Source of the DNA: Bacillota bacterium
Lineage (GTDB): Bacteria > Bacillota > Clostridia > Peptostreptococcales > Anaerovoracaceae
NCBI GenBank assembly: GCA_017433375.1
Contig: JAFRHG010000021.1
Span: 1-64,000, forward strand
Length of the DNA stretch: 64,000 nucleotides
Reading direction: 5' to 3'
A program made the position numbers and the translations under genes. Position 1 is the stretch's first letter, and each line of letters begins with the position of its first letter. Positions 1-64,000 of the stretch are shown here, piece after piece. A model generated the notes under the pieces. It worked only from the letters and a program-made list of their open reading frames with translations. It was not told where the DNA came from and searched no databases.

Positions 1-4
1 ATGA

Positions 5-179
5 TTTACAACACTTTTGGTCAAATCTGTTGTAAATTTACGCGTAACGAGGGAAAGCAGTTAAGTTTCAGGGGTTGAGCAGGCCAATGAGAGGGGAAAA
101 TCGAACTGAAATCGATAGCATACAGATTATTTACAACAAAACGGCCGGTGGGGCTGTGTGCGATCTTATCCACGGGCCG
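5..179 (-). repeat. Intergenic repeat, copy A
   Basis: Read on the minus strand, this stretch is closely similar to 47767-47999 on the plus strand. Shared blocks include a segment reading GATCGCACAC, a segment around TAATCTG, the block CATTGGCC-GCTCAACCC-TGAAAC, and ACTGCTTTCCCTCGTTACG. One end is an inverted repeat with arms TTTACAACA (5-13) and TGTTGTAAA (28-36). Copy B has about 65 extra bases in the middle. The two copies are in opposite orientation. A short open frame shared by both copies probably only reflects the DNA similarity. Nature unknown: a non-autonomous repeat or a structured RNA are both possible. Confidence 0.7.
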
Positions 180-204
180 GGCCATGTTTTCATTATGTTT
201 CTCC

Positions 205-236
205 GGACAAAACAAGAGGGCCGTGAGGCCCTCTTG
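205..236 (-). terminator. Rho-independent terminator of the penicillin-binding protein gene
   Basis: A perfect 10-bp stem, CAAGAGGGCC (213-222) and GGCCCTCTTG (227-236), with loop GTGA, is followed on the minus strand by TTTTGTCC (212-205). It lies about 40 bases past the stop codon of the gene at 275-3157. Confidence 0.85.
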
Positions 237-274
237 AATGGTTCGGTATTGGACTGACAATTCTCAGACGAGAC

Positions 275-3157
275 TTATCCTCCATCCGCCGGCGGGTCAG
301 GTGCCGGCGGATCGGGTGCCGGTGGATCGGGTGCCGGCGGATCAGGCGCCTTGGTCGTTGTCGGTGCCTGTGTGGTCGGTGCCTGTGTGGTTACAGGATC
401 CGGCGGGGATATGGTCGTGGACCGTGTGGTGGTCCGGTCTTTCTTGGAGTCTTTCTTATCCCTGGTCTTGACTACTCTGGAGTAGGTTCCCTTGGTGTAG
501 TACTCGCCGGCGATCTTCGTGACGTTGTCCGGCATCTTGGCGAAGTCCTCACGGGGGAGATCCTCGCAGACCTCGGTCATGATGCTGGACCAGAAGCTGG
601 CTGCCGCACCGGACATGGAGGACAATTCGATGTTGACGTCGTTGCCTTCCCAAAGGGCCATGGTGTACTGGGGTGTAAACCCGGCGAACCAGATGTCGTA
701 CTGATCGGATGTGGTACCGGTCTTGCCGCCTACAGGCTGATTGGGGATATCCGCCGAAGAGCCGATGCCGCGGGTGACAACGGAGTGGAGGATATCCGTC
801 ATGATCCAGGCAACGCCGGGATCATAGACCTGGTGGGTTTCCGTCTTCTTCTCCAGCAGGACCTGCCCCTTGTTGTCCAGGACCTTCGTGTAGAAGACCG
901 GAGTCTTGTAGACGCCGCCGTTGGGGAAGGTAGCGTAGGCCGCCGTCAGTTCCAGCGGCGTGATGCCGTCGGTGAGGCCGCCAAGGGCCAGGGCCGCGGC
1001 GTTCAGGTCGTTGGTGGAGCCTTCCTCGTCGATGGAGGTGATGCCGTTCTTCTTCAGCATCTTCAGGGACCAGTTGATGCCGATCTGGTCGAAGACCTTG
1101 ACGGCGCAGACGTTGACCGACTGCTGCACGGCCCGGCGAAGGGTGATCTTGCCGGAATAGCCGCCGCCGGAGTTCTTCGGCCACTGTTTACCGTTACGGT
1201 AAATGGGATGGTCGTTGATGATGCTGCCGGCGGTGATGAACTTGCCCCAGCTGTCGCCGTCGGTCTTATCCAGTTTCATCTTTTTGCCGTCAGCTTCCTT
1301 TTCGAAACTGAGCTGCAGGGCGGGACCGTAAACAGCGATGGGCTTGATGGAGGATCCCGGCTGCCGCGTATGAACGGCACGGTTGTACAGCTGTTTGCCG
1401 GTGGCGCCCCGTCCGCCCATCATGGCCTTGATCTCGCCGGTCTTGTTCTCCATAATGACGCAGGCTGCCTGGGGCTGACGGATCTTCTGCTTCAGGGTGT
1501 ACTTCTCATCATCCACGATCAGCGTATCGCCGTCCTTTTGGAAGAAGTCGGGATAGTCGGTGAAGAACTGTCCGGAAATGACGCAGTTGCCTTTGTCATC
1601 CAATGACTTATATCCCTGGGGTATGGAGATGGCACCGCTTTCGATAAAGTAGAATACACCGTCGTCGTTTTCGTACATGCTCTTGAATTCCACGCTGATA
1701 TCCGGCTCACCGTTGACCTCGATCTCATAGAAGTTGAGGCGCTTTCCGGATTTGATGGTGATGCCGCCGTCATCGTTGGTTTTGTATTCGCTGTCCTTCA
1801 GCTTGAACCGGTCCTTGCTGTCGAAATACTTGTCATAGGATTGGAGCAGGACCACGCCGGTATCGGAGCTGACCAGATCCCCGTCCTCATTGGTCCGGAT
1901 ATAGGAGACGGAGGTGTAGTTGTCGCTGTCTTCGAATTCCTCTTCCACCTTCTTCTGGATCGATGAATCCATGGTGGTGTAGATCTGCAGGCCGGTGGTA
2001 TAGACCATGTTCTGGGCTTCATTCTCCGACAGGTTGTATTTCTCCATCAGCTCTTTCTGCAGCTGGGAGATGGCGTAATCCGCGAAGTAGGAGGAACGGT
2101 CATCGGTAACGAAGCCCAGATTGATCTGATCCTTCAGGCTCTCGTTCAGCGCCTTATCCCGGTCTTCCTCGCTGATCATGCCCAGCTCGCACATATGGTT
2201 GATGGCGTAATTCCGCCGGTCGGCAGAGGCGTCTCCGTTATACAGATAGTTGACGGAGGAACTCTTGTCGATCACCGGCAGGTTGTTGATGGTCTTGTAA
2301 TAGTCGGCGATGACCAGAGCGTAGATATCGGGGGACTGGGGGAGGGCAGCCAGAGAGGCGCACTCCAGAAGATCCAGATCCGATACGCTCTTGTTGAAGT
2401 AGGCCTGGGAGGCCGCCTCCACGCCGTAGGTATTGAAGCCCATATAAATGGTGTTGAGGTAGGCTTCCATGATCTGCTTCTTGGTCAGGTTCTTTTCCAG
2501 TATGATGGTGCAGTACATCTCCGTGATCTTACGGTTCATGGACCGCTGGCTCATGATATCGGCCAGATAGAAGTTACGGGCGAGCTGCTGGGTCACCGTA
2601 CTGGTTCCGCTGATGCTGCCGCCGCCGAAGACGCTGTCTTTGATGGCGCCGATCATACGGATGAAGTTGAAACCGTTGTGGGTCCAGAACTTGTTGTCCT
2701 CGATAGCCACCACGGCGTTGACCATATTCTCCGGAATCTGGTCATACTTGACGATGGTACGGTTTCCCTGGTCAAAGTAAAGATTCTCCATCTCATTGCC
2801 GTCACTGTCGTAGACGATGGAGCGCTGTTTGATCTGGGAATAGATGTCGTCAGTCTGGACATTGGGGGCCTTCAGGAAGATGACGCCGACGAAGATGCCG
2901 ACAGCCAGGACGCCCATGGTTCCGAACAGAAGTAGAAAACTCAGGATGGTCATGACCGGACCGAGCTTTTTCGGCGGGGGAGCATCCACAGCCCGTTTCT
3001 TCCGGGATGAAGAGTTCTTCGCCGGTCTGGTGATCTTGTATACCGCCTTTTTCCGCTTTCTGCCGGCCTTGGAACCGGTGTTTTCCGATCCGGTTCCGTA
3101 ATAGAATTCCGTGTTATTATCTGCATTGCTGCGATTCGTTTTCTTTTGGTCAGCCAA
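275..3157 (-). CDS. Class A penicillin-binding protein (PBP1A family)
   Basis: Bifunctional peptidoglycan synthase, 960 residues, acting on lipid II outside the membrane. After a basic cytoplasmic segment there is one membrane anchor (about residues 70-95). The GT51 glycosyltransferase domain carries EDNKFWTHNG (about 151-160) and GTSTVTQQ. The transpeptidase domain carries SSIK (about 602), SVN (about 680) and KTGT (about 812). The C-terminus is a Thr/Pro/Ala/Asp tail with repeated APDPP. I chose TTG at 3157 because GGAGGG sits 7 bases upstream and a TATAAT box lies at 3194-3189; the longer GTG start at 3238 would be upstream of that promoter. The gene is divergent from comEC and has its own terminator. 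Confidence 0.93.
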   Translation of the reverse strand: MADQKKTNRSNADNNTEFYYGTGSENTGSKAGRKRKKAVYKITRPAKNSSSRKKRAVDAPPPKKLGPVMTILSFLLLFGTMGVLAVGIFVGVIFLKAPNVQTDDIYSQIKQRSIVYDSDGNEMENLYFDQGNRTIVKYDQIPENMVNAVVAIEDNKFWTHNGFNFIRMIGAIKDSVFGGGSISGTSTVTQQLARNFYLADIMSQRSMNRKITEMYCTIILEKNLTKKQIMEAYLNTIYMGFNTYGVEAASQAYFNKSVSDLDLLECASLAALPQSPDIYALVIADYYKTINNLPVIDKSSSVNYLYNGDASADRRNYAINHMCELGMISEEDRDKALNESLKDQINLGFVTDDRSSYFADYAISQLQKELMEKYNLSENEAQNMVYTTGLQIYTTMDSSIQKKVEEEFEDSDNYTSVSYIRTNEDGDLVSSDTGVVLLQSYDKYFDSKDRFKLKDSEYKTNDDGGITIKSGKRLNFYEIEVNGEPDISVEFKSMYENDDGVFYFIESGAISIPQGYKSLDDKGNCVISGQFFTDYPDFFQKDGDTLIVDDEKYTLKQKIRQPQAACVIMENKTGEIKAMMGGRGATGKQLYNRAVHTRQPGSSIKPIAVYGPALQLSFEKEADGKKMKLDKTDGDSWGKFITAGSIINDHPIYRNGKQWPKNSGGGYSGKITLRRAVQQSVNVCAVKVFDQIGINWSLKMLKKNGITSIDEEGSTNDLNAAALALGGLTDGITPLELTAAYATFPNGGVYKTPVFYTKVLDNKGQVLLEKKTETHQVYDPGVAWIMTDILHSVVTRGIGSSADIPNQPVGGKTGTTSDQYDIWFAGFTPQYTMALWEGNDVNIELSSMSGAAASFWSSIMTEVCEDLPREDFAKMPDNVTKIAGEYYTKGTYSRVVKTRDKKDSKKDRTTTRSTTISPPDPVTTQAPTTQAPTTTKAPDPPAPDPPAPDPPAPDPPADGG
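291..349 (-). repeat. 15-bp tandem repeat in the PBP C-terminal tail
   Basis: About four 15-bp units of the type GCCGGCGGATCGGGT encode repeated Ala-Pro-Asp-Pro-Pro. A second short duplication (GTGCCTGTGTGGTCG-like, about 366-395) encodes the Thr/Gln/Ala/Pro stretch before it. Units differ at only a few bases, so copy number could change by slippage. The tail probably spans the cell wall; this is inference. Confidence 0.75.
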
Positions 3158-3181
3158 AATAATACCCTCCGGTTGTAATAC

Positions 3182-3194
3182 TATTCGCATTATA
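3182..3194 (-). promoter_or_regulatory. Extended -10 promoter of the penicillin-binding protein gene
   Basis: On the minus strand TGTTATAAT forms an extended -10 (TATAAT at 3194-3189). I see no good -35 box. The predicted transcript starts near 3182 and leaves a leader of about 25 bases with the GGAGGG ribosome site at 3170-3165. Confidence 0.55.
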
Positions 3195-3310
3195 ACATAC
3201 ATAAACATATAAATGAAATAAGTCCCTTTATTTTTCACACAAAAGTCATTGGTTCAACACATAGTGATGGAAAAATATACCAATGATATGGTAATAATTG
3301 GGATTTTAAT

Positions 3311-5731
3311 ATGATCGTTCGACGGAAACTGACGCTGTGCGCGGGAGCGTACGCGGCGGCTATTATTATATGGGAGTATTTCGGTGCGGGCCCGGCGCTG
3401 GTTTTTGCGGCAGCCGGAGTTGTCTTTTGCGCAAAGGCAACGGCCCGCTCGAGATACTCCGCCTGCGCAGATCCACGCAGCAGAACCAACCGAACCGGCA
3501 AAACAGCCTGGATTCTTCTGGCGGTCTATCTGTGCAGCTTCACCCATCTGCAGCTGCTTACCGTTCAGAGCGATCCCTTTCCCGATCCGGAGGAGAGCGC
3601 GATCCTTGAGGGGATGGTGACCCAGAAGGAGGCGCGCAGGGGAGGGGGATGCCGGCTGGTCCTGCGGGTGGACAGCATAAACGGCGATGCGGTCTCGGGG
3701 AAGAAAGTGCTGATCACCGTATTGGAGGGGGATCCCATCCTCCCCGGCCAGCGGATCCGCTCAGAGGGAAAACTCCGGCTGCCCCAGCCCCGCCGCAATC
3801 CCGGGTGCTTCGATCAGGCCATGTATCTGCGAAGCAAAGGCATTTCCCGGATGATGACGGCGGAATGCATCCGGGTCATCGACGGAGCGGCATCGCCCAT
3901 ACGTGTCCGTCTGTTTCAGGGCAAAGAACGATTTCTTCAAGCATTGGAAGAACACACCGATGCCTCCACGGCGGACATGATGCAGGCTGTTCTCTTCGGG
4001 GAAAAGGCCTGTCTGGATGAGGAGACCATGGAGGTCTTCCAGCGGAACGGTACGGCCCATATCCTGGCGGTCAGCGGCCTTCATATCGGGATCCTATACG
4101 CCGCCATGGTGCGGTTTCATCTGCTCCTGATCAGCATGCTTTCCCTGAAGAGCGGGCCGTTGAGGAATGCCTTCTTCTACGGACTGGTGGGGTTGTTTTT
4201 CGCCGGCTATACCATGCTGGCCGGATTCTCGCCTTCCGTAGTCCGGGCGGTGCTGATGATCCTTCTCCATATGTTCGCCCAAATGACCGGCCGGCGGTAC
4301 GATCTGTGCTGCGCGGCCCTGGCTGTTGGGCTTGCCGCCATCGCGGCAAATCCCTACACGCTGTTTCAGACAGGCTTTCAGATGAGTTTTCTGGCGGTCT
4401 TTTCCCTGTCCTTATTCCTGCCCCTCATCAGCCGGTGGTATACGGGGGCGCTGATCGCCGGGCTTGCCATTCAGCTGGGACTCGGCCCCTATATCCTCTG
4501 GCAGTTCGGGTGGATCAGCTGGATCGCGGTATTCGTCAGCGTTCCCGTGGTCCTGCTGGCCGTGCTGCTGGTACCCGCCGGCATGGGATCCCTCTGCCTT
4601 ACCATGCTGTCAGAAATCATGGCCGGAACCCTTGGGGCCAGCTCGTTAACCGGTATCCTGGACCGGTTCACCGGCCTCCTGTGCGACCTCCTGGTCCGGC
4701 TGAACATGGCCTGCTGCATTGACCAGGTCACCTCTCTTACCGCAGCAGCTCCGCCCCTGGTGCTGATCCTTCTTTATTACCTCGGTCTGTTCGTCTTCGC
4801 CTCGGAAAGCGGCCGCCTCCTGTTCATCCGAAAGCAGCAGGGGAGGATCGCGGTCCTGTTCATCATCATTCTGACCATCAGCGCAGTGACGGCCGCCGCC
4901 ATGGATGACAGTTACCGGAAACTGGACCTGGTCTTCGTGGATGTGGGGCAGGGGGACTGCATGCATATCCGCACGGAGGGAAAGAACTACCTGATCGACG
5001 GCGGGGGCAGCGAGGACTATAACCTGGGGAAGAAAACCCTGCGGCCCTACCTCCTCAAAAACGGCGTTTCCCATGTTGATGTCGCCTTCGTCACCCATCT
5101 GCACACGGACCACTACAAAGGGATCTGCGAACTGGCCAGGGAGGGCATGGTGCGCCGGATCATCGTCTCCGAATCCAACCGGCCCAGGCAGGCGGAGATC
5201 TGCCGGGAGACGGGCCTTCCCCCGGACCGGATCACCTATCTGCGGGCCGGCCACCGGATCCGCCTGTCCCGGGACGCTGTCCTTGACGTCCTCTGGCCTC
5301 TGGCGGATACCCGGGACAATGGGGTTGCCGCCGATGAAGACGAGAACGCCACCAGCCTGATCATGAAGGTGACCGTAAACGGGGTCAGCCTTCTGGCCAC
5401 CGGCGACCTGGGCGAAGAAGGGGAGCAGGAGCTGCTGCGGCTCTATGGATCTGGGCCTGCTCTTCAGGCGGACATCCTCAAGGTGGGCCATCACGGCTCC
5501 CGGTACAGCACCTCCGTTGCCTTTGCAAAGGCAACTGCCCCTGATGCCGCCGTCATTCAGGTGGGAGAGCGAAACGTATACGGCCATCCAACACCGGAAG
5601 TCCTCTCCCGGCTGGATTTCCTGGGCATCCCCGTCTTCCGCACCGATCGGCAGGGAGCCGTGGGCATGAAACTCCAATCCGGAAAGGTGAGGGAGGTAAG
5701 GACAATGATTGACGATAAGGCTTCCGATTAG
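3311..5731 (+). CDS. comEC: ComEC/Rec2-type DNA uptake channel protein
   Basis: Membrane channel of natural transformation that passes single-stranded DNA into the cytoplasm; 806 residues, normal for the family. Several N-terminal membrane segments come first. The Competence domain carries GTAHILAVSGLHIG (about 245-260). After many hydrophobic segments comes a C-terminal metallo-beta-lactamase-like domain with VGQGDC (about 545), LIDGGG and the metal motif THLHTDH (about 595-601). The gene appears intact, so DNA import is a fair prediction if the other com genes exist elsewhere. It contains a perfect 20-bp palindrome (5516-5535) built from the repeated genome motif. holA follows 31 bases downstream. 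Confidence 0.93.
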   Translation: MIVRRKLTLCAGAYAAAIIIWEYFGAGPALVFAAAGVVFCAKATARSRYSACADPRSRTNRTGKTAWILLAVYLCSFTHLQLLTVQSDPFPDPEESAILEGMVTQKEARRGGGCRLVLRVDSINGDAVSGKKVLITVLEGDPILPGQRIRSEGKLRLPQPRRNPGCFDQAMYLRSKGISRMMTAECIRVIDGAASPIRVRLFQGKERFLQALEEHTDASTADMMQAVLFGEKACLDEETMEVFQRNGTAHILAVSGLHIGILYAAMVRFHLLLISMLSLKSGPLRNAFFYGLVGLFFAGYTMLAGFSPSVVRAVLMILLHMFAQMTGRRYDLCCAALAVGLAAIAANPYTLFQTGFQMSFLAVFSLSLFLPLISRWYTGALIAGLAIQLGLGPYILWQFGWISWIAVFVSVPVVLLAVLLVPAGMGSLCLTMLSEIMAGTLGASSLTGILDRFTGLLCDLLVRLNMACCIDQVTSLTAAAPPLVLILLYYLGLFVFASESGRLLFIRKQQGRIAVLFIIILTISAVTAAAMDDSYRKLDLVFVDVGQGDCMHIRTEGKNYLIDGGGSEDYNLGKKTLRPYLLKNGVSHVDVAFVTHLHTDHYKGICELAREGMVRRIIVSESNRPRQAEICRETGLPPDRITYLRAGHRIRLSRDAVLDVLWPLADTRDNGVAADEDENATSLIMKVTVNGVSLLATGDLGEEGEQELLRLYGSGPALQADILKVGHHGSRYSTSVAFAKATAPDAAVIQVGERNVYGHPTPEVLSRLDFLGIPVFRTDRQGAVGMKLQSGKVREVRTMIDDKASD
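5516..5535. repeat. Perfect 20-bp palindrome of the dispersed motif inside comEC
   Basis: GTTGCCTTTGCAAAGGCAAC is two head-to-head copies of GCAAAGGCAAC sharing the central GC. It lies in the C-terminal coding part of comEC and encodes Val-Ala-Phe-Ala-Lys-Ala-Thr, using two GCA alanine codons that are rare in the neighbourhood. Confidence 0.9.
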
Positions 5732-5762
5732 TACAATGATGGCTGAGGAGGACGCCTGCGCT

Positions 5763-6875
5763 ATGGCCTATGGACGACCGGATGGACCGCACGCCTTCGT
5801 GCGGCTGGAAAAGGATCTGAAGGAGGGGAATATTCCCTCCCTGGTTTTGCTGTGCGGCCAGGAGGCCTATCTGACCGATCATTACGCCCAGACTGTGGTG
5901 AACCGGTTCACGGAACCGGCTTCCCGGCAGATGGATCTGGCGGTGATCCCCCGGGAGAAGCTGACCAACGAGGAGATCCGCATGGCGGCGGAGACGCTGC
6001 CCCTGATGTCGGCCAGAAAGGTCATCCAGATCAGCGGCTTCATCAACCAGAACGGAAAGTACCCGAAGGCCTACGAACAGGAGAAGGAAGACATCGATGG
6101 TTTCCTCGCTTTCCTGAAGGAGATCCCTGAGGGTGTGTTGGTCCTGCTGACCGCGGACGCGCCCCTGACCACCGGTGACTACAATAAGCAGAGCGACGGA
6201 CGTAAGCTGAAAAAGCTGCAGACGGCGGTCAAAAAAGCCGGCGGTACGACCTATGACTTCACGCCCCTTGACCGGGCGACCCTGCGCAGCTTCGTGGCCA
6301 AGCGGTTTCAGCAGGCGGGCAAGACCTGCACAAGGGACGCGTTGCAGACCATCCTCAACGACAGCGGATATGAAAACCGGTATGTGGACTACGACCTGTA
6401 TGCACTGGAGAACGATCTGAAGAAGATCATCGCCCACAGCGGGGATTCACCCCTGGTCACGGCTGAGGACCTGGAGGGGACCCTGAGCGTCAACCCGGAG
6501 AACAATGTCTTCGCCATGCTGGACGCCATCGGCCGGGGACGGAAGGACCAGGCCCTGCTCCATCTGAACACTCTCCTGGAGGAGGGGGAATCGGAGTTCG
6601 GCATCCTGTCCGGGATCGTCCGTCAGCTGGAGCTGATGCTGGCGGCCCGGGAACTGCAGGAGGAGGGGAGAACCGTCGCCCAAAGCGCGGCCTACCTTGA
6701 GAAAGAGGAAAAGACCGCCAGGTTCCGGGCGAAAAAGGCGGCGGAAACGGCCGCCCGTATCCCCGCCGTCCAGCTGCGGCGCATGCTGAAGGATGCCTTC
6801 GCCGTGGAGGACCACATCAAGTCCGGACTCATGGAGAGCCGTCTGGCTCTGGAGTATTTTATTTCTGAAGCCTAG
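5763..6875 (+). CDS. holA: DNA polymerase III delta subunit
   Basis: Clamp-loader delta subunit, which opens the beta sliding clamp; 370 residues, near the usual length. Recognised from the overall HolA pattern: an N-terminal segment LVLLCGQEAYLTDHYA, the middle YDFTPLDRATLRSFVAKRF, and the C-terminal collar region with NVFAMLDAIGRGRKDQAL and a long helical end. It follows comEC by 31 bases, the common comEC-holA order in Firmicutes. The ATG at 5763 was chosen for the GAGGAGG site about 11 bases upstream; ATGs at 5736 and 5739 are possible alternatives. Confidence 0.88.
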   Translation: MAYGRPDGPHAFVRLEKDLKEGNIPSLVLLCGQEAYLTDHYAQTVVNRFTEPASRQMDLAVIPREKLTNEEIRMAAETLPLMSARKVIQISGFINQNGKYPKAYEQEKEDIDGFLAFLKEIPEGVLVLLTADAPLTTGDYNKQSDGRKLKKLQTAVKKAGGTTYDFTPLDRATLRSFVAKRFQQAGKTCTRDALQTILNDSGYENRYVDYDLYALENDLKKIIAHSGDSPLVTAEDLEGTLSVNPENNVFAMLDAIGRGRKDQALLHLNTLLEEGESEFGILSGIVRQLELMLAARELQEEGRTVAQSAAYLEKEEKTARFRAKKAAETAARIPAVQLRRMLKDAFAVEDHIKSGLMESRLALEYFISEA

Positions 6876-6888
6876 AGAGGGAGGGTCC

Positions 6889-7779
6889 ATGGATCCCGGG
6901 AATAAGAGCACACAGTTCAAAGCGGATCTCATGCTTCTCTGCGTGACCATATGCTGGGGCGTTTCCTATTTTCTCATGGATCTGTGCATGGAGGAGATGG
7001 ATCCCTTCACCCTGAACACCTACCGGTTCCTCGGGGCTTTCGCCGTAGCGGGCATTCTTACTTTTCCGCGGCTGAGATCGGTGAACCGGACGACCATGAA
7101 GTACGCCTTCCTGGTGTCCATCATCATCACCGTCGTCTATGTAGCCGCCACCTTCGGCGTCAAATACACCTCCCAGTCAAACGCGGGATTCCTCTGCGCT
7201 CTGGCGGTGGTGTTCACGCCCATCTTCGCCTTTCTCATCAAAAAGGTCGTACCGGAAAAAAAGCTGATCCTGGTGGTCATCGTCTGCGTGGTGGGCATCG
7301 CCCTCATGACCCTGGACGAAAACTTTCATATGGCCCTTGGCGACATTCTGTGCATCCTCTGTTCCGTAGCTTACGCCCTGGATCTGCTCTTTACGGAATC
7401 GGCGGTTTCCCATAAGGATGTGGACGCCTATCAGTTCGGCGTCTTCCAGCTTCTCTTTACCGGACTGTTCATGCTGGCGCTGGCCCTGATCTTCGGCGAT
7501 CCGGTGCTGCCCTCCAGCGGACCCGTCTGGTTTGGGGTCGCCTTTTTGTCCATCGTCTGCACCGGCGTGGCCTTCATCGCCCAGGCCATCGCCCAGCAGT
7601 ACACCTCTCCCACCCATGTGGGCATCATCTTCTGCATGGAGCCGGTCTTCGCCGGCGCCGTTGCCTTTTTCCTGGCGGGGGAAGTGCTGCTTCCCAGGGC
7701 CTATGTGGGGGCCGCTCTCATGCTCGCCGGACTGCTGATCATGGAGGTGGATTTCAGCAAGCTGAAAAGGCAATCATAG
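6889..7779 (+). CDS. EamA/DMT-family transporter
   Basis: Drug/metabolite-superfamily permease of 296 residues with about ten membrane helices made of two EamA repeats. It starts LMLLCVTICWGVSYFLMDL and has the typical second-repeat segment SPTHVGIIFCMEPVFAGAVAFF near the C-terminus. The ATG at 6889 is preceded by GAGGGAGGG and lies 13 bases after the holA stop, so it is probably co-transcribed. The substrate cannot be told; many relatives export amino acids or metabolites. It is distinct in sequence from the second EamA protein at 16820-17731. Confidence 0.85.
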   Translation: MDPGNKSTQFKADLMLLCVTICWGVSYFLMDLCMEEMDPFTLNTYRFLGAFAVAGILTFPRLRSVNRTTMKYAFLVSIIITVVYVAATFGVKYTSQSNAGFLCALAVVFTPIFAFLIKKVVPEKKLILVVIVCVVGIALMTLDENFHMALGDILCILCSVAYALDLLFTESAVSHKDVDAYQFGVFQLLFTGLFMLALALIFGDPVLPSSGPVWFGVAFLSIVCTGVAFIAQAIAQQYTSPTHVGIIFCMEPVFAGAVAFFLAGEVLLPRAYVGAALMLAGLLIMEVDFSKLKRQS

Positions 7780-7803
7780 TACAAATCAGGCAGGGGAAAA
7801 CCA

Positions 7804-7832
7804 TTGTATGCAAGATAAGAATCTGTTAGAAT
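7804..7832 (+). promoter_or_regulatory. Candidate promoter of the NuoE/NuoF/NuoG-like operon
   Basis: TTGTAT (7804-7809), a 17-base spacer and TAGAAT (7827-7832) precede the operon at 7874. The -10 is good (5 of 6); the -35 is weak (3 of 6). Confidence 0.5.
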
Positions 7833-7873
7833 GACAGAGCAGGTTATAACTATTTTATGGGAGGAAAATGTCA

Positions 7874-8404
7874 ATGAGTGAAAAAGTTTGCGGCTGCGGT
7901 TGCAGTGAAAGCAGAGCAGCACAGTTTGCAGATCTTGCCCCGACACTGGAGAAGTACGCCAAGGTGCCGGGCAGTCTGATCACCATCCTGCAGAAAGCGC
8001 AGGAGATTTACGGTTATCTTTCGCCGGACGCCATCAATTACATTTCTGAACAGACGGGGATCATGCCCGCCAAGATCTACGGCGTGGCTACATTCTATGC
8101 CCAGTTCAGGCTGGAGCCCATCGGAAAGTATCTGATCATGCTTTGCAAGGGCACCGCGTGCCATGTCAACGGCGCGGATATGATAGAAGAAGCCATCTGT
8201 GAGCACCTGGAAATCGCTGACGGAGAGACGACGGAAGACGGGATCTTCACTCTGAACAATGTGGCCTGTCTCGGATGCTGTTCTCTGGCGCCGGTCATGA
8301 TGGTGCGCAGCGCGGACGGCGACGAAACCTATGGAAATCTCACCAAGGATAAAGTCAAGGATATCCTGGATGAAATCAGAAAGAAAGCGGAGGTGACAGC
8401 ATGA
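7874..8404 (+). CDS. NuoE-like thioredoxin-fold [2Fe-2S] subunit, probably StnC-like
   Basis: Small Fe-S subunit of an NAD(H)-linked flavoprotein complex, 176 residues. The [2Fe-2S] ligands are in CKGTAC and NVACLGCCSLAP, the standard NuoE/HydC spacing. An unusual N-terminal Cys cluster (VCGCGC) precedes the helical NuoE domain. The first two ATGs lie 6 bases apart; I prefer 7874 because GGGAGG at 7859-7864 is 9 bases upstream, against 3 for 7868. The next gene overlaps by 4 bases (ATGA), so the products should be made together. The family alone does not distinguish HydC, a formate-dehydrogenase partner and StnC; the third gene favours Stn. Confidence 0.85.
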   Translation: MSEKVCGCGCSESRAAQFADLAPTLEKYAKVPGSLITILQKAQEIYGYLSPDAINYISEQTGIMPAKIYGVATFYAQFRLEPIGKYLIMLCKGTACHVNGADMIEEAICEHLEIADGETTEDGIFTLNNVACLGCCSLAPVMMVRSADGDETYGNLTKDKVKDILDEIRKKAEVTA

Positions 8405-10149
8405 GAGTAGTCGTTGGACAGGGCAGCTGCGGTGTTGCCACCGGAGCGAGAAAGACGGCGGCGGAATTTGAAAAGCAGATCGCCGCGAAAGGCCTCGGCA
8501 TCGATGTGTCCGTCACCGGATGCGTCGGGACCTGCTATCTGGAGCCCATCGTTGACGTTTACGAGGACGATGGCGCGCTGACCAGATACGTGAAGGTCCA
8601 GCCGGAAAACGTAGAGAAGATAGTGGAAGAACACCTGGCCGGCGGCAAAGTGGTCGAAGACCAGGCCATCAGCGATGTGGACAAGGAGTTCGTCACCCGT
8701 CAGGAGCGGATCGTTCTGCGCAACTGCGGCGTGATCAACCCGGAGAACATCGAGGAATACATCGCGGTTGACGGATACAAGGCCATCGAAAAGGTCCTGA
8801 AATCCATGAAGCCGGAAGAAGTCATCGAGGAGATCAAGGTATCCGGGCTGCGGGGAAGAGGCGGAGCCGGATTCCCCACCTGGTTCAAGTGGAATGCCGC
8901 AAAGGCAAGCCCGGGCAATGAGAAATACCTGGTCTGCAACGCGGACGAGGGCGACCCGGGCGCGTTCATGGACCGTTCCGTCCTGGAAGGCGACCCCCAT
9001 TCTCTCCTGGAAGGCATGATCATCGGCGGCTACGCCATGGGAGCCTGCGAAGGCATCATCTACTGCCGTGCCGAGTATCCTCTGGCCATCAAGCGTCTGG
9101 AGATCGCCATGGAGCAGGCCCGGGAAAAGGGCTTCCTGGGTGAGAACATCTTCGGCAGTGGATTCAGCTTCGACATCCGCATCAAGGCCGGCGCCGGCGC
9201 GTTCGTCTGCGGCGAGGAAACGGCCCTGATCGCATCCCTGGAAGGGGAGAGAGGTATGCCCAGACTGAAGCCTCCGTTCCCGGCGGCCAAGGGATACTGG
9301 CAGAAGCCGACGGATATCAATAACGTGGAAACACTGGCCAACGTCCCCTGGATCATCTATAACGGCGGCGCAGCCTTCGCCAAGTACGGAACGGAGAAAT
9401 CCCCGGGCACCAAGGTCTTCGCCCTGGCCGGCAAGATCAAGAAGGGCGGCCTGGTGGAAGTGCCCATGGGCATGACCATCCGCGACGTCATCTTCGGCAT
9501 CGGCGGCGGCATCAAAAATGACCGGGAGTTCAAGGCGGTCCAGATGGGCGGCCCCTCCGGCGGATGCGTTCCCGCGGATCTGGCGGATACCCCCGTCACC
9601 TATGAGGACATCACCAAGACCGGTGCCATAGTCGGTTCCGGCGGTATGATCGTCATGGACGAGGACACCTGCATGGTCGACATGGCCAGATACTTCCTGA
9701 ACTTCACCCGTGACGAATCCTGCGGAAAGTGCAACTACTGCCGGATCGGCACCAAGCGTATGCTGGAGATCCTGGAGAGGATCACCGAAGGCAAGGGTGA
9801 GGACGGCGACATCGAGAAGCTGGAAGAGCTGGCTGTCAAGATCAAGGAAGGTTCCCTCTGCGGACTGGGCCAGACGGCGCCCAACCCGGTGCTGACCACC
9901 ATCCGGTATTTCCGCAATGAGTACGAAGATCACATTTACAATAAGAAGTGCACGGCGAAATCCTGCAAGGCGCTGATCCAGTACAAGATCACCGACGCCT
10001 GCAAGGGCTGCACCCTTTGCGCCAGAAACTGCCCGGTGAACGCCATCGAAGGCAAGGTCAAGGAACTGCACGTCATCGACCAGGAGAAGTGCATCAAGTG
10101 CGGCAAGTGCATGGACCACTGCAAGTTCGGCGCGATCATTAAGGAATAA
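8401..10149 (+). CDS. NuoF-like NAD(H)/FMN subunit with extra ferredoxin domains, probably StnB-like
   Basis: NAD(H)- and FMN-binding subunit, 582 residues. An N-terminal thioredoxin-like [2Fe-2S] domain carries GSCGVATGA and CVGTCY. The NuoF core has the nucleotide/FMN signature GLRGRGGAGFPTWFKW (about 151-166) and the NuoF [4Fe-4S] motif SCGKCNYCRIGT with a later SLCGLGQ. The C-terminus adds two [4Fe-4S] clusters, CKGCTLCARNCPV and CIKCGKCMDHCKF. This HydB-like layout is that of bifurcating complexes, not of respiratory complex I. It sits in one operon with the genes at 7874 and 10168 (18 bases to the next). Confidence 0.9.
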   Translation: MRVVVGQGSCGVATGARKTAAEFEKQIAAKGLGIDVSVTGCVGTCYLEPIVDVYEDDGALTRYVKVQPENVEKIVEEHLAGGKVVEDQAISDVDKEFVTRQERIVLRNCGVINPENIEEYIAVDGYKAIEKVLKSMKPEEVIEEIKVSGLRGRGGAGFPTWFKWNAAKASPGNEKYLVCNADEGDPGAFMDRSVLEGDPHSLLEGMIIGGYAMGACEGIIYCRAEYPLAIKRLEIAMEQAREKGFLGENIFGSGFSFDIRIKAGAGAFVCGEETALIASLEGERGMPRLKPPFPAAKGYWQKPTDINNVETLANVPWIIYNGGAAFAKYGTEKSPGTKVFALAGKIKKGGLVEVPMGMTIRDVIFGIGGGIKNDREFKAVQMGGPSGGCVPADLADTPVTYEDITKTGAIVGSGGMIVMDEDTCMVDMARYFLNFTRDESCGKCNYCRIGTKRMLEILERITEGKGEDGDIEKLEELAVKIKEGSLCGLGQTAPNPVLTTIRYFRNEYEDHIYNKKCTAKSCKALIQYKITDACKGCTLCARNCPVNAIEGKVKELHVIDQEKCIKCGKCMDHCKFGAIIKE

Positions 10150-10167
10150 GAGGGAGGAGGAAAGACA

Positions 10168-13100
10168 ATGGATAAATTCAGACTGAATATCAACGGCAAA
10201 GAAGTGACCGGCGTTGCCGGCCAGACGATCCTGGAAGTTGCCAGAGAAAACGATATTTTCATTCCGACTCTCTGCTTCGACGAACGGACAAGAATCTACG
10301 GCTCCTGCGGCATCTGCATGTGCGAGGTGGAAGGCAACCCGAAACTGTGCAAGGCCTGCGCGACGGAGATCGCTGAGGGCATGGTCGTGAGGACCAATAC
10401 GGAGAGGGTCATCGAATCCAGGAAGACCAATCTGGAACTGCTCCTGTCCAACCATACCGGCGACTGCCGTCCGCCCTGTGTGCTGGCCTGCCCGGCGGGC
10501 ACCGACTGCCAGGGCTATGTTGGCCTGATCGCCAACGGCGAATACGAAGCGGCCAATGAGCTGATCAAGGATAAGATTCCTCTCCCGGCATCCCTGGGCA
10601 GAGTCTGCCCCCATCCCTGTGAGGATGACTGCCGGCGCGGCCTGATCGACGAACCCATCGCCATCCAGTCCCTGAAGAGGTTCGCCTCCGATGTGGATCT
10701 GGCCGGTGAGAAGTTCGTTCCCGAGTGCGACCCGGATACGGGCAAGAGCGTAGCCATCATCGGCGGCGGCCCCATGGGTCTGTCCGCAGCCTATTTCCTG
10801 CGGCAGATGGGACACGACGTCACCATCTTCGAATCCATGCCCAAGGCCGGCGGCATGCTGCGCTACGGCATTCCCGAATACCGGCTGCCCAAGGCGGAGC
10901 TGGACGATGAGATCGACACCATCGAGCAGATGGGCGTAGACATCATCACCAATACGAAGATCGGCGCGGATATCCCGTTCCAGTCCGTTCAGGACGACTT
11001 CGACGCGGTGCTGCTTGGCATCGGCGCATGGATCTCCACCGGCGTCGGCTGTCCCGGTGAAGACGCGGACGGCGTCATCGGCGGCATCGACTTCCTGCGC
11101 AAGGTCGTTCGCAACGAACCCATCGAACTGGGTGAAAAGGTCGCCATCGTCGGCGGCGGCAACACGGCCATGGACGCCTGCCGGACCGCGGTCCGTCTGG
11201 GCGCCAAGGAAGTCTACAACATCTATCGCCGGACCAAGGACGAAATGCCCGCGGATATGATCGAGATCGAAGAGGCGGAGGAAGAGGGAGTCATCTTCAA
11301 GAACCTGACCAATCCTCTGGAGATCATCAAGGATGAGAATGGACACATCAAAGAGGTCGTCCTCCAGTGCATGGAACTGGGCGAGCCCGATGAGTCCGGA
11401 AGACGCCGTCCCGTACCCATCGAAGGCAAAACGGAAACCATCGCCCTGGACAACATGATCCTGGCCATTGGCCAGGCCGTTGACGCGTCACTCTTTGACT
11501 GCGACAAGACGAAGAAGGGCGCCATCGCATACGATAAGGAAACCTTCATGACCAGCATCCCCGGCGTATTCGCCGGCGGCGACTGCGGCAACGACAAGAT
11601 CAGCATCGCGGTCGAGGCCATTGCCGACGCGAAGAAGGCTTCTGAGATCATCGACGCCTACCTGGCCGGTGAAACCATCCGGTACGAAAAACCTTACTTC
11701 GTCACCCGGGACGACATCACGGAAAAGACCTTCGAAGACAGGGAGCGGCAGTGCCGTCCCAAGATCGAACAGCTTTCCGCCGAGGAGAGAAAAGGCAACT
11801 TCAGCGAGGTCATCCCCGACGGGTTCACCCCCGACGAGGCCGAGCAGGAAGCCAGCCGCTGCCTGGAGTGCGGATGCCATGACTACTTCGAGTGCAAGCT
11901 GATCGACCTGGCCCATCAGTACGATGTGGAGCCCGACCGGTTCGCGGGAGACAAGAATACCATTGACTTTGAGGATGACCATCCCTTCATCGTCAGAGAC
12001 CCCAACAAGTGCATCCTCTGCGGACTCTGCGTCCGCGTCTGCGACGAGGTCATGGGCGTAGGCGCCCTGGGCCTGGTGCACAGAGGATTTGATACCGTGG
12101 TCAAGCCCAACATGGAGAAACCGCTGATCGAGTCCGGCTGCGTATCCTGCGGCCAGTGCGTCAGCGTCTGTCCCACGGGCGCTCTCCAGGAGAGAACGAC
12201 CATGATCAAGGAAGTTCCGGTGGAGACCGTGGAAACGGACACCACCTGCGCCTACTGCTCCGTCGGCTGCAGCCTGAAGCTGGAGTCCTGCGGCGACATG
12301 CTGATCAAGGCCAATCCCGACAAGGAAGGCACGGTCAACGCCGGCCTGGCCTGCGGCAAAGGCAAATGGGGCTTCGACTGCTCCATGCTGGAAGACAAGC
12401 TGGAAATGCCTCTGATCAAGGAAGAGGGCGAGTTCCGCGAGGCGGAGTACTACGATGCCCTGGTCCGGATCGCCAAGGCCCTGCAGACGGTGAAGGCCAA
12501 GCACGGTGAGGATGCCATCGGCGTTTCCATCTCCGACCGGTTCACCAACGAGGAAGCCTACGCCATGAAGAAGATGGCCGAGGTCATCGGCGCCAAGGTC
12601 TTCTGCATGAACAACCGGCAGAGCGGACTGAAGGAAGTCTTCGGCATCGACGCTTCCCCCAATACCATCGACGAGATGCTTTCCGCCAATTACATCCTGG
12701 CGGTCGGCTACCACACGCCGGACAACCCGGTCATCGAGCTGAAGATGAAGCAGGCTCATGAGCGGGGCGCGAAGGTTGCCCTGATCAACCCGAAGGGCTA
12801 CGAGCAGAAGATCCCCTTCCTGAGCGACGAGATCTACGTGGATGACCTGGGATTCCTCAAGCAGGTAGCCAAGGCGGTCGTGGACAGCGGCAAGGGCGAG
12901 AGCCTGGAAGGCTATGAGGACTTCGCGGCGTCCCTGAAGGGCGTCACCGTCAGCGAGGAAGCGGCGAAGATCGCCGGCGACTATCTGGAAGCCAAAAAGG
13001 CCATGATCCTGTTCAACCAGAACCTGGTCTCCCAGGATACGGCGAAACTGATCGCGGACATCGCCGCCGTATCCGGACACATCGGAAGTCCCCGTGACGG

Positions 13101-13668
13101 CATCCTGCAGATCAAGCCCAAGAACAATTCCCAGGGCCTGATCGATTTGGGCATCACCGACGGCGCGGAAGCCCTGGAAGGCGTCAAAGCGCTGCTGGTC
13201 TTCGGCGAGGAAGCCGACATCGATACCGGCGTCCTGGAATTCCTGGCCGTGTGCGATACCCACATGACCTCCCTGGCGTCCAAGGCGGACATCGTCATCC
13301 CGGGTACGGGATTCGCATCCACCGAGGGAACCTTCACCAACACAGAGCGGCGTCTGCAGATCGTCGAGGGAGCCATCGACGAAGATGTGGAACTGTCCAA
13401 CTGGGAGGTGGCGGCAGCCATCGCCGAGGTCTTCGAAGTGGACTTCGGATGGGTCGACACCGAGGACATCTCCGAAGAGATGGACGACACGGTTCCGGCC
13501 TACAAGTACGCTTCCCTGGAAGAGATCCTGGGCGGCGTCCTGGTTCCCGAGGAGATCACTCTGGAGCCGGTGGAAGGGGATGTGTTCGCCGATCCCATCG
13601 CCTGCACCGACAGCCTGATGAACGTCATCGCCGAGCGCCTGCCCAAAGCGGCTGAACCGACGGCATAA
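10168..13668 (+). CDS. NuoG-like / GltD-like fusion, probably StnA-like transhydrogenase subunit
   Basis: A 1166-residue modular redox protein. Order: [2Fe-2S] ferredoxin (Cys36, 47, 50, 64); GltD-type Fe-S segment with Cys100, 104, 108, 114; FAD Rossmann motif IIGGGPMGLSAAYFL (about 195); NADPH-type motif IVGGGNTAMDA (about 329); two [4Fe-4S] motifs (CILCGLCVRVC, CVSCGQCVSVC; about 615-670); a molybdopterin-oxidoreductase-like Fe-S motif CAYCSVGC (about 694) and an eroded molybdopterin-type domain. I see no Cys/Sec active-site motif of formate dehydrogenase. Together with the two genes upstream this fits Stn (Sporomusa-type Nfn) complexes, which link NADH, NADPH and ferredoxin. Automatic pipelines may call it formate dehydrogenase alpha or glutamate synthase small subunit. 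Confidence 0.8.
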   Translation: MDKFRLNINGKEVTGVAGQTILEVARENDIFIPTLCFDERTRIYGSCGICMCEVEGNPKLCKACATEIAEGMVVRTNTERVIESRKTNLELLLSNHTGDCRPPCVLACPAGTDCQGYVGLIANGEYEAANELIKDKIPLPASLGRVCPHPCEDDCRRGLIDEPIAIQSLKRFASDVDLAGEKFVPECDPDTGKSVAIIGGGPMGLSAAYFLRQMGHDVTIFESMPKAGGMLRYGIPEYRLPKAELDDEIDTIEQMGVDIITNTKIGADIPFQSVQDDFDAVLLGIGAWISTGVGCPGEDADGVIGGIDFLRKVVRNEPIELGEKVAIVGGGNTAMDACRTAVRLGAKEVYNIYRRTKDEMPADMIEIEEAEEEGVIFKNLTNPLEIIKDENGHIKEVVLQCMELGEPDESGRRRPVPIEGKTETIALDNMILAIGQAVDASLFDCDKTKKGAIAYDKETFMTSIPGVFAGGDCGNDKISIAVEAIADAKKASEIIDAYLAGETIRYEKPYFVTRDDITEKTFEDRERQCRPKIEQLSAEERKGNFSEVIPDGFTPDEAEQEASRCLECGCHDYFECKLIDLAHQYDVEPDRFAGDKNTIDFEDDHPFIVRDPNKCILCGLCVRVCDEVMGVGALGLVHRGFDTVVKPNMEKPLIESGCVSCGQCVSVCPTGALQERTTMIKEVPVETVETDTTCAYCSVGCSLKLESCGDMLIKANPDKEGTVNAGLACGKGKWGFDCSMLEDKLEMPLIKEEGEFREAEYYDALVRIAKALQTVKAKHGEDAIGVSISDRFTNEEAYAMKKMAEVIGAKVFCMNNRQSGLKEVFGIDASPNTIDEMLSANYILAVGYHTPDNPVIELKMKQAHERGAKVALINPKGYEQKIPFLSDEIYVDDLGFLKQVAKAVVDSGKGESLEGYEDFAASLKGVTVSEEAAKIAGDYLEAKKAMILFNQNLVSQDTAKLIADIAAVSGHIGSPRDGILQIKPKNNSQGLIDLGITDGAEALEGVKALLVFGEEADIDTGVLEFLAVCDTHMTSLASKADIVIPGTGFASTEGTFTNTERRLQIVEGAIDEDVELSNWEVAAAIAEVFEVDFGWVDTEDISEEMDDTVPAYKYASLEEILGGVLVPEEITLEPVEGDVFADPIACTDSLMNVIAERLPKAAEPTA

Positions 13669-13700
13669 GGCTGCCCGGATACGGACAATACAATAATCAT

Positions 13701-13738
13701 CAGAACCGCTGCGTGAGAAAAACGCGGCGGTTCTTTTT
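13701..13738 (+). terminator. Terminator after the Stn-like operon
   Basis: AGAACCGC and GCGGTTCT pair, with extra GCGT/ACGC pairing inside, and TTTTTCT follows. It ends the operon about 35 bases after its last stop codon. Confidence 0.8.
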
Positions 13739-13846
13739 CTCTGTGAATCCGATGTCAATCCGGCTTCGGTTGTGGTATGATAGGGATGGAACAGGAAACG
13801 GTTCCCCGTTCCGATTTTGGTTGCCTTTGCGGAGAAGGGAAGAGGA

Positions 13847-15154
13847 ATGACAGCATCTGTAGCGATATCCGGGATAGGCGTCATCTGCGCCCTGGCGGGG
13901 ATGGCGATCCTGATCTTCAAACGGATTTCTCCCATTATCATCGGACCCCTGGCGGCTCTGCTGGTGTGCGTCACCAGCCAGCTGCCAATTCTGTCCGGCA
14001 TCAAGGACACTTACCTGAGTGGAGTAGGAGGCTTTTTTACATCCTATTTCCTCATCTTTTTGCTGGGCAACATCTTCGGCAATATCTATCAGAACTCCGG
14101 TGCGGCGGCGAGCATCGGCATCGTGGTATCCCGGGCCTTCGGGCCCAAGCGGTGCATGCTGGCCTGCCTGATCTCCGCGGCCATCCTGAGCTACGGGGGG
14201 ATCAACAGTTTTGTCATCATTTTTTCCGTCTATCCCATCGCGCTGAAGCTCTTTGAGGAGGCGGATCTGCCCACCTATCTGCTGCCGGGCATCGTCTGCG
14301 GCGGTATGTGGACCTTTGCCATGACCGGGCCCTTCACGCCCCAGATCCCCAACGTGGTGTCCATGGAGTATCTGGGCACGCCGGCCTATGCCGGACTCCT
14401 GCCTGGACTTTCCGGCGCGGCGGTCATGTGCGTCTCCATCGTCCTCTTCATGAACTACTGCGGCAAAAAGGCAAAGGCAAGGGGAGAGCACTTCCACTGG
14501 CCGGAGAAGGTCAAGCGGGTGGAGGAGGACCAGGATAAGCCCCATTTCGTGCTGGCCCTGCTGCCCATCATCGTCGTCCTGCTGGTCTTCAACATCGTCA
14601 AGTGGGACATCGTGGTGTGCCTGCTCATCGGCATCATTCTTGCCCTGATCCTGTTCATGAAGTACCTGCCCCGGTCGGAAATGCTGGACATGTTTAATTC
14701 CGCCGCCACATCATCGATCATCGTTATCATCAACACGGCAGTCATCGTGGGCTTCGGTTCCGTGGTCAAGGAGACGCCCTTCTATGATTTCGCCACCCAG
14801 GTGCTCATGTCATCCCACGCCAACCCCTATGTGGTGGCGGCGGTAGGCGCCAACGTCTTCGCCGGCCTTCTGGGCTCCGCTTCCGGCGGGATCGCCCTAA
14901 TGTACGAGACCCTGAGTGACACCTTCCTGGATTACGCATCCCAGGGATACAACATCGAATACATTCACCGGCTTTGCGCCGACGGTTCCGGCGGACTGGA
15001 TTCCCTCCCGTGGAACGGGTCCATCGTTTCCGTCTTTGCCATCTGCAATACGACGCACAAGCTGTCCTACAAGTATAATTTCGTAACCTGCCTGGTGATC
15101 CCGGTGGCGGCGACCATGCTGGTGGCCCTGCCCATCTGTATCATCACCGGATAG
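13847..15154 (+). CDS. GntP-family organic-acid permease
   Basis: Membrane carrier of 435 residues with about 12 hydrophobic segments, resembling the gluconate:H+ symporter (GntP) family. Typical pieces are SYGGINSFVIIFSVYPIALKL and PYVVAAVGANVFAGLLGSASGG. I used the ATG at 13847 behind GGGAAGAGG; upstream in-frame starts lack a ribosome site. A -10-like TATGAT lies at 13776-13781. The CoA-transferase gene 44 bases downstream suggests that the cargo is a short-chain (hydroxy)carboxylate that is then CoA-activated; that is inference. Confidence 0.75.
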   Translation: MTASVAISGIGVICALAGMAILIFKRISPIIIGPLAALLVCVTSQLPILSGIKDTYLSGVGGFFTSYFLIFLLGNIFGNIYQNSGAAASIGIVVSRAFGPKRCMLACLISAAILSYGGINSFVIIFSVYPIALKLFEEADLPTYLLPGIVCGGMWTFAMTGPFTPQIPNVVSMEYLGTPAYAGLLPGLSGAAVMCVSIVLFMNYCGKKAKARGEHFHWPEKVKRVEEDQDKPHFVLALLPIIVVLLVFNIVKWDIVVCLLIGIILALILFMKYLPRSEMLDMFNSAATSSIIVIINTAVIVGFGSVVKETPFYDFATQVLMSSHANPYVVAAVGANVFAGLLGSASGGIALMYETLSDTFLDYASQGYNIEYIHRLCADGSGGLDSLPWNGSIVSVFAICNTTHKLSYKYNFVTCLVIPVAATMLVALPICIITG

Positions 15155-15198
15155 ACCGGTCCGGCAGGAACCTGCCGGGAAAGACTGAGGAACGACCT

Positions 15199-16827
15199 AT
15201 GACAGCACAGTTCATCACCGCGAAAGAAGCCGCCCATCTCATCGAAGACCGGTGGACCGTTGGCATCGATGCCTTTATCGGATTCTGCCTGGCCGACGAT
15301 ATACTCGGCGAAATCGAGACCCGCTTCGTGTCCGAAGGACACCCGGCGGATCTTTCCGTGCTGAATGTGGCCGGCATCGGCGGCGACGGAAAGGGCAGGG
15401 GGATCAATCACTTCGCCCATGAGGGACTCATGCGCCGCTTCCTCTGCAGCAACCTTTCCCTGGCCAACCGGATGTATCCTCTGATCATGGAGGATAAAGT
15501 CCCCACCTACATGATTCCCCAGGGCGTGCTGTCCCACATGATGCGGGCGCTGACCTCGGGAAAGCCGGGAGTGATCAGCCAGGTGGGCATGAGGACCTTC
15601 GTCGACCCCCGGGTGGACGGGGGCAAAATCAACCATGCCGCCGAAACTATCGATCCGGCGGACGCCTATAATGTAGAACTCATCGACATCCGGGGAGAGG
15701 AATTCCTTTTCTATCCCGCTGTTCCTCTGGATGCCTGCATTATCAAGGGCTCCTTCGCTGATGAAGAGGGGAACATCTCCATCGAAAAGGAAGCCATTCA
15801 TATCGAACAGTACGAGATGGCTGCCGCCACACGCAACAACGGCGGCAGGGTCTTCGTCCAGGTGGACGCCCGTGTGCCCAAAGGCTCCATTCATCCCCAG
15901 AAGGTGGCCGTGCCGGCCAACATGGTGGATTACGTGATCGTGGGCAGCCCCGGCAACACGGGACAGCACTTCATCGATGATCCCCGGATCCTGGGTGCAC
16001 AGAAGGGACATCCCGTGGCTTCCTGGAGCGGGGACGTGCGTATACCCTTTGATGACATCAGCCCCATGCCCTTCGGCCTGCCCAAGATCATCTGCCGGCG
16101 GGGCCTCTTCGAAATGGAGAAGGGGGACTTCATCAATCTGGGCATCGGCATTTCCATGGATGTATCTTCCGTGCTGAACGAGGAGGGACGCATCGACGAT
16201 ATCTCCTCCAGCATCGAATCCGGCGTCATCGGCGGCGTACCGGCTCCCGGCATCGCCACCGGCGCGGCCTATAATCCCACGGCCATGCTCAAACAGCCGG
16301 ATATTTTCGACTTCTATGACGGAGGCGGGATTGACTTTGCAGCCCTTGGCGCGGCGGAGATCGACGCCCAGGGCAACGTGAACGTCTCCCGGTTCGCCGG
16401 CAAGGTCACCGGACCCGGCGGATTCATCAACATCTCCCAGGGGGCGAAGAAGGTCTGCTTCATGGGCACCTTCACCGCCGGAAAACATGACATCCGCATT
16501 GAGGACGGCAAACTCCGTATTCTTGAAGACGGTCCGTACATCAAGTTCGTGAAGAACGTGGATCACATCACCTTTTCCGGCCGCTATTCCCAGGAAAAGG
16601 CGAGAAAGCAGCAGGTGTTCTACATCACCGAACGGGCCGTGTTCGAACTGCGTCCCGAGGGGCTGACCCTGACGGAGATCGCTCCCGGCGCGAATCTGGA
16701 GCGTGACATACTGGGGAAGATGGAATTCACTCCCCGGATCGCCGATCATCTGAAACTCATGGACGAGAGGATCTTCCGGCCGGAAAAGATGGAGATCCGC
16801 CTGAAAGAGCGGGGGAGCCATGACTGA
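15199..16827 (+). CDS. Acyl-CoA:carboxylate CoA-transferase (fused alpha/beta)
   Basis: Family I CoA-transferase, 542 residues, with both halves in one chain as in propionate/acetate CoA-transferases. The catalytic glutamate is expected in SIESGVIGGVPAPG (about residues 336-349), matching the S-E-N-G-type signature; the oxyanion region AVPANMVDYVIVGSPGNTGQ is also present. It would move CoA between acyl-CoAs and acetate, acetoacetate, lactate or similar acids in the cytoplasm. It lies between a GntP permease and an EamA gene whose ATG overlaps its end by 8 bases, indicating one transcript. The substrate is unknown. Confidence 0.88.
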   Translation: MTAQFITAKEAAHLIEDRWTVGIDAFIGFCLADDILGEIETRFVSEGHPADLSVLNVAGIGGDGKGRGINHFAHEGLMRRFLCSNLSLANRMYPLIMEDKVPTYMIPQGVLSHMMRALTSGKPGVISQVGMRTFVDPRVDGGKINHAAETIDPADAYNVELIDIRGEEFLFYPAVPLDACIIKGSFADEEGNISIEKEAIHIEQYEMAAATRNNGGRVFVQVDARVPKGSIHPQKVAVPANMVDYVIVGSPGNTGQHFIDDPRILGAQKGHPVASWSGDVRIPFDDISPMPFGLPKIICRRGLFEMEKGDFINLGIGISMDVSSVLNEEGRIDDISSSIESGVIGGVPAPGIATGAAYNPTAMLKQPDIFDFYDGGGIDFAALGAAEIDAQGNVNVSRFAGKVTGPGGFINISQGAKKVCFMGTFTAGKHDIRIEDGKLRILEDGPYIKFVKNVDHITFSGRYSQEKARKQQVFYITERAVFELRPEGLTLTEIAPGANLERDILGKMEFTPRIADHLKLMDERIFRPEKMEIRLKERGSHD

Positions 16828-17731
16828 TCGGACAAAGGCCCATATCCTGATGATCATACTGGTCATCACCTGGGGATTCGACTACGTGCCCGCCAAGTGG
16901 GCCCTGTATATCATGAGTCCCATGGCGCTTCTTCTCCTCAAGTACTGCATCGGACTGATCGTCGGTCTGATCCTTAAGCTGGTGACGAAGAACCGGAACC
17001 TGATCCGGCTGAAGGATCTGCCTCTTTTTGTTCTGTGCTCCATCTTCGGAGAGGTTCTCTATTTCTACTGCGAATATTCGGCCATGAACTATCTGCCCGT
17101 GGGTCTTTTGACCATCATTCTGGGCTTTGTTCCCATGGTTTCCATCCTGATCGAGCGGATCGTCTACCACCGTCTGCCCAACCGGGTCATCCTGATCGGG
17201 ATCGCCTTTTGCATTATCGGGATCATTCTTGTCATCGGCGGCGACTTACGCATCCTTCTCGAAGGCAGGATCTGGGGCTATGTGCTGGCCTTCCTGGCCG
17301 TCTTCTCCTGGAATGCCTATAACTTCATCACCGCGTCCCTGCAGCAGTACGACAGCCTGACCCTGTCCTGCACCCAGATGGTCTGTACGATCCTCCTGTG
17401 TGCGCCCCTGGCCATCCACAGCGGCTTGCCGGCCCTGTCCGAGTATACGCCGGCCATCCTCGGCGGCCTCCTCTGGATGGGCCTCTTCGACGCCGGCCTG
17501 GGATTTCTCATCATGGTCTACGGCCTGCAGAAACTGGGCCCGACCACCTCGGCCATCTATTCCGATTTCCTTCCCGTATCCACCGCCTTCTTCGGCGCCG
17601 TGTTCCTCCACGAATCCATCTCCTGGCTGCAGATCATCGGCGGCATCATTGTCATCGCCTCTGGATACGTGGTGATCCGAGAGAAAGGGCGATTGGATGA
17701 GGAACGGCTGGCATTGACACCAAAAGAATAG
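16820..17731 (+). CDS. EamA/DMT-family transporter
   Basis: 303-residue permease with about ten membrane helices in two EamA repeats. The N-terminus is HILMIILVITWGFDYVPAKW and the second repeat includes KLGPTTSAIYSDFLPVSTAFF. It overlaps the CoA-transferase gene by 8 bases, with GGGGGAG just before the ATG, so translation is probably coupled. A metabolite exporter or importer serving the same pathway is plausible. The substrate is unknown. Confidence 0.85.
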   Translation: MTDRTKAHILMIILVITWGFDYVPAKWALYIMSPMALLLLKYCIGLIVGLILKLVTKNRNLIRLKDLPLFVLCSIFGEVLYFYCEYSAMNYLPVGLLTIILGFVPMVSILIERIVYHRLPNRVILIGIAFCIIGIILVIGGDLRILLEGRIWGYVLAFLAVFSWNAYNFITASLQQYDSLTLSCTQMVCTILLCAPLAIHSGLPALSEYTPAILGGLLWMGLFDAGLGFLIMVYGLQKLGPTTSAIYSDFLPVSTAFFGAVFLHESISWLQIIGGIIVIASGYVVIREKGRLDEERLALTPKE

Positions 17732-17753
17732 AATCAGTATTTGGAGGAATCAG

Positions 17754-18383
17754 ATGAACAGAGTTAACATCCCCGGTGAAGCGCCGGGCAGCGCAACGTA
17801 TTACATGGGATCGCCGCCGGATGCCTACGGCAGGCGGATCTTTGAGATGGAACATTACGGCGACGCCAGGATCCGGAAAGCGCTGATGGATATCGGCAAG
17901 GAGCGTACGGAGCCCCATGTGACCATCTCCTCCATCGGCGAATATGAGGATCTGATCGGAAAGAGCCTGGGCAGGAAGGTGTATTCCTGTCTCTTCGGCG
18001 TAAGCTATCAGGACATCGACGTCACCGTGCTGGCGGATTTCCAGTCCAAAAGGCTGACCCTCCGGGTAGATCCGGATATCGGTCCGAAGCAGAAAAAGCA
18101 GCTTCTGCAGTTCTTCGAGATCCTGATCGCCGACGATTACTACCAGGAGGTGGAAGACGAAGAGGTGGAGCCCCATATCCCGCCGCTGCTCAAACGGCTG
18201 TCCATGATCGCCGGCGTCGTCCTGTTCGCCTCGATGCTTCTGGATCTGGTGAATTTCCTGCCGGAGTTCCATAAGGGGATCGTCTTCCTGAAATGGTTCT
18301 CCATGTTGTTTCTTGCCGCCTGCTTCGTCGGGATGGAGCTGAAGAAAAAGCAGCTGAGAAAGAACTGGGACAGGAAGGACTGA
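17754..18383 (+). CDS. Unknown protein with two C-terminal membrane helices
   Basis: 209 residues; I do not recognise the family. The first about 145 residues are soluble and mixed alpha/beta, ending in an acidic stretch (QEVEDEEVEP). Two hydrophobic segments follow (about 150-170 and 178-196), then a very basic tail (KKKQLRKNWDRKD), suggesting a cytoplasmic domain anchored in the membrane. The ATG follows TTGGAGGAATCAG. It lies 22 bases after the EamA gene and may share its transcript; a separate promoter follows it. Confidence 0.6.
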   Translation: MNRVNIPGEAPGSATYYMGSPPDAYGRRIFEMEHYGDARIRKALMDIGKERTEPHVTISSIGEYEDLIGKSLGRKVYSCLFGVSYQDIDVTVLADFQSKRLTLRVDPDIGPKQKKQLLQFFEILIADDYYQEVEDEEVEPHIPPLLKRLSMIAGVVLFASMLLDLVNFLPEFHKGIVFLKWFSMLFLAACFVGMELKKKQLRKNWDRKD

Positions 18384-18394
18384 CAAGATTCCTG

Positions 18395-18423
18395 TTTACA
18401 CCGGCAGAGGCAAAGAGTAGAAT
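18395..18423 (+). promoter_or_regulatory. Promoter of the secreted protease gene
   Basis: TTTACA (18395-18400), a 17-base spacer and TAGAAT (18418-18423); both hexamers match the vegetative consensus at 5 of 6 positions. Confidence 0.7.
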
Positions 18424-18467
18424 ATACATGAATTATTCTATATAAAACCCGGATTAAGAGGAGAACG

Positions 18468-20495
18468 ATGAGGAATACGAAAAGACGACATCTTGTCCTT
18501 ACGCTGACCCTGGCGGCGTCCATGGTTTTCTGCCTGGTCCCTTCCGCAACATCCGCTGCGGAGCGAACCGTCAATCCCGGCCACCACCATGTGGATGTGG
18601 ACATCTACAAGGTTCCGGCGTCGGAACAGGGCGGTGTTAAGGTTCAGGGAACGGAGACATATCTCGAAAAACTGGACCCCAGAAACGAAGACTGGTATAA
18701 GGATAATATTGAGGTCAGGGATCAGTACAATTCCAGTCTCTGCTGGTCCTTCTCCGCCAACAAGGCGGCGATGATCTCTTATGCAAAGGAGTGTGCCGAA
18801 GATGGCAGCGCGCAGGTGCCGGAGACTTCTCCCATTCACCTAGGGTATTTCTTCTATAACCGGGTAAACGACCCTCTGGGTCAGACAGGCGGAGACTATA
18901 ATTACAATACCCAAGGAGAAAACTGGTTTACAGAAGGCGGAAGCGTCGTGAATACCTTCCAGCACATGGCTACCTGGTCGGGACTTAGCAATGAACGCAA
19001 TGCACCCTTTAGCGTAGCGCTCGATCCGGATAAAGGCGAATATGTCTATAACGGGCCCATGGATCTGTCCTTTGGTCTCAGTCCTCAGCAGCTACAGAGT
19101 CTTGCTTATAACAATGAATTCCTGGAAACCGAGTCCACCTTCTACGCCCGGGGAGATCAGAACGATCTGAAGTATGTGGTCTCACAACACGGCGCCGCTG
19201 TCGTATCCCTCTTTTTCGGTAACCGAAACATTTCACTGGACGATTACATCAACAGGATAGACGATCCGGAGAGCGAATACTATGGCACGATGAATTTCTA
19301 CAATCCCGACGGGTATAAGCAAAACAACAATCACGAGGTCGTCGTTATCGGATGGGATGATGACTATCCCGCTTCAAACTTCATTTCCGAAAAACACGAT
19401 GGCAGCGGTGATGTAGTCTCTCCCGCAAATGACGGGGCATGGCTCGTGATGAACAGCTGGGGGACCAATTGGGGCGGTGACGGAGGCTACTTCTGGGTCT
19501 CCTATGACAGCGAGGACATCCTCAGCGACGGCATCTGCGGTTTTCGAATGACCAAACCGGATTCCTACAGATATAACTTCCAATATGACGGAAACGCCAA
19601 CAACGACAACTACAACCTGAGCAAAGGAGATATCGCGGCGAATGTATTCACCAATACGACCGGTGAGAAGATCCGCTTGGACGCCATTGGCTTTACCGAG
19701 TACAATGACGGACCGACAGACTACGATGTGAAGATCTACACATCCCTGACGGATCCGGACCTTCCGACCAGCGGAGAATTAGCATCATTTATGAAGGTTA
19801 CCACGCATACGCCGGGGTACAAGACGTTCCAGCTGGATCAGGAGTTACCTTATGTAGAGATTGAACAGAACGACACCTATTCCATTGTGGTCACCGCAGA
19901 GAACGATGAGACCTATTTCGGCGTAGAAAGTACAGGTGCCAAGTATTCGGCATCCATAGAAGAAGGACAGAGCTACGGCTGGGATCCAAAGGGCGGCTGG
20001 GAAGACATGGAATCTTACGACGTCTGCTACCGCATCAAAGGTCTGGCCAATGCTATAGACGATCCGAAACCCACGACAACAGAGCCGCCGGTCCCCCGGA
20101 CGACCGATCCTCAGCCCACGAGCGCAACGACCACGACAACGGCGCCCACCGCTGCTCCTGACCCGTCGGGAGGGGGTTCCCAGATCAAGCTGAAGGCGAC
20201 GAAGATCACCAGCATCAAAAAAGGCAATAAGTCCCTGACCGTGAAGTGGAAGAAGTCCAGGCAGATCGTGGAGGGCAAGCATGTCACCGGTTACCAGATC
20301 CGCTACAGCCTGAAGCGCAACATGAAGAATGCGAAGACGGTGACCGTGAAGGGCTTCGCCAAAACATCGAAAAAGATAAAGAAACTGAAGAAAAAGAAGA
20401 CCTACTATGTGCAGGTCCGGACCATCTACATCGATGACAGGGGCGTCGAGCACAGCTCCGCCTGGTCCAAGAAGAAGTCCAAAAAGACCAGATAG
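18468..20495 (+). CDS. Secreted C1 (papain-like) cysteine protease with lectin-like and fibronectin III domains
   Basis: 675 residues. A signal peptide (about 1-31, ending ATSAA) leads to a papain-fold domain. The catalytic Cys is in NSSLCWSFSA (about residue 94), the His in NNHEVVVIGWDD (about 289) and the Asn in MNSWGTNWGGDGGY (about 329). A beta-rich domain (about 365-515) resembles the lectin-like partner domain of clostridial C1 proteases. A Thr/Pro linker (about 530-565) and a Lys-rich fibronectin type III domain (about 570-670) follow. I see no sortase motif. It probably digests extracellular protein, fitting an amino-acid fermenter, and the basic C-terminus may hold it to the cell surface. 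Confidence 0.85.
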   Translation: MRNTKRRHLVLTLTLAASMVFCLVPSATSAAERTVNPGHHHVDVDIYKVPASEQGGVKVQGTETYLEKLDPRNEDWYKDNIEVRDQYNSSLCWSFSANKAAMISYAKECAEDGSAQVPETSPIHLGYFFYNRVNDPLGQTGGDYNYNTQGENWFTEGGSVVNTFQHMATWSGLSNERNAPFSVALDPDKGEYVYNGPMDLSFGLSPQQLQSLAYNNEFLETESTFYARGDQNDLKYVVSQHGAAVVSLFFGNRNISLDDYINRIDDPESEYYGTMNFYNPDGYKQNNNHEVVVIGWDDDYPASNFISEKHDGSGDVVSPANDGAWLVMNSWGTNWGGDGGYFWVSYDSEDILSDGICGFRMTKPDSYRYNFQYDGNANNDNYNLSKGDIAANVFTNTTGEKIRLDAIGFTEYNDGPTDYDVKIYTSLTDPDLPTSGELASFMKVTTHTPGYKTFQLDQELPYVEIEQNDTYSIVVTAENDETYFGVESTGAKYSASIEEGQSYGWDPKGGWEDMESYDVCYRIKGLANAIDDPKPTTTEPPVPRTTDPQPTSATTTTTAPTAAPDPSGGGSQIKLKATKITSIKKGNKSLTVKWKKSRQIVEGKHVTGYQIRYSLKRNMKNAKTVTVKGFAKTSKKIKKLKKKKTYYVQVRTIYIDDRGVEHSSAWSKKKSKKTR

Positions 20496-20549
20496 AGGTC
20501 AGCCATACAACAGCAACAAAGATCAATACCATCAAAGAAAGGAATTACC

Positions 20550-21332
20550 ATGGCAGATTACGAAACCATCAAGTACGAAACCAAAGACAACATCGCTATC
20601 GTCACCGTCAACCGGCCCCAGGCCATGAACGCCCTCACCAGCCAGGTGCTGGATGAGCTCTACGATGTGTTTGGAAAGATCAGCGAGGATGAGAATGTCC
20701 TGGCGGCGATCCTTACCGGCGAAGGCAAGGCCTTTGTAGCCGGTGCCGACATCGGGGAGATGTCCAGGCTGAACAGCGTGGAGGCCAGGCTCTTCTCGGA
20801 GAGGGGACACCGGACCATGAACCGGATCGAGAACGTGAACAAACCGGTCATCGCCGCGGTGAACGGTTTCGCCCTGGGCGGAGGATGCGAGTTGGCGATG
20901 TCCTGCGACATCCGCATCGCGTCGGCGAAGGCGAAATTCGGCCAGCCGGAAGTGGGCCTGGGCCTGATTCCCGGATTCGGCGGCAACCTGCGTCTGTCCC
21001 GTCTGGTGGGCAAGGGCATGGCCAAGTATCTGATCATGACCGCGGATATGATCAACGCGGAGGAAGCCCTGCGGATCGGCCTGGTGGAAAAACTGACTGA
21101 GCCGGAGGAACTGATGGCTGAGGCGGAAAAGGTCGCCGCTACCATCGCTTCCAAGGCGCCCATCGCCGTTTCCATCGCCAAGGACGTGATCAACAACGGC
21201 TACGATGCGGACATGAAGACGGCCTCCGCCTATGAGGTCAACGCCTTCGGCATTCCCTTCGCTTCGGAGGATATGAAGGAGGGCACAGCCGCCTTCCTGG
21301 AGAAGAGAAAGGCCGTGTGGAAGAACCGTTAG
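20550..21332 (+). CDS. Enoyl-CoA hydratase / crotonase
   Basis: 260-residue crotonase-fold enzyme that hydrates crotonyl-CoA-type substrates to 3-hydroxyacyl-CoA. The oxyanion-hole segments are AFVAGADIGEM and NGFALGGGCELAMSCD; the two catalytic glutamates are expected near the latter and in FGQPEVGLGLIPGFGG. The C-terminal EGTAAFLEKRKAVWKNR is typical of clostridial Crt. It stands without thl/hbd/bcd neighbours, unlike a standard butyrate operon, and is followed at 18 bases by an aldo/keto reductase gene. The physiological substrate is uncertain. Confidence 0.88.
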   Translation: MADYETIKYETKDNIAIVTVNRPQAMNALTSQVLDELYDVFGKISEDENVLAAILTGEGKAFVAGADIGEMSRLNSVEARLFSERGHRTMNRIENVNKPVIAAVNGFALGGGCELAMSCDIRIASAKAKFGQPEVGLGLIPGFGGNLRLSRLVGKGMAKYLIMTADMINAEEALRIGLVEKLTEPEELMAEAEKVAATIASKAPIAVSIAKDVINNGYDADMKTASAYEVNAFGIPFASEDMKEGTAAFLEKRKAVWKNR

Positions 21333-21350
21333 TGCACGAAGGAGAGCGTC

Positions 21351-22322
21351 ATGCGCAGCATCACACTCGGACAATCAAATATTTCCGTTACCCCCGTTGG
21401 CCTGGGCGTACTGACCATCGGGGGTACGCAGCTTGATTTACCCCTGGAGGAGGGCGCACGGATCGTACGCTATGCTTACGACAGGGGAATTCGTTTTTTT
21501 GACACCGCCCAGTACTACGAGACCTACCTCTATATGCGGGAGGCCTTCCGGGGTCTGGACATGAGCAAAGGCAATCCCGACCGGCCGGTCATCGCCAGCA
21601 AATGCCTGGACGAATCCTACGAGGCCATGGAGAAGGCCATCGGGGAATGCCTGGAAGCCCTGGATCTTGACTACGTGGATATCTTCAAGCTCCACGAGGT
21701 CCGGCATGATCCGGACTGGGAGAACAGGGCAGGGGCCTGGCAGTGCCTTCTGGATTATAAGGCGAAGGGAATCATCGGCGCCGTCGGCGTGTCCACCCAT
21801 CACATCGATGTGGTCCGCCGCCTGGCGGATGTGCCCGAATGCGACATCATATTTCCCCTGATCAATTACGCCGGCCTGGGTATCCGGGAAGGCGCGGGTC
21901 CGGGAAGGGCGGAGGATATGGCCGATGCCATCCGTCTCTGCCTGGCCAGGGGAAAGGGCGTCTACGCCATGAAGGCCTTCGGAGGAGGCAACCTTTCGGG
22001 GAACTACCGGAAGGCCCTGGATTACGTCCGGGAGATCGGTGTCCACTCCATCATGGTGGGCATGGGCAGCACCGAAGAGATCGACCGGCTCTGCGAATAC
22101 GCGGAAGGGACCCTGCCGGCGGAATACGTCCCGGACATCAGCAAAAAAAGGATCCACATCGATCAGGGTGACTGCGAAGGCTGCGGTGCCTGCATCGACC
22201 GCTGCCCCAACAAGGCCATCTTCCGCAATGACCAGGGGCTGGCCGACGTGGACCATCAGATCTGCCTGACCTGCGGCTACTGCGCCCCGGTCTGCCCGGT
22301 GCGGGCGATCATCATGTGGTAA
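21351..22322 (+). CDS. Aldo/keto reductase with C-terminal 2[4Fe-4S] ferredoxin domain
   Basis: 323 residues. The N-terminal TIM barrel (about 1-260) has aldo/keto-reductase features: RFFDTAQYY, LDYVDIFKLHEV and GVSTHHIDVV. The C-terminal segment carries two clusters, CEGCGACIDRCP and CLTCGYCAPVCP. Such ferredoxin-fused members occur widely in anaerobes and may use reduced ferredoxin instead of, or as well as, NAD(P)H; the substrate is unknown. GAAGGAGAG precedes the ATG, and the gene directly follows the crotonase gene. Confidence 0.85.
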   Translation: MRSITLGQSNISVTPVGLGVLTIGGTQLDLPLEEGARIVRYAYDRGIRFFDTAQYYETYLYMREAFRGLDMSKGNPDRPVIASKCLDESYEAMEKAIGECLEALDLDYVDIFKLHEVRHDPDWENRAGAWQCLLDYKAKGIIGAVGVSTHHIDVVRRLADVPECDIIFPLINYAGLGIREGAGPGRAEDMADAIRLCLARGKGVYAMKAFGGGNLSGNYRKALDYVREIGVHSIMVGMGSTEEIDRLCEYAEGTLPAEYVPDISKKRIHIDQGDCEGCGACIDRCPNKAIFRNDQGLADVDHQICLTCGYCAPVCPVRAIIMW

Positions 22323-22389
22323 ATCGATCGGCTGCTATTTCCAAAGGCGCCGGAACAGATACAAAACAACAGAAAGGAAGCGTGACATT

Positions 22390-23622
22390 ATGAGCAAAAC
22401 AGGTTTTTCAGCAGCGGATATTCTTCTCCCGGCAGACGGGCACTTTGAGACCTGGGCCGTGGTGGCCTGCGATCAGTTCACTTCCCAGCCGGAATACTGG
22501 GAACGGGTGAAGGAGACCGTGGGGGACAACCCGTCCACCTTCCGCATCATCCTGCCGGAAGCCCAGCTGTCCGACGGACACACCCAGGAGCACATCGCCA
22601 GGATCAATGCTACTATGCGGGAGTATCTGGACAGAGGGATCTTCAGGGAATACCCGGATGCCATGATCTATCTGGAGCGGGTGCAGAGCGACGGCCGGAT
22701 CCGCAGGGGTCTCATCGGCAAGATCGACCTGGAGGAATACGATTATTCTCCCGACAGCACGGCCCTGGTGAGGGCCACGGAAGGAACGGTCCTGGACCGG
22801 ATCCCGCCACGCCAGGCGGTGAGAAGAGACGCTGCTCTGGAGCTGCCCCACATCATGCTGCTGGTGGACGATCCGGGCAACACTCTGATCGGTCCCCTGG
22901 CCGCCTGCGATGAGGTGGTCTACGACTTCGATCTCATGGAAGGGGGCGGCCACGCGAGAGGCTGCCTGCTGACCAAGGATCAGATGGACGCCGCCCAGAA
23001 AGCCCTGGAAGTCCTGGCGGAATCTCCGCTGCTCTTCGCCGTGGGCGACGGCAACCATTCCCTGGCTTCCGCCAAGGCCCACTACGAGGAAGAAAAGGCC
23101 AAGGGCCTCGCCTCTTCTGAGCTTTCCCGCTACGCCCTGGTGGAGATCGTCAATCTTTACGATGACGCTCTGGAATTCGAGCCCATTCACCGGGTCCTCT
23201 TCGACATCGATCCGGAGGACATCCTGGCGGAGCTGAAGGCGGCATACCCGGGCACGATTCAGACGACGGATCTCAACGCCGCGGTTCCGGAAGGCGCCCA
23301 CGTCATCCGTTACGCCTGGGCGAAGGAAGAGGGGCTTCTGATCATCCCCAATCCCAAAGCCCAGCTGGAAGTAGGCACCCTGCAGAGTTTCCTGGACAGG
23401 TACCTGAAGGAAAAGGGCGGTCGGATCGACTACGTCCACGGGGACGACATCACCATCGAGCTGGGCAGAAAAGAAGGATGCATCGCCTTCCTGCTGCCGG
23501 CCATGGACAAAAACGACCTGTTCAGGTCCATCGTCGCCGACGGACCCCTGCCCAGAAAGACCTTCTCCATGGGCCACGCCGCCGACAAGCGGTACTACAT
23601 CGAGGCCCGGAAGATCAAATAA
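22390..23622 (+). CDS. DUF1015-family protein
   Basis: 410-residue soluble protein of the DUF1015 family (COG4198). Characteristic pieces are FSAADILLP and the N-terminal AVVACDQFTSQPEYW, the central VGDGNHSLASAKAHYE (about 217-232), and LVEIVNLYDDALEFEPIHRVL. The conserved GDGNHS suggests a nucleotide or phosphate site. In other clostridia the family often neighbours serine/phosphoglycerate genes; here it precedes glycine cleavage genes, which would fit a link to serine-glycine metabolism. Function unproven. Confidence 0.75.
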   Translation: MSKTGFSAADILLPADGHFETWAVVACDQFTSQPEYWERVKETVGDNPSTFRIILPEAQLSDGHTQEHIARINATMREYLDRGIFREYPDAMIYLERVQSDGRIRRGLIGKIDLEEYDYSPDSTALVRATEGTVLDRIPPRQAVRRDAALELPHIMLLVDDPGNTLIGPLAACDEVVYDFDLMEGGGHARGCLLTKDQMDAAQKALEVLAESPLLFAVGDGNHSLASAKAHYEEEKAKGLASSELSRYALVEIVNLYDDALEFEPIHRVLFDIDPEDILAELKAAYPGTIQTTDLNAAVPEGAHVIRYAWAKEEGLLIIPNPKAQLEVGTLQSFLDRYLKEKGGRIDYVHGDDITIELGRKEGCIAFLLPAMDKNDLFRSIVADGPLPRKTFSMGHAADKRYYIEARKIK

Positions 23623-23698
23623 CCCTGCGGCTGCCCCGGGAACAGACCCGATTTTTGGTCACCGCAGAAGAATAATTGCAACTTCGCAAGGTTGTCCG

Positions 23699-23727
23699 TT
23701 GACCCGGACACTTCCTGGTGATAAAGT
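23699..23727 (+). promoter_or_regulatory. Promoter of the glycine cleavage operon
   Basis: TTGACC (23699-23704), a 17-base spacer and TAAAGT (23722-23727). Short hairpins (for example GTCCG-TTGACC-CGGAC) overlap it. I see no glycine riboswitch core in the 131-base gap. Confidence 0.6.
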
Positions 23728-23753
23728 GTTATTGTTGCAAAGGAGATTTAACC

Positions 23754-24839
23754 ATGGAACGAAAAACACCACTTTATGAAGCCCATCTGAAGGCGGGGGG
23801 CAAGATGGTTCCCTTCGCCGGCTATGTCCTTCCGGTGCAGTACGGCACCGGCGTGAACAAGGAGCACATGGCGGTACGAACGGCTGCCGGCATGTTCGAT
23901 GTCTCCCACATGGGGGAAATCCTCTGTGAGGGCCCGGATGCCCTGGCCAACCTGAACCATCTGATGACCAACGATTTCACCAGCATGGTGGATGATCAGG
24001 CCCGCTACAGCCCCATGTGCAATGAACAGGGCGGTACGGTGGACGACCTGATCGTCTACAAGATCAGCGAAGGGAAGTACTTCATCGTCGTCAACGCGGC
24101 CAATAAGGACAAAGACTTCCGCTGGATGGCGGACCACCAGCAGGGTGATGTCACCTTCACCGATGTGTCCGACCAGTACGCCCAGATCGCCGTCCAGGGC
24201 CCCAGGGCGAAGGACGTCATCGCCAAACTGGCCAAACCGGAGGATCTTCCCACAAAGTACTATCACGCGAAGATGGCTTCGGAAGTGGCGGGAATACCCT
24301 GCATCGTTTCCAATACCGGCTACACCGGCGAATCCGGCGTGGAGATCTACCTCCCGGCGGCAAGGGCGGAGAAGATGTGGGACGCTCTCCTGGAAGCGGG
24401 GGAGGAGTTCGGTCTGATCCCCTGCGGATTGGGCGCCAGAGACACCCTGCGGATGGAAGCGGGCATGCCCCTCTATGGCCATGAGATGAATGACGAGATT
24501 TCACCGCTCTCCGCGGGCCTCGGCTTCGCCGTCAAGATGAAGAAGGACGAGTTCATCGGCAAAAAGCCAATGGAAGATGCCGGCGATCCCGATGTGGTAC
24601 GGGTTGGCCTGGCGGTCACCGGCCGGGGCATCGTCCGGGAGCACCAGGATGTCTACGATACGGAAGGCAACCTTATCGGCGAGTCCACCTCCGGCACCAA
24701 GGTGCCCAGCAACGACCGGCCCATCGCCATGGCCCGGGTGCCGAAGAAGTTCGCGGAAACCGGCACAAAGCTCATCGTCGATGTCCGGGGGCGCCAGGTG
24801 GAGACGGAAGTCGTTCCCATGCCATTTTATAAGAAATAG
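23754..24839 (+). CDS. gcvT: Glycine cleavage system T protein (aminomethyltransferase)
   Basis: Transfers the methylene group from aminomethyl-lipoyl H protein to tetrahydrofolate, releasing ammonia; 361 residues. Family landmarks: [20 protein letters not shown] at the N-terminus, [10 protein letters not shown], and [13 protein letters not shown] with [20 protein letters not shown] in the folate region. The ATG at 23754 follows AAAGGAG. It opens the cluster gcvT-gcvH-gcvPA-gcvPB-lpdA, a complete glycine cleavage system, which in anaerobes can also run toward glycine synthesis. Confidence 0.96.
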
Positions 24840-24846
24840 TCAAACA

Positions 24847-24866
24847 CAAAGGCAGAGTTGCCTTTG
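24847..24866. repeat. Inverted pair of the dispersed motif between gcvT and gcvH
   Basis: CAAAGGCA (24847-24854) and TGCCTTTG (24859-24866) form an 8-bp stem with loop GAGT. No T-run follows, so it is an intercistronic hairpin rather than a clear terminator. Confidence 0.7.
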
Positions 24867-24913
24867 CATAAACCGTTAACCATTAACCGCCATAACGTTA
24901 AAGGAGAATCACA

Positions 24914-25294
24914 ATGGAATTCAGAACAGATCTTTCCTACACCAAGTCTCATGAATGGGTAAAACTCGAAGAGGACACGGCGACCATCGGCATCACCGAT
25001 TACGCGCAGGACGCGCTGGGCGACCTGGTCTTCGTCAATCTGCCGGAAGAGGGCGATGAAGTGGAGGCGGAAGCCGTCTTCGCCGATGTGGAGTCGGTCA
25101 AAGCCGTTTCCGACATCTACTCCCCGGTCACCGGAGTAGTCAGCGAGGTCAACGAGGAACTGCTGGACTCGCCGGAGATGATCAACGAATCCGCCTATGA
25201 CGCCTGGTTCATTCGGGTGGACAATGTGACGGACCACACGGAGTTCATGACGGCGGAGGAATACGAAGCCTACGTGGAAAACGAACAGGAGTAA
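24914..25294 (+). CDS. gcvH: Glycine cleavage system H protein
   Basis: 126-residue lipoyl carrier that shuttles the aminomethyl group between the P, T and L proteins. The lipoylation lysine is Lys63 in [16 protein letters not shown]-terminal [12 protein letters not shown] and the ending [10 protein letters not shown] are typical. GTTAAAGGAG precedes the ATG. It sits 74 bases after gcvT, with the motif hairpin between them, and 6 bases before gcvPA. Confidence 0.96.
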
Positions 25295-25300
25295 GGATCT

Positions 25301-26611
25301 ATGGGAACCTATGTACCGAACACCCTTCCTCAGCAGCAGGACATGCTGAAGGAGATGGGCCTTTCTTCCATGGAGGATCTGTTCGCCCACATTCCTGAGG
25401 AAGTCAAATACCAAGGGCCCCTGGATCTGCCTGAGGGCAGGTCGGAGATGGAGGTCCTTGCCGAGATGGAGGACATAGCGGGGAAGAACCGGGTTTTCCG
25501 GAGCATCTTCCGGGGCGCCGGCGCCTACCATCACTATATTCCCGCCATGGTGGGACACGTGCTGTCCAACGAGACCCTGCAGACCGCCTACACCCCTTAC
25601 CAGGCGGAGATCAGCCAGGGCGTGCTCCAGTCCATCTTCGAATACCAGACGGGGATCTGCGAGCTGACGGGCATGGATGTGTCCAACGCTTCCGTCTATG
25701 ACGGCGCCACGGCGGCGGCGGAAGCCCTGGCCATGTGCCGGGAAAGAAAACGCAACAAAGCTCTGGTTTCCGCGGCAGTGCAGCCGGGTGTTTTAGAGAC
25801 CATCCGGACCTACTGCTTCGGCAGCGGCATGGAGCTTGCGGTCATCCCGGAAAAGGACGGCCTGACGGATCTGGATGCCCTGGCCTCCATGATCGATGAG
25901 GAGACCGCCTGCGTCTACCTGCAGCATCCCAATTATTACGGCAGGCTGGAGGATGCGGCGCGGGCCGGAGAGATCATCCATGAAACCAAGGCGAAATACA
26001 TCCTGGGCGTCAATCCTCTTTCCCTGGGTATCTTAAAGACCCCGGCGGAATACGGTGCGGACGTGGCCGTTGGCGACGGACAGCCGTTGGGACTGCCCCT
26101 GGCTTTCGGCGGCCCCTATCTGGGATTCATGGCCAGCACCGACGCCATGAAGAGAAAGCTTCCCGGGCGCATCGTCGGACAGACGATGGACGCGGAAGGG
26201 AAGAGGGGCTACGTGCTGACCCTGCAGGCCAGGGAACAGCACATCCGCCGGGAGAAGGCCTCCAGCAACATCTGCTCCAACCAGGCCCTCTGCGCTCTGG
26301 CGGTAGGTGTTTACCTGGCGGCCATGGGTCCTGAGGGACTGGCGGAAGCGGCCCGGCAGTGCACGGCCAAGGCCCACTACTTCGCGGAGAAGCTGGAAGA
26401 GATCGGCTTCACCGTGGAACAGGGCGAATTCTTCCACGAGTTCGTGACCAGCTCCGCCAAACCGGCGGCCGACATTCTTGCGGCCCTGGAAGAAGCGGGC
26501 ATCCTGGGCGGTCTGCCTTTGGACGAACACCGGATACTCTGGTGCTGTACGGAAATGAACAGCCGGAAAGATATGGACGAAGCCGTTTCGATCCTGAAGG
26601 AGGTGGTCTGA
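25301..26611 (+). CDS. gcvPA: Glycine dehydrogenase (decarboxylating) subunit 1
   Basis: N-terminal half of the pyridoxal-phosphate P protein, 436 residues, as in the split form of Firmicutes and archaea. It starts YVPNTLPQQQDMLKEMG and contains GAGAYHHYIPAMVGHV, QGVLQSIFEYQTGICELTGM and VGDGQPLGLPLAFGGPYLGF. It forms the active complex with gcvPB, which carries the cofactor lysine. The stop codon overlaps the gcvPB start (TGATG). Confidence 0.96.
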   Translation: MGTYVPNTLPQQQDMLKEMGLSSMEDLFAHIPEEVKYQGPLDLPEGRSEMEVLAEMEDIAGKNRVFRSIFRGAGAYHHYIPAMVGHVLSNETLQTAYTPYQAEISQGVLQSIFEYQTGICELTGMDVSNASVYDGATAAAEALAMCRERKRNKALVSAAVQPGVLETIRTYCFGSGMELAVIPEKDGLTDLDALASMIDEETACVYLQHPNYYGRLEDAARAGEIIHETKAKYILGVNPLSLGILKTPAEYGADVAVGDGQPLGLPLAFGGPYLGFMASTDAMKRKLPGRIVGQTMDAEGKRGYVLTLQAREQHIRREKASSNICSNQALCALAVGVYLAAMGPEGLAEAARQCTAKAHYFAEKLEEIGFTVEQGEFFHEFVTSSAKPAADILAALEEAGILGGLPLDEHRILWCCTEMNSRKDMDEAVSILKEVV

Positions 26612-28062
26612 TGCTGATCTATGAAAAGAGCCGTCAGGGACGGGGAAGCAGCCTGCTGCCTGCCTGTGACGTACCGGACCATCCGCTTCCGGAAAAGGAT
26701 CTGCGCGCGGAAGCCCCCGGACTGCCCCAGGTATCCGAGGTGGATCTGTCCCGCCATTATACGGAACTGGCCCACAAGGCCCACGGCGTCAACGACGGAT
26801 TCTATCCCCTGGGATCCTGTACCATGAAATACAACCCCCGGATCAATGAGAAGACGGCGGCGCTGCCCGGATTCACCGGCGTGCATCCGCTTCAGCCTGA
26901 ATCCACGGTCCAGGGATGCCTGCAGGTGCTGAAGGAGACGGGAGAGGCCCTCTCCGCCATTACGGGTATGGAGGCCTTCACCTTCCAGCCGGCGGCTGGC
27001 GCCCACGGGGAATTCACCGGCCTGCTGCTTATCATGGCATACCATCAGGCCAACGGCCAGACCCAGCGGACGAAGATCATCGTGCCCGACTCCGCCCACG
27101 GAACCAATCCGGCCAGCGCGGTCATGGCGGGCATGTCCGTAATCAATGTGGATTCCGACGAATCCGGCTGCGTGGATGTAGCCAAGCTGCGGGAGCTCTG
27201 TGAGAGTGAGGAGGGGCAGGAGATCGCCGGCCTCATGCTCACCAATCCCAATACGGCGGGTCTCTTCGATCCCAACATCCTGGAGATCACCCGGATCATC
27301 CACGACTGCGGCGGACAGGTTTACTACGACGGGGCCAATCTCAACGCGGTCATGGGCATCGCCCGGCCGGCGGACATGGGATTCGACTGCGTCCATCTGA
27401 ATCTGCACAAGACCTTCTCTACGCCTCACGGCGGAGGCGGACCGGGAGCCGGTCCCGTAGGCTGCCGGGCCCATCTGGCGCCTTTCCTTCCCGGAAAGAC
27501 CGTAGAAGAGAAGGACGGTGTCCTGACTCTGGCCAAACCGGCCCAAAGCCTGGGCGAGATGAAGGACTTCTACGGCAACTTCCTGGTGGCCGTGAAAGCC
27601 CTGACCTACATCAAGACCCTGGGGGCGGAGGGCATCCTCTCCGCCAGCCAGAACGCGGTGCTCAACGCCAACTACATGATGGCGAAGCTGCGGGATCTCT
27701 ACGACATTGCCTTCGATACGAAGGTCTGCATGCATGAGTTCGTCATGGATCTGTCCCGGCTCCTGAAGGAGACCGGCGTGTCCGCCATGGACATCGCCAA
27801 GGGCCTTCTGGACCACGGCATTCATCCGCCGACCATGTACTTCCCCCTGACGGTCCACGAGGCCCTCATGGTGGAGCCGACGGAAACCGAGTCCCGGGAG
27901 ACCCTGGACTGGGCCATCGGCGTGCTGCGCGACCTTCACCAGCTGGCCCATACCGATCCGGAGGCCCTCCATCAGGCGCCGGTCACCACCCCGGTGAGAC
28001 GGCTGGATGAGGTTGGAGCCGCCAGGCATCCGGTGCTGAGATACACCCGCGAGGAAGCATAA
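26611..28062 (+). CDS. gcvPB: Glycine dehydrogenase (decarboxylating) subunit 2
   Basis: C-terminal, cofactor-binding half of the P protein, 483 residues. The pyridoxal-phosphate lysine is in LNLHKTFSTPHGGGGPG; upstream are FYPLGSCTMKYNPRIN and PNTAGLFDPNILEI. I used the ATG at 26611, which overlaps the gcvPA stop by one base behind AAGGAGG. The longer frame from 26359 would run inside gcvPA and is not needed. Confidence 0.96.
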   Translation: MLIYEKSRQGRGSSLLPACDVPDHPLPEKDLRAEAPGLPQVSEVDLSRHYTELAHKAHGVNDGFYPLGSCTMKYNPRINEKTAALPGFTGVHPLQPESTVQGCLQVLKETGEALSAITGMEAFTFQPAAGAHGEFTGLLLIMAYHQANGQTQRTKIIVPDSAHGTNPASAVMAGMSVINVDSDESGCVDVAKLRELCESEEGQEIAGLMLTNPNTAGLFDPNILEITRIIHDCGGQVYYDGANLNAVMGIARPADMGFDCVHLNLHKTFSTPHGGGGPGAGPVGCRAHLAPFLPGKTVEEKDGVLTLAKPAQSLGEMKDFYGNFLVAVKALTYIKTLGAEGILSASQNAVLNANYMMAKLRDLYDIAFDTKVCMHEFVMDLSRLLKETGVSAMDIAKGLLDHGIHPPTMYFPLTVHEALMVEPTETESRETLDWAIGVLRDLHQLAHTDPEALHQAPVTTPVRRLDEVGAARHPVLRYTREEA

Positions 28063-28069
28063 GATCAAC

Positions 28070-28089
28070 GGGACCGCGTCAGCGGTCCC
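28070..28089 (+). other. Intercistronic hairpin between gcvPB and lpdA
   Basis: GGGACCGC-GTCA-GCGGTCCC is a perfect 8-bp stem with a tetraloop and no T-run. It may stabilise RNA or attenuate expression between the genes. Confidence 0.55.
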
Positions 28090-28108
28090 TGTGCTATAGG
28101 AGAATACC

Positions 28109-29557
28109 ATGAAAACGAACTACGATCTGATCATCATCGGCGCCGGCCCCGGCGGATACGTGGCAGCCATCAAGGCGGCCAAGGCCGGACTGGACACGGC
28201 GGTCATCGAATCCCGGCGGGCAGGGGGGACCTGCCTGAACCGGGGGTGCATACCCGCAAAGGCAATGATCCATGCCGCCGAAGTCTACCGGCAGTCCCTG
28301 GAGGGCGCCGCCTTCGGCATCCATACCCAGGGCGTCGCCTTCGACTACGGGGAGATCCTGTCCTACAAGCAGGAGACCATGGAGACCCTGGTGCAGGGTG
28401 TGGAACAGCTGCTCAAAGGCAACGGCGTCACCCTCATCAATGGCTTCGGCCAGCTGATTTCCCCTGAGAAGGGCGAAAACCGGGTAAATGTGTCCTTGTT
28501 TGCCAATGAGGGGGAAAATCCCTCAGAAACGATTCTGACCGCTCAGAACGTGATCCTGGCCACGGGATCCAAGCCGGCTGTCCTGCCCGTTCCCGGCATG
28601 GACCTGCCTCAGGTGCTGGACAGCGACGGCCTGTTCGCCCTGGACCGCGCGCCAAAGAGCCTGGTGATCATCGGCGGCGGCGTCATCGGCGTGGAATTCG
28701 CCACAGTCTTTTCCGCCCTGGGCACCAGGGTGACCATACTGGAGGCCCTGCCGAAGATCCTGGATAATTTCGATAAGGAGATCTCCCAGAACCTGAAGAT
28801 GATCCTCAAAAAGCGGGGCGTGGACATCCACACCGGGGCTATGGTCCAGTCCGCAGAGGCCGCCCGGACCGAGGATGGAGAAGGAGTCCGTTGCCTTTAC
28901 ACGGAGAAGGACAAGGAACAGGCGGCGGAAGGGGAGTTCCTGCTGTGCGCTGCCGGCCGCACGCCAAATCTGGACGGCCTCTTCGCCGAAGGCGCCGCTC
29001 CGGAGATGAACGGCCGCTTCATCGCCGTGGATGAGGAGTTCCGCACGTCCATTCCCGGCGTATGGGCCATCGGCGATGCCACCGGGGGCATTCAGCTGGC
29101 CCACGCGGCCTCCGCCCATGGCATCCGTGTCATCGAAACCATCACCGGGGAGGAGCAAGCCCAGGATCTGTCCCTGATCCCCGGCTGCGTCTATACGGAT
29201 CCGGAGATCGCCTCCGTGGGAATCACGGAAGGGACGGCGAAGGAGCAGGGTATCGACGTCCTGGCGGGCAAACACATCATGAGCGCCAACGGCAAGTCCC
29301 TCATCACCAGAGAGGAGAGGGGATTCATCAAGGTCGTGGCCGACGCTTCCGACCTGCGGATCCTGGGTGCCCAGATGATGTGCGCCAGGGCCACGGACAT
29401 GATCGGCGAATTCACCACGGCTATGGCCAACGGGCTGACCGTTCCCGATCTTCTGCGGGGCGTGCGCGCCCATCCCACCTATAACGAGGGGATCGCCGAG
29501 GCCCTGGAGGATGTGACCGGGGAATCCCTGCACACCATGCCCCGGCGGAAACGGTAG
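28109..29557 (+). CDS. lpdA: Dihydrolipoyl dehydrogenase (L protein)
   Basis: FAD enzyme that reoxidises the dihydrolipoyl H protein with NAD+; 482 residues. N-terminal FAD motif IIIGAGPGGYVAAIKAAKAG, redox disulfide GGTCLNRGCIPAKAM (about 40-54), NAD motif VIIGGGVIGVEFATVFSALG, second FAD motif VWAIGDATGG, and C-terminal AHPTYNEGIAEAL with the catalytic His. The last gene of the glycine cleavage cluster, 46 bases after gcvPB. Confidence 0.95.
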   Translation: MKTNYDLIIIGAGPGGYVAAIKAAKAGLDTAVIESRRAGGTCLNRGCIPAKAMIHAAEVYRQSLEGAAFGIHTQGVAFDYGEILSYKQETMETLVQGVEQLLKGNGVTLINGFGQLISPEKGENRVNVSLFANEGENPSETILTAQNVILATGSKPAVLPVPGMDLPQVLDSDGLFALDRAPKSLVIIGGGVIGVEFATVFSALGTRVTILEALPKILDNFDKEISQNLKMILKKRGVDIHTGAMVQSAEAARTEDGEGVRCLYTEKDKEQAAEGEFLLCAAGRTPNLDGLFAEGAAPEMNGRFIAVDEEFRTSIPGVWAIGDATGGIQLAHAASAHGIRVIETITGEEQAQDLSLIPGCVYTDPEIASVGITEGTAKEQGIDVLAGKHIMSANGKSLITREERGFIKVVADASDLRILGAQMMCARATDMIGEFTTAMANGLTVPDLLRGVRAHPTYNEGIAEALEDVTGESLHTMPRRKR

Positions 29558-29605
29558 ATGCCGGCGCGAGATCGCAGGGTTCACAGACAGAAGAGAGAAT
29601 AAGAT

Positions 29606-29635
29606 AGACAAGAATGCCGGAATGGTGATATACTA
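29606..29635 (+). promoter_or_regulatory. Promoter of alaS
   Basis: TAGACA (29606-29611), an 18-base spacer and TATACT (29630-29635); each hexamer matches at 5 of 6 positions. The leader is too short for a T-box. Confidence 0.7.
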
Positions 29636-29668
29636 ACCCATGTATACTCAACAGGAGGCATTTTTGTT

Positions 29669-32314
29669 ATGGAAAAAATCGGACTGAACAGATTGAGGGA
29701 GATGTTCCTCAGTTATTTTGAAGGGCAGGATCATTACCGGAGAGCCAGTTATTCCCTGATCCCGCAGAACGACAAGAGCCTGTTGCTCATCAACGCGGGA
29801 ATGGCCCCCTTAAAGCCCTATTTCGCCGGTCTGGAGACGCCTCCGTCAAAGAGGATGACCACATGCCAGAAGTGCATACGCACCGGTGACATCGACAACG
29901 TGGGGTTCACGGACCGCCACGGCACCTTCTTTGAGATGCTAGGGAACTTCTCTTTCGGCGATTATTTCAAGCTGGATGCCATCCGGTGGAGCTGGGATTT
30001 TTCCACCAACGTGTTGAAGATGCCCCCGGAGAAACTCTGGGTCACCATATACGAAGAGGATGAAGAGGCATACGGCATCTGGCACGATATCATCGGCATT
30101 CCCGACGAGAAGATCGTCCGCCTGGGCAAGGGGGACAACTTCTGGGAGATCGGCACCGGCGGCCCCTGCGGACCCTGTTCGGAGCTGTATTTCGACCGGG
30201 GCGAAGAGCACGGCTGCGGCAGCCCTGACTGCAGGCCGGGCTGCGACTGCGACCGTTACGTGGAATTCTGGAATCTGGTCTTCACCCAGTTCAACAAGGA
30301 GGAGGACGGAACCTATACGGATCTGCCCCATCCCAATATCGACACGGGCCTTGGCCTGGAGCGGCTGGCCTGCATCATGCAGGACACCAGCTCCATCTTC
30401 GATGTGGATACCATCCAGTACATCCTGAAAGAGGTCGTCCGGGTCAGCGGCGTCCGCTACGAAAACGGCAACGCGCCCACCGACGCATCCATCCGCATCA
30501 TCACCGACCATATCCGGTCCATGGTATTCCTCATCAGCGACGGCGTCCTGCCGGGCAATGAGGGCAGGGAATACGTGCTGCGCCGGCTCATCCGGCGGGC
30601 TGCCCTCCACGGACAGGTCCTGGGTATCGAGGGCTCCTTCCTGGCCGCCCTCAGTGAAAAGGTCGTCGACATTTCCGGCACCGCCTATCCGGAGCTGGAA
30701 AAGATGCGTACCTTCATCCGCAAGGTCATCTTCGCCGAGGAGGACCGCTTCGCCGAGACCATCGACCAGGGCATGAGCATCATCGGCCAGTACATGGGCG
30801 AGATGCAGGCCAATGGGTCTACCGTCCTTGACGGCGACAAGGCCTTCAAGCTCCATGACACCTACGGATTCCCCATCGACATGACCAGGGAAATTCTGGC
30901 CGAATCCGGCTACGAGGTGGATCTGGACGGCTTCAACAAGGCCATGGAAGAGCAGAAGGCCCGCTCCCAGAAACAGCAGGAGATGGAAGGCGCAGGCTGG
31001 GAAGAAGCCGCGGCGGATTTCGTCTTCGAAGGGGAGACGGAGTTTGTGGGCTATGATATGGTGGGCTGCCGGTGCAATATCCGGGCCATGCTCATCGATC
31101 AGGAGCCTGTGGATGAAGCCAGAGAGGGGCAGGAAGCCCTGGTCATCCTGGACAGGACGCCCTTCTACGCGGAAAGCGGCGGCCAGTGCAGCGACACGGG
31201 CATGATCTATAACGACAACGGCAGCGCCTTTGTCGATCACGTGGAAAAGTACCAGAAGGTCTACGTGCATCATATCCGGATGCGCAGCGGCACCCTGCGG
31301 ACCGGTGAAGGAATACTGGCCGGATATAACGAAATACCCAGAAACCGGACGGCGGCCAACCATACGGCTACCCATCTGCTGCATAAGGCCCTTCAGGAAA
31401 CCCTGGGCGAACACGTGAAGCAGGCGGGATCTTCGGTCACCCCCGACGGCCTCCGCTTCGACTTCAGCCACTACGAGGGGATGACGGCCAATGAGATCAA
31501 ACAGGTCGAGGAAATGGTCAACGACAAGATCGGCCACTTCATCGACGTCAACACCCAGATCATGAGCGCCAAGGAAGCCTTCCAGACGGGGGCCATGGCC
31601 CTCTTCGGCGAGAAGTACGGCGATCAGGTCAGGGTAGTCAGCGTCGGCGACTACAGCAAAGAACTCTGCGGCGGAACCCACGTGAAGAACACGGGACAGA
31701 TCGGCGCTTTCCGGATCCTGAGTGAATCGGGCGTGGCCTCCGGCGTGCGCCGGATCGAGGCCATCACCGGCCTGGGGATCCTGGACCACTACCGGCGGAA
31801 CGAGACCATGCTCAACGATCTCACCGAAACGATGAAAGCCAACCGGGAAACGGTCCGCGACCGGGCCCAGACCCTGGTGAAGGAGATCAAGAGCCTGCGG
31901 AAGGAGCTGGAATCCCAGAAGCAGGCGAAGATGAGCAGCGGACTGGATTCCATTCTGCAGGAAGCGAAGGATGTGGGCGGCGCCCGCCTGGTCTGCCACC
32001 GGTTCAACGACCTGAACATCGAGGACCTGCGCACCATGGCGGACAGTGTCCGTTCCAGGGAGAAGAACATCGTCATGGTCTTCGCGGCCGTGCTCAAGAA
32101 TAAGGTCACCTTCATGATCTCCGTCAGTGACGATCTGACGGAGAAGGGCGTCCACGCCGGCAGGATGATCAAGGAAGTAGCCAAGGCGGCCGGCGGAGGC
32201 GGCGGCGGAAAGGCAAATATGGCTATGGCGGGAGCCAAGGATCCCTCCAAAGTCGACGTTGCCTTTGCCAAGGCGGAAGAAATCCTTTGCAAAAATATGG
32301 AAGAATTTTCGTAA
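29669..32314 (+). CDS. alaS: Alanyl-tRNA synthetase
   Basis: Charges tRNA-Ala; 881 residues, normal length. The catalytic domain holds RRASYSLIPQNDKSLLLINAGM and CQKCIRTGDIDNVGFTDRH; the editing domain has zinc motifs HTATHLLHKAL and ELCGGTHVKNTG; the C-Ala region ends in a Gly-rich GGGGGGKANMAMAGAK linker. It is followed by ireB and ruvX, the classic Firmicute order. Two copies of the dispersed motif (32209 and 32259) lie in its last 110 bases. Confidence 0.97.
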   Translation: MEKIGLNRLREMFLSYFEGQDHYRRASYSLIPQNDKSLLLINAGMAPLKPYFAGLETPPSKRMTTCQKCIRTGDIDNVGFTDRHGTFFEMLGNFSFGDYFKLDAIRWSWDFSTNVLKMPPEKLWVTIYEEDEEAYGIWHDIIGIPDEKIVRLGKGDNFWEIGTGGPCGPCSELYFDRGEEHGCGSPDCRPGCDCDRYVEFWNLVFTQFNKEEDGTYTDLPHPNIDTGLGLERLACIMQDTSSIFDVDTIQYILKEVVRVSGVRYENGNAPTDASIRIITDHIRSMVFLISDGVLPGNEGREYVLRRLIRRAALHGQVLGIEGSFLAALSEKVVDISGTAYPELEKMRTFIRKVIFAEEDRFAETIDQGMSIIGQYMGEMQANGSTVLDGDKAFKLHDTYGFPIDMTREILAESGYEVDLDGFNKAMEEQKARSQKQQEMEGAGWEEAAADFVFEGETEFVGYDMVGCRCNIRAMLIDQEPVDEAREGQEALVILDRTPFYAESGGQCSDTGMIYNDNGSAFVDHVEKYQKVYVHHIRMRSGTLRTGEGILAGYNEIPRNRTAANHTATHLLHKALQETLGEHVKQAGSSVTPDGLRFDFSHYEGMTANEIKQVEEMVNDKIGHFIDVNTQIMSAKEAFQTGAMALFGEKYGDQVRVVSVGDYSKELCGGTHVKNTGQIGAFRILSESGVASGVRRIEAITGLGILDHYRRNETMLNDLTETMKANRETVRDRAQTLVKEIKSLRKELESQKQAKMSSGLDSILQEAKDVGGARLVCHRFNDLNIEDLRTMADSVRSREKNIVMVFAAVLKNKVTFMISVSDDLTEKGVHAGRMIKEVAKAAGGGGGGKANMAMAGAKDPSKVDVAFAKAEEILCKNMEEFS

Positions 32315-32319
32315 TCCTC

Positions 32320-32348
32320 TTGGTTTTGTCGGTGGATGGTGTTATACT
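32320..32348 (+). promoter_or_regulatory. Candidate promoter of ireB
   Basis: TTGGTT (32320-32325), a 17-base spacer and TATACT (32343-32348). Good -10, weak -35. Confidence 0.55.
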
Positions 32349-32380
32349 GACTACGCAGAATAAGTATTGGAGGTTATTTC

Positions 32381-32626
32381 ATGGACAGACAGACGAGAAT
32401 GTACGATATCGACAGGGTAGAGCAGAAGACCATTGAAGAGGTTCTGAACCTGGTCTACAACGCCCTGGAAGAGAGAGGGTACAACGCCATCGATCAGATG
32501 GTGGGATTTATCCTGTCCGGTGATCCCTCATACATCACCAGTCACAACAACGCCAGAAACGTCATGGGACGGATCGAGCGGGATGACCTGGTGGAGGAAC
32601 TGATCAAGGCGTACCTGAAGAAATAA
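32381..32626 (+). CDS. ireB: IreB family regulatory phosphoprotein
   Basis: 81-residue UPF0297 protein, easily recognised by VLNLVYNALEERGYNAIDQMVGFILSGD. In Enterococcus faecalis IreB is a substrate of the Ser/Thr kinase IreK and modulates cell-envelope stress tolerance; its N-terminal threonines are phosphorylated. A Thr (residue 5) is present here. It lies between alaS and ruvX and is followed by a clear terminator. Confidence 0.93.
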   Translation: MDRQTRMYDIDRVEQKTIEEVLNLVYNALEERGYNAIDQMVGFILSGDPSYITSHNNARNVMGRIERDDLVEELIKAYLKK

Positions 32627-32645
32627 ACGCTGAGCGTAAGGAAAT

Positions 32646-32682
32646 CGGCATAGCCGCAGGGTATGCGGCTACGCCGTTTTTT
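32646..32682 (+). terminator. Terminator between ireB and ruvX
   Basis: CGGC-A-TAGCCGC pairs with GCGGCTA-C-GCCG (one A/C mismatch), loop AGGGTAT, followed by TTTTTT. Expression of ruvX therefore needs read-through or its own promoter. Confidence 0.85.
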
Positions 32683-32731
32683 GTTTTCCGCAGTGCCCCA
32701 AAGGCAACGGCGCGGAGGATGGAGGATAAGC

Positions 32732-33175
32732 ATGCGGGCAATTGGACTGGATGTAGGGGACAAGACCGTAGGCGTGGCGGTCAGCGATCCCCTGGGCCTG
32801 ACGGCGCAGGGCGTGACCACCATCGAACGGGTGGGCATCCGCAAAGATACGGGTAAAGTGATGGATCTCATCCGGGAATACGGCTGCGATACGGTCGTTG
32901 TCGGCCTTCCCATGAAATTGGATGGCACGGACAGCCCCCAGACGGAGAAGGTGAGGGAGTTTCGAACTATGCTGGAGAACAAGATGCGCAGCACCGGCAT
33001 GGCCGACGTGGCCGTGGAATACTGGGATGAGCGTCTGACCACAGCCCAGGCGGAGAAGGTCCTCATCGAAGGGGATGTGCGAAGAAGTAAACGTAAAAAA
33101 GTTATTGACAAGCAAGCTGCCGTACTGATCCTTCAGGGCTGGCTGGACCGGCAGGGAGGACCTGGCCTCATCTGA
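32732..33175 (+). CDS. ruvX: RuvX/YqgF-type Holliday junction resolvase-like protein
   Basis: 147-residue RNase H-fold protein. The acidic site starts at AIGLDVGDKTVGVAVSDPLG; later VVVGLPMKLDGT and YWDERLTTAQAEKVL are family signatures. Implicated in pre-16S rRNA processing and junction resolution in other bacteria. ATG 32732 follows GGAGGAT. A copy of the dispersed motif (32699) lies just upstream of its ribosome site. Confidence 0.93.
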   Translation: MRAIGLDVGDKTVGVAVSDPLGLTAQGVTTIERVGIRKDTGKVMDLIREYGCDTVVVGLPMKLDGTDSPQTEKVREFRTMLENKMRSTGMADVAVEYWDERLTTAQAEKVLIEGDVRRSKRKKVIDKQAAVLILQGWLDRQGGPGLI

Positions 33176-33265
33176 TGGGCTCATGGCACAGGTCTTGCTT
33201 ATTATCCCTGTCACAGAAAGCCCGGTTGCCGGGCTGAACCGCACCGTAACCACAGGAGGAAAGAC

Positions 33266-34411
33266 ATGAGCATTCATTTTTTCGTCAGCAGCAGCATTGA
33301 TTTCGGCCGGGGCGCACTGGAGGATCTGCCGGGCGTCATCGGAAAGCACGGGATGAAGTCCCTGATGCTGGTCTATGACGGCGGCGTCAAGGCGGCGGGA
33401 ATCGCCGACAAGGTCATCGCCCAGATTGAGAAAACCGGCGTTTCCTATGTGATATTCGACGGCGTTATTCCCAATCCCACTAATGAGGTGGTGGAGGAAG
33501 CGGCAAAGATGGCCCTGGAGGCTAAGGTTGACGGATTTGTGGCCGTTGGCGGCGGGTCCAGCATCGACCTGGCCAAGGCGGTCAACGTACTGATGACCAA
33601 TCCGGGCCCTATCGGCGCCTACGGCGGCATCAACATGGTGAAGAATGCCTGCCTTCCTCTGGTAGCCATACCCACGACGGCGGGCACATCCAGCGAGATC
33701 ACCAACGTGAGCGCCCTCATCGATACGGAAAAGGTCATCAAGTATGTAGTAATCGACGATAAGATCACCGCGTCCGACGTGATCGCGGACCCGGAACTGA
33801 CCCGCACCGTTCCCCGGAGCGTGACGGCGGCAACGGGCATGGACGCCATCACCCACGCGGTGGAAAGCTATATCTCCAATATGGCTACTCCTCTGACGGA
33901 ATACAACGCCCTGAAGGGCCTTTCCATCTTATATGAGAATCTGCCTAAAGTCTGCGAGAACGGGGACGACATGGACGCCCGGGAGCAGATGATGCTGGGC
34001 TGCATCATCACCGGATTCAGTTTCTCCAACGCCAATCTGGGCCTGGTCCACGGCATCGCCCATACCCTGAGCGCCCACTTCGGGCTGCCCCACGGCATGG
34101 CCAATGCCTGCGTGCTGCCTTATGTCATGCGCTACAACGCGGAAAACTGTCCCGAGAAGATGGCGGATCTGGCCGGCGCCATCGGTCTGCCTCTTTCCGG
34201 CGATCAGGAAAAGGATAAGTATCTGCTGGCCGACGCCCTCCTGGAGCTGACTAAAAAGCTGGGCATCCAGACCCTGCAGGAGCAGGGCATTTCACGGGAT
34301 GACTTCGACATGCTTGCCGGGGACGTGCTCAACGAGCCGGTTCTCGGATTCAATCCCCGCCAGGGAATCACCCGGGAGGACATCCTGGCCATTCTGGATC
34401 AGGCTTACTGA
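33266..34411 (+). CDS. Iron-containing alcohol dehydrogenase
   Basis: 381-residue group III (Fe-dependent) alcohol dehydrogenase. The NAD-binding segment is VAVGGGSSIDLAKAV; PTTAGTSSEITNVSAL follows. Metal ligands are in ATGMDAITHAVESY and in LVHGIAHTLSAHFGLPHGMANA. It probably reduces an aldehyde with NAD(P)H (or the reverse); the substrate is not evident. AGGAGGAAAGAC precedes the ATG. Its 3' flank is shared with the sigma-54 regulatory region, and the palindrome there could also act as its terminator. Confidence 0.9.
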   Translation: MSIHFFVSSSIDFGRGALEDLPGVIGKHGMKSLMLVYDGGVKAAGIADKVIAQIEKTGVSYVIFDGVIPNPTNEVVEEAAKMALEAKVDGFVAVGGGSSIDLAKAVNVLMTNPGPIGAYGGINMVKNACLPLVAIPTTAGTSSEITNVSALIDTEKVIKYVVIDDKITASDVIADPELTRTVPRSVTAATGMDAITHAVESYISNMATPLTEYNALKGLSILYENLPKVCENGDDMDAREQMMLGCIITGFSFSNANLGLVHGIAHTLSAHFGLPHGMANACVLPYVMRYNAENCPEKMADLAGAIGLPLSGDQEKDKYLLADALLELTKKLGIQTLQEQGISRDDFDMLAGDVLNEPVLGFNPRQGITREDILAILDQAY

Positions 34412-34435
34412 TTCCATTCCCCTGTTGCATCAACC

Positions 34436-34453
34436 TGTTGCATCCGTGCAACA
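34436..34453 (+). promoter_or_regulatory. Upstream activator site 1 (TGTTGC-N6-GCAACA)
   Basis: TGTTGCATCCGTGCAACA is an 18-bp inverted repeat, extended to CCTG/CAGG outside. The same palindrome with identical 6-base spacing occurs at 42926-42943. It lies about 102 bases upstream of the -24 element at 34556. Half-sites occur at 34423 and 34469. It is followed by TTTTTTT, so it may double as the terminator of the alcohol dehydrogenase gene. Confidence 0.75.
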
Positions 34454-34555
34454 GGTTTTTTTATCCTTGCAACATTTTCGGCCCCAGAGGCGGGGGAGCA
34501 GGGGAGGGATTGCCTTTTCAGCCTAATTTACATTAAATATTAAGGAATATTAAGT

Positions 34556-34570
34556 TGGCACGCCTCTTGC
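34556..34570 (+). promoter_or_regulatory. Sigma-54 promoter of the DUF362-MFS-thiolase-BKACE operon
   Basis: TGGCACGCCTCTTGC matches the -24/-12 consensus TGGCAC-N5-TTGC at every fixed position. Transcription should begin near 34582. It is 70 bases upstream of the first gene start. Confidence 0.92.
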
Positions 34571-34639
34571 TTTTCATTAGGGACGTTGAAAATGAACAGT
34601 TATTTTACGCGAGATGCCGTTATGGCACAAGGAGAGAGT

Positions 34640-35926
34640 ATGGCAAAATCACAGGTAGCACTCGTGAAGGGTGAAGATGTACAGGCCAATGTGACGAAGG
34701 TATTTGACCTCCTGGGCGGAGTGAAGAACTTGATCCGTGAAGGAACCACGGTCATGATCAAGCCCAATGCAGGTCATGCTGAACCGCCGGAAACGTCCGT
34801 ATGCACGAATCCGGAAGTCGTCAGGGCTGTCATCCGGGAAGTCAAGAAGGCTAACCCGAAGGAAATCGTTATCGCTGAAGCTGCCGCCATCGGCTGCGAC
34901 ACCATCGAATGCTTCAAGGTAAGCGGAATCCAGGCTGTCGCTGACGAAGAAGGCGTAGAAACCTACGATATCAAGAGAGACAAGGACCTGGTCAATGTTG
35001 CGGTAAGAGATTTCCGTTCCAACATTTCCCACGTCAAACTGCCGAAGAGACTCATGGAAGCGGAGCATCTGATCAATCTGCCGATCCTGAAGGCTCACGC
35101 CAGCATGGTATTCTCCGGCGCGCTGAAGAACATCAAGGGTGTTGTGCAGGATAAGGTTCACATGCAGATGCACCAGCTGAACCTGACCATGGCCATGATG
35201 GACGTATGGTCCGTCTGCAGGGCCGACCTGAACATCATGGACGCCATGAGAGCGGCTTCCGGATATTCCCCGCACATGCCCGTGCCCATTGAATCCAACA
35301 TGGTTCTGGGTTCCAAGGACCCCGTCGCCATCGACCGGATCGCCTGCGAAGTTACCGGCATTGACACGTCTTCCGTGGACTACTTCAGAGTCGCCAAGGA
35401 AGTCGGCCTGGGCAAGTACGATCTGGATGACATCGAGGTCATCGGCAACACAGTGGAAGAGTGCTTCAAGCAGATGTGGATCCCCTACATCGGCGACATG
35501 AGCACCAGATGGCCCGAGTACGATGTCCGCTGCGAGGGCGGATGCTCCAGCTGCCAGGCGCTGCTGGCCATCAACATGGAAGAGCTGAAGGCCGTCGGCG
35601 AGTATGACAAGAACGCCGGGTCGACCGTCGTCATCGGACCGAAGAATGAAATCCCCAAGGACATCCCCGATGAGAAGATCTTCCTCCACGGCAACTGCAC
35701 GAAGAAGTATCTGAAGGATCATCCCAACGCCTACTGGATCCTGGGATGCCCGCCGAATGAGCCGGCCCTGTATCTGACCATTCAGAGAAAGGAAGTCATC
35801 AACGGCATGGGCGATCAGGAAGACGAGATCATCCGTCCCTGCATGGCGAGAGACGCGCAGGTATGGCACGATTACGTCTTTGCCAAGGCGGAAGAATACT
35901 TCAAAGAACACCCGGACGCGAAGTAA
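34640..35926 (+). CDS. DUF362 domain protein, first gene of the sigma-54 operon
   Basis: 428 residues. The DUF362 core is visible in VMIKPNAGHAEPPETSVCTNP, HLINLPILKAHASMVFSGALKNIKG and GSKDPVAIDRIACEVTGID. The C-terminal third carries clustered cysteines (RCEGGCSSC, HGNCTKKY, ILGCPP), possibly for metal or Fe-S binding. Start: ATG 34640 behind AAGGAG, five bases away; the ATG at 34589 has no ribosome site. Biochemical function of the family is largely unknown. As the promoter-proximal gene of a catabolic regulon that also carries larE/larC-type genes, it is one candidate for the cofactor-using enzyme (speculative). Confidence 0.75.
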   Translation: MAKSQVALVKGEDVQANVTKVFDLLGGVKNLIREGTTVMIKPNAGHAEPPETSVCTNPEVVRAVIREVKKANPKEIVIAEAAAIGCDTIECFKVSGIQAVADEEGVETYDIKRDKDLVNVAVRDFRSNISHVKLPKRLMEAEHLINLPILKAHASMVFSGALKNIKGVVQDKVHMQMHQLNLTMAMMDVWSVCRADLNIMDAMRAASGYSPHMPVPIESNMVLGSKDPVAIDRIACEVTGIDTSSVDYFRVAKEVGLGKYDLDDIEVIGNTVEECFKQMWIPYIGDMSTRWPEYDVRCEGGCSSCQALLAINMEELKAVGEYDKNAGSTVVIGPKNEIPKDIPDEKIFLHGNCTKKYLKDHPNAYWILGCPPNEPALYLTIQRKEVINGMGDQEDEIIRPCMARDAQVWHDYVFAKAEEYFKEHPDAK

Positions 35927-35927
35927 G

Positions 35928-36191
35928 ATGGACGATTACGTAGCGGTTCCCATCACGCCGGAAATCCGGGATCTCATGAACAGAATCTTTACCGATGAGT
36001 TCATGAAGGCTCATACCACCTTTGAGAATTTCGAAGCATTCAAGTATTCCAGCGCAGTCATGGCCAACTGGGAGGCGGATCAGATGATCTACTCCCAGAC
36101 TGTCTTCGACAACTTCGTCAAGGAGAGCACGGAATTCGAGACCTGGGACGAGATGATCAAAAAGGCAACGGATGAAGCCTTTGGAAAATAA
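35928..36191 (+). CDS. Small orphan protein (87 residues) of the sigma-54 operon
   Basis: I do not recognise this protein. It starts one base after the DUF362 stop codon, so translation is probably coupled. It is acidic, mostly helical by eye, without membrane segments or cysteines, with aromatic-rich stretches such as TTFENFEAFKYSSAVM and NFVKESTEFETWDEM. The tight spacing suggests a partner subunit of the DUF362 protein. Confidence 0.6.
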   Translation: MDDYVAVPITPEIRDLMNRIFTDEFMKAHTTFENFEAFKYSSAVMANWEADQMIYSQTVFDNFVKESTEFETWDEMIKKATDEAFGK

Positions 36192-36225
36192 TCAATCACT
36201 ATCATTCACAGTAAGGAGAAAAAAC

Positions 36226-37563
36226 ATGTCACAGAACGGACAGAAACTCCAGTCCGAAAATACCAAACTGAATTTTGGTAAAGGCTGGATCATCATCTTT
36301 TACAGCATGATCATGTTCTGGTTCCTGATCGGTTTCTCGATCGACGGACAGAACATCGTCATCGATGTATTCGTAAACATGCACTATAAGGAGCTGGGTT
36401 ATACCGATCCGACGCTGCTCCACGCGAAGCTTCTTGAGCTGGCCATGTGGGCCGGATTCATCGGCGTCGTTGCGTACTTCGTCATCGGCCGTATCCTGAC
36501 CAAGATCGGCGCCAAGTGGCTGTCCATCGTCTGTCTGGCCCTGTCCGGCTTATCCTACATCTTCTATGCGCACTCCACCACGCTGGGCACCTACTTCGCC
36601 GGCCTGACCCTGGTCACCATCTTCATCAACGCGGCGGCCTACCTGGGCGGCGGAAACCTGGTCACTCAGTGGATGCCGAAGAAAAAGGGACTGGCCAACG
36701 GCTTCACCACCATGGGCCACAACCTGGGCTCCGCTCTGTATGTACCGCTCATCGCTGCTCTGATCGGAGCATATGGCATGGGCAAGGGCATGACCATCAC
36801 CGGTATTGCCGCGATCTGCGTCGCTATCGTCGCGATCTTCGTCATCAAGAACTTCCCCCAGGAAATGGGACAGCTGCCTGACAACGTCACTCAGGAAGTC
36901 TATGACAGAGAATATGCTGACATGGGTCAGGATACCGAAGCCAGATGGACTGTCGGCGAGCTGCTGAAGACCAAGGAAATGTGGCTGGTCGCCATCATCA
37001 TCGGTATCAACCAGATGGTTACCACCGGCGTCATGAGCCAGATGGTTCCCAGAAACATGGAGCTGGGCTTCACACAGCCTAAGGCCATCGCACTGATGAC
37101 CGTCTGCGCGCTGGTCGGCCTCGGCGGATCCTTCGCCTTTGGATTCCTGGATCAGAAGCTGGGCGTCAAAACCGCTGTCAGACTGTTCCTGGTATGGTAC
37201 ATGCTCGCGCTTGCCGTCAACGTCACTTTCAACAACATGACCGGCGGATACATCTGCGTCGCCATGGTCGGTGTCGCCATCGGTGCGGCAGCCAACTTCA
37301 TGACCTCGCTGCCGGCTTCCGTCTTCGGTCGTCACAGCTTTGACATCGTGTACTCGATCTACTTCCCGATCATGCAGATCGTTCTGATGCTGAACTACAT
37401 CGTCAACTCCATGGCTCTGAGAATCACCGGATCCCTGAGAGGCGCGTATGTTGTCTTCATCGGACTGCTGATCATCAACTTCATCCTGATCTCCGTACTG
37501 AACACCAGAAAGTACAATCTGGACTATGCGAAGGAAGACGAAGTACTCCACGAAGAAGCGTAA
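36226..37563 (+). CDS. MFS transporter (organic-acid type)
   Basis: 445-residue major facilitator with about 12 membrane helices and a central cytoplasmic loop (about 215-245). Motif-A-like segments are IGRILTKIGAKW after TM2 and FGFLDQKLGVKT in the second half; LGGGNLVTQWMPKKKGLANGF resembles oxalate/formate-antiporter-type and monocarboxylate carriers. AAGGAG precedes ATG 36226. Most likely the uptake or exchange system for the regulon's substrate. Confidence 0.85.
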   Translation: MSQNGQKLQSENTKLNFGKGWIIIFYSMIMFWFLIGFSIDGQNIVIDVFVNMHYKELGYTDPTLLHAKLLELAMWAGFIGVVAYFVIGRILTKIGAKWLSIVCLALSGLSYIFYAHSTTLGTYFAGLTLVTIFINAAAYLGGGNLVTQWMPKKKGLANGFTTMGHNLGSALYVPLIAALIGAYGMGKGMTITGIAAICVAIVAIFVIKNFPQEMGQLPDNVTQEVYDREYADMGQDTEARWTVGELLKTKEMWLVAIIIGINQMVTTGVMSQMVPRNMELGFTQPKAIALMTVCALVGLGGSFAFGFLDQKLGVKTAVRLFLVWYMLALAVNVTFNNMTGGYICVAMVGVAIGAAANFMTSLPASVFGRHSFDIVYSIYFPIMQIVLMLNYIVNSMALRITGSLRGAYVVFIGLLIINFILISVLNTRKYNLDYAKEDEVLHEEA

Positions 37564-37581
37564 GCAATAACTTTCAACATA

Positions 37582-37611
37582 GACAAAGGCTGCTTCCAGG
37601 CAGCCTTTGTC
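37582..37611 (+). other. Perfect 12-bp hairpin between the MFS and thiolase genes
   Basis: GACAAAGGCTGC-TTCCAG-GCAGCCTTTGTC. No T-run follows, so this is not a standard terminator; it may protect or attenuate the mRNA. Its arms include a one-to-two-mismatch version of the dispersed motif. Confidence 0.75.
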
Positions 37612-37640
37612 ATAACGACGAGCACAGAAGGGATAAACCA

Positions 37641-38819
37641 ATTGGTAATGTAGTAATCGTAGCAGCATGCAGAACGGCAGTCGGTTCACTGGGCGGAATG
37701 TATAAGACCATCACGTCGCTGGATCTGTCCATTCCCGTCATGCAGGAGCTGATCAAACGTTCCGGCATCGATCCGGAGATCATCGAAGATGTCATCTGGG
37801 GCTGCAACTATCAGAGAACGTATAAAGAAAACAACCTGGGCCGTGTGGCCGCCGTCAAGGCAGGTCTTCCCGAAAGCGTGCCCGGCATCACCATCCACAG
37901 AAACTGCACCTCGTCCCTGTCCTCTATCCAGTTCGGATTCTATCAGATCAAGGCGGGGGAGGCGGACTGCATCATGGCCGGCGGAGCCGACAGCATGAGC
38001 ACGGCGCCCCATATGGTATTCGATGCCCGCTACGGCAAGAAATACGGCCATATGGAAATGCGTGACTCCATGTGGGATTCCTTCACCAACCTGGGTGTAG
38101 GTCCTGCCATGGGCATCACGGCGGAGAATGTGGCCGAGCGCTACGGCATTACCAGAGAAGAAATGGATGCCTATGCTCTCCAGAGCCACCAGAGGGCCGT
38201 TGCGGCCATCGACGCCGGCAAGTTCAAGGACGAGATCGTTCCCGTCACCATCCACGGCCGCAAGGGCGACGTGGTCTGTGACACGGACGAATTCCCGAGA
38301 AGGGACACTTCCCTGGAAAAACTGGCAAAGCTGAAGGCAACCTTCAAAGAGGACGGCAAAGTCACCGCCGGAAATTCCTCCGGCATGAACGACGCAGCCT
38401 CCGGCGTGATTCTGATGGATGAGGACAAGGCGAAGGAACTGGGTATTCCCATCATCGCACGCGTTCTGTCCGTGGGCGCCGTCGGTCTGGACCCGGATTA
38501 CATGGGTCTCGGTCCTATCGGAGCTTCCCGCAAGGTCATGGAAAAGGCCGGCCTGACGGTGGACGACATCGACCTGTGGGAGATGAACGAAGCCTTCGCC
38601 GCCCAGTGCCTGGCCTGCCAGAGGGATCTGGGCATCGACATCGACAGGCTGAACGTCAACGGCGGCGGCATCTCCATCGGACATCCGGTGGGCGCTACCG
38701 GCGCGCGGCTGGTGGTCACCCTTGTCCATGAACTGAAGAGAAGAGACCAGAAGTACGGTATCGCGACCCTGTGCGCCGGCGGCGGCATGGGTGTGGCGGT
38801 TCTCGTCGAAATGGCTTAA
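37641..38819 (+). CDS. Acetyl-CoA acetyltransferase (thiolase), apparent ATT start
   Basis: Condenses or cleaves acetoacetyl-CoA-type substrates; 392 residues. With ATT at 37641 as codon 1 the catalytic residues fall at Cys89 (HRNCTSS), His348 (SIGHPVGATG) and Cys378 (LCAGGGMGVA), exactly the numbering of the well-studied PhaA-type thiolase. No in-frame ATG, GTG or TTG exists upstream of 37698; starting there would delete the first beta strand (NVVIVAACRTAVGSLGG). AAGGGAT lies 7-8 bases before the ATT. Either a rare ATT start (as in infC) or a sequencing error. In this operon it would handle the acetoacetyl unit from BKACE after CoA activation. Confidence 0.88.
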   Translation: MGNVVIVAACRTAVGSLGGMYKTITSLDLSIPVMQELIKRSGIDPEIIEDVIWGCNYQRTYKENNLGRVAAVKAGLPESVPGITIHRNCTSSLSSIQFGFYQIKAGEADCIMAGGADSMSTAPHMVFDARYGKKYGHMEMRDSMWDSFTNLGVGPAMGITAENVAERYGITREEMDAYALQSHQRAVAAIDAGKFKDEIVPVTIHGRKGDVVCDTDEFPRRDTSLEKLAKLKATFKEDGKVTAGNSSGMNDAASGVILMDEDKAKELGIPIIARVLSVGAVGLDPDYMGLGPIGASRKVMEKAGLTVDDIDLWEMNEAFAAQCLACQRDLGIDIDRLNVNGGGISIGHPVGATGARLVVTLVHELKRRDQKYGIATLCAGGGMGVAVLVEMA

Positions 38820-38852
38820 GGAACGTAAGAATAGAGGAAAGGCAATAGAACT

Positions 38853-39698
38853 ATGTTTGATAGCAGAAGATCAAATCACAAGGATAAAATCATCATTTCT
38901 GCGGCACTGACCGGAGCGGTCACCACCAAGAAGGACAATCCGGCGCTGCCGACGCAGCCCGACGAGATCGTCGAGTCCGCATGGAAGTGCTATGAAGCAG
39001 GCGCTGCCTGCGTCCATATCCACGTCAGGAACGAGGATGATACTGCCAGCATGCGCTATGACCGGTTCGAGGAAATCGTCACCAAACTGCGCAAGGATAA
39101 CTTCCCGGCGATCATCAACCTGACTTCCTCCGGCGGACAGGGTTTCTCCTGGGATGAACGGATCAAGCCCTTCAAGGAGCTGAAGCCGGAGATGGCTTCC
39201 TTCGACGCGGGCACCATGAACTGGCTGCACACCGTCGTATTCATGAACGAACCCGGCTTCCTGGAGAAGTGCGGAGAGGTCATGCAGGAAGTGAATGTCA
39301 AGCCGGAGATCGAGGTCTTCGACATGGGCATGCTCAATACGGCCAAGTATTACCTGAAAAAGGGTATCATTCAGGGTCCGGCCCACTTCCAGCTCTGCCT
39401 GGGCGCTCCCGGCGGAATGGAAGCGACGACGGAAAGCCTGGTCTACCTGGTCAACCACCTGCCGGAAGACTGCACATGGAGCACCTTCGGAATCGGGAAG
39501 GGCGCCAATGAGATTCTTCTGTCCGGCATCGCCATGGGCGGAAACGTCCGCGTCGGCCTGGAAGACAACGTCTACTACAACAAGGGCGTCCTGGCTGAAT
39601 CCAACGAGCAGTTCATCGCCAGAGTCGTTCGCATCGCGAAGGAAATGGGCAAGGAACCGGCTACGCCTGATGAGGCGAGGGAGATCCTTGGAGTATAA
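38853..39698 (+). CDS. BKACE family beta-keto acid cleavage enzyme
   Basis: 281 residues, TIM-barrel Zn enzyme of the family that includes 3-keto-5-aminohexanoate cleavage enzyme (Kce) and dehydrocarnitine cleavage enzyme: beta-keto acid + acetyl-CoA gives acetoacetate + a new acyl-CoA. The metal motif CVHIHVRNEDD (His about 55 and 57), INLTSSGGQGFSWDER and the late GGNVRVGLEDNVYY are diagnostic. Which acid it cleaves is unknown; this is the pathway-defining gene of the operon. The spacer before its ATG contains a copy of the dispersed motif (38838). Confidence 0.9.
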   Translation: MFDSRRSNHKDKIIISAALTGAVTTKKDNPALPTQPDEIVESAWKCYEAGAACVHIHVRNEDDTASMRYDRFEEIVTKLRKDNFPAIINLTSSGGQGFSWDERIKPFKELKPEMASFDAGTMNWLHTVVFMNEPGFLEKCGEVMQEVNVKPEIEVFDMGMLNTAKYYLKKGIIQGPAHFQLCLGAPGGMEATTESLVYLVNHLPEDCTWSTFGIGKGANEILLSGIAMGGNVRVGLEDNVYYNKGVLAESNEQFIARVVRIAKEMGKEPATPDEAREILGV

Positions 39699-39730
39699 CG
39701 AAGGGGAAACCACTGAAGGAGGGTTTTTCT

Positions 39731-40249
39731 ATGAATGAAGTAACGAACACGATCCTGCAGCGCAGGAGCATCAGAAGTTATCGTAATGAGCAGATCACCG
39801 AGGATCAGCTGAACACCATCCTGCTGGCCGGGGAATACGCCCCCAGCGGCATGGGTGAGCAGGCGACCATGATGGTTGCCGTTCAGGATCCGGAGATCAT
39901 CGCCAAGATGAGCGGACTGAACGCGGCTGTCATGGGCGCGGACACGGATCCCTTTTACGGCGCGCCGACGGTCATCGTCGTTTTCGCTGACAAGGACCGG
40001 ATCACCTGTGTGGAAGACGGCAGCCTGGTCATCGGCAGCATGATGCTGGCGGCGGCATCCATCGATGTGGATTCCTGCTGGATCCACCGGGCGAAGGAGA
40101 CCTTCGAGACGGAAGACGGCAGGGAACTGAAGCAGAAGTGGGGCGTGCCCGACAACTACATCGGCGTCGGCAACTGCATCCTCGGCTATCGGGACGGCGA
40201 GCTGCCCCAGGCGGCGGCGAGAAAGCCCGGCAGAATCGTCAGAGTGTGA
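39731..40249 (+). CDS. Nitroreductase-family flavoprotein
   Basis: 172 residues, FMN-dependent nitroreductase fold: RRSIRSYRNEQITEDQLNTIL at the N-terminus, LLAGEYAPSGMGEQ for FMN binding, and YIGVGNCILGY near the end. The family includes enoate-type and other NAD(P)H oxidoreductases besides true nitroreductases. Its place between BKACE and the cyclase suggests an accessory redox step on the substrate or its reduced form. AAGGAGGG precedes the start. Confidence 0.82.
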   Translation: MNEVTNTILQRRSIRSYRNEQITEDQLNTILLAGEYAPSGMGEQATMMVAVQDPEIIAKMSGLNAAVMGADTDPFYGAPTVIVVFADKDRITCVEDGSLVIGSMMLAAASIDVDSCWIHRAKETFETEDGRELKQKWGVPDNYIGVGNCILGYRDGELPQAAARKPGRIVRV

Positions 40250-40268
40250 TTCAGAAAGGAGAACGATA

Positions 40269-41186
40269 ATGTCAGAGATTTACGAAAGACATACCCGTGA
40301 AGAAAACTACGCCCATACTTACGACTGGAAGAAGCCCTATGACGCCAGCATTTTCGACATGTTCAAGGGTGGACAGTTCGAGCTTTTGGACCTCTCCAAT
40401 CCCTTTGGAAGAGGCAATCCGCTCTGGCCGTCCAACGGCGACTTCCACATTGACCGGGTACAGCATATGCCTATGCATTACCGTCTGCTGCAGACATTCA
40501 ATGATTTCCATATGCACAACTCGACCCACGCGGATTCCCCGTCCCACGTCATTCCGGAGAGTCCCTTTACCCACGAACTGCCCATCCAGAACTACTTCGG
40601 CGAAGCGGTCTGTCTGGACATCCCCAAGGGCAAGTGGGAGCTGATCACCGTTGAGGAGATCGAGGAATCGGCCAAGAAGGTTCCCGGCGGAATCAAGGAA
40701 GGCGACTGGGTCCTGCTGAACACGGGAACCCACCGTCGCTGGGGCGAGAACGAGGACTACTTCGGCTACAGCCCGGGCCTGTCCATCGATGGAGCCTGGT
40801 GGTTCGTCGAGCATAAGGTCAGAGGCGTTGGCTTCGATATGCAGGCCATCGACCATTTCCTGTACACCTACGGCGGAAAGCACGGCCCCGGACCCTATGT
40901 TCCCAGAATCGTTGAGGAGTATGAAGAGTTCGCCGGTCATCCCATCGAGGAAGATTTCCCCGAGTGGGAGCCCTGCCACGACATCCTGATGGCGCACAAC
41001 GTCATGGGTATCGAGAACCTGGGCGGCGATCTGGACAAGGTCAAGAATCAGAGATTCCTGTTCTGCGCCTTCCCGCTCCGCTGGTACATGGGCGACGGCA
41101 CCATCGTCAGAGCGGTTGCCTTCGTTCCCTCCGACCGGATCGACAGAAGCGTACCGGACAAGGAATATCCCTACGGCGTATATTAA
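40269..41186 (+). CDS. Cyclase/kynurenine-formamidase-like amidohydrolase
   Basis: 305 residues, cyclase family (KynB, isatin hydrolase). The metal-binding motif H-x-G-T-H-x-D-x-P-x-H appears as HNSTHADSPSH (about residues 80-90), with Ser in place of Gly. A long C-terminal extension is present. It probably hydrolyses an amide, lactam or lactone, giving the acid for the pathway; this is inferred from family and context. Last gene of the first sigma-54 operon, closed by the terminator at 41236-41275. Confidence 0.85.
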   Translation: MSEIYERHTREENYAHTYDWKKPYDASIFDMFKGGQFELLDLSNPFGRGNPLWPSNGDFHIDRVQHMPMHYRLLQTFNDFHMHNSTHADSPSHVIPESPFTHELPIQNYFGEAVCLDIPKGKWELITVEEIEESAKKVPGGIKEGDWVLLNTGTHRRWGENEDYFGYSPGLSIDGAWWFVEHKVRGVGFDMQAIDHFLYTYGGKHGPGPYVPRIVEEYEEFAGHPIEEDFPEWEPCHDILMAHNVMGIENLGGDLDKVKNQRFLFCAFPLRWYMGDGTIVRAVAFVPSDRIDRSVPDKEYPYGVY

Positions 41187-41235
41187 ACCGAAAGGGAAGG
41201 GCAGAAACAGGCCTTCCAAACTGAATACGTAATGA

Positions 41236-41275
41236 AAACAGGCTCTGCGCGGATCGATTCCCGCAGAGCCTGTTT
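41236..41275. terminator. Bidirectional terminator between the cyclase and regulator genes
   Basis: AAACAGGCTCTGCG (41236-41249) pairs perfectly with CGCAGAGCCTGTTT (41262-41275). T-runs lie on the downstream side of both strands. It separates the convergent operons. Confidence 0.88.
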
Positions 41276-41294
41276 CTGTATCCGTAACTCTTTG

Positions 41295-42830
41295 TTATTT
41301 CCCTTTTGGGTATTCGATGCCGTACTGCTTGATCTTCCGGGATACGGTGGAGGCGTTGACCCCCAGGATCTTGCCGGCTTCCCGCAGATTGTTCGAGTTG
41401 GCCAGTGCGTTCTCGATCCGGGCGATTTCATGCTGTTCCGTAGATTCGGCAAGGGTTACCTCGTTCATGTTCAGATCGCCGGTCTCAGCCACGTTCAGCA
41501 GCCCCTGGAGCATATCCATATCGATGGTTCCCGTGGCGGAACTGCAGATGGTAAGGTATTCGATGACGTTCTCCAGTTCCCGGATGTTGCCCGGCCAGCT
41601 GTACCGCTTCATCAGGCTCAGGTGTACAGGAAGCAGCTGGACCTGGTGTCCGTGGTGATCGCCGTATATCTGGACGAAATGATCGCACAGTTCCTCCAGA
41701 TCCTCGGTGCGGTCACGCAGGGGAGGGATGTGGATCGGAATGACACTGAGCCGGTAGAACAGATCCCGCCGGAAGGTTCCTTCATCGATCCTCTGTTTCA
41801 GATCGGCGTTGGTGGCGGAGATGAACCGGATATCCAGAGGAATGGGCTTCGTTCCGCCAACCCGTGTGATTTCTTTATTCTGAATGGCCCGCAGCAGCTT
41901 CACCTGCAGGTCCAGCGGCATTTCCCCAATCTCATCCAGAAGCAGGGTGCCCTGGTTGGCCATCTCGAAGAGGCCTTTTTTTCCGGAGGTGCTCGCCCCG
42001 GTAAAAGCGCCTTTTTCGTAACCGAAGAGTTCCGATTCCAGCAGATTGGCGGGAATGGAAGCGCAGTTGACCTTGACGAAAGGCTTGTCCTTTCTGGGAC
42101 CCATCTTATAGATCTCGTCGGCGACGATCTCCTTGCCCACGCCGGACTCGCCGGTAATCATGACGCTGGCGTCTGTAGGCGCTATCTTCTGGATCATCTT
42201 CCACACGTCCTGCAGGGAAGCGGAGGAGCCGATCAGGCTCTCGGAAAGGACCGGGTCATCGGCGGACTCATGGAGCTTGACCTTCTGCTGGGCATTCCTG
42301 ACAGCTGTAGCTTCATCGATGAACCGGCCGAAATCGCCCCGCAGTCTCTCCAGAGTATGGATGGGCCGGCTGTTGACCACGACCTGCTGGAGTTCATTGT
42401 CCTCATCAAAAATAGGAACGCCCACGGCATAGCCGACAAGGGGCGTCTCGGATTTATAGGTGGTTGCCAGGCGGAAAGCCCGTTTTCCCGTTTTAAGCAC
42501 ATCCAGGGTCGCGCCGCCGGAGAAAAGCTTGCCTTCATCAATGATATCCTGTACGGTCCGTCCGATGACTTCATCCGCGAGGATTCCCGTATTCTTCTCA
42601 TAGCCGGGATTCACGTAGAGAACCAGTCCGTCCTTGTCTGTTATAAAGACGCTGTCATCCAGATGGTCCACCACGACCTTGAAGTCGATGCCCTGTGCCA
42701 GGAAAACATCCAGATCTGAAGATATCTCCTCCAGCAGGGCGCGGCACTCCGAAGTCTCCGGCGCGTCTTCCCGCTCCAGCGCTTTGCTGATCTTTTCCTG
42801 GATTTCTTTGATCGCCAGTACCTGATCCAT
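41295..42830 (-). CDS. PAS-containing sigma-54-dependent transcriptional activator
   Basis: 511 residues. N-terminal PAS domain (about 45-80 and beyond; [20 protein letters not shown]); AAA+ domain with Walker A GESGVGKE (about 222), sigma-54 contact loop GAFTGA (about 272-277), [18 protein letters not shown], and [21 protein letters not shown]-terminal Fis-type helix-turn-helix [23 protein letters not shown] 42830 is preceded by GGAGG at 5 bases. No receiver domain, so it should sense a small ligand through PAS. It lies between two sigma-54 promoters carrying the same palindrome, making it their likely activator. Confidence 0.95.
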
Positions 42831-42891
42831 AGCATCCTCCCGATATCCGTCCGGATGATTCCGGCGGTCTCTGATTAGACGGTGCGCTCTT

Positions 42892-42900
42892 ATTATAACA
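42892..42900 (-). promoter_or_regulatory. Extended -10 promoter of the activator gene
   Basis: On the minus strand TGTTATAAT (TATAAT at 42897-42892) with no good -35. Activator site 2 (42926-42943) begins about 30 bases upstream of this box, so the activator could repress its own gene. Confidence 0.55.
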
Positions 42901-42925
42901 GAAAAACAATAATAATACAGTTTTT

Positions 42926-42943
42926 TGTTGCACAATGGCAACA
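42926..42943 (+). promoter_or_regulatory. Upstream activator site 2 (TGTTGC-N6-GCAACA)
   Basis: TGTTGCACAATGGCAACA has the same arms and spacing as site 1. It lies 91 bases upstream of the -24 element at 43035. Further half-sites are TGTTGC at 42947 and GCAACA at 42971. Confidence 0.75.
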
Positions 42944-43034
42944 ATTTGTTGCAAGGAGAGAGGGATCTGTGCAACAGAAATGGCGTTGCCTTTGGAAAAG
43001 GGGGCTGAACGGGGATTTCCGCGGCGGCGCGGGT

Positions 43035-43049
43035 TGGCACAGCATTTGC
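43035..43049 (+). promoter_or_regulatory. Sigma-54 promoter of the dehydrogenase-lar operon
   Basis: TGGCACAGCATTTGC matches TGGCAC-N5-TTGC at every fixed position. Transcription should begin near 43061; the first gene starts at 43115. Confidence 0.92.
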
Positions 43050-43114
43050 TTTATCATTAAGGTGAGTTCATTTTCAACGAACGCTATTTTCAACAACAAC
43101 GGAGAGGAATTATC

Positions 43115-44056
43115 ATGGCAAAGAAAAACATCGCGGTACTCGGTGCGGGTATGATGGGCACCGGAATTGCTCAGCTGTTTGCGTCAAAAGGCCACAAGGT
43201 CATGCTGATCTACGTCTACGACGATAAGGTGAGAGCAAAACCGCTGGAGACCATGCGCGGCAATCTGCAGGTTCTGCTGGAGCAGGGCGTCATCGAGGAG
43301 TCCCAGATCGAGGAGACCATCGCCAACGTCAGCTTCACCGAGAGCCTGGAGGAAGCGGCTCAGTTCGCCGATGTCATTTTCGAGTGCATCGTCGAGAATC
43401 TGGCGGTCAAGCAGGATTACTTCAAGAAGCTGGATGAGCTGTGCCCGGTATCCACGATCCTGGCCTCCAACACTTCCGCCATCAGCATCACCGAGATCGC
43501 TGAGAAGTCGGAGCACAAGGAGAGGATCATCGGAACCCACTACTGGAATCCGGCTTATCTGATTCCTCTGGTCGAAGTCATCCGGACGCCCTATGTCTCT
43601 GAAGAGACGGAAAAGGGAATGTTCGAACTGCTGGAAGGGGCAGGGAAGAAGCCGGTCCTCGTTAAGAAGGACGTGCCGGGATTCCTGGCCAACCGCCTGC
43701 AGCACGCTCTGTTCCGGGAAGCCATTTCCATCGTGGAAAACGACATTGCCGACCCGGCAAGCGTGGATGACGCCATTAAATACGGCTTCGGCATGCGCCT
43801 CGGCGTCATGGCTCCCATGGAAGTCATGGACAACGCGGGTCTGGACCTGACCTACGCCATCCACAAGTACCTGTTCCCCAACATTGAGAACACCCAGAAA
43901 CCGGCGAAAATTCTCGAAGAGAAGATCAACCAGGGTGAGCTGGGATTCAAGACGGGGAAGGGCTTCCAGGAGTGGACCGAGGAAGAAATCGCCGCCTCCA
44001 GAAAGAACCTCACCGAGGGTCTCATCAAGGTGGCGAAGGCACTTGACAGACTTTGA
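43115..44056 (+). CDS. 3-hydroxyacyl-CoA dehydrogenase-family enzyme
   Basis: 313 residues. NAD motif VLGAGMMGTGIAQLFASKG, catalytic region FECIVENLAVKQ, SNTSAISITEIA, GTHYWNPAYLIPLVEVI (His about 140) and the C-terminal dimer domain. The His segment WNPAYLIPLVEV, rather than FFNPVPVMKLVEI, recalls members acting on free 3-hydroxy acids (such as L-carnitine dehydrogenase) as much as on CoA esters. Sharing sigma-54 control with BKACE suggests that it makes the beta-keto acid that BKACE cleaves. First gene of the second sigma-54 operon. Confidence 0.88.
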   Translation: MAKKNIAVLGAGMMGTGIAQLFASKGHKVMLIYVYDDKVRAKPLETMRGNLQVLLEQGVIEESQIEETIANVSFTESLEEAAQFADVIFECIVENLAVKQDYFKKLDELCPVSTILASNTSAISITEIAEKSEHKERIIGTHYWNPAYLIPLVEVIRTPYVSEETEKGMFELLEGAGKKPVLVKKDVPGFLANRLQHALFREAISIVENDIADPASVDDAIKYGFGMRLGVMAPMEVMDNAGLDLTYAIHKYLFPNIENTQKPAKILEEKINQGELGFKTGKGFQEWTEEEIAASRKNLTEGLIKVAKALDRL

Positions 44057-44083
44057 TTCAACCCATAAAATAACCTCATCGGA

Positions 44084-44115
44084 CAGGATGCATGCCGGTT
44101 TCGGTATGCATCCTG
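44084..44115 (+). other. Hairpin between the dehydrogenase and first larC-like gene
   Basis: CAGGATGCAT (44084-44093) pairs with ATGCATCCTG (44106-44115); loop of 12 bases. The following GGGGTTTTC is a poor T-run. It could reduce, but need not stop, transcription into the lar genes. Confidence 0.55.
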
Positions 44116-44158
44116 ATCCATATATGGGGTTTTCTCAGCTTGACGAAGGAATCTCTTC

Positions 44159-44911
44159 ATGAACACACTCTACATCAACTGCGGATCCGGAGCCAGCGGC
44201 GACATGATGCTCGCCGCCTTCATCGATCTCGGCATGCCTGTGGGCGTTCTTACCGATGAACTGGCCGGCCTGGGCCTGAACGAGTTCGATCTTCATGCCC
44301 AGAAACGGGTAATTTCCAAGGATCTGACCGCTTCCGACGTGGAGGTCATCCTCCATGACCCGGAGGCAGCCTGGGTTCATCCCTACAGCGGGAAGTACCG
44401 CAACTACGAAGAGATTAAATCTATTATTGACCATAGTAAAATTACGTCAACTGCAAAGGATCTGAGCCGGCGCATCTTCGATGTAAAGGCAACCGCCGAA
44501 GCCTCTGTTCATGGGGTTTCCGCCGATCAGGTCCAGTTTCACGAGGCCGGTGCCGTCGACTCCATTGTCGACATTGTTGGCACGGCCATCTGTCTGGATT
44601 ATTTCCATGTTGAGCGGGTTATTTCCACTCCCGTTCCCACGGGCTTCGGCACCGTTCTCTGCGCCTGCGGAGAGCTTCCCGTGCCGCCGCCTGCCGTAAA
44701 GGCAATTCTGGACACCTATAAGCTGCCCCATTACCGTTCCGATGTGGAACAGGAACTGCTGACGCCCACCGGCGCCTCTATTCTGGCTGCCATGGTGGAC
44801 GAATTCGCCGATCCCCTGGAGGTCCCCGGGGGCTGTCGGACCGGATACGGGGTAGGTAAGCGGCATACGGGCCTTCCGCCCCTTGCGCTTTCTTTGGACA
44901 ACGCTGAATAA
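44159..44911 (+). CDS. LarC N-terminal-domain protein, copy 1
   Basis: 250 residues. N-terminal YINCGSGASGDMMLAAFIDLG and the segments VQFHEAGAVDSIVDIVGTAI, TPVPTGFGTVLCACGELPVPPPA and QELLTPTGASILAAMV are those of the LarC1 part of the nickel-insertion protein of nickel-pincer nucleotide synthesis. It ends where LarC1 normally ends; the C-terminal CTP-using LarC2 domain is absent and no frameshift continuation is seen, since an intact paralogue begins 38 bases later. Two copies of the dispersed motif (44484, 44697) lie inside. Confidence 0.85.
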   Translation: MNTLYINCGSGASGDMMLAAFIDLGMPVGVLTDELAGLGLNEFDLHAQKRVISKDLTASDVEVILHDPEAAWVHPYSGKYRNYEEIKSIIDHSKITSTAKDLSRRIFDVKATAEASVHGVSADQVQFHEAGAVDSIVDIVGTAICLDYFHVERVISTPVPTGFGTVLCACGELPVPPPAVKAILDTYKLPHYRSDVEQELLTPTGASILAAMVDEFADPLEVPGGCRTGYGVGKRHTGLPPLALSLDNAE

Positions 44912-44949
44912 GGCCGGATGACACCGGTATGAACCGATAGGAGAATAAT

Positions 44950-45666
44950 ATGCGAACGATATATATGGACTGCACATCCGGTGTTTCCGGGGACATGGTG
45001 CTCAATGCGCTGATCGGCCTGTGTGACGATCCCCAGAACGTCCGCCGCCAGATCGCCGGGATAGCGGAAGGCATTGAGATCGCCGCCGCTGCCTGTCATC
45101 TTCATCACGATCATGGCCATGATCACGGCTGCGAGGGCGGCCATCACGGCCACCGCAGCTACGCCCGGGTCCAGGAGATCATCCATACCCTGGATGTGGA
45201 TCAGGAAGTGAAGGGAACCGCCTTGAACATCTATTCCGTGGTCGCTGCGGCGGAATCCAAGGTGCATGAGGCGCCTTTGGACAACCTGCATTTTCACGAA
45301 GTCGGAAGAAACCAGGCCATCGCCAACATCGTCGGCGTTGCCTTTTGCATAAACCTTTGCCGTGCGGACCGGCTCATCTGTTCGGAAATCCGCGACGGGC
45401 AGGGGACGGTGCAGTGCGCACACGGGGTTCTTGAGGTTCCCGTTCCCGCGGTTCGCGCCATGCTGGAAAACTGCGGTCTGCAGTATTCCCAGACCGAGGT
45501 GGAAGGGGAAATGGTCACGCCTTCCGGGCTGGCCATGGTCATCGGCCTTGGTTTTGCAACCGGGGAAAAGCCGGAAGGAACACCTGTTCGCGAATCGGAA
45601 GCGAAAGGGAGGAGAGACTACGGGGAGAGGGGCCTTGGGGCTTTTCTCTATGAGCAGCAGGAATAG
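44950..45666 (+). CDS. LarC N-terminal-domain protein, copy 2, with His-rich loop
   Basis: 238 residues, paralogue of the preceding gene: YMDCTSGVSGDMVLNALIG, LHFHEVGRNQAIANIVGVAF, GTVQCAHGVLEVPVPAVRAM and EGEMVTPSGLAMVIGLG. A His-rich insertion (HLHHDHGHDHG and HHGH, about residues 53-72) suggests nickel storage or delivery. Like copy 1 it lacks LarC2. The two copies may form a heteromer in which only one holds the metal loop (inference). TAGGAG precedes the ATG. Confidence 0.85.
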   Translation: MRTIYMDCTSGVSGDMVLNALIGLCDDPQNVRRQIAGIAEGIEIAAAACHLHHDHGHDHGCEGGHHGHRSYARVQEIIHTLDVDQEVKGTALNIYSVVAAAESKVHEAPLDNLHFHEVGRNQAIANIVGVAFCINLCRADRLICSEIRDGQGTVQCAHGVLEVPVPAVRAMLENCGLQYSQTEVEGEMVTPSGLAMVIGLGFATGEKPEGTPVRESEAKGRRDYGERGLGAFLYEQQE

Positions 45667-45683
45667 GATAAGGAGGAATCAAC

Positions 45684-46142
45684 ATGCTGGCACGTTTTGT
45701 TCTGCCGACAATGATCGCCGTTTTGATCGGCATCTGTCTGGGCATACAGCCGATCTTCAACACCTACGTATCCAAGTCGGTGGGCATGTGGTACGCAGCG
45801 CTTTGCAGCCTGTCCGTATCCATTTCCATCGTTCTGTGCATCTGTTTTATCAATGACCGGTTCCAGACCCTGAAGGGATTCTCCGGGATCCCCAAGTTCT
45901 ATTTTCTCGCGGGAATCTGTGGCATCATCATCCTTGCCTTTACAGTGTTCTGCATCGTGCGGATCGGACCGGTGCTGACCTCATCCATAACGGTCACGGT
46001 CCAGATGATCGTCGCCACGGTGGTGGCCCATTACGGCTGGTTCGGCATCACCCAGGAACCCATCAATTTCGTCAAGATCCTCGGGATCATGTTCCTGATC
46101 GCCGGGGTTATCCTGGTCAAGGTATCCATTACCGGGAAATAA
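45684..46142 (+). CDS. Small DMT-superfamily membrane protein (DUF606/YdcZ type)
   Basis: 152 residues with five hydrophobic segments. The N-terminus LIGICLGIQPIFNTYVSKSVG and the C-terminal KILGIMFLIAGVILVKV fit the half-size DUF606 (YdcZ) members of the DMT superfamily, which usually work as dimers. Placed between larC-like and larE genes it may move the regulon's substrate or a cofactor precursor; nothing indicates a nickel permease. AAGGAGG precedes the start. Confidence 0.75.
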   Translation: MLARFVLPTMIAVLIGICLGIQPIFNTYVSKSVGMWYAALCSLSVSISIVLCICFINDRFQTLKGFSGIPKFYFLAGICGIIILAFTVFCIVRIGPVLTSSITVTVQMIVATVVAHYGWFGITQEPINFVKILGIMFLIAGVILVKVSITGK

Positions 46143-46152
46143 GGAGGATTAT

Positions 46153-46995
46153 ATGGATCGGCTGCACACCAAACTGGAGGATCTGAAGGAAATCATCCGT
46201 TCCTATGAGAGCGGATCCGTTGCCTTTTCCGGCGGCGTGGATTCCACCTTTCTGCTGAAGGTCGCCCGGGAGGTTCTGGGAGACCGGGTAATTGCCGTTA
46301 CCGCCACGTCCGGGCTTTTCCCCATGCGGGAGACCGATGAGACGGTGGACTACTGCAAAGTCAACGGCATTCCCCAGATCATGTTCCCGGCGGAAGAGAT
46401 GAAGATTGAAGGCTTTAAGGAAAATCCTGTGGACCGCTGCTACCACTGCAAACGCAGCCTGTTCACCAAGATCAAAAGCATCACCGCCGAACAGGGCCTG
46501 GCCGTCGTTATGGAAGGCTCCAACGTGGACGACGATGACGATTACCGGCCCGGCTGCCGCGCCATTCTGGAACTGGGCATTCAGAGCCCCCTCAAGGAAG
46601 CCGGCCTGACCAAGGCGGAGATCCGCGAACTGTCAAAGGAGATGGGCCTGTCCACATGGAGCAAGCCGTCCTTTGCCTGTCTGGCCTCCAGGATTCCCTA
46701 TGGCGAGGAGATCACCCAGGAGAAGCTGTTCATGATCGAACGCGGCGAGGAGATCCTTTCCGATATGGGTTTTCACCAGTATCGCGTACGGATCCACATG
46801 CAGGGCCTGTCCGGCCAGTCGGCTCCGGCCAAGATCGCCCGGATCGAGATTACGCCCGAGGAATTCTCGCACCTGATCCGTGAGGATATCCGAACGATCA
46901 TCGATGAGGAGTTCCGCAAGATCGGATTCCAGTACGTGACCATGGATCTGACCGGGTACCGGATGGGGAGCATGAATGAGATGCTGGATCAGTAG
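46153..46995 (+). CDS. larE: LarE-type ATP-dependent sacrificial sulfur transferase
   Basis: 280 residues. The PP-loop AFSGGVDSTFLLKVA lies at about 24-38. RCYHCKRSLF and EGSNVDDDDDYRPG follow. The sulfur-donating cysteine falls at residue 176 in SFACLASRIPYG, the same position as in the Lactiplantibacillus plantarum enzyme, where its sulfur is transferred to the pyridinium precursor of the nickel-pincer nucleotide. LarB is not in the window. Last gene of the second sigma-54 operon. Confidence 0.92.
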   Translation: MDRLHTKLEDLKEIIRSYESGSVAFSGGVDSTFLLKVAREVLGDRVIAVTATSGLFPMRETDETVDYCKVNGIPQIMFPAEEMKIEGFKENPVDRCYHCKRSLFTKIKSITAEQGLAVVMEGSNVDDDDDYRPGCRAILELGIQSPLKEAGLTKAEIRELSKEMGLSTWSKPSFACLASRIPYGEEITQEKLFMIERGEEILSDMGFHQYRVRIHMQGLSGQSAPAKIARIEITPEEFSHLIREDIRTIIDEEFRKIGFQYVTMDLTGYRMGSMNEMLDQ

Positions 46996-47165
46996 CTGCT
47001 GCGGACTCAGCTAATGGATCCGGGAAGGGGACATATTATTTGTCCAGCGGCTGGGTCGATAATAAATGGCAGGCCGCTGAAATAAGTTGTTGAAACCAGG
47101 CCATTGCAGTAGTGGGAGAGATACACAACTCTTCCGATAATCATAATTTTGGGAATAGTTAAAGT
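46996..47165. other. Unexplained intergenic stretch after larE
   Basis: No open frame of note. It holds two possible stems: GGACA-TATTATT-TGTCC and CAGCGGC paired with GCCGCTG. It could be a small RNA or degenerate sequence; I cannot assign it. Confidence 0.3.
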
Positions 47166-47210
47166 AAAGAAGCCCCAGGGGGTGCGAAAAAGTCCCCCGA
47201 GGCTTCTTTT
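47166..47210. terminator. Bidirectional terminator between larE and the LysM gene
   Basis: AAAGAAGCC (47166-47174) pairs with GGCTTCTTT (47201-47209), with GGGGG/CCCCC inside. T-rich downstream on both strands. Confidence 0.88.
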
Positions 47211-47279
47211 GTATGGAATGTGGTTGGTATGGCAATATGTTTCAGTACGGTGCTATTAGCTGCTCTATATCGGCTACTC

Positions 47280-47636
47280 TTATAACTCCGTCGGTATGAT
47301 CAGTTCATCTCCCGGATACAGATCTTCGGCATGCATGTCGTTAAGCTGCGAGATCACGTATACCGCTTTGCGGATATCTGTACCATCGCTCTTATACTCT
47401 TCGGCTATGGACCATAAGGTATCACCAGAGCTTACGGTATATGTATGATAGTCTTCCAGTACCGATGCCGTTGATTCATTGGCCCCGGTCACGAATCCCA
47501 GCCCGCCGACGATCATGCATACGGCGATCACCAGGAATGTAATAAACCGTACAGGCGATTTCACCCGGTATCTGCGGCGTCCGCGGCCCTCGCATCCTGT
47601 TCCGTTCATCATCATGGTATTCCCTTTGATACTCAT
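47280..47636 (-). CDS. LysM protein resembling cell-division suppressor YneA
   Basis: 118 residues: a basic cytoplasmic start, one membrane helix (about 30-50) and a C-terminal LysM domain (YTVSSGDTLWSIAEEY to LYPGDELIIPTEL). Size and layout match YneA, which halts division during the SOS response in Bacillus. This is supported by three LexA-like boxes in its promoter region (47664-47739). In many Firmicutes yneA is next to lexA; here it is not. GGAGAGG precedes ATG 47636. Confidence 0.82.
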   Translation of the reverse strand: MSIKGNTMMMNGTGCEGRGRRRYRVKSPVRFITFLVIAVCMIVGGLGFVTGANESTASVLEDYHTYTVSSGDTLWSIAEEYKSDGTDIRKAVYVISQLNDMHAEDLYPGDELIIPTEL

Positions 47637-47663
47637 CTCTCTTCCCTCTCCTTTCTACTCTGT

Positions 47664-47739
47664 GAACGTTTGTTCTTCCCTTTGTTCGTATATTACCAGA
47701 ATGTATGTTCGTTGTCAAGAAAAACTTAAACATTTGTTC
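47664..47739 (-). promoter_or_regulatory. SOS-type promoter with three LexA-like boxes
   Basis: On the minus strand TTGACA (47718-47713), a 17-base spacer and TAATAT (47695-47690). LexA-like palindromes of the form GAAC-N4-GTTC: GAACGTTTGTTC (47664-47675, perfect arms), GAATGTATGTTC (47699-47710, between -35 and -10; one mismatch) and AAACATTTGTTC (47728-47739, upstream; one mismatch). Confidence 0.78.
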
Positions 47740-47766
47740 TTTATCTCTTTCCTGTTCATTTTACTG

Positions 47767-47999
47767 CGGCCCGTGCATAAGATCGCACACTGTCTCCTCC
47801 CTTCCGAGCCTCGATGCTGGCTCGTCTGGTCGTCAGGATGTGCACGATTTCCCCGCCGGACAATTTGTTGTTAATAATCTGTTTACGATTGGTTTTAGTT
47901 CGGTTTTCCTCTCCCATTGGCCAGCTCAACCCTTGAAACACGACTGCTTTCCCTCGTTACGAGGAGATTTACAACACTTTTCATGAAAAGTGTTGTAAA
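47767..47999 (+). repeat. Intergenic repeat, copy B
   Basis: Similar to the minus strand of 5-179 with about 65 extra bases after GATCGCACAC. It ends in a perfect 32-bp palindrome (47968-47999) whose half-arm is TTTACAACACTTTTCA; copy A has a decayed version of it. It fills the gap between the yneA promoter and the AI-2E gene together with a hairpin GAGTCTGTT/AACAGACTC at about 48079-48107. Confidence 0.7.
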
Positions 48000-48187
48000 A
48001 CATGTCTTAGTTCCGAAAAACAGTTTGATTCGACCCTGAATCCAGGTCTGCTGATTGGAGAATGTTGTTGATTATCGGAGAAGAGTCTGTTTTAGTTAAT
48101 TAACAGACTCCATAAGGCGGGCGGAATGTTTCGCGAGCGGATCCCGCAGGCGCACTGCAGTTGGGGGAATATGATCTGCGCAGCATA

Positions 48188-48247
48188 TAACAAAACGAGG
48201 CCGTTGCCTTTGCATTCCATGTCAAACGCAACAACCTCGTTTGTTAT
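48188..48247 (-). terminator. Terminator of the AI-2E exporter operon, containing the dispersed motif
   Basis: AACGAGG (48194-48200) pairs with CCTCGTT (48235-48241), with GTTGC/GCAAC pairing further in; on the minus strand CCTCGTTTTGTT follows. The motif GCAAAGGCAACGG forms one side (48204-48212 core). Confidence 0.65.
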
Positions 48248-48273
48248 CTGTCTGTGCCGTTAATCGCCGGGAT

Positions 48274-49572
48274 TTAACCCTGTTCTTCCGGAGCATCCTC
48301 CGGATCCTCTTCAGCGACGAAATCCTCCGGATCGATCTCCTGCTCAGGCGGAGCCTCCCCGGAATCGGCCTCCTCCGAATCCCTGTATGACGCTTCCAGC
48401 ATGGCATTGGTCGCGTCCTCATACAGGGCCATCATTTCGCCCTTCTCCTGGCCGTCCTTTCCCTTCTCTCTCGCCGCCTCGGCGTTCTTACGCGCGCGCC
48501 GTTTTTCCATGGAGGGAAGGAACGCGTCGCGGTAGACGAAGTCCACGATGGCCGCGATCGGGATCGCCAGCAGAATACCGAGGATGCCGAAGATGTTGCC
48601 CATGACGATGATGGAGACCAGAATCAGCAGGCCGGATACGCCCAGCGAATTGCCGAAGAGCCTGGGTTTGAGGATGTAGCCGTCGAAGATCTGCAGGATA
48701 ATGGAAAAGACCACGATCAACAGAGCCGCCCAGGGGTTGATCAGCAGGAGAAGCAGACCGGACAGGGCGGTGCCGATGATCGGTCCGAATGTGGGAATCA
48801 GGTTGAACACGCCGATGATCACGGAGATGAGGCCCACATAAGGTATGCCCGCAATCAGCATGAACGCCGCATTGATGAGAGCGATAATCATGCTGTCCAG
48901 CAGACTGAAGATGATGTAGCGGATCAGGATCTTGTCACAGCGGGTGACGAAGATCATGGTCGTATTGAACATTCTCTCCGAAAAGAGTGCCCGAAGCAGC
49001 CGGATAGCGCCTTCTTTCAGGCTGCGTTTCGCCAGCAGCAGATAGATGGAAAGCACAAGTCCCAGGGCGATATTGATGATTGCCTTGGCCGCACCGGCGG
49101 ACGTCGCAAGGACGTTGTCCAGGTGATCCTTAATGAATGCGTAGACCGAAACCAGCAGACCACCCGAGGTATTCAATACTCCATCCAGACCCAGACTGCT
49201 CAGCAGCGGTTCAAAGGACTGCGTGTAGTGGTCGAAATTCTTGGCAAAGGTGCTCGCGCTGTTGATCAGCTGAGGAACCAGGATCACTATGAGCAATGCA
49301 AAGGCAACGATAACCGTAAGCATTGCCAGCCCAACGGAAAGCCCCCAGCCGCCCTTCTTCAGTTTCCCGAAGATCTTGCTCTCATAGACCATGGCCAGCG
49401 GATTGATCATGTAAGCGAAAACGCATCCGAGAACCACCGGTGCGATGTATCCGCCGAATGATTCAAAAAATTTGTTCACCGCCGGCAGGTGGGTCAGTAA
49501 CACATACAGCAGCACACCTAAGCAGATGGCTACGGTATAGGGATACCAGGACCTTTTGCTTATCTTTTTCAT
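48274..49572 (-). CDS. AI-2E family (PerM/YtvI-type) membrane protein
   Basis: 432 residues with about eight membrane segments. The family core is seen in VIGVFNLIPTFGPIIGTALSGLLLLLINP and IILQIFDGYILKPRLFGNSLGVSGLLILVSIIVMG. The C-terminus is a long acidic Glu/Asp-rich tail (about 370-432). Family members export varied small molecules or ions (AI-2, Na+); the specific role is unknown. Last gene of the minus-strand block. Confidence 0.87.
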   Translation of the reverse strand: MKKISKRSWYPYTVAICLGVLLYVLLTHLPAVNKFFESFGGYIAPVVLGCVFAYMINPLAMVYESKIFGKLKKGGWGLSVGLAMLTVIVAFALLIVILVPQLINSASTFAKNFDHYTQSFEPLLSSLGLDGVLNTSGGLLVSVYAFIKDHLDNVLATSAGAAKAIINIALGLVLSIYLLLAKRSLKEGAIRLLRALFSERMFNTTMIFVTRCDKILIRYIIFSLLDSMIIALINAAFMLIAGIPYVGLISVIIGVFNLIPTFGPIIGTALSGLLLLLINPWAALLIVVFSIILQIFDGYILKPRLFGNSLGVSGLLILVSIIVMGNIFGILGILLAIPIAAIVDFVYRDAFLPSMEKRRARKNAEAAREKGKDGQEKGEMMALYEDATNAMLEASYRDSEEADSGEAPPEQEIDPEDFVAEEDPEDAPEEQG

Positions 49573-49595
49573 CGATTATTTCCCCTTTCCCGCTT

Positions 49596-50555
49596 CTACA
49601 GGATAAGATAGATGAAGTACGCGGCGTAACCGGCCAGCATGATGATACCGCAGATCTGATTCAGTTTCCCCAGCCTCCAGGCGAAGATCCATAGCAGCAG
49701 CGCTGCAGCAAAGGCAATCACTCCGTCGAAGAGAAAGGCCTTGATAAAGGCGATGGGCGTGATCAGCGCGGTTATGCCCGTCACAAATAATATATTGAAG
49801 ATATTGCTTCCGATGATATTGCCGATGGCCAGGCCCGCCTCCCCTCTTCTGGCGGCGATGACGGAAGTCACCAGCTCGGGCAGCGACGTGCCAAAGGCAA
49901 CGATGGTCAGTCCGATGATCCGCTGGCTGACCCCCAGGTCCAGGGCGATCTCCGTGGCGCCGTAGACCGTGGCCTTGCTGCCGACGACGATCATGGCCAG
50001 CCCCAGCAGGGTCATCAGGTAGGTCCAGATGTTCCCCTGTCCGAAGAAGGGCCGTCTGTCGTCATCCGGCGCTTCCGAGCCGTCCGGGTCTTTCGCCTCC
50101 TTCGCGTCGAAGAAGAGCCGGACCATGTAGGCGCAGAAGATCACCAGAAGAATAAGTCCCTCCCAGCGGTCAACCATGCGTCCGATCATGCCCAGGGCCA
50201 CCAGCAGTGTGGTGGTGCCCAGCACGATGGGCAGATCAAAGGTGACGGCCTTTTTATCCACGGTGACGGGCGCGACCACAGCGGTCATACCCAGAACGAT
50301 CAGGACATTCAAGATGTTGCTGCCCAGGACGTTGCCGATGGTGATGTCCGCGTCGCCGGAAAGTGCCGCGCTGATGCTGACCGCCGCCTCGGGAGCGCTC
50401 GTCCCCATGGCGACGATGGTCAGGCCGATGATCAGCTGTGGCACCCTGAAGCGGCGGGCGATCGCCGAGGCGCCCTTGACGAAGAAGTCGGCGCCCTTTA
50501 TCAGCAGCACGAATCCGACGGCCAGTATTATCAGGTTCAGAAGGACCGCAGTCAT
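49596..50555 (-). CDS. Calcium/sodium antiporter (CaCA family)
   Basis: 319 residues, about ten membrane helices in two inverted halves. Both alpha repeats are clear: GTSAPEAAVSISAALSGDAD with GNVLGSNILN, and GTSLPELVTSVIAARRGEAG with GNIIGSNIFN. Related to YrbG-type K+-independent exchangers that remove Ca2+ using a Na+ or H+ gradient. Confidence 0.93.
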   Translation of the reverse strand: MTAVLLNLIILAVGFVLLIKGADFFVKGASAIARRFRVPQLIIGLTIVAMGTSAPEAAVSISAALSGDADITIGNVLGSNILNVLIVLGMTAVVAPVTVDKKAVTFDLPIVLGTTTLLVALGMIGRMVDRWEGLILLVIFCAYMVRLFFDAKEAKDPDGSEAPDDDRRPFFGQGNIWTYLMTLLGLAMIVVGSKATVYGATEIALDLGVSQRIIGLTIVAFGTSLPELVTSVIAARRGEAGLAIGNIIGSNIFNILFVTGITALITPIAFIKAFLFDGVIAFAAALLLWIFAWRLGKLNQICGIIMLAGYAAYFIYLIL

Positions 50556-50605
50556 GAATCCTTTCCTTTCGCATTTATTATATCAATTCCGGCAGAACGA
50601 ATCGA

Positions 50606-51373
50606 CTACATCAACTCCTGCAGACGGACGTAGACCCGATCGAAAAAGTCCGTGATCTGCCGGCGAAACACGATACCCAGCACGCACAGAACCACGGCGA
50701 CGCCGCCGATGATGGCCGCGCTGGTGTACCCTCCCCTCTGGATCTGCTGCCCGATGATCAGGGACCCCATCATGCCCGGGGTGCGGCCGATCATGGACAG
50801 AACCAGAAACAGTTTCAGTTTCATATCGGAAAGCCCGGCGGCATAGGTGCACAGGTCCTTGGGCACGCCGGGGATCAGGTAAATCAGAAAAACCAGGATG
50901 ACGCCCTTCTTGCTGTTGATCTTCTCCAGCATGCTCTGCATCTTTTCCTCGCCGAAGATGAGGTACATGGCATCATGGCCCAGAAACCTGGCCAGATAAT
51001 AGGTAAGGATGCTTCCCATGGCCGCACCCACCAGGGACAAAAGCAACCCCAGCCAGAAGTGGAAGATGTATCCCGCTGAAAACTGCAGGGCCGCGCCGGG
51101 CAGAATGCAGACGACGATCTGCACGATCTGCAGGCCCAGATAGATCAGAATGCTCTGGGACCGGTAGCGGGCAAAAAAGGCTTCCACCGCCTCGATGGAG
51201 GAGAACTGCTCGATCAGGTCATGCTGAAAGAAATAGATATAGGCAGGCAGTCCGAGAAGAACCACCAAAAGGAGCAGAAGCTTCACGATAGCCGCGACCT
51301 TCTGCAGGGTACTTTTTGGTTTCTTCGCCTTTGTATCCGTGATTTCGTTCAATTGTTCTTTTTCTGTATCCAT
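50606..51373 (-). CDS. TVP38/TMEM64 (DedA-like) membrane protein
   Basis: 255 residues, about six membrane segments. The core GAALQFSAGYIFHFWLGLLLSLVGAAMGSILTYYLARFLG and YLIPGVPKDLCTYAAGLSDM match the VTT (SNARE-associated) domain. I took the ATG at 51373; a TTG at 51403 is possible but neither has a clear ribosome site, and a TATACT box sits only 9 bases before the ATG, so a leaderless message is conceivable. Members are thought to act as lipid scramblases or flippases. Confidence 0.85.
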   Translation of the reverse strand: MDTEKEQLNEITDTKAKKPKSTLQKVAAIVKLLLLLVVLLGLPAYIYFFQHDLIEQFSSIEAVEAFFARYRSQSILIYLGLQIVQIVVCILPGAALQFSAGYIFHFWLGLLLSLVGAAMGSILTYYLARFLGHDAMYLIFGEEKMQSMLEKINSKKGVILVFLIYLIPGVPKDLCTYAAGLSDMKLKLFLVLSMIGRTPGMMGSLIIGQQIQRGGYTSAAIIGGVAVVLCVLGIVFRRQITDFFDRVYVRLQELM

Positions 51374-51417
51374 GTAATCAGTATAATCGGTCTGCCCCTT
51401 CAATGCACGAAAAATGT

Positions 51418-52710
51418 TTACAGAGAAAGCAGATACTGATCTTTAAGTTCCTGCAGGGCCCGGATGACGCCGAACCTGGAATGCTCGTAAGTCAGTCCAC
51501 CCTGAAAATACACATTATAAGGCTCCCTCATGGGCGCGTCCGCCGAAAGTTCGATGGACGATCCCTGGACGAAGGCGCCGGCAGCCATGACCACCTTGTC
51601 TCCGTAGCCGTCCATGTCGCAGGGCTCCGGCCGGACAGCCGAATCCACAGGCGCCGCCGCCTGGATACCCCGGCAGAAGGCGATCACCGCCTCGGGGGAT
51701 CCCAGCCTGACCGCCTGGATGATGTCACTCCGCACATCCCCGACTCCCGGACAGATGTCATAGCCAAGCTTTTCGAAAGCTCTGGCGCAGAGCACCGCCC
51801 CCTTCACCGCCCCGTTGACGGTCTTGGGCGCCGTGAACAGACCCTGGAGCATGGCACGGGTCTGGCCGAACATCAGCCCGCTGTCGCTGCCCACGCCGGG
51901 AGAAGTCATCCGGTAGGACACCTTCTCAATGAGGTCCGCCCGCCCGACGACGTATCCGCCGGCCAGGGCAAGTCCGCCTCCGGGATTTTTGATCAGGGAG
52001 CCGGCCATAATGTCCGCGCCCACATCGGTGGGTTCCTTGGTATGGAGGAACTCCCCGTAACAGTTGTCCACCATGCAGATGATGTCCGGGCGGATGCCCT
52101 TGACGAAGGCGGCCCACTCCTCGATCTCTTCGATGGAGATGGCCTTTCGCCAGGCGTATCCCGTGGCACGCTGCAGGCAGACCATCTTCGTCTTCGGCCC
52201 GATTGCCTTTTCCAGGGCATCGAAATCGATCTTCCCCTCCCCGGTCAGTTCCACCTGCTTATAGTTCACCCCGTATTCCTTCAGGGACCCCTTCCCTTCG
52301 CCCCGGATGCCGATAACCTCTTCCAGAGTGTCGTAGGGCCCGCCGGAGCTGTAGATCAGCTCATCCCCCGGCCGCAGCGGCCCCATGAGGGCCAGGGTCA
52401 GGGCGTGGGTGCCGCTGACGATGATGGGCCGGACCAGGGCTGCCTCCGTATGGAAGATGTCCGCGTAAACCTGTTCCAGGGCGTCCCGGCCCACGTCATC
52501 GTAACCGTAGCCCGTGGTCCAGGAAAAGTGCATGTCCCGGATGTTGTTCTTCTGAAAGGCCGCCAGCACCTTGTACTGGTTGTAGGCCATAATGTCATCC
52601 AGTTCCTGAAAGGAACCGGCGGCGTCCTTCTCGCTTTCCTCGATCAGGTCGAGGATCTTCGGGGAAATGTCAAACTCGCGGATCAGCAGATCCCGGGTAT
52701 TGTTTCGCAT
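51418..52710 (-). CDS. Methionine gamma-lyase-family PLP protein (aluminium-resistance type)
   Basis: 430 residues of the PF06838 family, a fold-type I pyridoxal-phosphate enzyme often named aluminium resistance protein. GTHALTLALMGPLRPGD, CMVDNCYGEF and GSLIKNPGGGLALAGGY (cofactor Lys) are typical. Its function in most hosts is unproven; cystathionine/methionine lyase activity is assumed from homology. I used ATG 52710 because AAGGAG precedes it by 9 bases; the ATG at 52737 has a weaker site. Confidence 0.85.
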   Translation of the reverse strand: MRNNTRDLLIREFDISPKILDLIEESEKDAAGSFQELDDIMAYNQYKVLAAFQKNNIRDMHFSWTTGYGYDDVGRDALEQVYADIFHTEAALVRPIIVSGTHALTLALMGPLRPGDELIYSSGGPYDTLEEVIGIRGEGKGSLKEYGVNYKQVELTGEGKIDFDALEKAIGPKTKMVCLQRATGYAWRKAISIEEIEEWAAFVKGIRPDIICMVDNCYGEFLHTKEPTDVGADIMAGSLIKNPGGGLALAGGYVVGRADLIEKVSYRMTSPGVGSDSGLMFGQTRAMLQGLFTAPKTVNGAVKGAVLCARAFEKLGYDICPGVGDVRSDIIQAVRLGSPEAVIAFCRGIQAAAPVDSAVRPEPCDMDGYGDKVVMAAGAFVQGSSIELSADAPMREPYNVYFQGGLTYEHSRFGVIRALQELKDQYLLSL

Positions 52711-52742
52711 GTTGTCGTTCTCCTTATCTTTCGTCATCTTTC

Positions 52743-53891
52743 CTATTCTTCGTCATCTTTCATGCCTTCCGTGCGCTCCAGTTCCCACTCCATGTCGTTG
52801 ACCAGATCCCGCTTGACGTTCATCTTATGGTCGGCGTAGAGCTGGGTCGTGGTGACCTGCTCGTGGTCCAGCAGGGCCTGCACATCGAAGATGGAATTGC
52901 CCCGGCCGATCAGGCTGGTGGCTGCCGTGGCCCGCAGTTTGTGGGGGCTGTAGCCTCCCCGGCGGGAAACGGACATGCCGATGGAAGTATATTTTTTGAC
53001 CAGATCCCGGATGGACCGCTCGGTCATCCGCTTACCCTGCAGGGAAAGGAACAGAGCGTCCTGGTGCTCCTCCAGCAGCTCGTCATCCCGGGGACGCTCG
53101 TTTTCGATGTAATCGGTGACTACCTCAGTGACGGAACGGTTCAGGGGCATGACCACCTCCTTGTCCCGCTTGCGGTAGATCTTGAACTCGCCCCGGGCGA
53201 AATTAAACGAAGAGACATTCAGCTGCTGCAGCTCGAAGAGCCGAAGCCCGTAGGTCAGGAACAGGATCAGAATGGCCTTGTCCCGCTTCTTCGTCTTCTC
53301 CCAGTACTGCCGCTCCTTGTCCGTCAGGCGGGCGCCCGTGGACACCGCGTCCAGCATGATCATTACCTCGTCGTCCTGGAGGGCCTTGATTTCCCTCTCC
53401 CCCGCCTTGGGCACCCGGATGGGGTTGAACCCGTCGGTGATGTTCTTCTCCAGAAGGCCGTCCCGGTAGAGCTGCTTGAAGAGGACGGACACGGAGGATT
53501 TCTTTCGGGCAAGGGTCTTATTGCCGTTCTGGTAGACGGTAACGCCCTCTTCCCCTTCCACTGTGTATTCCCGGCACCAGTCGATGAACATATTCACGTC
53601 AACGGCCAGGATTTCCTTGAATTCCTCCAGCCTGATCTCCTTCGGCACCTCCGCCTCCGTCAGATCCGTCTCCCGGATCAGGTACTGGCAGAAAAACCGC
53701 ACGTCCCGCAGGTAGTTCAGCCGGGTCAGGGGCAGGACGTTGCCCCGAAGATAAGCGAAATAACCCCTCATGAAACCGGGGAGCTGGCGCTGAATGGCTT
53801 CGCACTCCTTTTCGATCTCATGCTGGCGCATCACCACGTTGTCCGGCTTATCGCTCCGGTTATGCAGTTTTACTTTCCTTCCTTCAGCCAT
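52743..53891 (-). CDS. Tyrosine recombinase (Xer-like)
   Basis: 382 residues, longer than the usual 300 of XerC/D. A SAM-like N-terminal domain is followed by the catalytic domain with the first Arg in LTYGLRLFELQQL, the HxxR box in PHKLRATAATSLI, the second His in LLDHEQVTTTQLY, and the Tyr nucleophile in that last motif. It overlaps miaA by 22 bases, which ties it to the mutS-mutL-miaA transcript rather than to a mobile element. A housekeeping dimer-resolution role is likely but no dif site is seen here. Confidence 0.85.
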   Translation of the reverse strand: MAEGRKVKLHNRSDKPDNVVMRQHEIEKECEAIQRQLPGFMRGYFAYLRGNVLPLTRLNYLRDVRFFCQYLIRETDLTEAEVPKEIRLEEFKEILAVDVNMFIDWCREYTVEGEEGVTVYQNGNKTLARKKSSVSVLFKQLYRDGLLEKNITDGFNPIRVPKAGEREIKALQDDEVMIMLDAVSTGARLTDKERQYWEKTKKRDKAILILFLTYGLRLFELQQLNVSSFNFARGEFKIYRKRDKEVVMPLNRSVTEVVTDYIENERPRDDELLEEHQDALFLSLQGKRMTERSIRDLVKKYTSIGMSVSRRGGYSPHKLRATAATSLIGRGNSIFDVQALLDHEQVTTTQLYADHKMNVKRDLVNDMEWELERTEGMKDDEE

Positions 53892-54811
53892 CGAAGCACG
53901 TCCTCCGCCGCTTCTTCTGTCGATTCTACGCCGGTCAGGTCGAACCAGGTCATGTCCGGATACCGGCGGAACCAGGTAAGCTGCCGTTTGGCGTAATGCC
54001 GGGTGTTTTTCTTGATTTGGTCCACAGCCTCATCCAGGGCCGTTTCGCCGCTTAAAAAGGCAATCAGCTCCTTGTAGCCTATGCCCTGCATGGAGATGTC
54101 CTCCGCCGTAAGGCCTGAAGCGGTCAGCCGGCGGACTTCCTCCAGCAGCCCCCGCTCCATCATCTCATCCACCCGCCGGTCGATCCGCCCATAAAGCACG
54201 GACCGGTCCATGGTCAGGCCAATGAGGACCGGATCGATGTCCGGATTCTCCTTCCGGATATCCTGAAACTCCTGGACCCGTTCCTCGCCCAGTTCCAGCC
54301 GTTCCAGGGCGCGGATGATCTTTTTCACGTTGTTGGGATGGATTCTTGCGGCGGCATCGGGATCCCGCTGGGCCAGTTCCCGGTGAAGGGCTTCTCCCCC
54401 CTCTTCCTCCGCCCGGCGCTCCAGCGCGCCGCGCAGCCGGGAATCCTTCGGGCCGTCGCCGAAATCCATCTCGTAGAGGATCCCGTTCAGATACAGGCCC
54501 GTTCCCCCGCAGACGACGGGCAGTTTCCCCCGTCCGGCGATGTCTCCGATGGCCTCCCTGGCCATCCTGGCATACTTCGCCGCGCTGAACTCTTCCATCG
54601 GATCCGCCACATCGATGAGGTGATGGGGGATCCTCGCCTGCTCCTCCGCTGTGGGCTTGGCGCTGCCGATGTCCATTCCCCGATAGACCTGCATGGAATC
54701 ACAGGAGATGATCTCTCCCTCAAGGCTTTCGGCCAGTTTCATGGCCAGTGCGCTCTTTCCCGACGCCGTGGGGCCGGCGATCACCAGGATCCGTGTCTTC
54801 TCTCCCCTCAT
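53870..54811 (-). CDS. miaA: tRNA dimethylallyltransferase
   Basis: Adds the dimethylallyl group to A37 of UNN-reading tRNAs; 313 residues. P-loop IAGPTASGKSALAMKLA at the N-terminus, ISCDSMQVYRGMDIGSAKP, HHLIDVADPMEEFSAAKY and VVCGGTGLYLNGI are diagnostic. It uses dimethylallyl diphosphate, a product of the isoprenoid pathway whose dxs and ispA genes are at the upstream end of this block. It follows mutL by 2 bases. Confidence 0.96.
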   Translation of the reverse strand: MRGEKTRILVIAGPTASGKSALAMKLAESLEGEIISCDSMQVYRGMDIGSAKPTAEEQARIPHHLIDVADPMEEFSAAKYARMAREAIGDIAGRGKLPVVCGGTGLYLNGILYEMDFGDGPKDSRLRGALERRAEEEGGEALHRELAQRDPDAAARIHPNNVKKIIRALERLELGEERVQEFQDIRKENPDIDPVLIGLTMDRSVLYGRIDRRVDEMMERGLLEEVRRLTASGLTAEDISMQGIGYKELIAFLSGETALDEAVDQIKKNTRHYAKRQLTWFRRYPDMTWFDLTGVESTEEAAEDVLRWLKEGK

Positions 54812-54813
54812 CC

Positions 54814-56706
54814 TCAGACCCTCCGGAACAGCTTTTCCAGGTCACGGCGGCTCATTTTCACGATGGTTGGCCGGCCGTGGGGGCAGGAATAGGGATTGCC
54901 GCAGGCGAAAAGCTGCTGCAGCAGGGCATCCGCCTCCTCAGGATGGAGGGCATCCCCCGCCTTCACCGCGGATTTGCAGGACCGGACGATCAGCCGGTCC
55001 AGAGAGGCGAACCGGCTCAGATCCGGATGCTCCTCCAGCTCGATGAAGAACTGGCGCAGGAACTCCTCCGCCTCGCCTTCCGCCAGAAAGGCCGGGATCT
55101 CCCGGACCAGATAGACCCGTTCCCCGAAATTCTCAATATCGTAGCCCATGCGGCGCACGTAATCGATCCAGTCTTCCTCGGCGGCCTCCACATCGGCGGA
55201 AACGGGGAACTGCAAAGGCACCAGCATGGCCTGCCTCACCTTCTCCTCTTCCCGGTACTGGCGCAGGAACCGCTCATAGTAGATCCGCTCGTGGGCGGCG
55301 TGCTGGTCGATCAGGTACAGGGACTCCCCGTCGGTGGTGATCAGGTAGGTTTCAAAGGCGATCCCGATGATGCGAAGAGCCGGGATGTCCAGCCGCATCC
55401 GGCCTGCCGGGCCGGTTTCGGCCACTTTTGGCGCCGGTTCCTCAGGTTCGGCTTCCCGTCTCATTGTTTCCAATACATATTTTACGTCAACCTGTTCACC
55501 GGAGCCGGATCTGGCATCAGCCGGATCATCCTTGCGGCGGAAGGGGTCCGTATCAGCCCTCGAACTAACGGCAGCGGCGGCTATGAGGCCGTCTTTAGCC
55601 TCACCGGCACTGTCCTGCCCGCCCGGTACTGCTCCCGCAGCGTCCTCATCTCCGGCCGTGTTCAGGTCCTCCCCGGCCGGGGTTGCCTTTGCCAGCCTCT
55701 CCCCGTCCACCCGGGGCACGGACTGGGCGCCCATGAGGGCCTTCCTCACGGCTCCCTCGATGAAATCCTCGATCTGGAAGGGATCGTCGAAGCGGATCTC
55801 CTTCTTCGTGGGGTGCACGTTCACGTCCAGGATCTCCGGCGGCACGGACAGGAACAGGAATGCCAGGGGGAAACGGCCCGTAAACAGCCGCTCCTTATAG
55901 GCCTTCTCCAGTCCCCTCTCCATGGAACCGGAGGAGACGATCCGCCCGTTGACACAGAAGATCTGCCGGTTCCGGGAGGCCGATGACAGCCCCGGCGAGG
56001 ACACGAATCCCCGGACCACCCAGCCGTTCATCCGGTCGTCCACGGGAATCAGATCCTTTTCCAGGTCCCGGCCGTAGATCCGCAGGATGTTGTCCAGGAT
56101 ATTCCCCTTTCCCGAGGTCTGGATCACGTCCTTTTTGCCGCTGATCAGCCGGAACTTCACATCCGGGTAGGCCAGGGCCATGCGGGAGAGCAGATCGGTG
56201 ATCCGGCGCCCTTCCGCGCTGTCCGAACCCAGGAATTTGCGCCTTGCCGGCAGGTTATAAAACAGGTCGTGGACCGTGATTGTCGTGCCGTGGGGACAGC
56301 CGATGGCCGTGTTGGAGAGGACTTCACTGCCCTCCACCACCAGATGGCGGCCCGTTTTCTCCTCCGCCGTCTTGGTGATCATCTCCACCCGGCTGACGGC
56401 GCAGATGCTGGCCAGGGCCTCCCCGCGGAAGCCCAGGGTGCCGATGGCGTCCAGATCCTTTTCCTTTTCGATCTTGCTGGTGGCGTGGCGGCGGAAAGCC
56501 AGCTCCACATCCTCCCAGGGAATGCCGCATCCGTCGTCGGTTACCCGCAGATACTCCTTGCCGCCGCCCCGGAGGGAGACGGTGATGGAGCCGGCCCCGG
56601 CGTCCAGGGCGTTTTCCACCAGTTCCTTGACGATGGAAACCGGCCGGTCGATGACTTCGCCGGCGGCGATCTTATCCGCTACGTTTTTGTCCAGTACTCT
56701 GATCAT
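54814..56706 (-). CDS. mutL: DNA mismatch repair protein MutL
   Basis: 630 residues. GHKL ATPase: ELVENALDAGAGSITV, DDGCGIPWEDVELAFRRHATSKI and GFRGEALASI. A low-complexity linker (about 350-440) separates it from the C-terminal dimer/endonuclease domain, with DQHAAHERIYYERF and the C-terminal ACGNPYSCPHGRPTIV typical of MutL homologues with nuclease activity. It overlaps mutS by 4 bases. Confidence 0.96.
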   Translation of the reverse strand: MIRVLDKNVADKIAAGEVIDRPVSIVKELVENALDAGAGSITVSLRGGGKEYLRVTDDGCGIPWEDVELAFRRHATSKIEKEKDLDAIGTLGFRGEALASICAVSRVEMITKTAEEKTGRHLVVEGSEVLSNTAIGCPHGTTITVHDLFYNLPARRKFLGSDSAEGRRITDLLSRMALAYPDVKFRLISGKKDVIQTSGKGNILDNILRIYGRDLEKDLIPVDDRMNGWVVRGFVSSPGLSSASRNRQIFCVNGRIVSSGSMERGLEKAYKERLFTGRFPLAFLFLSVPPEILDVNVHPTKKEIRFDDPFQIEDFIEGAVRKALMGAQSVPRVDGERLAKATPAGEDLNTAGDEDAAGAVPGGQDSAGEAKDGLIAAAAVSSRADTDPFRRKDDPADARSGSGEQVDVKYVLETMRREAEPEEPAPKVAETGPAGRMRLDIPALRIIGIAFETYLITTDGESLYLIDQHAAHERIYYERFLRQYREEEKVRQAMLVPLQFPVSADVEAAEEDWIDYVRRMGYDIENFGERVYLVREIPAFLAEGEAEEFLRQFFIELEEHPDLSRFASLDRLIVRSCKSAVKAGDALHPEEADALLQQLFACGNPYSCPHGRPTIVKMSRRDLEKLFRRV

Positions 56707-59354
56707 GTCAGGTGTTCCTTCAGTTCTTCCAGTATGCTCAGCGCCTGGGAAGGCGTGGTATTCATCAGATCCAGGCTGCGGATCCGCTCCGAAACAGGAT
56801 CCGGCACCTGGGCGAAGAGGGACAGCTGTTCCCCGGCAGCCGGCTCTCCGGCGGCCTCACCGGCGCTCTCCTCCCCGTTGAAGGCGTTTCGGGGATCATC
56901 CATCAGCGCTTCCTTATTGTCCCGCATATCGTCGCTCAGGGCGTCCAGATGGCGCTGAGCGTCTTCCAGAAGCTCCCTGGGCACGCCGGCCAGCCTGGCC
57001 ACATGGATGCCGTAACTGCGGCTGGCCCTGCCCTCCACGATCCGGTGAAGGAAGACCACCTCGCCGTTTTCCTCGGCCACGTCCACGTTCAGGTTGCGCA
57101 CCCCCTCCAGCATGCCCTCCAGCACGGTCATCTCGTGGTAATGGGTGGCGAACAGGGTGCGGATGCGACGCTGGGGACGGCACAGGAACTCCGCCGCCGC
57201 CCAGGCGATGGACAGGCCGTCGTAGGTGCTGGTCCCCCGCCCGATCTCATCCAGGATCACCAGGCTCCGCTCCGTGGCGGAATTCAGGATATAGGCCAGT
57301 TCGCTCATCTCCACGTAGAAGGTGCTCTGCCCCTGGGCCAGGTTGTCCGAAGCCCCGATCCGGGTGAAGATCCGGTCGCAGACGCCGATCCGGGCCCCCG
57401 TGGCGGGCACGAAGCAGCCGGCCTGGGCCATGAGGACGATCAGGGCGGTCTGCCGCATATAGGTAGACTTGCCGGACATGTTGGGTCCGGTGATGATCAG
57501 CATGCTGGCCTGCTGCCGGTCGATCCAGGTATCGTTGGAGACGAAGAGTCCGTCCCGGATGGTCTGCTCGATCACCGGATGCCTTCCCCTCTCGATGGAG
57601 ACCACATCCCCGTCATCCACCCGGGGACGGGTGTATTCGTTCTTTTCACTGACGTGGGCGAAGGACAGGAGCACGTCCAGGGCGGCGATGGCGCCGCTGG
57701 TCTCCTGGATGTCCGGGATCCTCTCCTGCAGCCTGAGCCGGATATCGGTAAACAGCTGGTATTCCAACTTGTTGATCTCATTTTCCGCGTTGAGGACCAG
57801 CCGCTCCGTTTCCTTCAGCTGGGGCGTGACGAAGCGTTCGCTTCCCACCAGGGTCTGCTTGCGGATATAGTCCTCCGGCACCAGATCGTAGGCGGATTTG
57901 GTGACCTCAAGATAGTAGCCGAAGACCTTGTTGTACCCCACCTTCAGCTTCTTGATGCCGGTCCTCTCCCTCTCCTTCTGCTCCAGGGAGGCGATCCACT
58001 CCCGGGCGTCCCGGATGGAGAGTTTCAGATCATCCAGTTCCTCGGAAAAGCCTTCCCGGATCACCCCGCCCTCGGCGATGGTCATGGGCGGCTCGTCCAC
58101 TATACTGCGGCTGATCAGATCGTACACGTCCTGAAGGCTGTGGATCTCGTCGTGGAGCTGCTGCAGCAGTTCCGAGCGGCAGCCGGACAGGTCCTCCCGG
58201 ATATCGGGAAGCACGGCGCAGGAACCCTGGAGGGCGATGAGGTCCCTTCCGTTGGCTTTGCCCGTGGCTACCCTTCCCGCCAGACGCTCGAAGTCGTAGA
58301 TCTGCTTCAGCGCCTCCTTCAGATCGTTGCGCAGAAGGGGCTCGTCCACCAGCTCCTCCACCGCGTCCAGGCGGGCGTTGATCCTGGCCGTATCGTTCAG
58401 CGGCTCCCTCAGCCACTGCTTCATCCGCCGGGAGCCCATGGCCGTATGGGTCCGGTCCAGCACGCCCAGCAGGGACCCCTGCACCCGGTTTTCGTAGAGG
58501 GTCTCCGTCAGCTCCAGATTCCGGATAGTGGCTTTGTCCAGGGCCATATGGTCCCCCAGAGCGTAGACATCCAACCGGGAAATATGGGACAGATCGGTCT
58601 TCTGGGTGTCGGCGATATACAAAAGCAACGCCCCCAGGGCGACCTGGCCGGGACCGTTCTCCGTGATGCCCAGGCCCTGGAGGGAATCAGCGTGAAACTG
58701 CATGCGGATCCTGTCCGCAGCCGCGTCAGCCCGGTAAAAGGCCTCACCGGTGCGGTTGACGCAGGCGCCGGTGATCTGCTCGATCTCCTCCCCGTCCAGA
58801 CGGTCGAAGGTCTCCTGATCCATGAGGATCTCCCTGGCCCGGATCCGGACCAGTTCGTTGAGCAGAGACTCCCTGGAGCCCTGTCCCGACAGCTCGGTCA
58901 GGGCGGTCTCGCCGGTGGAGATGTCGCAGTAGGCCAGGCCGATCCCCTCCCCGCCCAGGTGAACGGAGGCGATGTAGTTGTTCTCGTTCTCCTTCAGCAT
59001 GGCACCCGAAAGGAGCGTGCCCGGCGTCACGATCTGGACGACCTCACGATTCACCAGGCCCTTGGCCTGGGCCGGGTCTTCCGTCTGCTCGCAGATGGCC
59101 ACCCGGTAGCCCTTGTCGATCAGGCGCGCAATATAAGTATCCGCGGAATGGAAAGGGACTCCACACATCGGAGCCCTTTCTTCCAAACCGCAGCTTTTGC
59201 CTGTCAATGTCAGTTCCAGTTCCCGGGACACCAGTTTCGCGTCCTCGAAGAACATCTCATAGAAATCGCCGAGACGGAAAAACAGAATCTCATCGGGATG
59301 TTGTTCCTTGATGTCGAGATACTGCCGCATCATGGGCGAAAGTTTTGATGCCAT
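56703..59354 (-). CDS. mutS: DNA mismatch repair protein MutS
   Basis: 883 residues. The mismatch-binding domain begins LSPMMRQYLDIKEQHPDEILFFRLGDFYEMF (the Phe-x-Glu mismatch wedge lies in this region). The ATPase has Walker A ITGPNMSGKSTYMRQ, LVILDEIGRGTSTYDGLSIAWA and FATHYHEMTVLE. ATG 59354 follows GGGAG by 5 bases. It is followed by mutL, miaA and xer in one transcript. Confidence 0.96.
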   Translation of the reverse strand: MASKLSPMMRQYLDIKEQHPDEILFFRLGDFYEMFFEDAKLVSRELELTLTGKSCGLEERAPMCGVPFHSADTYIARLIDKGYRVAICEQTEDPAQAKGLVNREVVQIVTPGTLLSGAMLKENENNYIASVHLGGEGIGLAYCDISTGETALTELSGQGSRESLLNELVRIRAREILMDQETFDRLDGEEIEQITGACVNRTGEAFYRADAAADRIRMQFHADSLQGLGITENGPGQVALGALLLYIADTQKTDLSHISRLDVYALGDHMALDKATIRNLELTETLYENRVQGSLLGVLDRTHTAMGSRRMKQWLREPLNDTARINARLDAVEELVDEPLLRNDLKEALKQIYDFERLAGRVATGKANGRDLIALQGSCAVLPDIREDLSGCRSELLQQLHDEIHSLQDVYDLISRSIVDEPPMTIAEGGVIREGFSEELDDLKLSIRDAREWIASLEQKERERTGIKKLKVGYNKVFGYYLEVTKSAYDLVPEDYIRKQTLVGSERFVTPQLKETERLVLNAENEINKLEYQLFTDIRLRLQERIPDIQETSGAIAALDVLLSFAHVSEKNEYTRPRVDDGDVVSIERGRHPVIEQTIRDGLFVSNDTWIDRQQASMLIITGPNMSGKSTYMRQTALIVLMAQAGCFVPATGARIGVCDRIFTRIGASDNLAQGQSTFYVEMSELAYILNSATERSLVILDEIGRGTSTYDGLSIAWAAAEFLCRPQRRIRTLFATHYHEMTVLEGMLEGVRNLNVDVAEENGEVVFLHRIVEGRASRSYGIHVARLAGVPRELLEDAQRHLDALSDDMRDNKEALMDDPRNAFNGEESAGEAAGEPAAGEQLSLFAQVPDPVSERIRSLDLMNTTPSQALSILEELKEHLT

Positions 59355-59363
59355 GAGCACTCC

Positions 59364-60554
59364 CTATCTGTTCTTGTAAGCCTCGATGCCCAGGCGGATC
59401 AGCTCGGCGCCTCTGCGCATGGATTCCTGATTCAGCACATAGGCGATACGCATTTCGTTCTTGCCCAGTCCCGGAGTCGCGTAGAATCCGGCCGCCGGAG
59501 CGAACATGACCGTCTCGCCCTTGTCGTCGAATTCCTTCAGCAGGAACATCAGGAAGTCCTCCGCGTCCTCCACCGGCAGTTTGCAGGTGAGGTAGAAGGC
59601 TCCGCCGGGCTTCTGGCAGACCACGCCGGGGATCTTGATCAGTTCCTCGTAGGCGGCGTTTCTTCTGCCTTCGTATTCCGCCTTGGCCTCCTTGTAGTAG
59701 TCTTTATCCAGCCGGTACAGGGCGGCCGCGCCTACCTGCTCCAGCGTCGGGCAGCACAGTCTTCCCTGGGCCAGCTTCAGGATGCCGCTCATGAGTTCCT
59801 TGTTCTTGCTCATGACGCAGCCCACGCGGGCGCCGCAGGCGGAGAACCGCTTGGAGACGGAGTCGACGATGGCCACACGGTCAGCCAGATCATCCAGCAT
59901 GCCGAAGGAGGTGACGTCTCTGCCGTCATAGGCGAATTCACGGTATACTTCGTCGGAAATGATCCACAGATCGTGTTCTTTGGCGATCTCGCCCACCAGC
60001 TTCATCTCGTCCAGGGTCAGCACCCGGCCCGTCGGGTTGCCCGGGCTGATGCAGCAGATGGCCTTGGTGTTCTCCGTAATGGCCCCTTCGATCAGTTCCC
60101 GGTCCGCCCAGGCGTAACCGTCTTCCGCCTTGGTGGTGATGGGCACCAGGCTGCCGTTGACCTGGTTGCAGAATGTATTGTAATTGGTGTAGAAAGGCTC
60201 GGCGATGATCGCTTCCTCTCCCGGGTTGAGCAGCGCGGTGAAGATCATGGTCAGAGCTTCGGAACCGCCGTTGGTGATCAGGATATCCTCACGGGCAAAC
60301 TCCATATCGTACTGCTTGTTGTAATCGATGATGGCGTCCACCAGCTCGGTGACACCGCCGGACTCCGCGTAGGCGATGACCTTCTTGTCAAAGTCGCGAA
60401 TCGCGTCCATGAAGCACTCCGGGGTCTCAACGTCAGGCTGTCCGATGTTCAGACGATAAACCTTCTTCCCCTCAGCCTCCGCCTCAAAGGCGTAAGTATT
60501 AAAGCGCCTGATGGGTGAAAACTGCATTGCCGCCACTCTCTTGGATACATCCAT
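59364..60554 (-). CDS. PLP-dependent aminotransferase (class I/II)
   Basis: 396 residues, AspC/AlaT-like fold-type I aminotransferase. N-terminal RRFNTYAFEAEAEGKKVYRLNIGQPDVETP, NGGSEALTMIFTAL, ICCISPGNPTGRVL, DEVYREFAYDGR, and the cofactor lysine in IVDSVSKRFSACGARVGC. It probably moves amino groups of aspartate, alanine or aromatic amino acids. GGAGG precedes the start; mutS follows after 9 bases. Confidence 0.9.
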   Translation of the reverse strand: MDVSKRVAAMQFSPIRRFNTYAFEAEAEGKKVYRLNIGQPDVETPECFMDAIRDFDKKVIAYAESGGVTELVDAIIDYNKQYDMEFAREDILITNGGSEALTMIFTALLNPGEEAIIAEPFYTNYNTFCNQVNGSLVPITTKAEDGYAWADRELIEGAITENTKAICCISPGNPTGRVLTLDEMKLVGEIAKEHDLWIISDEVYREFAYDGRDVTSFGMLDDLADRVAIVDSVSKRFSACGARVGCVMSKNKELMSGILKLAQGRLCCPTLEQVGAAALYRLDKDYYKEAKAEYEGRRNAAYEELIKIPGVVCQKPGGAFYLTCKLPVEDAEDFLMFLLKEFDDKGETVMFAPAAGFYATPGLGKNEMRIAYVLNQESMRRGAELIRLGIEAYKNR

Positions 60555-60580
60555 TTTACATTTCCTCCTCTATAAATCAT

Positions 60581-61381
60581 TTACGTCAGGTCACGATGAG
60601 AGGCGCTGACCACCTGGTCAACCTCCTCATCACTGATCCCATTATCGCACAGTTTCTTCTCCATGAAAAGGAGATATTCGATATTTCCCTTGGTGCCCCG
60701 GACCGGCGAAAAATCAAGGCCGGAGGGATGCAGTCCGCAGTCCTCTCCGTAGCCGATCACCTGCCGGATCACCTGCCGGTGGACCTCCGGATCCCGGACG
60801 ATCCCCTTCTTTCCCACCTGCTCTCTGCCCGCCTCAAACTGGGGCTTCACCAGGCAGACCAGACGGCCCCCGTCCCGCAGCAGATCAGCGGCGACGGGAA
60901 GGACCAGGCGCAGGGAAATGAAGGACACATCGATGGAAATGAAATCCACGTCCCTGCCGATGGCATCCACGTCCAGATAGCGGACATTGGTCTTTTCCAT
61001 GTTGGTGATCCGGGGATCGTTGCGCAGCTTCCAGTCCAGCTGGCCGTATCCCACATCGATGCACCAGACGTGGTCGGCCCCGTTCTGCAGCATGCAGTCG
61101 GTGAAACCTCCGGTGGAGGCTCCGATATCCACCGCCTTCACCCCGGCAAGATCCAGGTCAAAGGCTTCAATGGCCCGGGCCAGCTTCAGCCCGCCCCGGC
61201 TCACGTAGGGACAGATATCCTCCTTCACCGCGATCTCCGCCTCCCGGTCCACCTGAGTGCCCGGCTTATCGGTGAGCTGTCCGTCCACGGTGATCAGACC
61301 GGCCATGATGGCCGCTTTTGCCTTTTCTCTGGAGGGGAACAGTTTCCGTTCCACCAGAAGAAGATCAAGCCTGTCCTTCAA
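60581..61381 (-). CDS. tlyA: TlyA family rRNA methyltransferase
   Basis: 266 residues. N-terminal S4 RNA-binding domain (DRLDLLLVERKLFPSREKAKAAIMAG) followed by a FtsJ-type methyltransferase with SAM motif VDIGASTGGFTDCML and the acidic site FISIDVSFISLRLVLP. Homologues make 2'-O-methylcytidine in 16S/23S rRNA, and some are described as haemolysins. It overlaps dxs by 17 bases, the usual Firmicute order ispA-dxs-tlyA. Confidence 0.93.
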   Translation of the reverse strand: MKDRLDLLLVERKLFPSREKAKAAIMAGLITVDGQLTDKPGTQVDREAEIAVKEDICPYVSRGGLKLARAIEAFDLDLAGVKAVDIGASTGGFTDCMLQNGADHVWCIDVGYGQLDWKLRNDPRITNMEKTNVRYLDVDAIGRDVDFISIDVSFISLRLVLPVAADLLRDGGRLVCLVKPQFEAGREQVGKKGIVRDPEVHRQVIRQVIGYGEDCGLHPSGLDFSPVRGTKGNIEYLLFMEKKLCDNGISDEEVDQVVSASHRDLT

Positions 61382-63227
61382 GTTCCTTCGCTATCCTTTC
61401 CGCGACGGACTGTCCGTCCATGGCGTACCGCCGGTACAGTTCATCCGCCTTGCCGTGCTCGATAAAGGTATCCGGCCAGCCAAAGGCCAGGTGTTTCGTC
61501 TCTCCGCCGTTGAGATGGGCCCCGATAGCCTCTCCGATGCCGCCGGAGAGCACGTTGTCCTCGATGGTGGCGATCAGACGATGGGACGCGGCGTCCTCCT
61601 CAAGAAGGGCCGTATCCAGGGGAGACGCTGTGCCGATGTTGACCACAGAGGCGCTGATCCCCTTCTCCGCCAGAATATCCGCCGCCTCCAGAGCGTGGGC
61701 CGTCAGGGGGCCCAGGGCCCAGATGGACACATCGGTTCCCTCCCGGAGCTTCTGCGCCTTGCCCCGGACGAATTCAGGAAGGCCCGGAATTGCCTTTGCC
61801 TCCCCTCTCGGGTAGCGGATGGCGCAGGGTCCGTCCCACTTCGCCGCAAAGGCAAGCATTTCCTTCAGCTGCTCCCCGTCGGCCGGCGCCAGCAGGGTCA
61901 GATTGGGCATGGCCCGAAGATAGGACACGTCGAAAATGCCGTGGTGGGTCTCGCCGTCGGCGCCCACTACGCCGGCACGGTCCAGGCAGAAAGTCACGGG
62001 CAGATCCTGCAGGCACACATCCTCCAGAATCTGGTCGAAGGCCCTCTGCAGGAAGGTGGAATAGACCACCACGAAGGGCTTGTCCCCCGCCGCGGCCAGT
62101 CCGGCGGCGAAGGTCGCCGCATGTCCCTCGGCGATGCCCGTATCAAAAATGCGGTCCGGGAAACGGTCCCGGAAGACGTTCATCCCCGTTCCGTCGATCA
62201 TGGCCGCGCTCACGGCGATGATCCGGGGGTCGTCTTCCGCCAGCTCCGTCAGCGTCTGGCCGGCGATGCCGGACCAGCTGGGGCTTTTGCGCCCGGATTC
62301 GGGACGGCCCGTTTCCGGATCGAAGGGGCCGATGCCGTGGAAGATGTCCGGCTGCTCCTCCGCGTGGGAGTATCCCTTACCCTTGGTGGTCAGGGTGTGC
62401 ACCAGCACGGGGCCGTCGATGGCCCGGGCCATCTCCAGCACCTGGCAGAGTTCCTTGATGTTGTGCCCGTCCACGGGGCCGATGTACTTGAATCCCAGTT
62501 CTTCGAAGACGATGCCTTCGATCACGGCGTATTTGATCCGGTCCTTGGCGGACTGCAGGCCGGAAACCAGGTCGTCGCCGATGACCGGCAGCCTGGACAT
62601 TCCCCGTTTCAGGGACGCTTTCAGGGCGTTGTATTTCTCTGTGCTGCTCAGTTTGACCAGATGGCGGGAAAGTCCCCCCGTATTGGGGGCGATGGACATG
62701 CCGTTGTCGTTGAGCACCACGATGAGATCGCTGTTCAGCTGGCCGGCGTTGTTCAGGGCCTCAAAGGCCGCGCCGCCGGTCATGGCCCCGTCGCCGATGA
62801 CGGAAACCACGTGATAGTCCTCCCCCGCCCGGTCGCGGGCAATGGCCATGCCCAGACCCAGGCCGATGGAGGTGCTGCTGTGTCCCGTATCGAAGACATC
62901 GTATTCGCTTTCGCAGCGCTTGGGGAATCCGCTGAGTCCGTCCAGCTGGCGCAGGGAATCGAACTGATCCGCCCTGCCCGTCAGGATCTTGTGCACGTAG
63001 GACTGGTGGCCCACGTCCCAGATCAGTTTGTCTCTGGGCGCGTCAAAGGTGCGGTGCAGGGCGATGGCCAGCTCTACCACGCCCAGATTGGACGCCAGGT
63101 GGCCGCCGCTCCTGCTCACCGTCTCCACGAGAAAATCACGGATCTCAAAGGAGAGCAGTTCCAGCTCATCCATGTCCATTGTCTTCAGGTCCTCGGGGAA
63201 ATGATGCTTCAGAAGATAATCGTTCAT
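61365..63227 (-). CDS. dxs: 1-deoxy-D-xylulose-5-phosphate synthase
   Basis: First enzyme of the MEP isoprenoid pathway: pyruvate + glyceraldehyde-3-phosphate gives DXP; 620 residues. SGGHLASNLGVVELAIALH and WDVGHQSYVHKILTGR at the N-terminus, thiamine diphosphate motif GDGAMTGGAAFEALNNAG, and the transketolase-like DRAGVVGADGETHHGIFD. It starts 4 bases after ispA. Two copies of the dispersed motif (61790, 61847) are 49 bases apart in opposite orientation. Confidence 0.96.
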   Translation of the reverse strand: MNDYLLKHHFPEDLKTMDMDELELLSFEIRDFLVETVSRSGGHLASNLGVVELAIALHRTFDAPRDKLIWDVGHQSYVHKILTGRADQFDSLRQLDGLSGFPKRCESEYDVFDTGHSSTSIGLGLGMAIARDRAGEDYHVVSVIGDGAMTGGAAFEALNNAGQLNSDLIVVLNDNGMSIAPNTGGLSRHLVKLSSTEKYNALKASLKRGMSRLPVIGDDLVSGLQSAKDRIKYAVIEGIVFEELGFKYIGPVDGHNIKELCQVLEMARAIDGPVLVHTLTTKGKGYSHAEEQPDIFHGIGPFDPETGRPESGRKSPSWSGIAGQTLTELAEDDPRIIAVSAAMIDGTGMNVFRDRFPDRIFDTGIAEGHAATFAAGLAAAGDKPFVVVYSTFLQRAFDQILEDVCLQDLPVTFCLDRAGVVGADGETHHGIFDVSYLRAMPNLTLLAPADGEQLKEMLAFAAKWDGPCAIRYPRGEAKAIPGLPEFVRGKAQKLREGTDVSIWALGPLTAHALEAADILAEKGISASVVNIGTASPLDTALLEEDAASHRLIATIEDNVLSGGIGEAIGAHLNGGETKHLAFGWPDTFIEHGKADELYRRYAMDGQSVAERIAKELEGQA

Positions 63228-63231
63228 CGAT

Positions 63232-64000
63232 TTATTTTCCTCTCTGGGCCAGGTCTCTGGCCAGGGTCGTGAAGAGTTCCGCGTTGTCGTAATAAACGGC
63301 GAGAGCCTCCACGGCGTTATCCGTCAGCTCCTCCAGCTTGCGCCGGGAATTCTCCAGACCGTAAATGCTGGGATAGGTCGCCTTGTTGTTGGCGTCGTCC
63401 ATTCCCGTCTTTTTGCCCATCTCTTCCTCTTCTCCGACCACATCCAGGATATCGTCGGCGATCTGGAAGGCAAGGCCAAGGTTTTCGCCGTAAACGGTCA
63501 GTTTCTCCATCATCTCATCGGTGGGCTCGCCCAGGCTGGCACCCGCCCGGATGGAAGCCACGATCAGCGCCGCCGTCTTGTTCAGGTGGATGAAATCCAG
63601 CATCTCCATGGAGCAGTTCCGGTTTTCGGCCTCCATATCGGCGATCTGACCGGCGACAACGCCGCGGCAGCCCGAACCCTTGCTGATCTCGTAAACGGCC
63701 CGTATACGCTTTTTCAGGGCCTCTGGCTCGTCAAAATACAGCAGCATATCCTGATTCATCACCTCGAAAGCAGCGGACTGGAGCCCGTCACCCGCCAGGG
63801 TGGCCACGGCCTCGCCGAACACCTTGTGATTGGTGGGAATGCCCCGGCGCAGATCGTCGTCGTCCATGCAGGGCAAATCGTCATGGATCAGGGTATAGGT
63901 GTGGATGTACTCGATGGCGCAGGCATAGGGAAGCGCCTCCTCTATCCTGCCGCCGCAGAAATCGCAGGCCGCCAGCAGCAGAACGGGCCGGATCCGTTTG
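63232..64000 (-). CDS. ispA: Geranyl/farnesyl diphosphate synthase, 5' end beyond the window
   Basis: Short-chain trans-prenyltransferase; 255 C-terminal residues visible, the start lies past the right edge. The first Asp-rich motif reads DDLPCMDDDDLRRG and the second is FQIADDILDVVG; translation upstream of 63876 continues in frame with KRIRPVLLLAACDFCGG to the edge. It makes the prenyl diphosphate used for cell-wall lipid carrier and quinone-like products. First visible gene of the minus-strand block. Confidence 0.94.
   Translation of the reverse strand, partial: KRIRPVLLLAACDFCGGRIEEALPYACAIEYIHTYTLIHDDLPCMDDDDLRRGIPTNHKVFGEAVATLAGDGLQSAAFEVMNQDMLLYFDEPEALKKRIRAVYEISKGSGCRGVVAGQIADMEAENRNCSMEMLDFIHLNKTAALIVASIRAGASLGEPTDEMMEKLTVYGENLGLAFQIADDILDVVGEEEEMGKKTGMDDANNKATYPSIYGLENSRRKLEELTDNAVEALAVYYDNAELFTTLARDLAQRGK

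Follow-up and report, generated by a model that had tools for sequence, protein, structure and literature searches.

A strand-symmetric, clade-restricted DNA word with uptake-sequence-like dialects in a genus of Clostridia

The closest described counterpart of the word reported here is the USS of the Pasteurellaceae, a non-palindromic and highly enriched word of approximately 9-10 bp whose dialects follow the phylogeny around a constant inner core (PMC12616744). The Clostridia word is alike in each of these respects and differs in its sequence and in its host, which is without secretin or Omp85. In the Neisseriaceae the DUS exists as several dialects around a strict common core, each occurring only on particular branches of the species phylogeny (PMC3630211), and a similar arrangement is seen in the Clostridia, although here the core is GCAAARGC rather than CTG and close inverted pairs are rare. 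HIP1 of cyanobacteria (GCGATCGC) is also a highly iterated short word, the function of which is not settled (PMC4390886), but it is a palindrome with known methyltransferases whereas the Clostridia word is non-palindromic and has clade dialects. The initial annotation of this DNA had named uptake sequences only from Neisseriaceae and Pasteurellaceae, in agreement with a 2025 paper that describes them as confined to two proteobacterial families (PMC12616744). A search for such a sequence in Veillonella, a diderm relative, gave no word of at least 10 bp found at least 100 times (PMC5397411). Within a literature covered mainly as titles and abstract openings, no uptake sequence was reported in Clostridia and GCAAAGGCA was found in no paper. 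To our knowledge sequence-specific uptake is not known in monoderms. Chi and KOPS/SRS are short over-represented words and are polar; the Clostridia word has a similar density but, unlike them, is not clearly polar.

The window, by which is meant the whole 64-kb stretch of DNA analysed, comprises bases 1-64000 of contig C10 in the genome (G000) of an uncultured gut member of the Clostridia, 1.954 Mb in size and 89% complete in 38 contigs. Compared with a third-order Markov model of the window, the 8-mer AAAGGCAA is present in 40 copies (23 +, 17 -) where 1.59 are expected and the 9-mer CAAAGGCAA in 22 (13 +, 9 -) where 0.32 are expected. The 25-fold excess of the 8-mer compares with at most 8.5-fold for unrelated words with at least five copies among the 24 top 8-mers. 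The massive over-representation claimed in the initial annotation is therefore borne out, with its 21 copies of the 9-mer (12 and 9) becoming 22 on recounting and the figure for the minus strand unchanged. The span it gave also holds, the first 8-mer starting at 1587 and the last lying at 61848-61855 with a mean spacing of approximately 1.5 kb, but the 12-mer of its title, GCAAAGGCAACG, has five exact copies in the window and is therefore not the repeated unit, which in G000 is (G)CAAAGGCAA(C/T). Nor is the enrichment confined to the window, a restriction that by the initial annotation would have refuted the claim. The whole genome contains 1,132 copies of AAAGGCAA, divided 568/564 by strand in keeping with the earlier impression that both strands are used about equally, compared with 73 + 61 copies of the reversed word, and 376 + 413 copies of CAAAGGCAA compared with 20 + 18. 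The reversed word contains CpG and so is not a neutral control, and densities were therefore compared too. The over-representation is confirmed as real and as exceeding the window.

A detailed sample of G000 was assembled from the window and 20 further stretches, 421 kb in all. The consensus around AAAGGCAA in this sample is GCAAAGGCAA(C/T)G, and the 40 sites of the window (1587..61855) give a similar one, GCAAAGGCAA(C/T)(G). The bases before the fixed AAAGGCAA are G in 65% and C in 66% of copies and those after it C in 50% and G in 43%, and GCAAAGGCAAC is found 54 times where 0.2 copies are expected. The only well-populated single change within AAAGGCAA is of the fourth base from G to A (15 copies, 0.17 expected), every other inner single change being seen in 0-4 copies, and the outer G, the outer C and the last C of the motif are freely variable. 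The over-represented words of G000 are headed by the CAAAGGCAA set, which is non-palindromic.

Within the window, the DNA-uptake channel gene comEC (3311..5731, +), which encodes Competence (PF03772, E 4.3e-42), DUF4131 and metallo-beta-lactamase domains, carries three copies of AAAGGCAA. One is part of a GCAAAGGCAAC close to the 5' end of the gene (3431..3441, +, with the 8-mer at 3433), and the other two form an overlapping inverted pair that makes a perfect 20-bp palindrome, GTTGCCTTTGCAAAGGCAAC (5516..5535), the only TGCCTTTGCAAAGGCA in the 421-kb sample. A holA-like gene (DNA polymerase III delta; 5709..6875, +) lies directly 3' of comEC. Two overlapping AAAGGCAA words start at 14467 and 14473 (14467..14480, +), and single motifs are located in a pyridine nucleotide-disulphide oxidoreductase gene (28109-29557; motif 28258..28265, +) and in mutL (54814-56706; motif 55683..55690, -). 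Further inverted pairs are found at the 3' end of alaS (29669-32314; pair 32209..32266, 50 bp between starts) and in dxs (61365-63227; pair 61790..61855, 58 bp between starts). Simple gene calls placed six 8-mers between genes, of which those at 7661 and 7766 fall in a missed EamA-family gene (6793-7779), leaving 24858..24865 (-), 34510..34517 (-), 38838..38845 (+) and 48204..48211 (-), the last of these a full GCAAAGGCAACGG. Of six intergenic positions listed originally, 24858, 34510 and 48204 stand, whereas 13821, 32699 and 42986 are within called genes, 13821 just past a doubtful TTG start and 42986 in a doubtful gene call.

The action of the enrichment on DNA rather than on protein, for which the initial annotation had argued, is supported by shuffling synonymous codons within the 330 genes called in the G000 sample. 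Coding copies of AAAGGCAA number 208 compared with 16.5 +- 3.5 after the shuffle (12.6-fold) and those of CAAAGGCAA 137 compared with 7.4 (18.5-fold), four control words giving 0.8-2.0-fold. The sites occupy all six frames, and genes hold 5.5 of them per 10 kb compared with 8.7 in the DNA between genes, the latter figure probably being overstated since the simple gene caller missed at least the EamA gene and a GcvP-like gene (26359-28062). The core GCAAARGC exceeds the shuffle 2.4-5.3-fold in 16 motif-rich relatives; among nine motif-poor relatives it is 0.4-2.1-fold in eight and 3.1-fold, on eight sites, in G030. Sense copies in frame 0 are the commonest class in most relatives examined, so that protein sequence accounts for some of the core count (shuffle means of 3.9-17.2 per sample in the 16 motif-rich relatives).

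Five relatives of the window's alaS were found among named genome records, all of them Firmicutes/Clostridiales/Bacillota MAGs and one from roe deer jejunum. Secretin and Omp85 were found in none of 49 genomes of the genus, while 6/14 and 7/14 control genomes, respectively, were positive, and on the basis of this absence the lineage is read as monoderm; this absence and the identity of the five alaS relatives led to the rejection of a Negativicutes or diderm host. In 34 of the 49 genomes GCAAAGGC is present at 191-545 copies per Mb and in the other 15 at no more than 126, the gap between 126 and 191 being the cut between motif-rich and motif-poor, which was chosen after seeing the tree described below. 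From an evenly drawn, order-wide sample of 297 genomes in 134 genera, none of the 283 outside the genus reached 191 copies per Mb. The highest of these (G265) has approximately 167 per Mb, calculated from rounded sizes, and its reversed word is almost as common. The split is not accounted for by GC content, which is 0.42-0.59 in sampled rich genomes and 0.41-0.54 in poor ones.

The bases 3' of the core differ by clade, like the dialects of uptake sequences. Sequence from 46 of the 49 genomes was used for this reading, in amounts of 3 to 421 kb per genome, and the readings from the smaller amounts are weak. In G000 the two bases after GCAAA(A/G)GC are AA in 130 copies, the next commonest pair having 8, and AA also leads in G024 (6 copies, next 2). 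AG leads in G006, G015, G067, G019 and others, and TG in G065 (30, next 3) and G010 (5/5) as well as in L012, where the enriched word is CAAAGGCTG (12 compared with 0.3). Several genomes (G012, G014, G017, G029) show no clear 3' preference. G034 was placed in the AA group by its whole-genome count of AAAGGCAA (450 compared with 56); its first four stretches being masked, 20 kb of it were read, and these contain 2 copies, below the prediction from that count. In a tree of the ComEC protein covering the 40 species with a comEC match, five rich and four poor species without a match being left out, a single branch (SH-aLRT 92) parts 29 motif-rich from 11 motif-poor species. This amounts to one state change, and none of 500 shuffles was as low; as the tree is of a single gene, from a short search and with a midpoint root, gain and loss are not distinguishable on it. 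G000, G034 and G024 group together with support of 91. When rich and poor were first labelled by the ratio to the reversed word, 7 changes resulted, with 1/500 shuffles as low; this label was replaced by copies per Mb because it misjudged species of the AA dialect and the reversed word has CpG.

Conservation was assessed in aligned DNA of ten species pairs, some species appearing in more than one, by exact identity in one direction and with AAAGGCAA as the word for G000/G034. The exact core is kept at 51/104 sites compared with 1,548/5,749 for letter-permuted words (odds ratio 2.6, p 2e-6). No excess was seen in the AA-dialect pair G000/G034 (AAAGGCAA 1/7, permuted words 22/112), nor in G017/G012 (4/15) or G006/G019 (1/5). 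A looser test with the R position free, run on 16 overlapping pairs in both directions, gave 168/281 compared with 4042/16329. For sites that differ by a single change, taken from nine pairs in both directions, 35/60 counts are at the tolerated R position; since both R forms count as motif an R switch is counted twice, and these represent approximately 17-18 events compared with 25 at the other positions together. Foreign DNA may carry fewer copies. Two prophage stretches of 18 kb hold 6 GCAAAGGC where 15.0 are predicted from host density (P 0.007), and the prophages together with six small portal loci hold 9 where 20.7 are expected (P 0.003), in a sample that is small and partly related, the two prophages sharing gene sizes and the GCAAAAGC form being left out. 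The word does occur in phage DNA. Of the 50 genes called in the two stretches, all 10 that were tested against PHROGs matched phage families, among them terminase, portal, head, tape measure, integrase and endolysins.

The enrichment is genome-wide, acts at the DNA level, is strand-symmetric, clade-restricted and dialect-forming, and is kept at orthologous sites over control words. A non-palindromic, strand-symmetric word that is found throughout the genome, has a near-strict core with extensions that differ by clade, and changes state once on the tree fits what has been described for DUS and USS (PMC3630211, PMC12616744). We therefore rate as most likely the reading that in this monoderm lineage the motif may serve as a DNA-uptake (self-recognition) sequence, and our confidence in it is evenly balanced. 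Reading of the motif during uptake, by a receptor and with a resulting drive, is what we infer. Double-stranded DNA with the motif would be bound at the cell surface by a DNA receptor belonging to the competence or type IV pilus apparatus, whose target would be GCAAA(G/A)GC together with a 3' extension that depends on the clade (AA in G000). Binding would favour uptake of kin DNA, recombination of the fragments taken up would accumulate and maintain motif copies, and the dialects that separate lineages would arise as the receptor changes. The wider proposal, that this is a third, independent origin of sequence-specific uptake, in monoderm Clostridia without an outer membrane and with at least three dialects marking the boundaries of gene flow between gut species, is a shade more tentative and falls just short of an even balance. 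If uptake is the correct reading, specificity would need neither a secretin nor an outer membrane, and the dialects would predict which gut Clostridia exchange genes. An independent monoderm case would part the essentials of uptake systems from proteobacterial history, and would make the 49 species (34 rich, 15 poor, several dialects) a natural experiment for finding the receptor by co-evolution.

The machinery for uptake gives a mixed picture. Outside the window, G000 has DprA and two operons, one in which T2SSF is accompanied by a ComGA-like ATPase (so named for its size and context) and one for a type IV pilus, with pilin, PilB, PilT, PilC, prepilin peptidase and PilM. A strong match to PilB was found in only 4/49 genomes of the genus. 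ComEA is above cut-off in 43/49, with none above it in G000, its sister G034 and four others. No association with motif richness was found for the ComGA-like gene (20/34 rich, 7/15 poor, p 0.54), ComEC (29/34 and 11/15), ComEA (29/34 and 14/15) or DprA (30/34 and 15/15), p ranging from 0.30 to 0.65 across the four tests in a comparison blurred by incomplete MAGs. G029, which is motif-rich (682 GCAAAGGC) and 98% complete, is without a ComGA-like gene, and G005 (91% complete) is without a strong PF00437 ATPase of any kind. Rich and poor species are not told apart by their competence genes, which counts against uptake. The interpretation in the initial annotation is supported in part. The uptake-sequence-like role, which it favoured alongside a methylation or structural one, has gained support from clade dialects and a single state change on a gene tree and has found no backing in competence-gene content.

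The next best reading, which we consider unlikely though by some way the strongest of the alternatives, is a HIP1-like or chromosome-organising site. A non-polar nucleoid, repair or segregation protein would bind GCAAARGC, and selection would hold about one site per 2-5 kb. This would account for the enrichment at the DNA level, the strand symmetry, the intergenic excess, the conservation and the clade restriction without uptake, and it sits well with competence genes that do not track the motif. However, clade shifts in the 3' extension are unexpected for a conserved housekeeping protein, although a co-evolving one could produce them, the word is not a palindrome as HIP1 is, and the sites in G000 lack regular spacing, being approximately Poisson (mean 1,615, CV 0.94). 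If the word does not serve uptake it still marks a sequence-specific chromosomal system with one state change in the genus, as judged from one gene tree.

A methylase (type I, III, IIG or BREX-like) that targets the word, and through which the word has been retained or amplified, is an improbable explanation. Targets of methylases include non-palindromic words with an R position, which speaks for such an origin. The motif is, however, a near-strict sequence of 8-10 bp with graded flanks and dialects; this length is long for a contiguous methylase site, and restriction normally selects for avoidance of its sites. The link of HIP1 to methyltransferases is a further point in favour (PMC4390886).

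A polar chromosomal signal, either Chi for AddAB/RecBCD or a KOPS/SRS-like guide for a translocase, is contradicted by the strand counts and very improbable. The density of the motif is within the range of Chi, and in the 16 motif-rich relatives the core is found 312 times with and 195 times against the gene and 312 times on the leading and 259 times on the lagging strand. This leading share of 55% is well under the 78% of gene length that is leading, and after synonymous shuffle antisense copies are 5.2-fold and sense copies 2.9-fold enriched, so that codons account for the excess in the sense direction. Within the 421-kb G000 sample, with strands assigned by GC skew, AAAGGCAA is divided 138 leading to 109 lagging (p 0.07) and GCAAAGGC 68 to 69, where approximately 84% of called genes by length are leading, and AAAGGCAA has the same orientation as the gene 111 times and the opposite one 96 times. 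The motif is without clear polarity, as the initial annotation had noted, and this speaks against signals of the Chi and KOPS types. Least credible of all is an artefact of codon use, Ala-Lys-Ala amino-acid motifs or base composition, which would fit the predominance of frame 0 sense copies in most relatives examined but is contradicted by the 12.6-18.5-fold excess over synonymous shuffles in G000, by an excess that is sense, antisense and between genes, and by counts that are far lower both in sister species within the genus and in the 283 genomes examined from other genera in the order.

The longest motif desert of the G000 sample is mostly in an open frame of >4,200 codons and, on this reading of the open frame, was not recognised as a mobile element. 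Close inverted pairs of uptake words are common at terminators in Neisseria. In G000 close inverted motif pairs are rare, and gaps between genes differ little by type (9.2 motifs per 10 kb in tandem, 6.4 in convergent and 8.0 in divergent gaps), and a terminator role was rejected on these two grounds. The TTGGCAGAGT words of L012 and G065 are a separate matter, forming clusters of alternating repeats.

A type IV pilus operon lies on contig C3 of the genome under study (positions 10763-18990 of the stretch L016). It encodes a pilin with an N-methyl motif, PilB, PilT, PilC, a prepilin peptidase and PilM, together with genes that have no Pfam match, and its host belongs to the Clostridia and has no secretin. 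A PilB match as strong as that in this genome was seen in only 4 of the 49 genomes of the genus. A ComG-like operon, located at positions 4150-7913 of the stretch L028, contains T2SSF, small proteins, one of them a DUF4860 protein, and an ATPase termed ComGA-like from its size and context. Across the genus the ComGA-like ATPases fall into two groups, showing 68-76% versus 51-55% identity to that of this genome. ComEA (TIGR00426, over the cut-off) was present in 43 of the 49 genus genomes and was not found in the genomes of the sister species G000 (studied here) and G034, where it may have been lost, have diverged, be masked or lie in a gap.

The largest motif-free stretch of the 421-kb sample of this genome spans 10.8 kb, most of it inside an open reading frame of more than 4,200 codons (L017, positions 2-12610) that is cut at the start of its stretch. 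Clusters of a different word, TGGCAGAGT, are without relation to the motif. These were seen in alternating orientation in two stretches, L012 (4740-4914, 13092-13267 and 21338) and L086 (14672-16824), with steps between words of mostly 31-42 bp. In L012 two clusters similar in layout are separated by approximately 8.35 kb, and the clusters of both stretches look like a repeated element.
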